Below, piece after piece: positions 1 through 64,000 of a stretch of DNA of 64,000 bases. The stretch spans positions 6,311,501 through 6,375,500 of the forward strand of contig OY727100.1 in assembly GCA_963402885.1 (NCBI GenBank), given 5' to 3'. Each line of letters starts with the position of its first letter. Position 1 is the first letter of the stretch. The notes under the pieces were generated by a model, which saw only the letters and a list, made by a program, of their open reading frames with translations, was not told where the DNA came from and did no database searches. This DNA comes from Antedon bifida. Taxonomy: Eukaryota > Echinodermata > Crinoidea > Comatulida > Antedonidae. The position numbers were made by a program, and so were the translations under genes.

Positions 1-1640
1 TCCAACTTTCGACCCTTTTATTTTTTGACATAACTAGTTACTATGGCTCTATAAGATGATGTTAGAACAATATATTTGCATAAATGGCAATAATATGGCA
101 TAATTTTTGAATTTTAAAAAGTGGAAATTGTTTCCATTTTTCAATAAAATTCCTATGATCCCCCGCAGGAAAATTTTCGAAAAATGGCCAAATTTCGACC
201 CTTTTATTTTTTGACATAACTAGTTACTATGGCTCTATAAGATGATGTTAGCAAAATATATGTGTATAAATGGCAATATTTTGGCATAATTTTTGAATTT
301 TAAAAAGTGTAAATTGTTTCCATTTTTCAATAAAATTCCTATGGTCCCCCGCAGGAAAATTTTCGAAAAATGGCCAAATTTCGACCCTTTTATTTTTTGA
401 TGTATCTAGTTACTATGGCTCTATAAGATGATGTTAGCGCAATATATGTGCATAAATGGAAATATTATAACATAATTTTGGAATTTTAGAAAGTGGAAAT
501 GTTGGCCATTTTTCGAAAAAAATTCCTATGGTCCCCCGCAGGGAAATTTTCGAAAAATGGTCAAATTTTCACCCTCGTTACTATGGCTCTATAAGATGAT
601 GTTAACACAATATATGTGCATAAATGGCAATATTATAGCCTAATTATTGAATTTTAAAAGGTGGAAATTTTGGTTATTTTTTGAAAAAATGTCTATGGTC
701 CCCCGCAGGGAAATTTTCGGAAAATATCCATCTTTCGACCCTTTTATTTTTTGACATAACTAGTTACTATGGCTCTATAAGATGATGTTAGAACAATATA
801 TTTGCATAAATGGCCATATTATAGCATAATTATTGAATTTTATAAAGTGGGAATTTTTGCCATTTTCGAAAAAATTCAGGAAAATTTTCTAAAAATGGCC
901 AAATTCCGACCCTTTTATTTTTTGACATAACTAGTTACTATGGCTCTATAAGATGATGTTAGCAAAATATATGTGTATAAATGGCAATATTTTGGCATAA
1001 TTTTGGAATTTTAAAAAGTGGAAATTGTTTCCATTTTTCAATAAAATTCCTATGGTCCCCCGCAGGAAAATTTTCGAAAAATGGCCAAATTTCGACCCTT
1101 TTATTTCTAGACATAACTAGTTGCTATGGCTCTATAAGATGATGTTAGCACAATATATGTGCATAAATGGCAATATTATAACATAATTTTGGAATTTTAG
1201 AAAGTGGAAATGTTGGCCATTTTTCGAAAAAAATTCCTATGGTCCCCCGCAGGGAAATTTTCGAAAAATGGCCAAAATTTCATCCTTTTATTTTTTGACA
1301 TAACTCGTTACTATGGCTCTATAAGATGATGTTAACACAATATATGTGCATAAATGGCAATATTATAGCCTGATTATTGAATTTTAAAAGGTGGAAATTT
1401 TGGTTATTTTTTGAAAAAATTCCTGTGGACCCCCGTAGGAAAATTTTCGAAAAATGTCCAAATTTCGACCCTTTTTTTTTTTACATAACTAGTTACTATG
1501 GCTCTATAGGATGATGTTAGCACAATATATTTGCATAAATGGCAATATTATAGCATAATTTTCGAATTTTAAAAAGTGGAAATTGTTTCCATTTTTCAAT
1601 AAAATTCCTATGATCCCCCGCAGGAAAATTTTCTAAAAAT
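1..1640 (+). repeat. Array segment matching 19.5-22.05 kb and 52.9-56.3 kb
   Basis: The opening TCCAACTTTCG with an A/B chimeric monomer matches 19543 and 52920. From about 181 onwards the match is at a shift of 20413: ACCCTCGTTA at 571 and 20984, CCATCTTTCG at 728 and 21141, ATTCAGG at 874 and 21287, TTATTTCTAG at 1101 and 21514. The later copy has about 870 bp extra between the first and second anchors. Monomer order is A/B, B, C, D, A, B, C, D, E/B. There is no gene. Confidence 0.85.
1213..1275 (+). repeat. Intramonomer inverted repeat (18-bp arms) around the GC-rich box
   Basis: The left arm 1213-1230 (TTGGCCATTTTTCGAAAA) is perfectly complementary to the right arm 1258-1275 (TTTTCGAAAAATGGCCAA), with a 27-base loop containing CCTATGGTCCCCCGCAGGG. 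It could extrude as a hairpin. It is present in C-type monomers throughout, and weaker forms occur in the other full-length types. Short S monomers have lost the loop and an arm. Confidence 0.88.
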
Positions 1641-2559
1641 GGCCAAATTTCGACCCTTTTATTTTTTGATGTAACTAGTCGCTATGGCTCTATAAGATGA
1701 TGTTAGCACAATATATGTGCACAAATGGCAATATTATAACATAATTTTGGAATTTTAGAAAGTGGAAATGTTGGCCATTTTTCGAAAAAATTCCTGTGGT
1801 CCCCCGTAGGAAAATTTTCGAAAAATGGCCAAATTTCGACCTTTTTTTTTTTTACGTAACTAGTTACTATGGCTCTATAAGATGATGTTAGCAAAATATA
1901 TGTGTATAAATGGCAATATTATGACATAATTTTTGAATTTTAAAAAGCGAAAATTGTTTCGATTTTTCAATAAAATTCCTATGGTCCCCCGCAGGAAAAT
2001 TTTCGAAAAATGGCCAAATTTCGACCCTTTTATTTGTTGATGTAACTAGTTACTATGGCTCTATAAGATGATGTTAGCACAATATATGTGCATAAATGGC
2101 AATATTATAACATAATTTTGGAATTTTAGAAAGTGGAAATTTTGGTTATTTTTTGAAAAAATTCCTGTGGTCCCCCGTAGGAAAATTTTCAAAAAATGTC
2201 CAAATTTCGACCCTTTTTTTTTTGACATAACTAGTTACTATGGCTCTATAGGATGATGTTAGCACAATATATTTGCATAAATGGCAATATTATAGCATAA
2301 TATTGAATTTTAAAAAGTGGAAAATTTTGCTATTTTTCGACCCTTTTGTTTCTAGACATAACTAGTTGCTATGGCTCTATAAGATGATGTTAGCACACAC
2401 AATAATAATATGTGCATAAATGGAAATATTATAACATAATATTGGAATTTTAAAAAGTGGAAATGTTGGCCATTTTTCGAAAAAAATTCCTATGGTCCCC
2501 CGCAGGGAAATTTTCGAAAAATGGCCAAATTTTCACCCTTTTATTTTTTGACATAACTA
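1641..2559 (+). repeat. Array segment matching 28.8-29.5 kb
   Basis: GATGTAACTAGTC at 1669 matches 28807, and AAGCGAAAATTG at 1945 matches 29085, a shift near 27140. A parallel match exists at 25.4-26.0 kb. It contains an S monomer with box deletion near 2335 and, at 2393-2415, the GCACACACAATAATAATATG variant absent from the 29.5-kb counterpart. There is no gene. Confidence 0.8.
2393..2415 (+). repeat. CA/ATA-expanded variant of the GCACAATATATGTGC element
   Basis: The usual GCACAATATATGTGC is replaced by GCACACACAATAATAATA then TGTGC, a microsatellite-like expansion within one monomer. The same variant is found at 13431, 14682, 35517, 47508 and 48759, making it a useful marker of shared descent. 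Confidence 0.9.
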
Positions 2560-3580
2560 GTTACTATGGCTCTATAGGATGATGTTAGCACAATATATTT
2601 GCATAAATGGTAATATTATAGCATAATTTTCGAATTTTAAAAAGTGGAAATTTTTACCATTTTCGACCCTTTTATTTTTTGACATAACTAGTTACTATGG
2701 CTCTATAAGATGATGTTAGCAAAATATATGTGTATAAATGGCAATATTATGACATAATTTTTGAATTTTAAAAAGCGGAAATTGTTTCGATTTTTCAATA
2801 AAATTCCTATGGTCCCCCGCAGGAAAATTTTCGAAAAATGGCCAAATTTCGACCCTTTTATTTGTTGATGTAACTAGTTACTATGGCTCTATAAGATGAT
2901 GTTAGCACAATATATGTGCACAAATGGCAATATAATAACATAATTTTGGAATTTTAGAAAGTGGAAATGTTGGCCATTTTTCGAAAAAATTCCTGTGGTC
3001 CCCCGTAGGAAAATTTTCGAAAAATGGCCAAATTTCGACCCTTTTTTTTTTGACGTAACTAGTTACTATGGCTCTATAGGATGGTGTTAGCACAATATAT
3101 TTGCATAAATGGCAATATTATAGCATAATTTTCGAATTTTAAAAAGTGTAAATTTTTTATATTTTTCAAAAAAATTCCTATGGTCCCCCGCAGGGAAATT
3201 TTCGGAAAATATCCAAATTTCGACCCTTTAATTTTTTGACATAACTAGTTACTATGGCTCTATAAGATGATGTTAGAACAATATATTTGCATAAAAGGCC
3301 ATATTATAGCATAATTATTGAATTTTTAAAAGTTTGAATTTTTGCCATTTTCGAAAAAATTCCAATGGTCCCTCGCAGGAAAATTTTCTAAAAATGGTCA
3401 AATTTTGACCCTTTTTATTTTTTGACATAACTAGTTACTATGGCTCTATAAGATGATGTTAGCAAAATATATGTGTATAAATGGCAGTATTATGGCATAA
3501 TTTTTGAATTTTAAAAAGTGGAAATTGTTTCCATTTTTCAATAAAATTCATATGGTCCCCCGCAGGAAAATCATCTATAA
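2560..3580 (+). repeat. Array segment matching 29.87-30.89 kb and 63.07-64.0 kb
   Basis: GGTAATATTAT at 2609 matches 29917, and CAGGAAAATCATC at 3563 matches 30871, both shifted by 27308. The near 2665 monomer lacks the GC box through a deletion different from the S class (ACCATTTTCGACCC). There is no gene. Confidence 0.85.
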
Positions 3581-5090
3581 GATGATGTTAGCACAATATA
3601 TGTGCATAAATGGCAATATTATAACATAATTTTGGAATTTTAAAAAGTTGAAATGTTGGCCATTTTTTTTTTTTTTGACATAACTAGTTACTATGGCTCT
3701 ATAGGATGATGTTAGCACAATATAAAGGCATAAATGGAAATATTATAGCATAATTTTCGAATTTTAAAAAGTGGAAATTTTTGCCATTTTTAGAAAAAAT
3801 TCCTATGGTCCAGGGAAATTTTCGGAAAATATCCAAATTTCGACCCTTTTATTTTTTGACATAACTCGTTACTATGGCTCTATAAGATGATGTTAACACA
3901 ATATATGTGCATAAATGGCCATATTATAGCATAAATATTGAATTTTAAAAAGTGGGAATTTTTGCCATTTTCGAAAAAATTCCAATGGTCCCCGGCAGGA
4001 AAAATTTCGAAAAATAGCCAAATTTCGACCCTTTTATTTTTTGATGTAACTAGTTACTATGGCTCTATAAGATGATGTTAACAAAATATATGTGTATAAA
4101 TGGCAATATTATGGCATAATTTTTGAATTTTAAAAAGTGGAAATTGTTTCCATTTTTCAATTAAATTCCTGTGGTCCCCCGTAGGAAAATTTTCGAAAAA
4201 TGTCCAAATTTCGACCCTTTTATTTTTTGATGTAACTAGTTACTATGGCTTTATAAGATGATGTTAGCACAATATATGTGCATAAATGGCAATATTATAG
4301 CATAATTATTGAATTTTAAAAAGTGGAAAATTTTGAAATTTTCTACCCTTTTGTTTCTAGACATAACTAGTTGCTATAGCTCTATAAGATGATGTTAGCA
4401 CAATATATGTGCATAAATGGCAATATTATAACATAATTTTGGAATTTTAGAAAGTGGAAATGTTGGCCATTTTTCGAAAAAAATTCCTATGGTCCCCCGC
4501 AGGGAAATTTTCGAAAAATGGCCAAATTTTCACCCCTTTTTTTTTGACATAACTAGTTACTATGGCTCTATAGGATGATGTTAGCACAATATATTTGCAT
4601 AAATGGCAATATTATAGCATAATTTTCGAATTTTAAAAGGTGGAAATTTTGGTTATTTTTTGAAAAAATTACTGTGGTCCTCCGTAGGAAAATTTTCGAA
4701 AAATCTCCAAATTTCGACCCTTTTTTTTTGACATAACTAGTTACTATGGCTCTATAGGATGATGTTAGCACAATATATTTGCATAAATGGCAATATTATA
4801 GCTTAATTTTCGAATTTTAAAAAGTGGAAATTTTTGCCATTTTTCGAAAAAATTCCTATGGTTCCCCGCAGGGAAATTTTCGGAAAATATCCTAATTTCG
4901 ACCCTTTCATTTTTTGACATAACTAGTTACTATGGCTCTATAAGATGATGTTAGAACAATATATTTGAATAAATGGCCATATTATAGCATAATTATTGAA
5001 TTTTAAAAAGTGGGAATTTTTGCCATTTTCGAAAAAATTCCTATGGTCCCCCGCAGGAAAATTTTCTAAAAATGGCCAAATTTCGACCCT
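3563..5090 (+). repeat. Array segment with CAGGAAAATCATC junction, matching 9.34 kb and 30.87 kb
   Basis: At 3563 the post-box sequence jumps directly to ATCTATAAGATG, deleting the CpG palindrome, T-run and TAACTAGTTA. The same junction is at 9341 and 30871 (shifts of 5778 and 27308). The segment then runs through an AAAGGCATAAATGG variant, CCCCGGCAGG monomers, an S monomer near 4345 and D/E monomers. There is no gene. Confidence 0.82.
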
Positions 5091-6430
5091 TTTTTTTGAC
5101 ATAACTAGTTACTATGGCTCTATAAGATGATTTTAGCAAAATATATGTGTATAAATGGCAATATTTTGGCATAATTTTTGAATTTTAAAAAGTGGAAATT
5201 GTTTCCATTTTTAAAAAAAATTCCTATGGTCCCCCGCAGGAAAATTTTCGAAAAATGGCCAAATTTCGACCCTTTTATTTTTTGATGTAACTAGTTACTA
5301 TGGCTCTATAAGATGATGTTAGCACAATATATGTGCATAAATGGAAATATTATAACATAATTTTGGAATTTTAGAAAGTGGAAATGTTGGCCATTTTTCG
5401 AAAAAAATTCCTATGGTCCCCCGCAGGGAAATTTTCGAAAAATGGTCAAATTTTCACCCTTTTATTTTTTGACATAACTCGTTACTATGGCTCTATAAGA
5501 TGATGTTAACACAATATATGTGCATAAATGGCAATATTATAGCCTAATTATTGAATTTTAAAAGGTGGAAATTTTGGTTATTTTTTGAAAAAATTTATAT
5601 GGTCCGCAGGGAAATTTTCGGAAAATATCCAATTTTCGACCCTTTTATTTTTTGACATAGCTAGTTACTATGGCTCTATAAGATGATGTTAGAACAATAT
5701 ATTTGAATAATGGCCATATTATAGCATAATTATTGAATTTTATAAAGTGGGATTTTTGCCATTTTCTAAAAAATTCCTAAGGTCCCCCGCAGGAAAATTT
5801 TCTAAAAATGGCCAAATTTCGACCCTTTTATTTTTTGACATAACTAGTTACTATGGCTCTATAAGATGATGTTAGCAAAATATATGTGTATAAATGACAA
5901 TATTTTGGCATAATTTTTTAATTTTAAAAAGTGGAAATTGTTTCCATTTTTCAATAAAATTCCTATGGTCCCCCGCAGGAAAATTTTCGAAAAATGGCCA
6001 AATTTCGACCCTTTTTTTTTTTTATGTAATTAGTTACTATGGCTCTAATTATCTAATTATTGAATTTTAAAAGGTGGACATTTTGGTTATTTTTTGAAAA
6101 AATTCCTGTGGTCACCCGTAGGAAAATTTTCAAAAAATTGCCAAATTTCGACCCTTTTTTTTTTACGTAACTAGTTACTATGACTCTATAGGATGATGTT
6201 AGCACAATATATTTGCATAAATGGCAATATTATAGCATAATTTTCGAATTTTAAAAAGTGGAAATTTTTGCCATTTTTTGAAAAAATTCCTATGGTCCCC
6301 GCAGGGAAATTTTCGGAAAATATCCAAATTTCGACGACCCTTTTATTTTTTGACCTAACTAGTTACTATGGCTCTATAAGATGATATTAGAACAATATAT
6401 TTGCATAAATGGCCATATTATAGCATAATT
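5091..6430 (+). repeat. Array segment matching 15.39-16.73 kb
   Basis: Shared rare features include GAATAATGG at 5705 and 16004, the truncated monomer CTCTAATTATCTAATTATTG at 6043 and 16341, and GATATTAG at 6383 and 16681, all at a shift near 10298. The match fades after about 6430, where GTGAGAATTTTTGCC replaces the GTGGG form. There is no gene. Confidence 0.85.
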
Positions 6431-8160
6431 ATTGAATTTTAAAAAGTGAGAATTTTTGCCATTTTCGAAAAAATTCCTATGGTCCCCCACAGGAAAATTT
6501 TCAAAAAATGGCCAAATTTCGACCCTTTTGTTTTTTGACATAACTAGTTACTATGGCTCTATAAGATGATGTTAGCAAAATATATGTGTATAAATGGCAA
6601 TATTATAACATAATTTTTGAATTTTAAAAAGTGGAAATTGTTTCCATTTTTCAATAAAATTCCTATGGTCCCCCGCAGGAAAATTTTCGAAAAATGGCCA
6701 AATTTCGACCCTTTTATTTTTTGATGTAACTAGTCGCTATGGCTCTATAAGATGATGTTAGCACAATATATGTGCACAAATGGCAATATTATAACATAAT
6801 TTTGGAATTTTAGAAAGTGGAAATGTTGGCAATTTTTCGAAAAAATTCCTGTGGTCCCCCGTAGGAAAATTTTCGAAAAATGGCCAAATTTCGACCCTTT
6901 TTTTTTTTTATGTAACTAGTTACTATGGCTCTATAAGATGATGTTAGCAAAATATATGTGAATAAATGGCAATATTATGACATAATTTTTGAATTTTAAA
7001 AAGCGGAAATTGTTTCGATTTTACAATAAAATTCCTATGGTCCCACGCAGGAAAATTTTCGAAAAATGGCCAAATTTCGACCCTTTTATTTGTTGATGTA
7101 ACTAGTTACTATGGCTCTATAAGATGATGTTAGCACAATATATGTGCATAAATGGCAATATTATAACATAATTTTGGAATTTTAGAAAGTGGAAATTTTG
7201 GTTATTTTTTGAAAAAATTCCTGTGGTCCCCCGTAGGAAAATTTTCGAAAAATGTCCAAATTTCGACCCTTTTTTTTTTTACATAACTAGTTACTATGGC
7301 TCTATAGGATGATGTTAGCACAATATATTTGCATAAATGGCAATATTATAGCATAATATTGAATTTTAAAAAGTGGAAAATGTTGCTATTTTTCGACCCT
7401 TTTGTTTCTAGACATAACTAGTTGCTATGGCTCTATAAGATGATGTTAGCACAATATATGTGCATAAATGGCAATATTATAACATAATTTTGGAATTTTA
7501 GAAAGTGGAAATGTTGGCCATTTTTCGAAAAAAATTCCTATGGTCCCCCGCAGCGAAATTTTCGAAAAATGGCCAAATTTTCACCCTTTTATTTTTTTAC
7601 ATAACTCGTTACTATGGCTCTATAAGATGATGTTAACACAATATATGTGCATAAATGGCAATATTATAGCCTAATTATTGAATTTTAAAAGGTGGAAATT
7701 TTGGTTATTTTTTGAAAAAATTCCTGTGGGAAAATTTTCGAAAAATGTCCAAATTTCGACCCTTTTTTTTTTGACATAACTAGTTACTATGGCTCTATAG
7801 GATGATGTTAGTACAATATATTTGCATAAATGGTAATATTATAGCATAATTTTCGAATTTTAAAAAGTGGAAATTTTTACCATTTTCGACCCTTTTATTT
7901 TTTGACATAACTAGTTACTATGGCTCTATAAGATGATGTTAGCAAAATATATGTGTATAAATGGCAATATTATGACATAATTTTTGAATTTTAAAAAGCG
8001 GAAATTGTTTCGATTTTTCAATAAAATTCCTATGGTCCCCCGCAGGAAAATTTTCGAAAAATGGCCAAATTTCGACCCTTTTATTTGTTGATGTAACTAG
8101 TTACTATGGCTCTATAAGATGATGTTAGCACAATATATGTGCACAAATGGCAATATTATA
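6431..8160 (+). repeat. Array segment matching 28.8-30.24 kb and 36.6-37.86 kb
   Basis: TAGTCGCTATGG at 6731 matches 28815, and TGTGGGAAAATTTTCG at 7725 matches 29809 (shift 22084) and 37604 (shift 29879). A rare CAGCGAAATT at 7551 occurs again at 37430, tying this copy to the 37-kb one. Monomers near 7388 and 7885 lack the GC box by two different deletions. There is no gene. Confidence 0.85.
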
Positions 8161-9340
8161 GCATAATTTTCGAATTTTAAAAAGTGGAAATTTTTGCCTT
8201 TTTTCGAAAAAATTCCTATGGTCCCCCGCAGGGAAATTTTCGGAAAATATCCAAATTTCGACCCTTTTATTTTTTGACATAACTAGTTACTATGGCTCTA
8301 TAAGATGATGTTAGAACAATATATTTGCATAAATGGCCATATTATAGCATAAATATTGAATTTTAAAAAGTGGGAATTTTTGCCATTTTCGAAAAAATTC
8401 CTATGGTCCCCCGCAGGAAAATTTTCGAAAAATGGCCAAATTTTCACCCTTTTATTTTTTGACATAACTCGTTACTATGGCTCTATAAGATGATGTTAAC
8501 ACAATATATGTTCATAAATAGCAATATTGTAGCCTAATTATTGAATTTTAAAAGGTGGAAATTTTGGTTATTTTTGGAAAAAATTCCTGTGGTCCCCCGA
8601 AGGAAAATTTTCGAAAAATGTCCAAATTTCGACCCATTTTTTTTTGACATAACTAGTTACTATGGCTCTATAGGATGATGTTAGCACAATATATGTTCAT
8701 AAATGGCAATATTATAGCATAATTTTCGAATTTTAAAAAGTGGAAATTTTTGCCATTTTTCGAAAAAATTCCTATGGTCCCCCGCAGGGAAATTTTCGGA
8801 AAATATCCAAATTTCGACCCTTTTATTTTTTGACATAACTAGTTACTATGGCTCTATAAGATGATGTTAAACCATATATTTGAATAAATGGCAATATTAT
8901 AGCATAATTTTCGAATGTTAAAAAGTGGAAATTTTTGCCATTTTTCGAAAAAATTCCTATGGTCCCCCGCAGGGAAATTTTCGGAAAATATCCAAATTTC
9001 GACCCTTTTATTTTTTGACATAACTAGTTACTATGGCTCTATAAGATGATGTTAAAACAATATATTTGAATAAATGGCCATATTATAGCATAATTATTGA
9101 ATTTTAAAAAGTGGGAATTTTTGCCATTTTCGAAAAAATTCCTATGGTCCCCCGCAGGAAAATTTTCTAAAAATGGCCAAATTTCGACACTTTTATTTTT
9201 TGACATAACTAGTTACTATGGCTCTATAAGATGATGTTAGCAAAATATATGTGTATAAATGGCAGTATTATGGCATAATTTTTGAATTTTAAAAAGTGGA
9301 AATTGTTTCCATTTTTCAATAAAATTCATATGGTCCCCCG
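8161..9340 (+). repeat. E/A-rich array segment
   Basis: E and A monomers dominate, with D interspersed. GATGTTAAACCATATATTTG at about 8863 recurs near 37869 (shift 29006), and the following monomer reads GTTAAAACAATATATTTG. Nothing non-satellite is present. Confidence 0.8.
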
Positions 9341-11107
9341 CAGGAAAATAATCTATAAGATGATGTTAGCACAATATATGTGCATAAATGGCAATATTAT
9401 AACATAATTTTGGAATTTTAAAAAGTTGAAATGTTGGCCATTTTTTTTTTTTTGACATAACTAGTTACTATGGCTCTATAGGATGATGTTAGCACAATAT
9501 AAAGGCATAAATGGAAATATTATAGCATAATTTTCGAATTTTAAAAAGTGGAAATTTTTGCCATTTTTAGAAAAAATTCCTATGGTCCCCCGCAGGGAAA
9601 TTTTCGGAAAATATCCAAATTTCGACCCTTTTATTTTTTGACATAACTCGTTACTATGGCTCTATAAGATGATGTTAACACAATATATGTGCATAAATGG
9701 CCATATTATAGCATAAATATTGAATTTTAAAAAGTGGGAATTTTTGCCATTTTCGAAAAAATTCCAATGGTCCCCGGCAGGAAAAATTTCGATAAATAGC
9801 CAAATTTCGACCCTTTTATTTTTTGATGTAACTAGTTACTATGGCTCTATAAGATGATGTTAACAAAATATATGTGTATAAATGGCAATATTATGGCATA
9901 ATTTTTGAATTTTAAAAAGTGGAAATTGTTTCCATTTTTCAATTAAATTCCTGTGGTCCCCCGTAGGAAAATTTTCGAAAAATGTCCAAATTTCGACCCT
10001 TTTATTTTTTGATGTAACTAGTTACTATGGCTTTATAAGATGATGTTAGCACAATATATGTGCATAAATGGCAATATTATAGCATAATTATTGAATTTTA
10101 AAAAGTGGAAAATTTTGAAATTTTTCGACCCTTTTGTTTCTAGACATAACTAGTTGCTATAGCTCTATAAGATGATGTTAGCACAATATATGTGCATAAA
10201 TGGCAATATTATAACATAATTTTGGAATTTTAGAAAGTGGAAATGTTGGCCATTTTTCGAAAAAAATTCCTATGGTCCCCCGCAGGGAAATTTTCGAAAA
10301 ATGGCCAAATTTTCACCCCTTTTTTTTTGACATAACTAGTTACTATGGCTCTATAGGATGATGTTAGCACAATATATTTGCATAAATGGCAATATTATAG
10401 AATAATTTTCGAATTTTAAAAAGTGGAAATTTTTGCCATTTTTCGAAAAAATTCCTATGGTTCCCCGCAGGGAAATTTTCGGAAAATATCCTAATTTCGA
10501 CCCTTTCATTTTTTGACATAACTAGTTACTATGGCTCTATAAGATGATGTTAAAACAATATATTTGAATAAATGGCCATATTATAGCATAATTATTGAAT
10601 TTTAAAAAGTGGGAATTTTTGCCATTTTCGAAAAAATTCCTATGGTCCCCCGCAGGAAAATTTTCTAAAAATGGCCAAATTTCGACCCTTTTTTTTGACA
10701 TAACTAGTTACTATGGCTCTATAAGATGATTTTAGCAAAATATATGTGTAAAAATGGCAATATTATGGCATAATTTCTGAATTTAAAAAAGTGGAAATTG
10801 TTTCCATTTTTCAATAAAATTCCTATGGTCCCAAGCAGGAAAATTTTCGAAAAATGGCCAAATTTCGACCCTTTTATTTTTTAATGTAACTAGTTACTAT
10901 GGCTCTATAAGATGATGTTAGCACAATATATGTGCATAAATGGCAATATTTAGCATAATTATTGAATTTTAAAAAGTGGAAAATTTTGAAATTTTTCGAC
11001 CCTTTTGTTTCTAGACATAACTAGTTGCTATGGCTCTATAAGATGATGTTAGCACAATATATGTGCATAAATGGCAATATTATAACATAATTTTGGAATT
11101 TTAAAAG
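9341..11107 (+). repeat. Array segment matching 30.87-33.38 kb and 38.4-40.05 kb
   Basis: The CAGGAAAAT-ATCTATAAG junction at 9341 matches 30871; TAGAATAATTTTCG at 10398 matches 39338 (shift 28940). S monomers lie near 10124 and 10995. The segment ends at the abrupt orientation switch at 11107/11108. There is no gene. Confidence 0.85.
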
Positions 11108-11233
11108 GCAATGCAAATGTATTGTTCTAACATCATCTTATAGAGCCATAGTAACTAGTTATGTCAAAAAATAAAAGGGTCGAAATTTGGATATTTTCCG
11201 AAAAATTCCCTGCGGGGGACCATAGGAATTTTT
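11108..11233 (-). repeat. Inverted partial monomer I1
   Basis: About 126 bp lie in reverse orientation. Read on the + strand it begins GCAATGCAAATGTATTG and ends GGGGGACCATAGGAATTTTT; its reverse complement is a type E tail (GCAGGG, AAAATATCC) joined to a type A head (GTTAGAACAATACATTTGC). It is followed after 26 bp by a direct-orientation monomer, giving a long imperfect inverted repeat (about 11108-11385). Five further copies lie at 33381, 40048, 41679, 43554 and 45185. Confidence 0.93.
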
Positions 11234-12350
11234 AAAAGTGGGAATTTTTGCCATTTTCGAAAAAATTCCTATGGTCCCCGCAGGAAAATTTTCTAAAAAT
11301 GGCAAAATTTCGACACTTTTATTATTTGACATAACTAGTTACTATGGCTTTATAAGATGATGTTAGCAAAATATATGTGTATAAATGGCAATATTATGGC
11401 ATAATTTCTGAATTTAAAAATGTGGAAATTATTTCCATTTTTCAATAAAATTCCTATGGTCCCAAGCAGGAAAATTTTCGAAAAATAACCAAATTTCGAC
11501 CCTTTTAATTTTTGATGTAACTAGTTACTATGGCTCTATAAGATGATGTTAGCACAATATATGTGCATAAATGGCAATATTTAGCATAATTATTGAATTT
11601 TAAAAAGTGGAAAATTTTGACATATTTCGACCCTTTTGTTTCTAGACATAACTAGTTGCTATGGCTCTATAAGATGATGTTAGCACAATATATGTGCATA
11701 AATGGCAATATTATAACATAATTTTGGAATTTTAAAAGGTGGAAATGTTGGCCATTTTTCGAAAAAAATTCCTATGGTCCCCCGCAGGGAAATTTTCGAA
11801 AAATGGTCAAATTTTCACCCTTTTATTTTTTGACATAACTCGTTACTATGGCTCTATAAGATGATGTTAACACAATATATGTGCATAAATGGCAATATTA
11901 TAGCCTAATTATTGAATTTTAAAAGGTGGAAATTTTGGTTATTTTTTGAAAAAATTCCTGTGGTCCTCCGTAGGAAAATTTTCGAAAAAAGGCCAAATTT
12001 CGACCCTTTTATTTTTTAACGTAACTAGTTACTATGGCTCTATAAGATGATGTTAGCACAATATATGTGCATAAATGGCAATATTATGGCATAATTTTTG
12101 AATTTTAAAAAGTGGAAAATTTTGCCATTTTTCGACCCTTTTGTTTCTAGACATAACTAGTTGCTATGGCTATATAAGATGAAGTTAGCACAATATATGT
12201 GCATAAATGGCAATATTATAACATAATTTTGGAATTTTAGAAAGTGGAAATGTTGGCCATTTTTCGAAAAAAATTCCTATGGTCCCCCGCAGGGAAATTT
12301 TCGAAAAATGGCCAAAATTTTACCCTTTTATTTTTTGACATAACTCGTTA
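11234..12350 (+). repeat. Array segment after the inverted monomer
   Basis: Direct-orientation monomers resume at AAAAGTGGGAATTTTTGCC. The word CGAAAAAAGGCC at 11983 recurs at 42554 and 46060. S monomers lie near 11625 and 12127, and a C monomer from about 12165 has CTATATAAGATGAAGTTAG. From 12032 the sequence is repeated at 46109 (shift 34077). There is no gene. Confidence 0.85.
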
Positions 12351-13601
12351 CTATGGCTCTATAAGATGATGTTAACACAATATATGTGCATAAATCGCAA
12401 TATTATAGCCTGATTATTGAATTTTAAAAGGTGGAAATTTTGGTTATTTTTTGAAAAAATTACTGTGGTCCTCCGTAGGAAAATTTTCGAAAAATGTCCA
12501 AATTTCGACCCTTTTTTTTTGACATAACTAGTTACTATGGGTCTATAGGATGATGTTAGCACAATATATTTGCATAAATGGCAATATTATAGCTTAATTT
12601 TCGAATTTTAAAAAGTGGAAATTTTTGCCTTTTTTCGAAAAAATTCCTATGGTCCCCCGCAGGGAAATTTTCGGAAAATATCCAAATTTCGACCCTTTTA
12701 TTTTTTGACATAACTAGTTACTATGGCTCTATAAGATGATGTTAGAACAATATATTTGCATAAATGGCCATATTATAGCATAAATATTGAATTTTAAAAA
12801 GTGGGAATTTTTGCCATTTTCGAAAAAATTCCTATGGTCCCCCGCAGGAAAATTTTCGGAAAATATCCAAATTTCGACCCTTTTATTTTTTGACATAACT
12901 AGTTACTATGGCTCTATAAGATGATGTTAGAACAATATATTTGCATAAATGGCCATATTATAGCATAAATATTGAATTTTAAAAAGTGGGAATTTTTGCC
13001 ATTTTCGAAAAACTTCCTATGGTCCCCCGCAGGAAAATTTTCGAAAAATGGCCAAATTTCGACACTTTTATTATTTGACATAACTAGTTACTATGGCTTT
13101 ATAAGATGATGTTAGCAAAATATATGTGTATAAATGGCAATATTATGGCATATTTTTTGAATTTTAAAGAGTGGAAATTGTTTCCATTTTTCAATAAAAT
13201 TCCTATGGTCACGGCAGGAAAATTTTCGAAAAATGGCCAAATTTCGACCCTTTTATTTTTTGATGTAACTAGTTACTATGGCTCTATAAGATGATGTTAG
13301 CACAATATATGTGCATAAATGGCAATATTATAGCATAATTATTGAATTTTAAAAAGTGGAAAATTTTGCCATTTTCGACCCTTTTGTTTCTAGACATAAC
13401 TAGTTGCTATGGCTCTATAAGATGATGTTAGCACACACAATAATAATATGTGCATAAATGGCAATATTATAACATAATTTTGGAATTTTAAAAAGTGGAA
13501 ATGTTGGCCATTTTTCGAAAAAAATTCCTATGGTCCCCCGCAGGGAAATTTTCGAAAAATGGCCAAATTTTCACCCCTTTATTTTTTGACATAACTCATT
13601 A
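12351..13601 (+). repeat. 1251-bp unit, copy 1 (D-E-A-A-B-S-C)
   Basis: Seven monomers, including two successive A types and an S type with the CA/ATA marker at 13431. Anchors repeat 1251 bp later: CTATGG at 12351 and 13602, TATGGGTC at 12537 and 13788, the marker at 13431 and 14682. The TATGGGTCTATAGG variant of type E is characteristic. Confidence 0.92.
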
Positions 13602-14852
13602 CTATGGCTCTATAAGATGATGTTAACACAATATATGTGCATAAATGGAAATATTATAGCCTAATTATTGAATTTTAAAAGGTGGAAATTTTGGTTATTT
13701 TTTGAAAAAATTACTGTGGTCCTCCGTAGGAAAATTTTCGAAAAATGTCCAAATTTCGACCCTTTTTTTTTGACATAACTAGTTACTATGGGTCTATAGG
13801 ATGATGTTAGCACAATATATTTGCATAAATGGCAATATTATAGCTTAATTTTCGAATTTTAAAAAGTGGAAATTTTTGCCGTTTTTCGAAAAAATTCCTA
13901 TGGTCCCCCGCAGGGAAATTTTCGGAAAATATCCAGATTTCGACCCTTTTATTTTTTGACATAACTAGTTACTATGGCTCTATAAGATGATGTTAGAACA
14001 ATATATTTGCATAAATGGCCATATTATAGCATAAATATTGAATTTTAAAAAGTGGGAATTTTTGCCATTTTCGAAAAAATTCCTATGGTCCCCCGCAGGA
14101 AAATTTTCGGAAAATATCCAAATTTCGACCCTTTTATTTTTTGACATAACTAGTTACTATGGCTCTATAAGATGATGTTAGAACAATATATTTGCATAAA
14201 TGGCCATATTATAGCATAAATATTGAATTTTAAAAAGTGGGAATTTTTGCCATTTTCGAAAAAATTCCTATGGTCCCCCGCAGGGAAATTTTCGAAAAAT
14301 GGCCAAATTTCGACACTTTTATTATTTGACATAACTAGTTACTATGGCTTTATAAGATGATGTTAGCAAAATATATGTGTATAAATGGCAATATTATGGC
14401 ATATTTTTTGAATTTTAAAGAGTGGAAATTGTTTCCATTTTTCAATAAAATTCCTATGGTCCCGGCAGGAAAATTTTCGAAAAATGGCCAAATTTCGACC
14501 CTTTTATTTTTTGATGTAACTAGTTACTATGGCTCTATAAGATGATGTTAGCACAATATATGTGCATAAATGGCAATATTATAGCATAATTATTGAATTT
14601 TAAAAAGTGGAAAATTTTGCCATTTTCGACCCTTTTGTTTCTAGACATAACTAGTTGCTATGGCTCTATAAGATGATGTTAGCACACACAATAATAATAT
14701 GTGCATAAATGGCAATATTATAACATAATTTTGGAATTTTAAAAAGTGGAAATGTTGGCCATTTTTCGAAAAAAATTCCTATGGTCCCCCGCAGGGAAAT
14801 TTTCGAAAAATGGCCAAATTTTCACCCCTTTATTTTTTGACATAACTCGTTA
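13602..14852 (+). repeat. 1251-bp unit, copy 2
   Basis: This is a tandem repeat of 12351-13601. Small differences seen include GCCGTTTTTCG here versus GCCTTTTTTCG, ATATCCAGATTTCG near 13930 versus ATATCCAAATTTCG, and GGTCCCGGCAGG near 14459 versus GGTCACGGCAGG. The same two-copy arrangement exists at 46428-48929, so it arose before the large block duplication. Confidence 0.92.
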
Positions 14853-15357
14853 CTATGGCTCTATAAGATGATGTTAACACAATATATGTGCATAAATGGA
14901 AATATTATAGCCTAATTATTGAATTTTAAAAGGTGGAAATTTTGGTTATTTTTTGAAAAAATTACTGTGGTCCTCCGTAGGAAAATTTTCGAAAAATGTC
15001 CAAATTTCGACCCTTTTTTTTTTACATAACTAGTTACTATGGGTCTATAGGATGATGTTAGCACAATATATTTGCATAAATGGCAATATTATAGCTTAAT
15101 TTTCGAATTTTAAAAAGTGGAAATTTTTGCCTTTTTTCGAAAAAATTCCTATGGTCCCCCGCAGGGAAATTTTCGGAAAATATCCAAATTTCGACCCTTT
15201 TATTTTTTGACATAACTAGTTACTATGGCTCTATAAGATGATGTTAGAACAATATATTTGCATAAATGGCCATATTATAGCATAAATATTGAATTTTAAA
15301 AAGTGGGAATTTTTGCCATTTTCGAAAAAATTCCTATGGTCCCCCGCAGGAAAATTT
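14853..15357 (+). repeat. 1251-bp unit, partial third copy
   Basis: TATGGGTC at 15039 is again 1251 bp beyond 13788. The match holds through D, E and most of an A monomer, then departs near 15357, where the sequence switches to the 5.1-kb-like series. The counterpart is at 48930-49434. Confidence 0.85.
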
Positions 15358-16334
15358 TCGAAAAATGGCCAAATTTCGACCATTTTATTTTTTGACATAA
15401 CTAGTTACTATGGCTCTATAAGATGATGTTAGCAAAATATATGTGTATAAATGGCAATATTTTGGCATAATTTTTGAATTTTAAAAAGTGGAAATTGTTT
15501 CCATTTTTAAAAAAAATTCATATGGTCCCCCGCAGGAAAATTTTCGAAAAATGGCCAAATTTCGACCCTTTTATTTTTTGATGTAACTAGTTACTATGGC
15601 TCTATAAGATGATGTTAGCACAATATATGTGCATAAATGGAAATATTATAACATAATTTTGGAATTTTAGAAAGTGGAAATGTTGGCCATTTTTCGAAAA
15701 AAATTCCTATGGTCCCCCGCAGGGAAATTTTCGAAAAATGGTCAAATTTTCACCCTTTTATTTTTTGACATAACTCGTTACTATGGCTCTATAAGATGAT
15801 GTTAACACAATATATGTGCATAAATGGCAATATTATAGCCTAATTATTGAATTTTAAAAGGTGGAAATTTTGGTTATTTTTTGAAAAAATTTATATGGTC
15901 CCCCGCAGGGAAATTTTCGGAAAATATCCAATTTTCGACCCTTTTATTTTTTGACATAACTAGTTACTATGGCTCTATAAGATGATGTTAGAACAATATA
16001 TTTGAATAATGGCCATATTATAGCATAATTATTGAATTTTATAAAGTGGGATTTTTGCCATTTTCGAAAAAATTCCTAAGGTCCCCCGCAGGAAAATTTT
16101 CTAAAAATGGCCAAATTTCGACCCTTTTATTTTTTGACATAACTAGTTACTATGGCTCTATAAGATGATGTTAGCAAAATATATGTGTATAAATGGCAAT
16201 ATTTTGGCATAATTTTTGAATTTTAAAAAGTGGAAATTGTTTCCATTTTTCAATAAAATTCCTATGGTCCCCCGCAGGAAAATTTTCGAAAAATGGCCAA
16301 ATTTCGACCTTTTTTTTTTTGATGTAATTAGTTA
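15358..16334 (+). repeat. Array segment matching 5.1-6.0 kb and 49.43-50.41 kb
   Basis: B, C, D and A monomers, with GAATAATGG at 16004 and a D/E chimera (AAAAATTTATATGGTCC) near 15890. It is shifted by about 10298 from 5.1 kb and by 34077 from 49.4 kb. There is no gene. Confidence 0.85.
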
Positions 16335-17034
16335 CTATGGCTCTAATTATCTAATTATTGAATTTTAAAAGGTGGACATTTTGGTTATTTTTTGAAAAAA
16401 TTCCTGTGGTCACCCGTAGGAAAATTTTCAAAAAATTGCCAAATTTCGACCCTTTTTTTTTGACGTAACTAGTTACTATGACTCTATAGGATGATGTTAG
16501 CACAATATATTTGCATAAATGGCAATATTATAGCATAATTTTCGAATTTTAAAAAGTGGAAATTTTTGCCATTTTTTGAAAAAATTCCTATGGTCCCCGC
16601 AGGGAAATTTTCGGAAAATATCCAAATTTCGACGACCCTTTTATTTTTTTACCTAACTAGTTACTATGGCTCTATAAGATGATATTAGAACAATATATTT
16701 GCATAAATGGCCATATTATAGCATAATTATTGAATTTTATAAAGTGGGAATTTTTGCCATTTTCGAAAAAATTCCTAAGGTCCCCCGCAAGAAAATTTTC
16801 TAAAAATAGCCAAATTTCGACCCTTTTATTTTTTGACATAACTAGTTACTATGGCTCTATAAGATGATGTTAGCAAAATATATGTGTATAAATGGCAATA
16901 TTTTGGCATAATTTTTGAATTTTAAAAAGTGGAAATTGTTTCCATTTTTCAATAAAATTCCTATGGTCCCCCGCAGGAAAATTTTCGAAAAATGGCCAAA
17001 TTTCGACCCTTTTATTTTTTGATGTAACTAGTTA
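16335..17034 (+). repeat. 700-bp segment absent from the second block
   Basis: The shift between blocks is 34078 at 16335/50413 and 33378 at 17035/50413: one CTATGG in the second block corresponds to two here. The 700 bp holds a truncated monomer (CTCTAATTATCTAATTATTG), then E-, A- and B-type monomers, and the same series exists at 6.04-6.7 kb. Its presence at 6 kb suggests the second block lost it. Confidence 0.88.
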
Positions 17035-19542
17035 CTATGGCTCTATAAGATGATGTTAGCGCAATATATGTGCATAAATGGAAATATTATAACATAATTT
17101 TGGAATTTTAGAAAGTGGAAATGTTGGCCATTTTTCGAAAAAAATTCCTATGGTCCCCCGCAGGGAAATTTTCGAAAAATGGTCAAATTTTCACCCTTTT
17201 ATTTTTTGACATAACTCGTTACTATGGCTCTATAAGATGATGTTAACACAATATATGTGCATAAATGGCAATATTATAGCCTAATTATTGAATTTTAAAA
17301 GGTGGAAATTTTGGTTATTTTTTGAAAAAATGTCTATGGTCCCCCGCAGGGAAATTTTCGGAAAATATCCAACTTTCGACCCTTTTATTTTTTGACATAA
17401 CTAGTTACTATGGCTCTATAAGATGATGTTAGAACAATATATTTGCATAAATGGCCATATTATAGCATAATTATTGAATTTTATAAAGTGGGAATTTTTG
17501 CCATTTTCGAAAAAAATCCTAAGGTCCCCCGCAGGAAAATTTTCTAAAAATGGCCAAATTCCGACCCTTTTATTTTTTGACATAACTAGTTACTATGGCT
17601 CTATAAGATGATGTTAGCAAAATATATGTGTATAAATGGCAATATTTTGGCATAATTTTTGAATTTTAAAAAGTGGAAATTGTTTCCATTTTTCAATAAA
17701 ATTCCTATGGTCCCCCGCAGGAAAATTTTCGAAAAATGGCCAAATTTCGACCCTTTTATTTTTTGATGTAACTAGTTACTATGGCTCTATAAGATGATGT
17801 TAGCACAATATATGTGCATAAATGGAAATATTATAACATAATTTTGGAATTTTAGAAAGTGGAAATGTTGGCCATTTTTCGAAAAAAAATTCCTATGGTC
17901 CCCCGCAGGGAAATTTTCGGAAAATGGTCAAATTTTCACCCTTTTATTTTTTGACATAACTCGTTACTATGGCTCTATAAGATGATGTTAACACAATATA
18001 TGTGCATAAATGGCAATATTATAGCATAATTATTGAATTTTAAAAAGTGGAAAATTTTGCCATATTCGATACTTTTGTTTCTAGACATATCTAGGTGCTA
18101 TGGCTCTATAAGATGATGTTAGCACAATATAATGTGCATGAATGGCAATATTATAACATAATTTTGGAATTTTAGAAAGTGGAAATGTTGGCCATTTTTC
18201 GAAAAAAATTCCTATGGTCCCCCGCAGGGAAATTTTCGAAAAATTGCCAAATTTTCACCCTTTTATTTCTTGACATAACTCGTTACTATGGCTCTATAAG
18301 ATGATGTTAACACAATATATGTGCATAAATGGTAATATTATAGCCTAATTATTGAATTTTAAAAGTGGAAATTTTGGTTATTTTTTGAAAAAAATCCTGT
18401 GGTCCCACGTAGGAAAAATTTCGAAAAATTTCCAAATTTCGACCCTTTTTTTTGACATAACTAGTTACTATGGCTCTATAGAATGATGTTAGCACAATAT
18501 ATTTGCATAAATGGCAATATTATAGCATAATTTTGAATTTTAAAAAGTGGTAATTTTTGCCGTTTTTCGAAAAATTTCCTATGATCCCCCACAGGGAAAT
18601 TTTCGGAAAATATCCAAATTTCGACCCTTTTATTTTTTGACATAACTAGTTACTATGGCTCTATAAGATGATGTTAGAACAATATATTTGCATAAATGGC
18701 CATATTATAGCATAATTATCGAATTTTAAAAAGGGGAAATTTTTGCCATTTTTCGAAAAAATTTCTATGGTCCCCCGCAGGGAAATTTTCGGAAAATATC
18801 CAACTTTCGACCCTTTTATTTTTTGACATAACTAGTTACTATGGCTCTATAAGATGATGTTAGAACAATATATTTGCATAAATGGCCATATTATAGCATA
18901 ATTATTGAATTTTATAAAGTGGGAATTTTTGCCATTTTCGAAAAAATTCCTAAGGTCCCCCGCAAGAAAATTTTCTAAAAATGGCCAAATTTCGACCCTT
19001 TTATTTTTTGACGTAACTAGTTACTATGGCTCTATAAGATGATGTTAGCAAAATATATGTGTATAAATGGCAATATTTTGGCATAATTTTTGAATTTTAA
19101 AAAGTGGAAATTGTTTCCATTTTTCAATAAAATTCCTATGGTCCCCCGCAGGAAAATTTTCGAAAAATGGCCAAATTTCGACCCTTTTATTTTTTGATGT
19201 AACTAGTTACTTTGGCTCTATAAGATGATGTTAGCGCAATATATGTGCATAAATGGAAATATTATAACATAATTTTGGAATTTTAGAAAGTGGAAATGTT
19301 GGCCATTTTTCGAAAAAAATTCCTATGGTCCCCCGCAGGGAAATTTTCGAAAAATGGTCAAATTTTCACCCTTTTATTTTTTGACATAACTCGTTACTAT
19401 GGCTCTATAAGATGATGTTAACACAATATATGTGCATAAATGGCAATATTATAGCCTAATTATTGAATTTTAAAAGGTGGAAATTTTGGTTATTTTTTGA
19501 AAAAATGTCTATGGTCCCCCGCAGGGAAATTTTCGGAAAATA
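17035..19542 (+). repeat. Array segment matching 50.41-52.92 kb
   Basis: GTTAGCGCAATATATGTG at 17055 matches 50433, and CATATTCGATACTTTTG at 18061 matches 51438, a shift of 33377-33378. The S-like monomer ending at about 18096 has a rare boundary, GACATATCTAGGTGCTATGG. CCCACGTAGG and GATCCCCCACAGGG box variants lie near 18400 and 18580. There is no gene. Confidence 0.87.
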
Positions 19543-22094
19543 TCCAACTTTCGACCCTTTTATTTTTTGACATAACTAGTTACTATGGCTCTATAAGATG
19601 ATGTTAGAACAATATATTTGCATAAATGGCAATAATATGGCATAATTTTTGAATTTTAAAAAGTGGAAATTGTTTCCATTTTTCAATAAAATTCCTATGA
19701 TCCCCCGCAGGAAAATTTTCGAAAAATGGCCAAATTTCGACCCTTTTATTTTTTGACATAACTAGTTACTATGGCTCTATAAGATGATGTTAGAACAATA
19801 TATTTGCATAAATGGCAATAATATGGCATAATTTTTGAATTTTAAAAAGTGGAAATTGTTTCCATTTTTCAATAAAATTCCTATGATCCCCCGCAGGAAA
19901 ATTTTCGAAAAATGGCCAAATTTCGACCCTTTTATTTTTTGACGTAACTAGTTACTATGGCTCTATAAGATGATGTTAGCACATTATATGTGCATAAATG
20001 GCAATATTATGGCATAATTTTTGAATTTTAAAAAGTGGAAAATTTTGCCATTTTTCGACCCTTTTGTTTCTAGACATAACTAGTTGCTATGGCTATATAA
20101 GATGATGTTAGCACAATATATGTGCATAAATGGCAATATTATAACATAATTTTGGAATTTTAGAAAGTGGAAATGTTGGCCTTTTTTTGAAAAAAATCCT
20201 GTGGTCCCACGTAGGAAAAATTTCGAAAAATTTCCAAATTTCGACCCTTTTTTTTGACATAACTAGTTACTATGGCTCTATAGAATGATGTTAGCACAAT
20301 ATATTTGCATAAATGGCAATATTATAGCATAATTTTGAATTTTAAAAAGTGGTAATTTTTGCCGTTTTTCGAAAAATTTCCTATGATCCCCCACAGGGAA
20401 ATTTTCGGAAAATATCCAAATTTCGACCCTTTTATTTTTTGACATAACTAGTTACTATGGCTCTATAAGATGATGTTAGAACAATATATTTGCATAAATG
20501 GCCATATTATAGCATAATTATCGAATTTTAAAAAGTGGAAAATTTTGCCATTTTCGAAAAAATTCCTATGGTCCCCCGCAGGAAAATTTTCTAAAAATGG
20601 CCAAATTTCGACCCTTTTATTTTTTGACATAACTAGTTACTATGGCTCTATAAGATGATGTTAGCAAAATATATGTGTATAAATGGCAATATTTTGGCAT
20701 AATTTTTGAATTTTAAAAAGTGGAAATTGTTTCCATTTTTCAATAAAATTCCTATGGTCCCCCGCAGGAAAATTTTCGAAAAATGGCCAAATTTCGACCC
20801 TTTTATTTTTTGATGTAACTAGTTACTATGGCTCTATAAGATGATGTTAGCGCAATATATGTGCATAAATGGAAATATTATAACATAATTTTGGAATTTT
20901 AGAAAGTGGAAATGTTGGCCATTTTTCGAAAAAAATTCCTATGGTCCCCCGCAGGGAAATTTTCGAAAAATGGTCAAATTTTCACCCTCGTTACTATGGC
21001 TCTATAAGATGATGTTAACACAATATATGTGCATAAATGGCAATATTATAGCCTAATTATTGAATTTTAAAAGGTGGAAATTTTGGTTATTTTTTGAAAA
21101 AATGTCTATGGTCCCCCGCAGGGAAATTTTCGGAAAATATCCATCTTTCGACCCTTTTATTTTTTGACATAACTAGTTACTATGGCTCTATAAGATGATG
21201 TTAGAACAATATATTTGCATAAATGGCCATATTATAGCATAATTATTGAATTTTATAAAGTGGGAATTTTTGCCATTTTCGAAAAAATTCAGGAAAATTT
21301 TCTAAAAATGGCCAAATTCCGACCCTTTTATTTTTTGACATAACTAGTTACTATGGCTCTATAAGATGATTTTAGCAAAATATATGTGTATAAATGGCAA
21401 TATTTTGGCATAATTTTGGAATTTTAAAAAGTGGAAATTGTTTCCATTTTTCAATAAAATTCCTATGGTCCCCCGCAGGAAAATTTTCGAAAAATGGCCA
21501 AATTTCGACCCTTTTATTTCTAGACATAACTAGTTGCTATGGCTCTATAAGATGATGTTAGCACAATATATGTGCATAAATGGCAATATTATAACATAAT
21601 TTTGGAATTTTAGAAAGTGGAAATGTAGGCCATTTTTCGAAAAAAATTCCTATGGTCCCCCGCAGGGAAATTTTCGAAAAATGGCCAAAATTTCATCCTT
21701 TTATTTTTTGACATAACTCGTTACTATGGCTCTATAAGATGATGTTAACACAATATATGTGCATAAATGGCAATATTATAGCCTGATTATTGAATTTTAA
21801 AAGGTGGAAATTTTGGTTATTTTTTGAAAAAATTCCTGTGGACCCCCGTAGGAAAATTTTAGAAAAATGTCCAAATTTCGACCCTTTTTTTTTTTACATA
21901 ACTAGTTACTATGGCTCTATAGGATGATGTTAGCACAATATATTTGCATAAATGGCAATATTATAGCATAATTTTCGAATTTTAAAAAGTGGAAATTGTT
22001 TCCATTTTTCAATAAAATTCCTATGATCCCCCGCAGGAAAATTTTCGAAAAATGGCCAAATTTCGACCCTTTTATTTTTTGACGTAACTAGTTA
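19543..22094 (+). repeat. Array segment matching 1-1.64 kb and 52.92-56.35 kb
   Basis: Two successive A/B chimeric monomers (head GTTAGAACAATATATTTGC, tail AATTGTTTCCATTTTTCAATAAAA) start near 19585 and 19767, followed by an S monomer with CACATTATATGTGC. The second block has 876 bp more in this interval (shift 33377 becoming 34253). Then come A, B, C, D, A, B, C, D and E/B monomers as in 1-1.64 kb. There is no gene. Confidence 0.87.
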
Positions 22095-22226
22095 CTATGG
22101 CTCTATAAGATGATGTTAGCACAATATATGTGCATAAATGGCAATATTATGGCATAATTTTTGAATTTTAAAAAGTGGAAAATTTTGCCATTTTTCGACC
22201 CTTTTGTTTCTAGACATAACTAGTTG
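22095..22226 (+). repeat. Monomer type S (short, GC box deleted), reference
   Basis: This type is 132 bp. It starts as the others do, has ATTATGGCATAATTTTTG or ATAATTATTG in its middle and then runs from GTGGAAAATTTTGCCATT straight into TTTCGACCCTTTTG. About 52 bp are missing relative to full-length types, comprising the GC-rich box and one arm of the surrounding inverted repeat. It nearly always ends with GTTTCTAGACATAACTAGTTGC, a linked variant that marks the S-to-C boundary. Variants with GAAATTTTTCGACC or GACATTTTTCGACC are seen at 10.1, 31.6 and 32.0 kb. Confidence 0.9.
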
Positions 22227-22413
22227 CTATGGCTATATAAGATGATGTTAGCACAATATATGTGCATAAATGGCAATATTATAACATAATTTTGGAATTT
22301 TAGAAAGTGGAAATGTTGGCCATTTTTCGAAAAAAATTCCTATGGTCCCCCGCAGGGAAATTTTCGAAAAATTGCCAAAATTTCATCCTTTTATTTTTTG
22401 ACATAACTCGTTA
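22227..22413 (+). repeat. Monomer type C, reference
   Basis: This type is 187 bp. Diagnostic words are GTTAGCACAATATATGTGC, ATTATAACATAATTTTGG, TTTTAGAAAGTGG and GAAATGTTGGCCATTTTTCG. It holds the best inverted repeat of any type around the GC-rich box (see 1213-1275). It usually ends with TTTTCACCC (here TTTCATCC) and ATAACTCGTTACTATGG, where the palindrome TAACTAGTTA is altered by A-to-C. Confidence 0.9.
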
Positions 22414-22598
22414 CTATGGCTCTATAAGATGATGTTAACACAATATATGTGCATAAATGGCAATATTATAGCCTGATTATTGAATTTTAAAAGGTGGAAA
22501 TTATGGTTATTTTTTGAAAAAATTCCTGTGGACCCCCGTAGGAAAATTTTCGAAAAATGTCCAAATTTCGACCCTTTTTTTTTTTACATAACTAGTTA
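22414..22598 (+). repeat. Monomer type D, reference
   Basis: This type is 185 bp. Diagnostic words are GATGTTAACACAATATATG, ATTATAGCCTAATTATTG (here CCTGATTATTG), TTTTAAAAGGTGG, TTTTGGTTATTTTTTG and the altered box CCTGTGGTCCCCCGTAGG (here GTGGACCCCCGTAGG). It is usually followed by AAATGTCCAAATTTCGACC and a pure T-run, in place of the more common TTTTATTTTTTG. Confidence 0.9.
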
Positions 22599-22784
22599 CT
22601 ATGGCTCTATAGGATGATGTTACCACAATATATTTGCATAAATGGCAATAGTATAGCATAATTTTCGAATTTTAAAAAGTGGAAATTTTTGCCATTTTTC
22701 GAAAAAATTCCTATGGTCCCCCGCAGGGAAATTTTCGGAAAATATCCAAATTTCGACCCTTTTATTTTTTAACCTAACTAGTTA
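22599..22784 (+). repeat. Monomer type E, reference
   Basis: This type is 186 bp. Diagnostic words are CTCTATAGGATGATG (G in place of A), CAATATATTTGCATAAATGG, GCATAATTTTCGAATTTT and, after the box, GCAGGGAAATTTTCGG followed by AAAATATCC. It is normally followed by type A. The inverted monomers at 11.1, 33.4, 40.0, 41.7, 43.6 and 45.2 kb derive from an E-to-A junction like the one here. Confidence 0.9.
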
Positions 22785-22961
22785 CTATGGCTCTATAAGA
22801 TGATGTTAGAACAATATTATATTTGCATAAATGGCCATATTATAGCATAATTATTGAATTTTAAAAAGTGAGAATTTTTGCCATTTTCGAAAAAAATCCT
22901 ATGGTCCCCCGCAGGAAAATTTTCTAAAAATGGCCAAATTTCGACCCTTTTGTTTTTTTGA
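22785..22961 (+). repeat. Monomer type A, reference
   Basis: This copy is 177 bp. Diagnostic words are GATGTTAGAACAATAT, AAATGGCCATATTATAGC, GTGGGAATTTTTGCC (here GTGAGAATTTTTGCC) and CATTTTCGAAAAAATTCC. It usually ends with TTTTCTAAAAATGGCC. This copy lacks its terminal TAACTAGTTACTA: the T-run goes through GACATGG directly into the next monomer, a deletion shared with eight other positions. Confidence 0.88.
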
Positions 22962-23146
22962 CATGGCTCTATAAGATGATGTTAGCAAAATATATGTGTA
23001 TAAATGGCAATATTATGACATAATTTTTGAATTTTAAAAAGTGGAAATTGTTTCCATTTTTCAATAAAATTCCTATGGTCCCCCGCAGGAAAATTTTCTA
23101 AAAATGGCCAAATTTCGACCCTTTTATTTTTTGATGTAACTAGTCG
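22962..23146 (+). repeat. Monomer type B, reference
   Basis: This type is about 185 bp. Diagnostic words are GTTAGCAAAATATATGTG, TATAAATGGCAATATT, GTGGAAATTGTTTCC and ATTTTTCAATAAAATTCC, the last lacking the upstream TTTTCGAAAA palindrome. It commonly ends with TTTTTTGATGTAACTAG. A sub-variant with AAGCGAAAATTGTTTCGATT occurs at about 1.9, 25.7, 29.1, 36.9, 58.9 and 62.3 kb, and one with AAGCGGAAATTG at about 2.8, 7.0, 8.0, 30.1 and 63.3 kb. Confidence 0.88.
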
Positions 23147-24198
23147 CTATGGCTCTATAAGATGATGTTAGCACAATATATGTGCATAAATGGCAATATT
23201 ATGGCATAATTTTTGAATTTTAAAAAGTGGAAAATTTTGCCATTTTTCGACCCTTTTGTTTCTAGACATAACTAGTTGCTATGGCTATATAAGATGATGT
23301 TAGCACAATATATGTGCATAAATGGCAATATTATAACATAATTTTGGAATTTTAGAAAGTGGAAATGTTGGCCATTTTTCGAAAAAAATTCCTATGGTCC
23401 CCCGCAGGGAAATTTTCGAAAAATTGCCAAAATTTCATCCTTTTATTTTTTGACATAACTCGTTACTATGGCTCTATAAGATGATGTTAACACAATATAT
23501 GTGCATAAATGGCAATATTATAGCCTGATTATTGAATTTTAAAAGGTGGAAATTATGGTTATTTTTTGAAAAAATTCCTGTGGACCCCCGTAGGAAAATT
23601 TTCGAAAAATGTCCAAATTTCGACCCTTTTTTTTTTTACATAACTAGTTACTATGGCTCTATAGGATGATGTTAGCACAATATATTTGCATAAATGGCAA
23701 TAGTATAGCATAATTTTCGAATTTTAAAAAGTGGAAATTTTTGCCATTTTTCGAAAAAATTCCTATGGTCCCCCGCAGGGAAATTTTCGGAAAATATCCA
23801 AATTTCGACCCTTTTATTTTTTAACCTAACTAGTTACTATGGCTCTATAAGATGATGTTAGAACAATATTATATTTGCATAAATGGCCATATTATAGCAT
23901 AATTATTGAATTTTAAAAAGTGAGAATTTTTGCCATTTTCGAAAAAAATCCTATGGTCCCCCGCAGGAAAATTTTCTAAAAATGGCCAAATTTCGACCCT
24001 TTTGTTTTTTTGACATGGCTCTATAAGATGATGTTAGCAAAATATATGTGTATAAATGGCAATATTATGACATAATTTTTGAATTTTAAAAAGTGGAAAT
24101 TGTTTCCATTTTTCAATAAAATTCCTATGGTCCCCCGCAGGAAAATTTTCTAAAAATGGCCAAATTTCGACCCTTTTATTTTTTGATGTAACTAGTCG
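23147..24198 (+). repeat. Higher-order repeat unit, tandem copy 2 (1052 bp)
   Basis: This is a tandem duplicate of 22095-23146: CTATGG at 22095, 22227 and 23147 matches 23147, 23279 and 24199, each exactly 1052 bp on, and the rare word GGAAATTATGG occurs at 22496 and 23548. The breakpoint lies inside the shared first 40 bp of the S and C types: the unit begins as S, but at 24199 the sequence continues as a C-like monomer with GTGCACAAATGG. The corresponding interval near 56.3-57.4 kb has only one copy, so one block gained it or the other lost it. Near-identity favours a recent gain. Confidence 0.92.
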
Positions 24199-27100
24199 CT
24201 ATGGCTCTATAAGATGATGTTAGCACAATATATGTGCACAAATGGCAATATTATAACATAATTTTGGAATTTTAGAAAGTGGAAATGTTGGCCATTTTTC
24301 GAAAAAATTCCTGTAGTCCCCCGTAGGAAAATTTTCGAAAAATGGCCAAATTTCGACCCTTTTTTTTTTTGACATAACTAGTTACTATGGCTCTATAGGA
24401 TGATGTTAGCACAATATATTTGCATAAATGGCAATATTATAGCATAATATTGAATTTTAAAAAGTGGAAAATTTTGCTATTTTTCAATAAAATTCCTATG
24501 GTCCCCCGGAGGAAAATTTTCGAAAAATGGCCAAATTTCGACCCTTTTGTTTCTAGACATAACTAGTTGCTATGGCTCTATAAGATGATGTTAGCACAAT
24601 ATATGTGCATAAATGGCAATATTATAACATAATTTTGGAATTTTAGAAAGTGGAAATTTTGGTTATTTTTTGAAAAAATTCCTGTGGTCCCCCGTAGGAA
24701 AATTTTCAAAAAATGTCCAAATTTTCACCCTTTTATTTTTTCTATAAGATGATGTTAACACAATATATGTGCATAAATGGCAATATTATAGCCTAATTAT
24801 TGAATTTTAAAATGTGGACATTTTGGTTATTTTTTGAAAAAATTCCTGTGGTCCCCCGTAGGAAAATTTTCAAAAAATTGCCAAATTTCGACCCTTTTTT
24901 TTGACGTAACTAGTTACTATGACTCTATAGGATGATGTTAGCACAATATATTTGCATAAATGGCAATATTATAGCATAATTTTCGAATTTTAAAAAGTGG
25001 AAATTTTTGCCATTTTTCGAAAAAAATCCTATAGTCCCCGCAGGGAAATTTTCGGAAAATATCCAAATTTCGACGACCCTTTTATTTTTTGACCTAACTA
25101 GTTACTATGGCTCTATAAGATGATGTTAGAACATTATATTTGCATAAATGGCCATATTATAGCATAATTATTGAATTTTAAAAAGTTAGAATTTTTGCCA
25201 TTTTCGAAAAAATTCCTATGGTCCCCCACAGGAAAATTTTCTAAAAATGGCCAAATTTCGACCCTTTTGTTTTTTTGACATGGCTCTATAAGATGATGTT
25301 AGCAAAATATATGTGTATAAATGGCAATATTATGACATAATTTTTGAATTTTAAAAAGTGGAAATTGTTTCCATTTTTCAATAAAATTCCTATGGTCCCC
25401 CGCAGGAAAATTTTCTAAAAATGGCCAAATTTCGACCCTTTTATTTTTTGATGTAACTAGTCGCTATGGCTCTATAAGATGATGTTAGCACAATATATGT
25501 GCACAAATGGCAATATTATAACATAATTTTGGAATTTTAGAAAGTGGATATGTTGGCCATTTTTCGAAAAAATTCCTGTGGTCCCCCGTAGGAAAATTTT
25601 CGAAAAATGGCCAAATTTCGACCCTTTTTTTTTTTTACGTAACTAGTTACTATGGCTCTATAAGATGATGTTAGCAAAATATATGTGTATAAATGGCAAT
25701 ATTATGACATAATTTTTGAATTTTAAAAAGCGAAAATTGTTTCGATTTTTCAATAAAATTCCTATGGTCCCCCGCAGGAAAATTTTCGAAAAATGGCCAA
25801 ATTTCGACCCTTTTATTTGTTGATGTAACTAGTTACTATGGCTCTATAAGATGATGTTAGCACAATATATGTGCATAAATGGCAATATTATAACATAATT
25901 TTGGAATTTTAGAAAGTGGAAATTTTGGTTATTTTTTGAAAAAATTCCTGTGGTCCCCCGTAGGAAAATTTTCAAAAAATGTCCAAATTTCGACCCTTTT
26001 ATTTTTTGACGTAACTAGTTACTATGGCTCTATAAGATGATGTTAGTACAATATATGTGCATAAATGGCAATATTATAGCATAATTATTGAATTTTAAAA
26101 AGTGGAAAATTTTGCCATTTTTCGACCCATTTGTTTCAAGACATAACTAGTTGCTATGGCTATATAAGATGATGTTAGCACAATATATGTGCATAAATGG
26201 CAATATTATAACATAATTTTGGAATTTTAGAAAGTGGAAATATTGGCCATTTTTCGAAAAAAATTCCTATGGTCCCCCGCAGGGAAATTTTCGAAAAATG
26301 GCCAAATTTTCACCCTTTTATTTTTTGACATAACTCGTTACTATGGCTCTATAAGATGATGTTAGAACAATATATTTGCATAAATGGCAATATTATGGCA
26401 TAATTTTTGAATTTTAAAAAGTGGAAATTGTTTCCATTTTTCAATAAAATTCCCATGATCCCCCGCAGGAAAATTTTCGAAAAATGGCCAAATTTCGACC
26501 CTTTTATTTTTTGACGTAACTAGTTACTATGGCTCTATAAGATGATGTTAGCACAATATATGTGCATAAATGGCAATATTATGGCATAATTTTTTAATTT
26601 TAAAAAGTGGAAAATTTTGCCATTTTTCGACCCTTTTTTTTTCTAGACATAACTAGTTGCTATGGCTATATAAGATGATGTTAGCACAATATATGTGCAT
26701 AAATGGCAATATTATAACATAATTTTGGAATTTTAGAAAGTGGAAATGTTGGCCATTTTTCGAAAAAAATTCCTATGGTCCCCCGCAGGGAAATTTTCGA
26801 AAAATGGCCAAATTTTCACCCTTTTATTTTTTCTATAAGATGATGTTAACACAATATATGTGCATAAATGGCAATATTATAGCCTAATTATTGAATTTTA
26901 AAAGGTGGACATTTTGGTTATTTTTTGAAAAAATTCCTGTGGTCCCCCGTAGGAAAATTTTCAAAAAATTGCCAAATTTCGACCCTTTTTTTTTGACGTA
27001 ACTAGTTACTATGACTCTATAGGATGATGTTAGCACAATATATTTGCATAAATGGCAATATTATAGCATAATTTTCGAATTTTAAAAAGTGGAAATTTTT

Positions 27101-27360
27101 GCCATTTTTCGAAAAAAATCCTATACTCCCCGCAGGGAAATTTTCGGAAAATATCCAAATTTCGACGACCCTTTTATTTTTTGACCTAACTAGTTACTAT
27201 GGCTCTATAAGATGATGTTAGAACATTATATTTGCATAAATGGCCATATTATAGCATAATTATTGAATTTTAAAAAGTGAGAATTTTTGCCATTTTCGAA
27301 AAAATTCCTATGGTCCCCCACAGGAAAATTTTCTAAAAATGGCCAAATTTCGACCCTTTT
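24199..27360 (+). repeat. Array segment with 1265/2092-bp spaced units
   Basis: Two junction variants mark unit spacing. GTTTTTTTGACATGGC (palindrome deleted) lies at 24004, 25269, 27361 and 28626; TTTTTTCTATAAGATG (palindrome deleted differently) has its CTATAAG at 24742, 26833 and 28099. Spacings are about 1265 and 2092, which sum to 3357. TTTCGACGACCC, a 3-bp duplication, lies near 25070 and 27165. There is no gene. Confidence 0.85.
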
Positions 27361-29350
27361 GTTTTTTTGACATGGCTCTATAAGATGATGTTAGCAAAAT
27401 ATATGTGTATAAATGGCAATATTATGACATAATTTTTGAATTTTAAAAAGTGGAAATTGTTTCCATTTTTCAATAAAATTCCTATGGTCCCCCGCAGGAA
27501 AATTTTCTAAAAATGGCCAAATTTCGACCCTTTTATTTTTTGATGTAACTAGTCGCTATGGCTCTATAAGATGATGTTAGCACAATATATGTGCACAAAT
27601 GGCAATATTATAACATAATTTTGGAATTTTAGAAAGTGGAAATGTTGGCCATTTTTCGAAAAAATTCCTGTAGTCCCCCGTTGGAAAATTTTCGAAAAAT
27701 GGCCAAATTTCGACCCTTTTTTTTTTTGACATAACTAGTTACTATGGCTCTATAGGATGATGTTAGCACAATATATTTGCATAAATGGCAATATTATAGC
27801 ATAATATTGAATTTTAAAAAGTGGAAAATTTTGCTATTTTTCAATAAAATTCCTATGGTCCCCCGGAGGAAAATTTTCGAAAAATGGCCAAATTTCGACC
27901 CTTTTGTTTCTAGACATAACTAGTTGCTATGGCTCTATAAGATGATGTTAGCACAATATATGTGCATAAATGGCAATATTATAACATAATTTTGGAATTT
28001 TAGAAAGTGGAAATTTTGGTTATTTTTTGAAAAAATTCCTGTGGTCCCCCGTAGGAAAATTTTCAAAAAATGTCCAAATTTTCACCCTTTTATTTTTTCT
28101 ATAAGATGATGTTAACACAATATATGTGCATAAATGGCAATATTATAGCCTAATTATTGAATTTTAAAATGTGGACATTTTGGTTATTTTTTGAAAAAAT
28201 TCCTGTGGTCCCCCGTAGGAAAATTTTCAAAAAATTGCCAAATTTCGACCCTTTTTTTTGACGTAACTAGTTACTATGACTCTATAGGATGATGTTAGCA
28301 CAATATATTTGCATAAATGGCAATATTATAGCATAATTTTCGAATTTTAAAAAGTGGAAATTTTTGCCATTTTTCGAAAAAAATCCTATAGTCCCCGCAG
28401 GGAAATTTTCGGAAAATATCCAAATTTCGACGACCCTTTTATTTTTTGACCTAACTAGTTACTATGGCTCTATAAGATGATGTTAGAACATTATATTTGC
28501 ATAAATGGCCATATTATAGCATAATTATTGAATTTTAAAAAGTGAGAATTTTTGCCATTTTCGAAAAAATTCCTATGGTCCCCCACAGGAAAATTTTCTA
28601 AAAATGGCCAAATTTCGACCCTTTTGTTTTTTTGACATGGCTCTATAAGATGATGTTAGCAAAATATATGTGTATAAATGGCAATATTATGACATAATTT
28701 TTGAATTTTAAAAAGTGGAAATTGTTTCCATTTTTCAATAAAATTCCTATGGTCCCCCGCAGGAAAATTTTCTAAAAATGGCCAAATTTCGACCCTTTTA
28801 TTTTTTGATGTAACTAGTCGCTATGGCTCTATAAGATGATGTTAGCACAATATATGTGCACAAATGGCAATATTATAACATAATTTTGGAATTTTAGAAA
28901 GTGGAAATGTTGGCCATTTTTCGAAAAAATTCCTGTGGTCCCCCGTAGGAAAATTTTCGAAAAATGGCCAAATTTCGACCCTTTTTTTTTTTTACGTAAC
29001 TAGTTACTATGGCTCTATAAGATGATGTTAGCAAAATATATGTGTATAAATGGCAATATTATGACATAATTTTTGAATTTTAAAAAGCGAAAATTGTTTC
29101 GATTTTTCAATAAAATTCCTATGGTCCCCCGCAGGAAAATTTTCGAAAAATGGCCAAATTTCGACCCTTTTATTTGTTGATGTAACTAGTTACTATGGCT
29201 CTATAAGATGATGTTAGCACAATATATGTGCATAAATGGCAATATTATAACATAATTTTGGAATTTTAGAAAGTGGAAATTTTGGTTATTTTTTGAAAAA
29301 ATTCCTGTGGTCCCCCGTAGGAAAATTTTCAAAAAATGTCCAAATTTCGA
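27361..29350 (+). repeat. Second copy of 24.0-25.99 kb, 3357 bp downstream
   Basis: Anchors at 24004, 24199, 24311, 24742, 25029, 25269 and 25729 reappear at 27361, 27556, 27668, 28099, 28386, 28626 and 29086, all exactly 3357 bp on. Similarity ends near 29350, where a pure T-run replaces TTTTATTTTTTG. The copies are separated by about 1.37 kb of related array. Confidence 0.9.
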
Positions 29351-30870
29351 CCCTTTTTTTTTTGACATAACTAGTTACTATGGCTCTATAGGATGATGTT
29401 AGCACAATATATTTGCATAAATGGCAATATTATAGCATAATATTGAATTTTAAAAAGTGGAAAATTTTGCTATTTTTCGACCCTTTTGTTTCTAGACATA
29501 ACTAGTTGCTATGGCTCTATAAGATGATGTTAGCACAATATATGTGCATAAATGGCAATATTATAACATAATTTTGGAATTTTAGAAAGTGGAGATGTTG
29601 GCCATTTTTCGAAAAAAATTCCTATGGTCCCCCGCAGGGAAATTTTCGAAAAATGGCCAAATTTTCACCCTTTTATTTTTTGACATAAATCGTTACTATG
29701 GCTCTATAAGATGATGTTAACACAATATATGTGCATAAATGGCAATATTATAGCCTAATTATTGAATTTTAAAAGGTGGAAATTTTGGTTATTTTTTGAA
29801 AAAATTGCTGTGGGAAAATTTTCGAAAAATGTCCAAATTTCGACCCCTTTTTTTTTTTACATAACTAGTTACTATGGCTCTATAGGATGATGTTAGCACA
29901 ATATATTTGCATAAATGGTAATATTATAGCATAATTTTCGAATTTTAAAAAGTGGAAATTTTTACCATTTTCGACCCTTTTATTTTTTGACATAACTAGT
30001 TACTATGGCTCTATAAGATGATGTTAGCAAAATATATGTGTATAAATGGCAATATTATGACATAATTTTTGAATTTTAAAAAGCGGAAATTGTTTCGATT
30101 TTTCAATAAAATTCCTATGGTCCCCCGCAGGAAAATTTTCGAAAAATGGCCAAATTTCGACCCTTTTATTTGTTGATGTAACTAGTTACTATGGCTCTAT
30201 AAGATGATGTTAGCACAATATATGTGCACAAATGGCAATATTATAACATAATTTTGGAATTTTAGAAAGTGGAAATGTTGGCCATTTTTCGAAAAAATTC
30301 CTGTGGTCCCCCGTAGGAAAATTTTCGAAAAATGGCCAAATTTCGACCCTTTTTTTTTTGACGTAACTAGTTACTATGGCTCTATAGGATGGTGTTAGCA
30401 CAATATATTTGCATAAATGGCAATATTATAGCATAATTTTCGAATTTTAAAAAGTGTAAATTTTTTATATTTTTCAAAAAAATTCCTATGGTCCCCCGCA
30501 GGGAAATTTTCGGAAAATATCCAAATTTCGACCCTTTAATTTTTTGACATAACTAGTTACTATGGCTCTATAAGATGATGTTAGAACAATATATTTGCAT
30601 AAAAGGCCATATTATAGCATAATTATTGAATTTTAAAAAGTTTGAATTTTTGCCATTTTCGAAAAAATTCCAATGGTCCCCCGCAGGAAAATTTTCTAAA
30701 AATGGTCAAATTTTGACCCTTTTTATTTTTTTACATAACTAGTTACTATGGCTCTATAAGATGATGTTAGCAAAATATATGTGTATAAATGGCAGTATTA
30801 TGGCATAATTTTTGAATTTTAAAAAGTGGAAATTGTTTCCATTTTTCAATAAAATTCATATGGTCCCCCG
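29351..30870 (+). repeat. Array segment matching 2.2-3.56 kb, 7.3-8.13 kb and 62.55-64.0 kb
   Basis: S (near 29475), C, D, E, B and C monomers. TGTGGGAAAATTTTCG at 29809 matches 7725 and 63009. A box-deleted E monomer (ACCATTTTCGACCC) lies near 29968. A GTGTAAATTTTTTATATTTTTC variant follows near 30456. There is no gene. Confidence 0.85.
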
Positions 30871-31846
30871 CAGGAAAATCATCTATAAGATGATGTTAGC
30901 ACACTATATGTGCATAAATGGCAATATTATAACATAATTTTGGAATTTTAAAAAGTTGAAATGTTGGCCATTTTTTTTTTTTTGACATAACTAGTTACTA
31001 TGGCTCTATAGGATGATGTTAGCACAATATAAAGGCATAAATGGAAATATTATAGCATAATTTTCGAATTTTAAAAAGTGGACATTTTTGCCATTTTTAG
31101 AAAAAATTCCTATGGTCCCCCGCAGGGAAATTTTCGGAAAATATCCAAATTTCGACCCTTTTATTTTTTGACATAACTCGTTACTATGGCTCTATAAGAT
31201 GATGTTAACACAATATATGTGCATAAATGGCCATATTATAGCATAAATATTGAATTTTAAAAAGTGGGAATTTTTGCCATTTTCGAAAAAATTCCAATGG
31301 TCCCCGGCAGGAAAAATTTCGAAAAATAGCAAAATTTCGACCCTTTTATTTTTTGATGTAACTAGTTACTATGGCTCTATAAGATGATGTTAACAAAATA
31401 TATGTGTATAAATGGCAATATTATGGCATAATTTTTGAATTTTAAAAAGTGGAAATTGTTTCCATTTTTCAATTAAATTCCTGTGGTCCCCCGTAGGAAA
31501 ATTTTCGAAAAATGTCCAAATTTCGACCCTTTTATTTTTTGATGTAACTAGTTACTATGGCTTTATAAGATGATGTTAGCACAATATATGTGCATAAATG
31601 ACAATATTATAGCATAATTATTGAATTTTAAAAAGTGGAAAATTTTGAAATTTTTCGACCCTTTTGTTTCTAGACATAACTAGTTGCTATAGCTCTATAA
31701 GATGATGTTAGCACAATATATGTGCATAAATGGCAATATTATAACATAATTTTGGAATTTTAGAAAGTGGAAATGTTGGCCATTTTTCGAAAAAAATTCC
31801 TATGGTCCCCCGCAGGAAAATTTTCGAAAAATTGCCAAATTTTCAC

Positions 31847-31949
31847 CATCATCTTATAGAGCCATAGTAACTAGTTACATTAAAAAATAAAAGGGTCGAA
31901 ATTTGGCCATTTTTGATGTAACTAGTTACTATGGCTCTATAAGATGATG
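31847..31949. repeat. Perfect 34-bp inverted repeat at a second kind of inversion (I7)
   Basis: The left arm 31847-31880 (CATCATCTTATAGAGCCATA onward) is exactly complementary to the right arm 31916-31949 (ATGTAACTAGTTACTATGGC onward), with a 35-base spacer whose main part (to about 31914) is also inverted TTTCGACCC/T-run sequence. Unlike the six other inversions it starts inside TTTTCACC. It occurs once in the window. Confidence 0.93.
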
Positions 31950-33380
31950 TTAGCACAATATATGTGCATAAATGGCAATATTTAGCATAATTATTGAATT
32001 TTAAAAAGTGGAAAATTTTGACATTTTTCGACCCTTTTGTTTCTAGACATAACTAGTTGCTATAGCTCTATAAGATGATGTTAGCACAATATATGTGCAT
32101 AAATGGCAATATTATAACATAATTTTGGAATTTTAGAAAGTGGAAATGTTGGCCATTTTTCGAAAAAAATTCCTATGGTCCCCCGCAGGAAAATTTTCGA
32201 AAAATTGCCAAATTTTCACCCCTTTTTTTTTGACATAACTAGTTACTATGGCTCTATAGGATGATGTTAGCACAATATATTTGCATAAATGGCAATATTA
32301 TAGCATAATTTTCGAATTTTAAAAAGTGGAAATTTTTGCCATTTTTCGAAAAAATTCCTATGGTTCCCCGCAGGGAAATTTTCGAAAAATATCCTAATTT
32401 CGACCCTTTTATTTTTTGACATAACTAGTTACTATGGCTCTATAAGATGATGTTAAAACAATATATTTGAATAAATGGCCATATTATAGCATAATTATTG
32501 AATTTTAAAAAGTGGGAATTTTTGCCATTTTCGAAAAAATTCCTATGGTCCCCCGCAGGAAAATTTTCTCAAAATGGCCAAATTTCGAACCTTTTTTTTT
32601 TGACATAACTAGTTACTATGGCTCTATAGGATGATGTTAGCACAATATATTTGCATAAATGGCAATATTATAGAATAATTTTCGAATTTTAAAAAGTGGA
32701 AATTTTTGCCATTTTTCGAAAAAATTCCTATGGTTCCCCGCAGGGAAATTTTCGGAAAATATCCTAATTTCGACCCTTTCATTTTTTGACATAACTAGTT
32801 ACTATGGCTCTATAAGATGATGTTAAAACAATATATTTGAATAAATGGCCATATTATAGCATAATTATTGAATTTTAAAAAGTGGGAATTTTTGCCATTT
32901 TCGAAAAAATTCCTATGGTCCCCCGCAGGAAAATTTTCTAAAAATGGCAAAATTTCGACCCTTTTTTTTGACATAACTAGTTACTATGGCTCTATAAGAT
33001 GATTTTAGCAAAATATATGTGTAAAAATGGCAATATTATGGCATAATTTCTGAATTTAAAAAAGTGGAAATTGTTTCCATTTTTCAATAAAATTCCTATG
33101 GTCCCAAGTAGGAAAATTTTCGAAAAATGGCCAAATTTCGACCCTTTTATTTTTTAATGTAACTAGTTACTATGGCTCTATAAGATGATGTTAGCACAAT
33201 ATATGTGCATAAATGGCAATATTTAGCATAATTATTGAATTTTAAAAAGTGGAAAATTTTGAAATTTTTCGACCCTTTTGTTTCTAGACATAACTAGTTG
33301 CTATGGCTCTATAAGATGATGTTAGCACAATATATGTGCATAAATGGCAATATTATAACATAATTTTGGAATTTTAAAAG

Positions 33381-33506
33381 GCAATGCAAATGTATTGTTC
33401 TAACATCATCTTATAGAGCCATAGTAACTAGTTATGTCAAAAAATAAAAGGGTCGAAATTTGGATATTTTCCGAAAATTTCCCTGCGGGGGACCATAGGA
33501 ATTTTT
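33381..33506 (-). repeat. Inverted partial monomer I2
   Basis: This matches I1 at a shift of 22273, with the same GCAATGCAAATGTATTG start and ATAGGAATTTTT end. It reads CCGAAAATTTCCC where the others have CCGAAAAATTCCC. The same 26-bp spacer and direct-orientation partner follow. Confidence 0.93.
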
Positions 33507-34069
33507 AAAAGTGGGAATTTTTGCCATTTTCGAAAAAATTCCTATGGTCCCCGCAGGAAAATTTTCTAAAAATGGCAAAATTTCTACACTTTTATTATTT
33601 GACATAACTAGTTACTATGGCTTTATAAGATGATGTTAGCAAAATATATGTGTATAAATGGCAATATTATGGCATAATTTCTGAATTTAAAAATGTGGAA
33701 ATTGTTTCCATTTTTCAATAAAATTCCTATGGTCCCAAGCAGGAAAATTTTCGAAAAATAACCAAATTTCGACCCTTTTAATTTTTGATGTAACTAGTTA
33801 CTATGGCTCTATAAGATGATGTTAGCACAATATATGTGCATAAATGGCAATATTTAGCATAATTATTGAATTTTAAAAAGTGGAAAATATTGACATTTTT
33901 CGACCCTTTTGTTTCTAGACATAACTAGTTGCTATGGCTCTATAAGATGATGTTAGCACAATATATGTGCATAAATGGCAATATTATAACATAATTTTGG
34001 AATTTTAAAAGGTGGAAATGTTGGCCATTTTTCGAAAAAAATTCCTATGGTCCCCCGCAGGAAAATTTG

Positions 34070-34900
34070 CGAAAAATTGCCAAATTTTCACCCTTTTATT
34101 TTTTGACATAACTCGTTACTATGGCTCTATAAGATGATGTTAACACAATATATGTGCATAAATGGCAATATTATAGCCTAATTATTGAATTTTAAAAGGC
34201 GGAAATTTTGGTTATTTTTTGAAAAAATTCCTGTGGGTCTCCGTAGAAAAATTTTCGAAAAATGTCCAAATTTCGACCCTTTTTTTTTACATAACTAGTT
34301 ACTATGGCTCTATAGGATGATGTTAGCACAATATATTGGCATAAATGGCAATATTATAGCATAATTTTCGAATTTTAAAAAGTGGAAATTTTTGCCATTT
34401 TTCGAAAAAATTCCTATGGTCCCCCGCAGGGAAATTTTCGGAAAATATCAAAATTTCGACCCTTTTATTTTTTGACATAACTAGTTACTATGGCTCTATA
34501 AGATGATGTTAGAACAATACATTTCCATAATTGGCCATATTATAGCCTAATTATTGAATTTTAAAAAGTGGGAATTTTTGCCATTTTCGAAAAAATTCCT
34601 ATGGTCCCCAGCAGGAAAATTTTCTAAAAATGGCCAAATTTCGACCCTTTTTTTTGTTGATGTAACTAGTTACTATGGCTCTATAAGATGATGTTAGTAC
34701 AATATATGTGCATAAATGGCAATATTATAGCATAATTATTGAATTTTAAAAAGTGGAAAATTTTGCCATTTTTCGACCCTTTTGTTTCAAGACATAACTA
34801 GTTGCTATGGCTATATAAGATGATGTTAGCACAATATATGTGCATAAATGGCAATATTATAACATAATTTTGGAATTTTAGAAAGTGGAAATGTTGGCCA
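34070..34900 (+). repeat. Array segment with private variants
   Basis: D and A monomers here carry variants not noticed elsewhere: GTGGGTCTCCGTAGAAAAA near 34234, ATATTGGCATAAATGG near 34333 and ACAATACATTTCCATAATTGG at 34514. The ACAATACATT word is shared only with the inverted monomers. There is no gene. Confidence 0.75.
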
Positions 34901-35516
34901 TTTTTCGAAAAAATTCCTATGGTCCCCCGCAGGGAAATTTTCGGAAAATATCCAAATTTCGACCCTTTTATTTTTTGACATAACTAGTTACTATGGCTCT
35001 ATAAGATGATGTTAGAACAATATATTTGCATAAATGGCCATATTATAGCATAAATATTGAATTTTAAAAAGTGGGAATTTTTGCCATTTTCGAAAAAATT
35101 CCTATGGTCCCCCGCAGGAAAATTTTCGAAAAATGGCCAAATTTCGACACTTTTATTATTTGACATAACTAGTTACTATGGCTTTATAAGATGATGTTAG
35201 CAAAATATATGTGTATAAATGGCAATATTATGGCATATTTTTTGAATTTTAAAGAGTGGAAATTGTTTCCATTTTTCAATAAAATTCCTATGGTCCCCCG
35301 CAGGAAAATTTTCGAAAAATGGCCAAATTTCGACCCTTTTATTTTTTGATGTAACTAGTTACTATGGCTCTATAAGATGATGTTAGCACAATATATGTGC
35401 ATAAATGGCAATATTATAGCATAATTATTGAATTTTAAAAAGTGGAAAATTTTGCCATTTTCGACCCTTTTGTTTCTAGACATAACTAGTTGCTATGGCT
35501 CTATAAGATGATGTTA

Positions 35517-35539
35517 GCACACACAATAATAATATGTGC
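35517..35539 (+). repeat. CA/ATA-expanded marker, copy in the 31-36 kb block
   Basis: This is the same GCACACACAATAATAATA variant as at 13431, shifted by 22086. It shows that 34.9-35.95 kb descends from the 12.9-13.9 kb series (one copy of the 1251-bp unit). Confidence 0.9.
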
Positions 35540-35950
35540 ATAAATGGAAATATTATAACATAATTTTGGAATTTTAAAAAGTGGAAATGTTGGCCATTTT
35601 TCGAAAAAAATTCCTATGGTCCCCCGCAGGGAAATTTTCGAAAAATGGCCAAATTTTCACCCCTTTATTTTTTGACATAACTCATTACTATGGCTCTATA
35701 ATTTGATGTTAACACAATATATGTGCATAAATGGAAATATTATAGCCTAATTATTGAATTTTAAAAGGTGGAAATTTTGGTTATTTTTTGAAAAAATTAC
35801 TGTGGTCCTCCGTAGGAAAATTTTCGAAAAATGTCCAAATTTCGACCCTTTTTTTTTGACATAACTAGTTACTATGGGTCTATAGGATGATGTTAGCACA
35901 ATATATTTGCATAAATGGCAATATTATAGCTTAATTTTCGAATTTTAAAA

Positions 35951-38900
35951 AGTGGAAATTGTTTCCATTTTTCAATAAAATTCCTATGGTCCCCCGCAGG
36001 AAAATTTTCGAAAAATGGCCAAATTTCGACCCTTTTATTTCTAGACATAACTAGTTGCTATGGCTCTATAAGATGATGTTAGCACAATATATGTGCATAA
36101 ATGGCAATATTATAACATAATTTTGGAATTTTAGAAAGTGGAAATGTTGGCCATTTTTCGAAAAAAATTCCTATGGTCCCCCGCAGGGAAATTTTCGAAA
36201 AATGGCCAAAATTTCATCCTTTTATTTTTTGACATAACTCGTTACTATGGCTCTATAAGATGATGTTAACACAATATATGTGCATAAATGGCAATATTAT
36301 AGCCTGATTATTGAATTTTAAAAGGTGGAAATTTTGGTTATTTTTTGAAAAAATTCCTGTGGACCCCCGTAGGAAAATTTTCGAAAAATGTCCAAATTTC
36401 GACCCTTTTTTTTTTTACATAACTAGTTACTATGGCTCTATAGGATGATGTTAGCACAATATATTTGCATAAATGGCAATATTATAGCATAATTTTCGAA
36501 TTTTAAAAAGTGGAAATTGTTTCCATTTTTCAATAAAATTCCTATGATCCCCCGCAGGAAAATTTTCTAAAAATGGCCAAATTTCGACCCTTTTATTTCT
36601 AGACATAACTAGTTGCTATGGCTCTATAAGATGATGTTAGCACAATATATGTGCACAAATGGCAATATTATAACATAATTTTGGAATTTTAGAAAGTGGA
36701 AATGTTGGCCATTTTTCGAAAAAATTCCTGTGGTCCCCCGTAGGAAAATTTTCGAAAAATGGCCAAATTTCGACCCTTTTTTTTTTTTACGTAACTAGTT
36801 ACTATGGCTCTATAAGATGATGTTAGCAAAATATATGTGTATAAATGGCAATATTATGACATAATTTTTGAATTTTAAAAAGCGAAAATTGTTTCGATTT
36901 TTCAATAAAATTCCTATGGTCCCCCGCAGGAAAATTTTCGAAAAATGGCCAAATTTCGACCCTTTTATTTGTTGATGTAACTAGTTACTATGGCTCTATA
37001 AGATGATGTTAGCACAATATATGTGCATAAATGGCAATATTATAACATAATTTTGGAATTTTAGAAAGTGGAAATTTTGGTTATTTTTTGAAAAAATTCC
37101 TGTGGTCCCCCGTAGGAAAATTTTCAAAAAATGTCCAAATTTCGACCCTTTTTTTTTTGACATAACTAGTTACTATGGCTCTATAGGATGATGTTAGCAC
37201 AATATATTTGCATAAATGGCAATATTATAGCATAATATTGAATTTTAAAAAGTGGAAAATTTTGCTATTTTTCGACCCTTTTGTTTCTAGACATAACTAG
37301 TTGCTATGGCTCTATAAGATGATGTTAGCACAATATATGTGCATAAATGGCAATATTATAACATAATTTTGGAATTTTAGAAAGTGGAAATGTTGGCCAT
37401 TTTTCGAAAAAAATTCCTATGGTCCCCCGCAGCGAAATTTTCGAAAAATGGCCAAATTTTCACCCTTTTATTTTTTTACATAACTCGTTACTATGGCTCT
37501 ATAAGATGATGTTAACACAATATATGTGCATAAATGGCAATATTATAGCCTAATTATTGAATTTTAAAAGGTGGAAATTTTGGTTATTTTTTGAAAAAAT
37601 TCCTGTGGGAAAATTTTCGAAAAATGTCCAAATTTCGACCCTTTTTTTTTTGACATAACTAGTTACTATGGCTCTATAGGATGATGTTAGTACAATATAT
37701 TTGCATAAATGGTAATATTATAGCATAATTTTCGAATTTTAAAAAGTGGAAATTTTTGCCATTTTTCGAAAAAATTCCTATGGTCCCCCGCAGGGAAATT
37801 TTCGGAAAATATCCAAATTTCGACCCTTTTATTTTTTGACATAACTAGTTACTATGGCTCTATAAGATGATGTTAAACCATATATTTGAATAAATGGCAA
37901 TATTATAGCATAATTTTCGAATGTTAAAAAGTGGAAATTTTTGCCATTTTTCGAAAAAATTCCTATGGTCCCCCGCAGGGAAATTTTCGGAAAATATCCA
38001 AATTTCGACCCTTTTATTTTTTGACATAACTAGTTACTATGGCTCTATAAGATGATGTTAAAACAATATATTTGAATAAATGGCCATATTATAGCATAAT
38101 TATTGAATTTTAAAAAGTGGGAATTTTTGCCATTTTCGAAAAAATTCCTATGGTCCCCCGCAGGAAAATTTTCTAAAAATGGCCAAATTTCGACACTTTT
38201 ATTATTTGACATAACTAGTTACTATGGCTCTATAAGATGATGTTAGAACAATATATTTGCATAAAAGGCCATATTATAGCATAATTATTGAATTTTAAAA
38301 AGTTTGAATTTTTGCCATTTTCGAAAAAATTCCAATGGTCCCCCGCAGGAAAATTTTCTAAAAATGGTCAAATTTTGACCCTTTTTATTTTTTGACATAA
38401 CTAGTTACTATGGCTCTATAGGATGATGTTAGCACAATATAAAGGCATAAATGGAAATATTATAGCATAATTTTCGAATTTTAAAAAGTGGAAATTTTTG
38501 CCATTTTTAGAAAAAATTCCTATGGTCCCCCGCAGGGAAATTTTCGGAAAATATCCAAATTTCGACCCTTTTATTTTTTGACATAACTCGTTACTATGGC
38601 TCTATAAGATGATGTTAACACAATATATGTGCATAAATGGCCATATTATAGCATAAATATTGAATTTTAAAAAGTGGGAATTTTTGCCATTTTCGAAAAA
38701 ATTCCAATGGTCCCCGGCAGGAAAAATTTCGAAAAATAGCCAAATTTCGACCCTTTTATTTTTTGATGTAACTAGTTACTATGGCTCTATAAGATGATGT
38801 TAACAAAATATATGTGTATAAATGGCAATATTATGGCATAATTTTTGAATTTTAAAAAGTGGAAATTGTTTCCATTTTTCAATTAAATTCCTGTGGTCCC

Positions 38901-39096
38901 CCGTAGGAAAATTTTCGAAAAATGTCCAAATTTCGACCCTTTTATTTTTTGATGTAACTAGTTACTATGGCTTTATAAGATGATGTTAGCACAATATATG
39001 TGCATAAATGGCAATATTATAGCATAATTATTGAATTTTAAAAAGTGGAAAATTTTGAAATTTTTCGACCCTTTTGTTTCTAGACATAACTAGTTG
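35951..39096 (+). repeat. Mosaic segment joining three series
   Basis: Near 35960 the sequence changes from the 13.87-kb series to the 1.0-1.6/21.5-kb series (TTATTTCTAG at 36035, shift 34934 from 1101). From about 36.6 kb it follows 6.7-8.0 kb (CAGCGAAATT at 37430, shift 29879), then 8.7-9.2 kb (TTAAACCATAT at 37873, shift 29006), then 9.5-10.2 kb (shift 28940 at 39338). These changes imply recombination between misaligned arrays. There is no gene. Confidence 0.8.
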
Positions 39097-40047
39097 CTAT
39101 AGCTCTATAAGATGATGTTAGCACAATATATGTGCATAAATGGCAATATTATAACATAATTTTGGAATTTTAGAAAGTGGAAATGTTGGCCATTTTTCGA
39201 AAAAAATTCCTATGGTCCCCCGCAGGGAAATTTTCGAAAAATGGCCAAATTTTCACCCCTTTTTTTTTGACATAACTAGTTACTATGGCTCTATAGGATG
39301 ATGTTAGCACAATATATTTGCATAAATGGCAATATTATAGAATAATTTTCGAATTTTAAAAAGTGGAAATTTTTGCCATTTTTCGAAAAAATTCCTATGG
39401 TTCCCCGCAGGGAAATTTTCGGAAAATATCCTAATTTCGACCCTTTCATTTTTTGACATAACTAGTTACTATGGCTCTATAAGATGATGTTAAAACAATA
39501 TATTTGAATAAATGGCCATATTATAGCATAATTATTGAATTTTAAAAAGTGGGAATTTTTGCCATTTTCGAAAAAATTCCTATGGTCCCCCGCAGGAAAA
39601 TTTTCTAAAAATGGCCAAATTTCGACCCTTTTTTTTGACATAACTAGTTACTATGGCTCTATAAGATGATTTTAGCAAAATATATGTGTAAAAATGGCAA
39701 TATTATGGCATAATTTCTGAATTTAAAAAAGTGGAAATTGTTTCCATTTTTCAATAAAATTCCTATGGTCCCAAGCAGGAAAATTTTCGAAAAATGGCCA
39801 AATTTCGACCCTTTTATTTTTTAATGTAACTAGTTACTATGGCTCTATAAGATGATGTTAGCACAATATATGTGCATAAATGGCAATATTTAGCATAATT
39901 ATTGAATTTTAAAAAGTGGAAAATTTTGAAATTTTTCGACCCTTTTGTTTCTAGACATAACTAGTTGCTATGGCTCTATAAGATGATGTTAGCACAATAT
40001 ATGTGCATAAATGGCAATATTATAACATAATTTTGGAATTTTAAAAG

Positions 40048-40173
40048 GCAATGCAAATGTATTGTTCTAACATCATCTTATAGAGCCATAGTAACTAGTT
40101 ATGTCAAAAAATAAAAGGGTCGAAATTTGGATATTTTCCGAAAAATTCCCTGCGGGGGACCATAGGAATTTTT
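40048..40173 (-). repeat. Inverted partial monomer I3
   Basis: Same element as I1 at a shift of 28940. First inverted monomer of 3506-bp copy 1. Followed by a 26-bp spacer and a direct monomer capable of pairing with it. Confidence 0.93.
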
Positions 40174-41678
40174 AAAAGTGGGAATTTTTGCCATTTTCGA
40201 AAAAATTCCTATGGTCCCCGCAGGAAAATTTTCTAAAAATGGCAAAATTTCGACACTTTTATTATTTGACATAACTAGTTACTATGGCTTTATAAGATGA
40301 TGTTAGCAAAATATATGTGTATAAATGGCAATATTATGGCATAATTTCTGAATTTAAAAATGTGGAAATTGTTTCCATTTTTCAATAAAATTCCTATGGT
40401 CCCAAGCAGGAAAATTTTCGAAAAATAACCAAATTTCGACCCTTTTAATTTTTGATGTAACTAGTTACTATGGCTCTATAAGATGATGTTAGCACAATAT
40501 ATGTGCATAAATGGCAATATTTAGCATAATTATTGAATTTTAAAAAGTGGAAAATTTTGACATATTTCGACCCTTTTGTTTCTAGACATAACTAGTTGCT
40601 ATGGCTCTATAAGATGATATTAGCACAATATATGTGCATAAATGGCAATATTATAGCATAAATATTGAATTTTAAAAAGTGGGAATTTTTGCCATTTTCG
40701 AAAAAATTCCAATGGTCCCCGGCAGGAAAAATTTCGAAAAATAGCCAAATTTCGACCCTTTTATTTTTTGATGTAACTAGTTACTATGGCTCTATAAGAT
40801 GATGTTAACAAAATATATGTGTATAAATGGCAATATTATGGCATAATTTTTGAATTTTAAAAAGTGGAAATTGTTTCCATTTTTCAATTAAATTCCTGTG
40901 GTCCCCCGTAGGAAAATTTTCGAAAAATGTCCAAATTTCGACCCTTTTATTTTTTGATGTAACTAGTTACTATGGCTCTATAAGATGATGTTAACAAAAT
41001 ATATGTGCATAAATGGCAATATTTAGCATAATTATTGAATTTTAAAAAGTGGAAAATTTTGAAATTTTTCGACCCTTTTGTTTCTAGACATAACTAGTTG
41101 CTATGGCTCTATAAGATGATGTTAGCACAATATATGTGCATAAATGGCAATATTATAACATAATTTTGGAATTTTAAAAAGTGGGAATTTTTGCCATTTT
41201 CGAAAAAATTCCTATGGTCCCCCGCAGGAAAATTTTCTAAAAATGGCCAAATTTCGACCCTTTTTTTGACATAACTAGTTACTATGGCTCTATAAGATGA
41301 TTTTAGCAAAATATATGTGTAAAAATGGCAATATTATGGCATAATTTCTGAATTTAAAAAAGTGGAAATTGTTTCCATTTTTCAATAAAATTCCTATGGT
41401 CCCAAGCAGGAAAATTTTCGAAAAATGGCCAAATTTCGACCCTTTTATTTTTTAATGTAACTAGTTACTATGGCTCTATAAGATGATGTTAGCACAATAT
41501 ATGTGCATAAATGGCAATATTTAGCATAATTATTGAATTTTAAAAAGTGGAAAATTTTGAAATTTTTCGACCCTTTTGTTTCTAGACATAACTAGTTGCT
41601 ATGGCTCTATAAGATGATGTTAGCACAATATATGTGCATAAATGGCAATATTATAACATAATTTTGGAATTTTAAAAG

Positions 41679-41804
41679 GCAATGCAAATGTATTGTTCTA
41701 ACATCATCTTATAGAGCCATAGTAACTAGTTATGTCAAAAAATAAAAGGGTCGAAATTTGGATATTTTCCGAAAAATTCCCTGCGGGGGACCATAGGAAT
41801 TTTT
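41679..41804 (-). repeat. Inverted partial monomer I4
   Basis: Same element 1631 bp after I3. The paired direct monomer has GGTCCCCACAGG, with G-to-A in the CpG of the GC-rich box. Confidence 0.93.
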
Positions 41805-43553
41805 AAAAGTGGGAATTTTTGCCATTTTCGAAAAAATTCCTATGGTCCCCACAGGAAAATTTTCTAAAAATGGCAAAATTTCGACACTTTTATTATTTGA
41901 CATAACTAGTTACTATGGCTTTATAAGATGATGTTAGCAAAATATATGTGTATAAATGGCAATATTATGGCATAATTTCTGAATTTAAAAATGTGGAAAT
42001 TGTTTCCATTTTTCAATAAAATTCCTATGGTCCCAAGCAGGAAAATTTTCGAAAAATAACCAAATTTCGACCCTTTTAATTTTTGATGTAACTAGTTACT
42101 ATGGCTCTATAAGATGATGTTAGCACAATATATGTGCATAAATGGCAATATTTAGCATAATTATTGAATTTTAAAAAGTGGAAAATTTTGACATATTTCG
42201 ACCCTTTTGTTTCTAGACATAACTAGTTGCTATGGCTCTATAAGATGATGTTAGCACAATATATGTGCATAAATGGCAATATTATAACATAATTTTGGAA
42301 TTTTAAAAGGTGGAAATGTTGGCCATTTTTCGAAAAAAATTCCTATGGTCCCCCGCAGGGAAATTTTCGAAAAATGGTCAAATTTTCACCCTTTTATTTT
42401 TTGACATAACTCGTTACTATGGCTCTATAAGATGATGTTAACACAATATATGTGCATAAATGGCAATATTATAGCCTAATTATTGAATTTTAAAAGGTGG
42501 AAATTTTGGTTATTTTTTGAAAAAATTCCTGTGGTCCTCCGTAGGAAAATTTTCGAAAAAAGGCCAAATTTCGACCCTTTTATTTTTTAACGTAACTAGT
42601 TACTATGGCTCTATAAGATGATGTTAGCACAATATATGTGCATAAATGGCAATATTATAACATAATTTTGGAATTTTAGAAAGTGGAAATGTTGGCCATT
42701 TTTCGAAAAAAATTCCTATGGTCCCCCGCAGGGAAATTTTCGAAAAATGGCCAAATTTTCACCCCTTTTTTTTTGACATAACTAGTTACTATGGCTCTAT
42801 AGGATGATGTTAGCACAATATATTTGCATAAATGGCAATATTATAGAATAATTTTCGAATTTTAAAAAGTGGAAATTTTTGCCATTTTTCGAAAAAATTC
42901 CTATGGTTCCCCGCAGGGAAATTTTCGGAAAATATCCTAATTTCGACCCTTTCATTTTTTGACATAACTAGTTACTATGGCTCTATAAGATGATGTTAAA
43001 ACAATATATTTGAATAAATGGCCATATTATAGCATAATTATTGAATTTTAAAAAGTGGGAATTTTTGCCATTTTCGAAAAAATTCCTATGGTCCCCCGCA
43101 GGAAAATTTTCTAAAAATGGCCAAATTTCGACCCTTTTTTTTGACATAACTAGTTACTATGGCTCTATAAGATGATTTTAGCAAAATATATGTGTAAAAA
43201 TGGCAATATTATGGCATAATTTCTGAATTTAAAAAAGTGGAAATTGTTTCCATTTTTCAATAAAATTCCTATGGTCCCAAGCAGGAAAATTTTCGAAAAA
43301 TGGCCAAATTTCGACCCTTTTATTTTTTAATGTAACTAGTTACTATGGCTCTATAAGATGATGTTAGCACAATATATGTGCATAAATGGCAATATTTAGC
43401 ATAATTATTGAATTTTAAAAAGTGGAAAATTTTGAAATTTTTCGACCCTTTTGTTTCTAGACATAACTAGTTGCTATGGCTCTATAAGATGATGTTAGCA
43501 CAATATATGTGCATAAATGGCAATATTATAACATAATTTTGGAATTTTAAAAG

Positions 43554-43679
43554 GCAATGCAAATGTATTGTTCTAACATCATCTTATAGAGCCATAGTAA
43601 CTAGTTATGTCAAAAAATAAAAGGGTCGAAATTTGGATATTTTCCGAAAAATTCCCTGCGGGGGACCATAGGAATTTTT
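43554..43679 (-). repeat. Inverted partial monomer I5
   Basis: Same element 3506 bp after I3, first inverted monomer of 3506-bp copy 2. Confidence 0.93.
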
Positions 43680-45184
43680 AAAAGTGGGAATTTTTGCCAT
43701 TTTCGAAAAAATTCCTATGGTCCCCGCAGGAAAATTTTCTAAAAATGGCAAAATTTCGACACTTTTATTATTTGACATAACTAGTTACTATGGCTTTATA
43801 AGATGATGTTAGCAAAATATATGTGTATAAATGGCAATATTATGGCATAATTTCTGAATTTAAAAATGTGGAAATTGTTTCCATTTTTCAATAAAATTCC
43901 TATGGTCCCAAGCAGGAAAATTTTCGAAAAATAACCAAATTTCGACCCTTTTAATTTTTGATGTAACTAGTTACTATGGCTCTATAAGATGATGTTAGCA
44001 CAATATATGTGCATAAATGGCAATATTTAGCATAATTATTGAATTTTAAAAAGTGGAAAATTTTGACATATTTCGACCCTTTTGTTTCTAGACATAACTA
44101 GTTGCTATGGCTCTATAAGATGATATTAGCACAATATATGTGCATAAATGGCAATATTATAGCATAAATATTGAATTTTAAAAAGTGGGAATTTTTGCCA
44201 TTTTCGAAAAAATTCCAATGGTCCCCGGCAGGAAAAATTTCGAAAAATAGCCAAATTTCGACCCTTTTATTTTTTGATGTAACTAGTTACTATGGCTCTA
44301 TAAGATGATGTTAACAAAATATATGTGTATAAATGGCAATATTATGGCATAATTTTTGAATTTTAAAAAGTGGAAATTGTTTCCATTTTTCAATTAAATT
44401 CCTGTGGTCCCCCGTAGGAAAATTTTCGAAAAATGTCCAAATTTCGACCCTTTTATTTTTTGATGTAACTAGTTACTATGGCTCTATAAGATGATGTTAA
44501 CAAAATATATGTGCATAAATGGCAATATTTAGCATAATTATTGAATTTTAAAAAGTGGAAAATTTTGAAATTTTTCGACCCTTTTGTTTCTAGACATAAC
44601 TAGTTGCTATGGCTCTATAAGATGATGTTAGCACAATATATGTGCATAAATGGCAATATTATAACATAATTTTGGAATTTTAAAAAGTGGGAATTTTTGC
44701 CATTTTCGAAAAAATTCCTATGGTCCCCCGCAGGAAAATTTTCTAAAAATGGCCAAATTTCGACCCTTTTTTTGACATAACTAGTTACTATGGCTCTATA
44801 AGATGATTTTAGCAAAATATATGTGTAAAAATGGCAATATTATGGCATAATTTCTGAATTTAAAAAAGTGGAAATTGTTTCCATTTTTCAATAAAATTCC
44901 TATGGTCCCAAGCAGGAAAATTTTCGAAAAATGGCCAAATTTCGACCCTTTTATTTTTTAATGTAACTAGTTACTATGGCTCTATAAGATGATGTTAGCA
45001 CAATATATGTGCATAAATGGCAATATTTAGCATAATTATTGAATTTTAAAAAGTGGAAAATTTTGAAATTTTTCGACCCTTTTGTTTCTAGACATAACTA
45101 GTTGCTATGGCTCTATAAGATGATGTTAGCACAATATATGTGCATAAATGGCAATATTATAACATAATTTTGGAATTTTAAAAG

Positions 45185-45310
45185 GCAATGCAAATGTATT
45201 GTTCTAACATCATCTTATAGAGCCATAGTAACTAGTTATGTCAAAAAATAAAAGGGTCGAAATTTGGATATTTTCCGAAAAATTCCCTGCGGGGGACCAT
45301 AGGAATTTTT
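45185..45310 (-). repeat. Inverted partial monomer I6
   Basis: Same element 3506 bp after I4 and 34077 bp after I1. The direct array after it continues as in 11.2-12.3 kb, so this is the positional counterpart of I1 in the large block. Confidence 0.93.
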
Positions 45311-46427
45311 AAAAGTGGGAATTTTTGCCATTTTCGAAAAAATTCCTATGGTCCCCACAGGAAAATTTTCTAAAAATGGCAAAATTTCGACACTTTTATT
45401 ATTTGACATAACTAGTTACTATGGCTTTATAAGATGATGTTAGCAAAATATATGTGTATAAATGGCAATATTATGGCATAATTTCTGAATTTAAAAATGT
45501 GGAAATTGTTTCCATTTTTCAATAAAATTCCTATGGTCCCAAGCAGGAAAATTTTCGAAAAATAACCAAATTTCGACCCTTTTAATTTTTGATGTAACTA
45601 GTTACTATGGCTCTATAAGATGATGTTAGCACAATATATGTGCATAAATGGCAATATTTAGCATAATTATTGAATTTTAAAAAGTGGAAAATTTTGACAT
45701 ATTTCGACCCTTTTGTTTCTAGACATAACTAGTTGCTATGGCTCTATAAGATGATGTTAGCACAATATATGTGCATAAATGGCAATATTATAACATAATT
45801 TTGGAATTTTAAAAGGTGGAAATGTTGGCCATTTTTCGAAAAAAATTCCTATGGTCCCCCGCAGGGAAATTTTCGAAAAATGGTCAAATTTTCACCCTTT
45901 TATTTTTTGACATAACTCGTTACTATGGCTCTATAAGATGATGTTAACACAATATATGTGCATAAATGGCAATATTATAGCCTAATTATTGAATTTTAAA
46001 AGGTGGAAATTTTGGTTATTTTTTGAAAAAATTCCTGTGGTCCTCCGTAGGAAAATTTTCGAAAAAAGGCCAAATTTCGACCCTTTTATTTTTTAACGTA
46101 ACTAGTTACTATGGCTCTATAAGATGATGTTAGCACAATATATGTGCATAAATGGCAATATTATGGCATAATTTTTGAATTTTAAAAAGTGGAAAATTTT
46201 GTCATTTTTCGACCCTTTTGTTTCTAGACATAACTAGTTGCTATGGCTATATAAGATGAAGTTAGCACAATATATGTGCATAAATGGCAATATTATAACA
46301 TAATTTTGGAATTTTAGAAAGTGGAAATGTTGGCCATTTTTCGAAAAAAATTCCTATGGTCCCCCGCAGGGAAATTTTCGAAAAATGGCCAAAATTTTAC
46401 CCTTTTATTTTTTGACATAACTCGTTA

Positions 46428-47678
46428 CTATGGCTCTATAAGATGATGTTAACACAATATATGTGCATAAATCGCAATATTATAGCCTGATTATTGAATT
46501 TTAAAAGGTGGAAATTTTGGTTATTTTTTGAAAAAATTACTGTGGTCCTCCGTAGGAAAATTTTCGAAAAATGTCCAAATTTCGACCCTTTTTTTTTGAC
46601 ATAACTAGTTACTATGGGTCTATAGGATGATGTTAGCACAATATATTTGCATAAATGGCAATATTATAGCTTAATTTTCGAATTTTAAAAAGTGGAAATT
46701 TTTGCCTTTTTTCGAAAAAATTCCTATGGTCCCCCGCAGGGAAATTTTCGGAAAATATCCAAATTTCGACCCTTTTATTTTTTGACATAACTAGTTACTA
46801 TGGCTCTATAAGATGATGTTAGAACAATATATTTGCATAAATGGCCATATTATAGCATAAATATTGAATTTTAAAAAGTGGGAATTTTTGCCATTTTCGA
46901 AAAAATTCCTATGGTCCCCCGCAGGAAAATTTTCGGAAAATATCCAAATTTCGACCCTTTTATTTTTTGACATAACTAGTTACTATGGCTCTATAAGATG
47001 ATGTTAGAACAATATATTTGCATAAATGGCCATATTATAGCATAAATATTGAATTTTAAAAAGTGGGAATTTTTGCCATTTTCGAAAAAATTCCTATGGT
47101 CCCCCGCAGGAAAATTTTCGAAAAATGGCCAAATTTCGACACTTTTATTATTTGACATAACTAGTTACTATGGCTTTATAAGATGATGTTAGCAAAATAT
47201 ATGTGTATAAATGGCAATATTATGGCATATTTTTTGAATTTTAAAGAGTGGAAATTGTTTCCATTTTTCAATAAAATTCCTATGGTCACGGCAGGAAAAT
47301 TTTCGAAAAATGGCCAAATTTCGACCCTTTTATTTTTTGATGTAACTAGTTACTATGGCTCTATAAGATGATGTTAGCACAATATATGTGCATAAATGGC
47401 AATATTATAGCATAATTATTGAATTTTAAAAAGTGGAAAATTTTGCCATTTTCGACCCTTTTGTTTCTAGACATAACTAGTTGCTATGGCTCTATAAGAT
47501 GATGTTAGCACACACAATAATAATATGTGCATAAATGGCAATATTATAACATAATTTTGGAATTTTAAAAAGTGGAAATGTTGGCCATTTTTCGAAAAAA
47601 ATTCCTATGGTCCCCCGCAGGGAAATTTTCGAAAAATGGCCAAATTTTCACCCCTTTATTTTTTGACATAACTCATTA
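46428..47678 (+). repeat. 1251-bp unit, second block copy 1
   Basis: Counterpart of 12351-13601 at a shift of 34077, with the CA/ATA marker at 47508 and GGTCACGGCAGG near 47285. It differs at AAAAAATTCC near 47087, where the first block has AAAACTTCC near 13010. Confidence 0.92.
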
Positions 47679-48929
47679 CTATGGCTCTATAAGATGATGT
47701 TAACACAATATATGTGCATAAATGGAAATATTATAGCCTAATTATTGAATTTTAAAAGGTGGAAATTTTGGTTATTTTTTGAAAAAATTACTGTGGTCCT
47801 CCGTAGGAAAATTTTCGAAAAATGTCCAAATTTCGACCCTTTTTTTTTGACATAACTAGTTACTATGGGTCTATAGGATGATGTTAGCACAATATATTTG
47901 CATAAATGGCAATATTATAGCTTAATTTTCGAATTTTAAAAAGTGGAAATTTTTGCCGTTTTTCGAAAAAATTCCTATGGTCCCCCGCAGGGAAATTTTC
48001 GGAAAATATCCAAATTTCGACCCTTTTATTTTTTGACATAACTAGTTACTATGGCTCTATAAGATGATGTTAGAACAATATATTTGCATAAATGGCCATA
48101 TTATAGCATAAATATTGAATTTTAAAAAGTGGGAATTTTTACCATTTTCGAAAAAATTCCTATGGTCCCCCGCAGGAAAATTTTCGGAAAATATCCAAAT
48201 TTCGACCCTTTTATTTTTTGACATAACTAGTTACTATGGCTCTATAAGATGATGTTAGAACAATATATTTGCATAAATGGCCATATTATAGCATAAATAT
48301 TGAATTTTAAAAAGTGGGAATTTTTGCCATTTTCGAAAAAATTCCTATGGTCCCCCGCAGGGAAATTTTCGAAAAATGGCCATATTTCGACACTTTTATT
48401 ATTTGACATAACTAGTTACTATGGCTTTATAAGATGATGTTAGCAAAATATATGTGTATAAATGGCAATATTATGGCATATTTTTTGAATTTTAAAGAGT
48501 GGAAATTGTTTCCATTTTTCAATAAAATTCCTATGGTCCCGGCAGGAAAATTTTCGAAAAATGGCCAAATTTCGACCCTTTTATTTTTTGATGTAACTAG
48601 TTACTATGGCTCTATAAGATGATGTTAGCACAATATATGTGCATAAATGGCAATATTATAGCATAATTATTGAATTTTAAAAAGTGGAAAATTTTGCCAT
48701 TTTCGACCCTTTTGTTTCTAGACATAACTAGTTGCTATGGCTCTATAAGATGATGTTAGCACACACAATAATAATATGTGCATAAATGGCAATATTATAA
48801 CATAATTTTGGAATTTTAAAAAGTGGAAATGTTGGCCATTTTTCGAAAAAAATTCCTATGGTCCCCCGCAGGGAAATTTTCGAAAAATGGCCAAATTTTC
48901 ACCCCTTTATTTTTTGACATAACTCGTTA
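47679..48929 (+). repeat. 1251-bp unit, second block copy 2
   Basis: Counterpart of 13602-14852, marker at 48759. Differences from the first block include TTTTTACCATTTTCG near 48138 and GGCCATATTTCG near 48380. Confidence 0.92.
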
Positions 48930-50412
48930 CTATGGCTCTATAAGATGATGTTAACACAATATATGTGCATAAATGGAAATGTTATAGCCTAATTATTGAA
49001 TTTTAAAAGGTGGAAATTTTGGTTATTTTTTGAAAAAATTACTGTGGTCCTCCGTAGGAAAATTTTCGAAAAATGTCCAAATTTCGACCCTTTTTTTTTT
49101 ACATAACTAGTTACTATGGGTCTATAGGATGATGTTAGCACAATATATTTGCATAAATGGCAATATTATAGCTTAATTTTCGAATTTTAAAAAGTGGAAA
49201 TGTTTGCCTTTTTTCGAAAAAATTCCTATGGTCCCCCGCAGGGAAATTTTCGGAAAATATCCAAATTTCGACCCTTTTATTTTTTGACATAACTAGTTAC
49301 TATGGCTCTATAAGATGATGTTAGAACAATATATTTGCATAAATGGCCATATTATAGCATAAATATTGAATTTTAAAAAGTGGGAATTTTTGCCATTTTC
49401 GAAAAAATTCCTATGGTCCCCCGCAGGAAAATTTTCGAAAAATGGCCAAATTTCGACCCTTTTATTTTTTGACATAACTAGTTACTATGGCTCTATAAGA
49501 TGATGTTAGCAAAATATATGTGTATAAATGGCAATATTTTGGCATAATTTTTGAATTTTAAAAAGTGGAAATTGTTTCCATTTTTTAAAAAAATTCCTAT
49601 GGTCCCCCGCAGGAAAATTTTCGAAAAATGGCCAAATTTCGACCCTTTTATTTTTTGATGTAACTAGTTACTATGGCTCTATAAGATGATGTTAGCACAA
49701 TATATGTGCATAAATGGAAATATTATAACATAATTTTGGAATTTTAGAAAGTGGAAATGTTGGCCATTTTTCGAAAAAAATTCCTATGGTCCCCCGCAGG
49801 GAAATTTTCGAAAAATGGTCAAATTTTCACCCTTTTATTTTTTGACATAACTCGTTACTATGGCTCTATAAGATGATGTTAACACAATATATGTGCATAA
49901 ATGGCAATATTATAGCCTAATTATTGAATTTTAAAAGGTGGAAATTTTGGTTATTTTTTGAAAAAATTTATATGGTCCCCCGCAGGGAAATTTTCGGAAA
50001 ATATCCAATTTTCGACCCTTTTATTTTTTGACATAACTAGTTACTATGGCTCTATAAGATGATGTTAGAACAATATATTTGAATAATGGCCATATTATAG
50101 CATAATTATTGAATTTTATAAAGTGGGATTTTTGCCATTTTCGAAAAAATTCCTAAGGTCCCCCGCAGGAAAATTTTCTAAAAATGGCCAAATTTCGACC
50201 CTTTTATTTTTTGACATAACTAGTTACTATGGCTCTATAAGATGATGTTAGCAAAATATATGTGTATAAATGGCAATATTTTGGCATAATTTTTGAATTT
50301 TAAAAAGTGGAAATTGTTTCCATTTTTCAATAAAATTCCTATGGTCCCCCGCAGGAAAATTTTCGAAAAATGGCCAAATTTCGACCCTTTTTTTTTTTGA
50401 TGTAATTAGTTA
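48930..50412 (+). repeat. Array segment matching 14.85-16.33 kb
   Basis: Partial third 1251-bp unit to about 49434, then B, C, D/E and A monomers as at 15.36-16.33 kb, including GAATAATGG near 50081. It ends at the 700-bp difference. There is no gene. Confidence 0.85.
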
Positions 50413-53140
50413 CTATGGCTCTATAAGATGATGTTAGCGCAATATATGTGCATAAATGGAAATATTATAACATAATTTTGGAATTTTAGAAAGTGGAAAT
50501 GTTGGCCATTTTTCGAAAAAAATTCCTATGGTCCCCCGCAGGGAAATTTTCGAAAAATGGTCAAATTTTCACCCTTTTATTTTTTGACATAACTCGTTAC
50601 TATGGCTCTATAAGATGATGTTAACACAATATATGTGCATAAATGGCAATATTATAGCCTAATTATTGAATTTTAAAAGGTGGAAATTTTGGTTATTTTT
50701 TGAAAAAATGTCTATGGTCCCCCGCAGGGAAATTTTCGGAAAATATCCAACTTTCGACCCTTTTATTTTTTGACATAACTAGTTACTATGGCTCTATAAG
50801 ATGATGTTAGAACAATATATTTGCATAAATGGCCATATTATAGCATAATTATTGAATTTTATAAAGTGGGAATTTTTGCCATTTTCGAAAAAATTCCTAA
50901 GGTCCCCCGCAGGAAAATTTTCTAAAAATGGCCAAATTCCGACCCTTTTATTTTTTGACATAACTAGTTACTATGGCTCTATAAGATGATGTTAGCAAAA
51001 TATATGTGTATAAATGGCAATATTTTGGCATAATTTTTGAATTTTAAAAAGTGGAAATTGTTTCCATTTTTCAATAAAATTCCTATGGTCCCCCGCAGGA
51101 AAATTTTCGAAAAATGGCCAAATTTCGACCCTTTTATTTTTTGATGTAACTAGTTACTATGGCTCTATAAGATGATGTTAGCACAATATATGTGCATAAA
51201 TGGAAATATTATAACATAATTTTGGAATTTTAGAAAGTGGAAATGTTGGCCATTTTTCGAAAAAAATTCCTATGGTCCCCCGCAGGGAAATTTTCGGAAA
51301 ATGGTCAAATTTTCACCCTTTTATTTTTTGACATAACTCGTTACTATGGCTCTATAAGATGATGTTAACACAATATATGTGCATAAATGGCAATATTATA
51401 GCATAATTATTGAATTTTAAAAAGTGGAAAATTTTGCCATATTCGATACTTTTGTTTCTAGACATATCTAGGTGCTATGGCTCTATAAGATGATGTTAGC
51501 ACAATATAATGTGCATAAATGGCAATATTATAACATAATTTTGGAATTTTAGAAAGTGGAAATGTTGGCCATTTTTCGAAAAAAATTCCTATGGTCCCCC
51601 GCAGGGAAATTTTCGAAAAATTGCCAAATTTTCACCCTTTTATTTCTTGACATAACTCGTTACTATGGCTCTATAAGATGATGTTAACACAATATATGTG
51701 CATAAATGGTAATATTATAGCCTAATTATTGAATTTTAAAAGTGGAAATTTTGGTTATTTTTTGAAAAAAATCCTGTGGTCCCACGTAGGAAAAATTTCG
51801 AAAAATTTCCAAATTTCGACCCTTTTTTTTGACATAACTAGTTACTATGGCTCTATAGAATGATGTTAGCACAATATATTTGCATAAATGGCAATATTAT
51901 AGCATAATTTTGAATTTTAAAAAGTGGTAATTTTTGCCGTTTTTCGAAAAATTTCCTATGATCCCCCACAGGGAAATTTTCGGAAAATATCAAAATTTCG
52001 ACCCTTTTATTTTTTGACATAACTAGTTACTATGGCTCTATAAGATGATGTTAGAACAATATATTTGCATAAATGGCCATATTATAGCATAATTATCGAA
52101 TTTTAAAAAGGGGAAATTTTTGCCATTTTTCGAAAAAATTTCTATGGTCCCCCGCAGGGAAATTTTCGGAAAATATCCAACTTTCGACCCTTTTATTTTT
52201 TGACATAACTAGTTACTATGGCTCTATAAGATGATGTTAGAACAATATATTTGCATAAATGGCCATATTATAGCATAATTATTGAATTTTATAAAGTGGG
52301 AATTTTTGCCATTTTCGAAAAAATTCCTAAGGTCCCCCGCAAGAAAATTTTCTAAAAATGGCCAAATTTCGACCCTTTTATTTTTTGACGTAACTAGTTA
52401 CTATGGCTCTATAAGATGATGTTAGCAAAATATATGTGTATAAATGGCAATATTTTGGCATAATTTTTGAATTTTAAAAAGTGGAAATTGTTTCCATTTT
52501 TCAATAAAATTCCTATGGTCCCCCGCAGGAAAATTTTCGAAAAATGGCCAAATTTCGACCCTTTTATTTTTTGATGTAACTAGTTACTTTGGCTCTATAA
52601 GATGATGTTAGCGCAATATATGTGCATAAATGGAAATATTATAACATAATTTTGGAATTTTAGAAAGTGGAAATGTTGGCCATTTTTCGAAAAAAATTCC
52701 TATGGTCCCCCGCAGGGAAATTTTCGAAAAATGGTCAAATTTTCACCCTTTTATTTTTTGACATAACTCGTTACTATGGCTCTATAAGATGATGTTAACA
52801 CAATATATGTGCATAAATGGCAATATTATAGCCTAATTATTGAATTTTAAAAGGTGGAAATTTTGGTTATTTTTTGAAAAAATGTCTATGGTCCCCCGCA
52901 GGGAAATTTTCGGAAAATATCCAACTTTCGACCCTTTTATTTTTTGACATAACTAGTTACTATGGCTCTATAAGATGATGTTAGAACAATATATTTGCAT
53001 AAATGGCAATAATATGGCATAATTTTTGAATTTTAAAAAGTGGAAATTGTTTCCATTTTTCAATAAAATTCCTATGATCCCCCGCAGGAAAATTTTCGAA
53101 AAATGGCCAAATTTCGACCCTTTTATTTTTTGACATAACT
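50413..53140 (+). repeat. Array segment matching 17.03-19.76 kb
   Basis: The shift is 33377-33378 throughout: GTTAGCGC at 50433, CATATTCGATAC at 51438 and TCCAACTTTCG at 52920. A and B types precede C and D in each round. There is no gene. Confidence 0.85.
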
Positions 53141-54340
53141 AGTTACTATGGCTCTATAAGATGATGTTAGCAAAATATATGTGTATAAATGGCAATATTT
53201 TGGCATAATTTTTGAATTTTAAAAAGTGGAAATTGTTTCCATTTTTCAATAAAATTCCTATGGTCCCCCGCAGGAAAATTTTCGAAAAATGGCCAAATTT
53301 CGACCCTTTTATTTTTTGATGTAACTAGTTACTATGGCTCTATAAGATGATGTTAGCACAATATATGTGCATAAATGGAAATATTATAACATAATTTTGG
53401 AATTTTAGAAAGTGGAAATGTTGGCCATTTTTCGAAAAAAAATTCCTATGGTCCCCCGCAGGGAAATTTTCGGAAAATGGTCAAATGTTCACCCTTTTAT
53501 TTTTTGACATAACTCGTTACTATGGCTCTATAAGATGATGTTAACACAATATATGTGCATAAATGGCAATATTATAGCCTAATTATTGAATTTTAAAAGG
53601 TGGAAATTTTGGTTATTTTTTGAAAAAATTCCTGTGGTCCTCCGTAGGAAAATTTTCGAAAAAAGTCCAAATTTCGACCCTTTTGTTTTTGACATAACTA
53701 GTTACTATGGCTCTATAAGATGATGTTAGAACAATATATTTGCATAAATGGCAATAATATGGCATAATTTTTGAATTTTAAAAAGTGGAAATTGTTTCCA
53801 TTTTTCAATAAAATTCTTATGATCCCCCGCAGGAAAATTTTCGAAAAATGGCCAAATTTCGACCCTTTTATTTTTTGACGTAACTAGTTACTATGGCTCT
53901 ATAAGATGATGTTAGCACATTATATGTGCATAAATGGCAATATTATGGCATAATTTTTGAATTTTAAAAAGTGGAAAATTTTGCCATTTTTCGACCCTTT
54001 TGTTTTTGACATAACTAGTTACTATGGCTCTATAAGATGATGTTAGAACAATATATTTGCATAAATGGCAATAATATGGCATAATTTTTGAATTTTAAAA
54101 AGTGGAAATTGTTTCCATTTTTCAATAAAATTCCTATGATCCCCCGCAGGAAAATTTTCGAAAAATGGCCAAATTTCGACCCTTTTATTTTTTGACGTAA
54201 CTAGTTACTATGGCTCTATAAGATGATGTTAGCACATTATATGTGCATAAATGGCAATATTATGGCATAATTTTTGAATTTTAAAAAGTGGAAAATTTTG
54301 CCATTTTTCGACCCTTTTGTTTCTAGACATAACTAGTTGC
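53141..54340 (+). repeat. Expanded interval with a 317-bp tandem duplication (A/B chimera plus S)
   Basis: An A/B chimeric monomer plus an S monomer (CACATTATATGTGC) occur at 53705-54021 and again at 54022-54339. The copies differ by AAAATTCTTATG versus AAAATTCCTATG and by GTTTTTGACATAAC versus GTTTCTAGACATAAC at the end. Together with B, C and D monomers upstream this accounts for 876 bp not present at 19.7-20.1 kb. Confidence 0.88.
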
Positions 54341-57205
54341 TATGGCTATATAAGATGATGTTAGCACAATATATGTGCATAAATGGCAATATTATAACAT
54401 AATTTTGGAATTTTAGAAAGTGGAAATGTTGGCCATTTTTTGAAAAAAATCCTGTGGTCCCACGTAGGAAAAATTTCGAAAAATTTCCAAATTTCGACCC
54501 TTTTTTTTGACATAACTAGTTACTATGGCTCTATAGAATGATGTTAGCACAATATATTTGCATAAATGGCAATATTATAGCATAATTTTGAATTTTAAAA
54601 AGTGGTAATTTTTGCCGTTTTTCGAAAAATTTCCTATGATCCCCCACAGGGAAATTTTCGGAAAATATCCAAATTTCGACCCTTTTATTTTTTGACATAA
54701 CTAGTTACTATGGCTCTATAAGATGATGTTAGAACAATATATTTGCATAAATGGCCATATTATAGCATAATTATCGAATTTTAAAAAGTGGAAAATTTTG
54801 CCATTTTCGAAAAAATTCCTATGGTCCCCCGCAGGAAAATTTTCTAAAAATGGCCAAATTTCGACCCTTTTATTTTTTGACATAACTAGTTACTATGGCT
54901 CTATAAGATGATGTTAGCAAAATATATGTGTATAAATGGCAATATTTTGGCATAATTTTTGAATTTTAAAAAGTGGAAATTGTTTCCATTTTTCAATAAA
55001 ATTCCTATGGTCCCCCGCAGGAAAATTTTCGAAAAATGGCCAAATTTCGACCCTTTTATTTTTTGATGTAACTAGTTACTATGGCTCTATAAGATGATGT
55101 TAGCGCAATATATGTGCATAAATGGAAATATTATAACATAATTTTGGAATTTTAGAAAGTGGAAATGTTGGCCATTTTTCGAAAAAAATTCCTATGGTCC
55201 CCCGCAGGGAAATTTTCGAAAAATGGTCAAATTTTCACCCTCGTTACTATGGCTCTATAAGATGATGTTAACACAATATATGTGCATAAATGGCAATATT
55301 ATAGCCTAATTATTGAATTTTAAAAGGTGGAAATTTTGGTTATTTTTTGAAAAAATGTCTATGGTCCCCCGCAGGGAAATTTTCGGAAAATATCCATCTT
55401 TCGACCCTTTTATTTTTTGACATAACTAGTTACTATGGCTCTATAAGATGATGTTAGAACAATATATTTGCATAAATGGCCAAATTATAGCATAATTATT
55501 GAATTTTATAAAGTGGGAATTTTTGCCATTTTCGAAAAAATTCAGGAAAATTTTCTAAAAATGGCCAAATTCCGACCCTTTTATTTTTTGACATAACTAG
55601 TTACTATGGCTCTATAAGATGATTTTAGCAAAATATATGTGTATAAATGGCAATATTTTGGCATAATTTTGGAATTTTAAAAAGTGGAAATTGTTTCCAT
55701 TTTTCAATAAAATTCCTATGGTCCCCCGCAGGAAAATTTTCGAAAAATGGCCAAATTTCGACCCTTTTATTTCTAGACATAACTAGTTGCTATGGCTCTA
55801 TAAGATGATGTTAGCACAATATATGTGCATAAATGGCAATATTATAACATAATTTTGGAATTTTAGAAAGTGGAAATGTTGGCCATTTTTCGAAAAAAAT
55901 TCCTATGGTCCCCCGCAGGGAAATTTTCGAAAAATGGCCAAAATTTCATCCTTTTATTTTTTGACATAACTCGTTACTATGGCTCTATAAGATGATGTTA
56001 ACACAATATATGTGCATAAATGGCAATATTATAGCCTGATTATTGAATTTTAAAAGGTGGAAATTTTGGTTATTTTTTGAAAAAATTCCTGTGGACCCCC
56101 GTAGGAAAATTTTCGAAAAATGTCCAAATTTCGACCCTTTGTTTTTTTTACATAACTAGTTACTATGGCTCTATAGGATGATGTTAGCACAATATATTTG
56201 CATAAATGGCAATATTATAGCATAATTATCGAATTTTAAAAAGTGGAAATTGTTTCCATTTTTCAATAAAATTCCTATGATCCCCCGCAGGAAAATTTTC
56301 GAAAAATGGCCAAATTTTGACCCTTTTATTTTTTGACGTAACTAGTTACTATGGCTCTATAAGATGATGTTAGCACAATATATGTGCATAAATGGCAATA
56401 TTATGGCATAATTTTTGAATTTTAAAAAGTGGAAAATTTTGCCATTTTTCGACCCTTTTGTTTCTAGACATAACTAGTTGCTATGGCTATATAAGATGAT
56501 GTTAGCACAATATATGTGCATAAATGGCAATATTATAACATAATTTTGGAATTTTAGAAAGTGGAAATGTTGGCCATTTTTCGAAAAAAATTCCTATGGT
56601 CCCCCGCAGGGAAATTTTCGAAAAATTGCCAAAATTTCATCCTTTTATTTTTTGACATAACTCGTTACTATGGCTCTATAAGATGATGTTAACACAATAT
56701 ATGTGCATAAATGGCAATATTATAGCCTGATTATTGAATTTTAAAAGGTGGAAATTATGGTTATTTTTTGAAAAAATTCCTGTGGACCCCCGTAGGAAAA
56801 TTTTCGAAAAATGTCCAAATTTCGACCCTTTTTTTTTTTACATAACTAGTTACTATGGCTCTATAGGATGATGTTAGCACAATATATTTGCATAAATGGC
56901 AATATTATAGCATAATTTTCGAATTTTAAAAAGTGGAAATTTTTGCCATTTTTCGAAAAAATTCCTATGGTCCCCCGCAGGGAAATTTTGGGAAAATATC
57001 CAAATTTCGACACTTTTATTTTTTAACCTAACTAGTTACTATGGCTCTATAAGATGATGTTAGAACAATATTATATTTGCATAAATGGCCATATTATAGC
57101 ATAATTATTGAATTTTAAAAAGTGAGAATTTTTGCCATTTTCGAAAAAAATCCTATGGTCCCCCGCAGGAAAATTTTCTAAAAATGGCCAAATTTCGACC
57201 CTTTT
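54341..57205 (+). repeat. Array segment matching 20.1-24.0 kb with one copy of the 1052-bp unit
   Basis: ACCCTCGTTA at 55237, CCATCTTTCG at 55394 and ATTCAGG at 55540 are shifted 34253 from the first block. GTTTTTTTGACATGG at 57206 matches 22952 at 34254 and 24004 at 33202, showing that only one 1052-bp unit is present. There is no gene. Confidence 0.87.
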
Positions 57206-60200
57206 GTTTTTTTGACATGGCTCTATAAGATGATGTTAGCAAAATATATGTGTATAAATGGCAATATTATGACATAATTTTTGAATTTTAAAAAGTGGAA
57301 ATTGTTTCCATTTTTCAATAAAATTCCTATGGTCCCCCGCAGGAAAATTTTCTAAAAATGGCCAAATTTCGACCCTTTTATTTTTTGATGTAACTAGTCG
57401 CTATGGCTCTATAAGATGATGTTAGCACAATATATGTGCACAAATGGCAATATTATAACATAATTTTGGAATTTTAGAAAGTGGAAATGTTGGCCATTTT
57501 TCGAAAAAATTCCTGTAGTCCCCCGTAGGAAAATTTTCGAAAAATGGCCAAATTTCGACCCTTTTTTTTTTTGACATAACTAGTTACTATGGCTCTATAG
57601 GATGATGTTAGCACAATATATTTGCATAAATGGCAATATTATAGCATAATATTGAATTTTAAAAAGTGGAAAATTTTGCTATTTTTCAATAAAATTCCTA
57701 TGGTCCCCCGGAGGAAAATTTTCGAAAAATGGCCAAATTTCGACCCTTTTGTTTCTAGACATAACTAGTTGCTATGGCTCTATAAGATGATGTTAGCACA
57801 ATATATGTGCATAAATGGCAATATTATAACATAATTTTGGAATTTTAGAAAGTGGAAATTTTGGTTATTTTTTGAAAAAATTCCTGTGGTCCCCCGTAGG
57901 AAAATTTTCAAAAAATGTCAAAATTTTCACCCTTTTATTTTTTCTATAAGATGATGTTAACACAATATATGTGCATAAATGGCAATATTATAGCCTAATT
58001 ATTGAATTTTAAAATGTGGACATTTTGGTTATTTTTTGAAAAAATTCCTGTGGTCCCCCGTAGGAAAATGTTCAAAAAATTGCCAAATTTCGACCCTTTT
58101 TTTTGACGTAACTAGTTACTATGACTCTATAGGATGATGTTAGCACAATATATTTGCATAAATGGCAATATTATAGCATAATTTTCGAATTTTAAAAAGT
58201 GGAAATTTTTGCCATTTTTCGAAAAAAATCCTATAGTCCCCGCAGGGAAATTTTCGGAAAATATCCAAATTTCGACGACCCTTTTATTTTTTGACCTAAC
58301 TAGTTACTATGGCTCTATAAGATGATGTTAGAACATTATATTTGCATAAATGGCCATATTATAGCATAATTATTGAATTTTAAAAAGTGAGAATTTTTGC
58401 CATTTTCGAAAAAATTCCTATGGTCCCCCACAGGAAAATTTTCTAAAAATGGCAAAATTTCGACCCTTTTGTTTTTTTGACATGGCTCTATAAGATGATG
58501 TTAGCAAAATATATGTGTATAAATGGCAATATTATGACATAATTTTTGAATTTTAAAAAGTGGAAATTGTTTCCATTTTTCAATAAAATTCCTATGGTCC
58601 CCCGCAGGAAAATTTTCTAAAAATGGCCAAATTTCGACCCTTTTATTTTTTGATGTAACTAGTCGCTATGGCTCTATAAGATGATGTTAGCACAATATAT
58701 GTGCACAAATGGCAATATTATAACATAATTTTGGAATTTTAGAAAGTGGAAATGTTGGCCATTTTTCGAAAAAATTCCTGTGGTCCCCCGTAGGAAAATT
58801 TTCGAAAAATGGCCAAATTTCGACCCTTTTTTTTTTTTACGTAACTAGTTACTATGGCTCTATAAGATGATGTTAGCAAAATATATGTGTATAAATGGCA
58901 ATATTATGACATAATTTTTGAATTTTAAAAAGCGAAAATTGTTTCGATTTTTCAATAAAATTCCTATGGTCCCCCGCAGGAAAATTTTCGAAAAATGGCC
59001 AAATTTCGACCCTTTTATTTGTTGATGTAACTAGTTACTATGGCTCTATAAGATGATGTTAGCACAATATATGTGCATAAATGGCAATATTATAACATAA
59101 TTTTGGAATTTTAGAAAGTGGAAATTTTGGTTATTTTTTGAAAAAATTCCTGTGGTCCCCCGTAGGAAAATTTTCAAAAAATGTCCAAATTTCGACCCTT
59201 TTATTTTTTGACATAACTAGTTACTATGGCTCTATAAGATGATGTTAGTACAATATATGTGCATAAATGGCAATATTATAGCATAATTATTGAATTTTAA
59301 AAAGTGGAAAATTTTGCCATTTTTCGACCCATTTGTTTCAAGACATAACTAGTTGCTATGGCTATATAAGATGATGTTAGCACAATATATGTGCATAAAT
59401 GGCAATATTATAACATAATTTTGGAATTTTAGAAAGTGGAAATGTTGGCCATTTTTCGAAAAAAATTCCTATGGTCCCCCGCAGGGAAATTTTCGAAAAA
59501 TGGCCAAATTTTCACCCTTTTATTTTTTGACATATCTCGTTACTATGGCTCTATAAGATGATGTTAGAACAATATATTTGCATAAATGGCAATATTATGG
59601 CATAATTTTTGAATTTTAAAAAGTGGAAATTGTTTCCATTTTTCAATAAAATTCCCATGATCCCCCGCAGGAAAATTTTCGAAAAATGGCCAAATTTCGA
59701 CCCTTTTATTTTTTGACGTAACTAGTTACTATGGCTCTATAAGATGATGTTAGCACAATATATGTGCATAAATGGCAATATTATGGCATAATTTTTGAAT
59801 TTTAAAAAGTGGAAAATTTTGCCATTTTTCGACCCTTTTTTTTCTAGACATAACTAGTTGCTATGGCTATATAAGATGATGTTAGCACAATATATGTGCA
59901 TAAATGGCAATATTATAACATAATTTTGGAATTTTAGAAAGTGGAAATGTTGGCCATTTTTCGAAAAAAATTCCTATGGTCCCCCGCAGGGAAATTTTCG
60001 AAAAATGGCCAAATTTTCACCCTTTTATTTTTTCTATAAGATGATGTTAACACAATATATGTGCATAAATGGCAATATTATAGCCTAATTATTGAATTTT
60101 AAAAGGTGGACATTTTGGTTATTTTTTGAAAAAATTCCTGTGGTCCCCCGTAGGAAAATTTTCAAAAATTGCCAAATTTCGACCCTTTTTTTTTGACGTA

Positions 60201-63200
60201 ACTAGTTACTATGACTCTATAGGATGATGTTAGCACAATATATTTGCATAAATGGCAATATTATAGCATAATTTTCGAATTTTAAAAAGTGGAAATTTTT
60301 GCCATTTTTCGAAAAAAATCCTATAGTCCCCGCAGGGAAATTTTCGGAAAATATCCAAATTTCGACGACCCTTTTATTTTTTGACCTAACTAGTTACTAT
60401 GGCTCTATAAGATGATGTTAGAACATTATATTTGCATAAATGGCCATATTATAGCATAATTATTGAATTTTAAAAAGTGAGAATTTTTGCCATTTTCGAA
60501 AAAAATCCTATGGTCCCCCACAGGAAAATTTTCTAAAAATGGCCAAATTTCGACCCTTTTGTTTTTTTGACATGGCTCTATAAGATGATGTTAGCAAAAT
60601 ATATGTGTATAAATGGCAATATTATGACATAATTTTTGAATTTTAAAAAGTGGAAATTGTTTCCATTTTTCAATAAAATTCCTATGGTCCCCCGCAGGAA
60701 AATTTTCTAAAAATGGCCAAATTTCGACCCTTTTATTTTTTGATGTAACTAGTCGCTATGGCTCTATAAGATGATGTTAGCACAATATATGTGCACAAAT
60801 GGCAATATTATAACATAATTTTGGAATTTTAGAAAGTGGAAATGTTGGCCATTTTTCGAAAAAATTCCTGTAGTCCCCCGTAGGAAAATTTTCGAAAAAT
60901 GGCCAAATTTCGACCCTTTTTTTTTTTGACATAACTAGTTACTATGGCTCTATAGGATGATGTTAGCACAATATATTTGCATAAATGGCAATATTATAGC
61001 ATAATATTGAATTTTAAAAAGTGGAAAATTTTGCTATTTTTCAATAAAATTCCTATGGTCCCCCGGAGGAAAATTTTCGAAAAATGGCCAAATTTCGACC
61101 CTTTTGTTTCTAGACATAACTAGTTGCTATGGCTCTATAAGATGATGTTAGCACAATATATGTGCATAAATGGCAATATTATAACATAATTTTGGAATTT
61201 TAGAAAGTGGAAATTTTGGTTATTTTTTGAAAAAATTCCTGTGGTCCCCCGTAGGAAAATTTTCAAAAAATGTCCAAATTTTCACCCTTTTATTTTTTCT
61301 ATAAGATGATGTTAACACAATATATGTGCATAAATGGCAATATTATAGCCTAATTATTGAATTTTAAAATGTGGACATTTTGGTTATTTTTTGAAAAAAT
61401 TCCTGTGGTCCCCCGTAGGAAAATTTTCAAAAAATTGCCAAATTTCGACCCTTTTTTTTGACGTAACTAGTTACTATGACTCTATAGGATGATGTTAGCA
61501 CAATATATTTGCATAAATGGCAATATTATAGCATAATTTTCGAATTTTAAAAAGTGGAAATTTTTGCCATTTTTCGAAAAAAATCCTATAGTCCCCGCAG
61601 GGAAATTTTCGGAAAATATCCAAATTTCGACGACCCTTTTATTTTTTGACCTAACTAGTTACTATGGCTCTATAAGATGATGTTAGAACATTATATTTGC
61701 ATAAATGGCCATATTATAGCATAATTATTGAATTTTAAAAAGTGAGAATTTTTGCCATTTTCGAAAAAATTCCTATGGTCCCCCACAGGAAAATTTTCTA
61801 AAAATGGCCAAATTTCGACCCTTTTGTTTTTTTGACATGGCTCTATAAGATGATGTTAGCAAAATATATGTGTATAAATGGCAATATTATGACATAATTT
61901 TTGAATTTTAAAAAGTGGAAATTGTTTCCATTTTTCAATAAAATTCCTATGGTCCCCCGCAGGAAAATTTTCTAAAAATGGCCAAATTTCGACCCTTTTA
62001 TTTTTTGATGTAACTAGTCGCTATGGCTCTATAAGATGATGTTAGCACAATATATGTGCACAAATGGCAATATTATAACATAATTTTGGAATTTTAGAAA
62101 GTGGAAATGTTGGCCATTTTTCGAAAAAATTCCTGTGGTCCCCCGTAGGAAAATTTTCGAAAAATGGCCAAATTTCGACCCTTTTTTTTTTTTACGTAAC
62201 TAGTTACTATGGCTCTATAAGATGATGTTAGCAAAATATATGTGTATAAATGGCAATATTATGACATAATTTTTGAATTTTAAAAAGCGAAAATTGTTTC
62301 GATTTTTCAATAAAATTCCTATGGTCCCCCGCAGGAAAATTTTCGAAAAATGGCCAAATTTCGACCCTTTTATTTGTTGATGTAACTAGTTACTATGGCT
62401 CTATAAGATGATGTTAGCACAATATATGTGCATAAATGGCAATATTATAACATAATTTTGGAATTTTAGAAAGTGGAAATTTTGGTTATTTTTTGAAAAA
62501 ATTCCTGTGGTCCCCCGTAGGAAAATTTTCAAAAAATGTCCAAATTTCGACCCTTTTTTTTTTGACATAACTAGTTACTATGGCTCTATAGGATGATGTT
62601 AGCACAATATATTTGCATAAATGGCAATATTATAGCATAATATTGAATTTTAAAAAGTGGAAAATTTTGCTATTTTTCGACCCTTTTGTTTCTAGACATA
62701 ACTAGTTGCTATGGCTCTATAAGATGATGTTAGCACAATATATGTGCATAAATGGCAATATTATAACATAATTTTGGAATTTTAGAAAGTGGAAATGTTG
62801 GCCATTTTTCGAAAAAAATTCCTATGGTCCCCCGCAGGGAAATTTTCGAAAAATGGCCAAATTTTCACCCTTTTATTTTTTGACATAAATCGTTACTATG
62901 GCTCTATAAGATGATGTTAACACAATATATGTGCATAAATGGCAATATTATAGCCTAATTATTGAATTTTAAAAGGTGGAAATTTTGGTTATTTTTTGAA
63001 AAAATTGCTGTGGGAAAATTTTCGAAAAATGTCCAAATTTCGACCCCTTTTTTTTTTTACATAACTAGTTACTATGGCTCTATAGGATGATGTTAGCACA
63101 ATATATTTGCATAAATGGTAATATTATAGCATAATTTTCGAATTTTAAAAAGTGGAAATTTTTACCATTTTCGACCCTTTTATTTTTTGACATAACTAGT

Positions 63201-64000
63201 TACTATGGCTCTATAAGATGATGTTAGCAAAATATATGTGTATAAATGGCAATATTATGACATAATTTTTGAATTTTAAAAAGCGGAAATTGTTTCGATT
63301 TTTCAATAAAATTCCTATGGTCCCCCGCAGGAAAATTTTCGAAAAATGGCCAAATTTCGACCCTTTTATTTGTTGATGTAACTAGTTACTATGGCTCTAT
63401 AAGATGATGTTAGCACAATATATGTGCACAAATGGCAATATTATAACATAATTTTGGAATTTTAGAAAGTGGAAATGTTGGCCATTTTTCGAAAAAATTC
63501 CTGTGGTCCCCCGTAGGAAAATTTTCGAAAAATAGCCAAATTTCGACCCTTTTTTTTTTGACGTAACTAGTTACTATGGCTCTATAGGATGGTGTTAGCA
63601 CAATATATTTGCATAAATGGCAATATTATAGCATAATTTTCGAATTTTAAAAAGTGTAAATTTTTTATATTTTTCAAAAAAATTCCTATGGTCCCCCGCA
63701 GGGAAATTTTCGGAAAATATCCAAATTTCGACCCTTTAATTTTTTGACATAACTAGTTACTATGGCTCTATAAGATGATGTTAGAACAATATATTTGCAT
63801 AAAAGGCCATATTATAGCATAATTATTGAATTTTAAAAAGTTTGAATTTTTGCCATTTTCGAAAAAATTCCAGTGGTCCCCCGCAGGAAAATTTTCTAAA
63901 AATGGTCAAATTTTGACCCTTTTTATTTTTTTACATAACTAGTTACTATGGCTCTATAAGATGATGTTAGCAAAATATATGTGTATAAATGGCAGTATTA
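57206..64000 (+). repeat. Array segment matching 24.0-30.8 kb
   Basis: The 1265/2092-bp pattern is kept: GTTTTTTTGACATGGC at 57206, 58471, 60561 and 61826, and TTTTTTCTATAAG with CTATAAG at 57944, 60034 and 61299. TGTGGGAAAATT at 63009 matches 29809. The array runs off the window end. There is no gene. Confidence 0.87.

Follow-up and report, generated by a model that had tools for sequence, protein, structure and literature searches.

A probable tandem segmental duplication of about 30 kb, modified by small block gains and losses, in a 186-bp satellite array of Antedon bifida

The window analysed here, a stretch of 64,000 nucleotides from the crinoid Antedon bifida (assembly GCA_963402885.1, contig OY727100.1, positions 6,311,501 to 6,375,500), is occupied from 1 to 64000 by a single AT-rich satellite array, as established by Tandem Repeats Finder, wraparound decomposition and a monomer list. 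All positions below are those of the window, and features are given on the forward strand unless they are called inverted. Tandem Repeats Finder reported a monomer of ~186 bp across the entire 64-kb window, GC content over the window is ~29%, and wraparound alignment to the consensus resolved 373 monomers, a figure that includes cut and inverted pieces; 93.5% of the aligned bases match the consensus. Average linkage with a threshold of 5 differences sorted these monomers into 68 types, referred to by T numbers. Shorter monomer forms also occur, for example of 131, 164, 168 and 175 bp. The decomposition jumps over a 54-55 bp deletion (columns ~98-152) 47 times, yielding 131-132 bp monomers (e.g., at 2335, 7391, 10123 and 12130), and this short form apparently spread via block duplications.

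An inverted monomer of ~153 bp, without consensus columns 42-71, has six occurrences, each in a T40-T41-T42 neighbourhood (11111-11263, 33384-33536, 40051-40203, 41682-41834, 43557-43709 and 45188-45340), and is a handy landmark for the large units described below. A short inverted monomer piece (31847-31914, with minus-strand matches of 21 + 47 bp) is found once in the window, in the unit that we call C. Most monomers also carry an imperfect internal dyad (columns ~75-166, ~69-85% identity), which by our count accounts for 264 of the 278 minus-strand consensus matches. Folding of one monomer as single-stranded DNA yielded a z of -1.97, with 6 of 200 shuffles equally good. Searches of the window returned no Rfam family at gathering score and no match to the CENP-B box pattern, an absence that decides nothing on a centromeric role. 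A 21-base satellite motif was without match in the searched literature full text and, as a pattern, in the searched viral contigs, and a 24-base exact satellite pattern was without match in the searched genome contigs.

Within this array the monomers at ~7.4-30.8 kb recur, with their order kept, at ~37.3-64.0 kb. The first copy, A, occupies 7383-30800 as far as its partner lies within the window, and the second, B, occupies 37262-64000 and runs off the window end; both were delimited by monomer alignment, self-BLAST and exact matches, and B also by painting 30757-64000 from 1-30756. Self-alignment, keeping pieces of at least 600 bp at 97% identity or more, pairs 10515-16345 with 44593-50423 (99.6%, shift 34078), 16395-20058 with 49775-53435 (98.3% as a single gapped piece, shift 33380/33377), 19735-23250 with 53989-57504 (99.4%, shift 34254) and 22963-30800 with 56165-64000 (99.6%, shift 33202/33200). 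A preliminary description of this DNA had proposed that its second part is a large-scale copy of the first, citing variants that recur at shifts of 34077, 33377, 34253 and 33200; these shifts proved real, being four successive diagonals of one broken alignment. The self-alignment does contain long diagonals near 33-34 kb, and the diagonal is interrupted by block indels. Among the distances between two-copy 24-mers, 33377 and 34077 rank as the top two, 33200 fifth and 33202 eighth, with local distances such as 10298 and 3506 placed above the latter pair.

Alignment of the array as a string of monomers (0-176 against 177-372) bore out the proposed ordered copy, with a score of 574.5 over 122 monomer pairs against at most 16 in 20 permuted orders and 9 for the reversed order. 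A further 240 shuffles permuted blocks of 1, 5, 10 or 20 monomers (60 per block size) and scored at most 23, 125.5, 330 and 427, respectively; the last two values reveal the contribution of local block order alone. Unit A holds 123 monomers (53-175), 111 of which pair colinearly with B, and 75 of these 111 pairs are identical. Two exact matches mark the left edge, 7383-7878 with 37262-37757 (496 bp) and 8708-9197 with 37714-38203 (490 bp). As is characteristic of a tandem segmental duplication, a long colinear block is present twice and the two are mutually closer than either is to other paralogs.

The extent of the copies and the meaning of the shift needed revision. A large copy is present as first described, but the first copy starts from ~7.4 kb instead of 12.0 kb and the second from ~37.3 kb, and the 30.8-37.3 kb stretch is not part of the second copy. 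Similarly, the ~33-34 kb shift holds over most of the core but is a derived value. Young homology starts at 7383, matching 37262 at an offset of 29,879 bp, and successive A-B offsets are then 29,006; 28,940; 34,077; 33,378/33,377; 34,253/34,254; and 33,202-33,200. Seven block changes shift the offset along the way (-873, -66, +1631, +3506, -700, +876 and -1052 bp). Because they account for the later 33-34 kb offset, ~29.9 kb is the best estimate of the duplicated length; the full unit would be 7383-37261, with its end beyond the window. Just left of the start, the stretch 6748-7435 carries 9 substitutions relative to its partner over 688 bp (1.3% divergence) and lies outside the young copy.

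The putative duplication joint lies at 37262-37389, as located by junction scans with 0 mismatches and by exact matches. Here the sequence switches, within 127 bp of identity and with 0 mismatches, between two paralogous blocks, the left block (36615-37388) being equal to 28820-29593 in the tail of A and the right block to 7383-7878. The switch interval lengthens to 171 bp when the left source is taken to be the tail of B and shrinks to 71 bp when it is the partial copy Z. The joint would be a novel one. Its exchange partner cannot be uniquely named, since Z, A, C and B all share one identical T11-T14 block of 687-688 bp. Taken over all seams, a first set of junction scans gave three results with 1-2 mismatches and five with none, the duplication joint being scanned twice among the latter; in a second set of seven, one had 0 and four had 1-4 mismatches, and two ungapped scans on a hybrid monomer, T66, had 53 each and failed to resolve it.

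The block changes themselves are of several kinds. At the 873-bp step the seam has 44 bp of identity with 0 mismatches, and we read the step as a loss in B, where a hybrid monomer is found (monomer 218, 37677-37862), T16 on its left and T35 on its right by column comparison and junction scan. The 66-bp step does not amount to a full monomer; a short monomer pair (252 bp) in A corresponds to one 186-bp monomer in B. The next step, of 5137 bp, is an expansion private to B (39087-46195), made up of a 3506-bp tandem duplication on top of a 1631-bp gain. The tandem duplication has 6 mismatches in 3603 bp and a seam of 51 bp of identity with 0 mismatches, and within it B1 is the same as B3, and B2 as B4, across 817 bp. 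The seam left by the 1631-bp gain is ambiguous over just 8 bp, with 1-2 mismatches. Column comparison and the monomer list also brought out T66 (41112-41292, with a second copy at 44618-44798), in which columns 1-76 are like T25 and columns 69-186 like T28 except one. Judged from its sequence, T66 would be a scar of unequal exchange.

Further to the right, a four-monomer block of A (16346-17045, 699-700 bp) is absent from B and was probably lost from it; the junction scan of this 700-bp step has 2 mismatches and no single clean interval. The T31-T32 neighbour pair is also found at 6048-6376. Conversely, an 876-bp block of B (53157-54032) is absent from A, from which it was probably lost, and its seam has 44 bp of identity with 0 mismatches. 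The last change is a 1052-bp tandem duplication private to A (22106-23157), whose units are 1 substitution apart and differ by 4 and 3 from the B unit. We rejected a loss in B as the origin of this 1052-bp difference, since A1 and A2 are mutually closer than they are to B. Junction scans at the 1052- and 5137-bp steps gave long intervals with 1-4 mismatches.

Divergence between the copies is low. Over the 19,526 bp of the core, A and B are 99.8% identical, with 40 substitutions between them and 5 small indels. This count starts at monomer 55; left out of it are monomer pair 54/221 with its 14 differences, the final, truncated pair 176/372 with 2, and pairs 39-53 on the left, which hold 11 substitutions and a gap of 55 columns. 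The 496- and 490-bp exact matches lie left of the core and are not within these 19,526 bp. When the 45 core differences were polarised, 23 were derived in B and 21 in A, with 1 lacking an outgroup, and A and B thus mutated at a similar pace after the split. At none of the 45 sites are both states seen in other monomers of that type, so later conversion within types is not indicated in the core, and the pattern of polarisation is as expected for a single split followed by independent mutation. Clustering of the core differences is not significant (variance/mean 1.44, P 0.12). For aligned monomers only, A and B differ by 2.3 differences/kb, as against 4.8-14.6 for nine other unit pairs. There are seven block changes in all, of which the core holds five, and setting them beside the 45 small core differences allows structural and point change to be compared directly in satellite DNA.

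Other large units are found to the left of and between the two copies. At the left edge of the window lies Z (1-3448), a partial large-scale copy of the middle and tail of A and B that, by its substitution rates in blocks, is for the most part older. Substitutions in two of its blocks amount to 0.46% and 0.62% for Z-A, 0.69% and 0.69% for Z-B and 0.23% and 0.34% for A-B, all on small counts, and the main offsets of Z to A are 20.4 and 27.1-27.3 kb. It seems that large-scale copying occurred more than once, with differing lengths. Between A and B lies the left part of unit C (30757-37261), a shortened relative of the start of A that has diverged further (8.0 differences/kb to A over aligned monomers) and would close the duplicated segment. 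The same head of monomer types, T19-T20-T21-T22-T23-T24, starts stretches at 3449, 9227 and 30757, and the head at 38233 reads T18-T21-T22-T23-T24; the stretches sharing a head are 5.8, 21.5, 7.7 and more than 25 kb long.

Smaller repeats place these events in order. A seven-monomer higher-order repeat of 1251 bp differs by 1 substitution between A1 and B1 and by 3 between A2 and B2, as against 9 between A1 and A2 and 9 between B1 and B2; it is orthologous between the copies and therefore predates the large duplication. Those of 1052 and 3506 bp, in contrast, arose after it. The four copies of a 3.36-kb repeat are 0-3 substitutions apart in the 1092 bp compared, which gives no date relative to the large duplication.

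Taken together, we consider it very probable that the array holds a real tandem segmental duplication of this extent. The preliminary description had suggested that whole blocks were duplicated segmentally or exchanged out of register, on a scale above that of usual higher-order repeats, and this is the best fit to the joints and the mutation pattern. The colinearity and divergence of the copies, the seams and the two hybrid monomers are plainly visible in the array, and the last two are, on the whole, the trace expected of unequal homologous exchange between paralogous monomers. We infer the exchange mechanism, as we do the full unit length and the direction of some block changes. A ~29.9-kb segment (7383-37261) would have been duplicated in tandem via unequal homologous exchange between two paralogous blocks (T11-T14 and the start of T4) over ~127 bp of perfect identity. 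Both copies would then have mutated independently, while smaller exchanges may have added and removed monomer blocks in each, so that the offset, 29,879 bp at first, would have shifted step by step to 33-34 kb.

As an alternative, an assembly artefact might have set two haplotypes of the array end to end, making A and B alleles. The 0.2% divergence and the block indels would suit alleles, and the supposedly older Z is identical to A and B in T11-T14. However, in two other blocks the divergence of this third partial copy is 1.8 to 3 times as large as that between A and B, albeit on small substitution counts (4 and 6 against 2, and 9 and 10 against 5). Identity between the two sources at the joint extends over no more than 127 bp, which would offer little for an overlap-based misjoin, and the 1-3.5 kb local duplications represent the same process inside each copy. 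We regard such an artefact as quite unlikely. It is highly improbable that a regular super-higher-order repeat continues through the array at a fixed period of 33-34 kb. It would account for the A-B offsets of 33,200-34,254 over most of the core, but at the left edge the offset starts out as 29,879, to be altered at each block indel, the stretches with the same head range from 5.8 and 7.7 to 21.5 and more than 25 kb, and no single diagonal continues left of ~6.7 kb. A fixed period was accordingly rejected, as the offsets run from 29,879 to 33,202-33,200 via block steps.

A further alternative touches the mechanism only. Replication template switching or reinsertion of an extrachromosomal circle, instead of crossing over, could have produced the duplication, and where the seam is homologous an identical product would be expected; the 8-bp seam of the 1631-bp gain would also fit template switching. 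Against this, four seams lie in paralogous in-phase monomers with 44-127 bp of identity and are simply explained by exchange, and we judge the alternative unlikely. It overlaps with tandem duplication as such, and the probabilities that we assign to the various readings sum to more than one. Tandem duplication by unequal exchange might itself belong to a wider scheme, which we raise tentatively and hold to be doubtful: the array may alternate large units of two kinds, long and short, whose length is elastic, with exchange favoured at a few blocks such as T11-T14, and a short-plus-long pair may have been duplicated. Each unit would begin with the T19-T24 head, B having a changed head (T18-T21-T24); the long units Z, A and B would end in T16-T12-T11-T17-T18, and the short units Y (5.8 kb) and C (7.7 kb) around T16 ... 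T38-T28. If true, this would amount to a third, elastic order of repeat organisation.

The window is a well-kept record of satellite array growth, in which a duplication of tens of kilobases is ordered relative to older and younger block duplications and several seams are readable to within ~50-150 bp. A ~30-kb duplication in which small blocks were apparently gained and lost afterwards would be an instructive case of an ordinary mode of array evolution. It is established that satellite arrays expand and contract over tens to thousands of kilobases and that unequal crossover is among the causes (PMC9859433), and for new human alpha-satellite variants other mechanisms have been proposed too (PMC11062924). 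Human alpha-satellite higher-order repeat arrays are likewise tandem and gain and lose blocks, with unequal crossover among the processes (PMC9859433; PMC11062924). The window differs from human alpha satellite in its monomer (~186 bp, ~29% GC), in giving no CENP-B box match and in having no fixed higher-order unit over its length. The cascading and super higher-order repeats of orangutan alpha satellite similarly show an order above the ordinary higher-order repeat (PMC12428378). By comparison, the large unit in the window is irregular in length and has two good copies only. As regards monomer length, the 186-bp satellite of Sparus aurata is known as the EcoRI family; the window is without a GAATTC site. 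The 186-bp unit stated for that species (PMC12008808) is likened to ours by length. The 186-bp higher-order repeat VG-V of Vicia grandiflora is also alike in length but is a pentamer of 38-bp monomers, unlike the monomer of the window (PMC2543021). Among these systems the duplication described here stands as a new and readable instance of the established gain and loss of satellite blocks.
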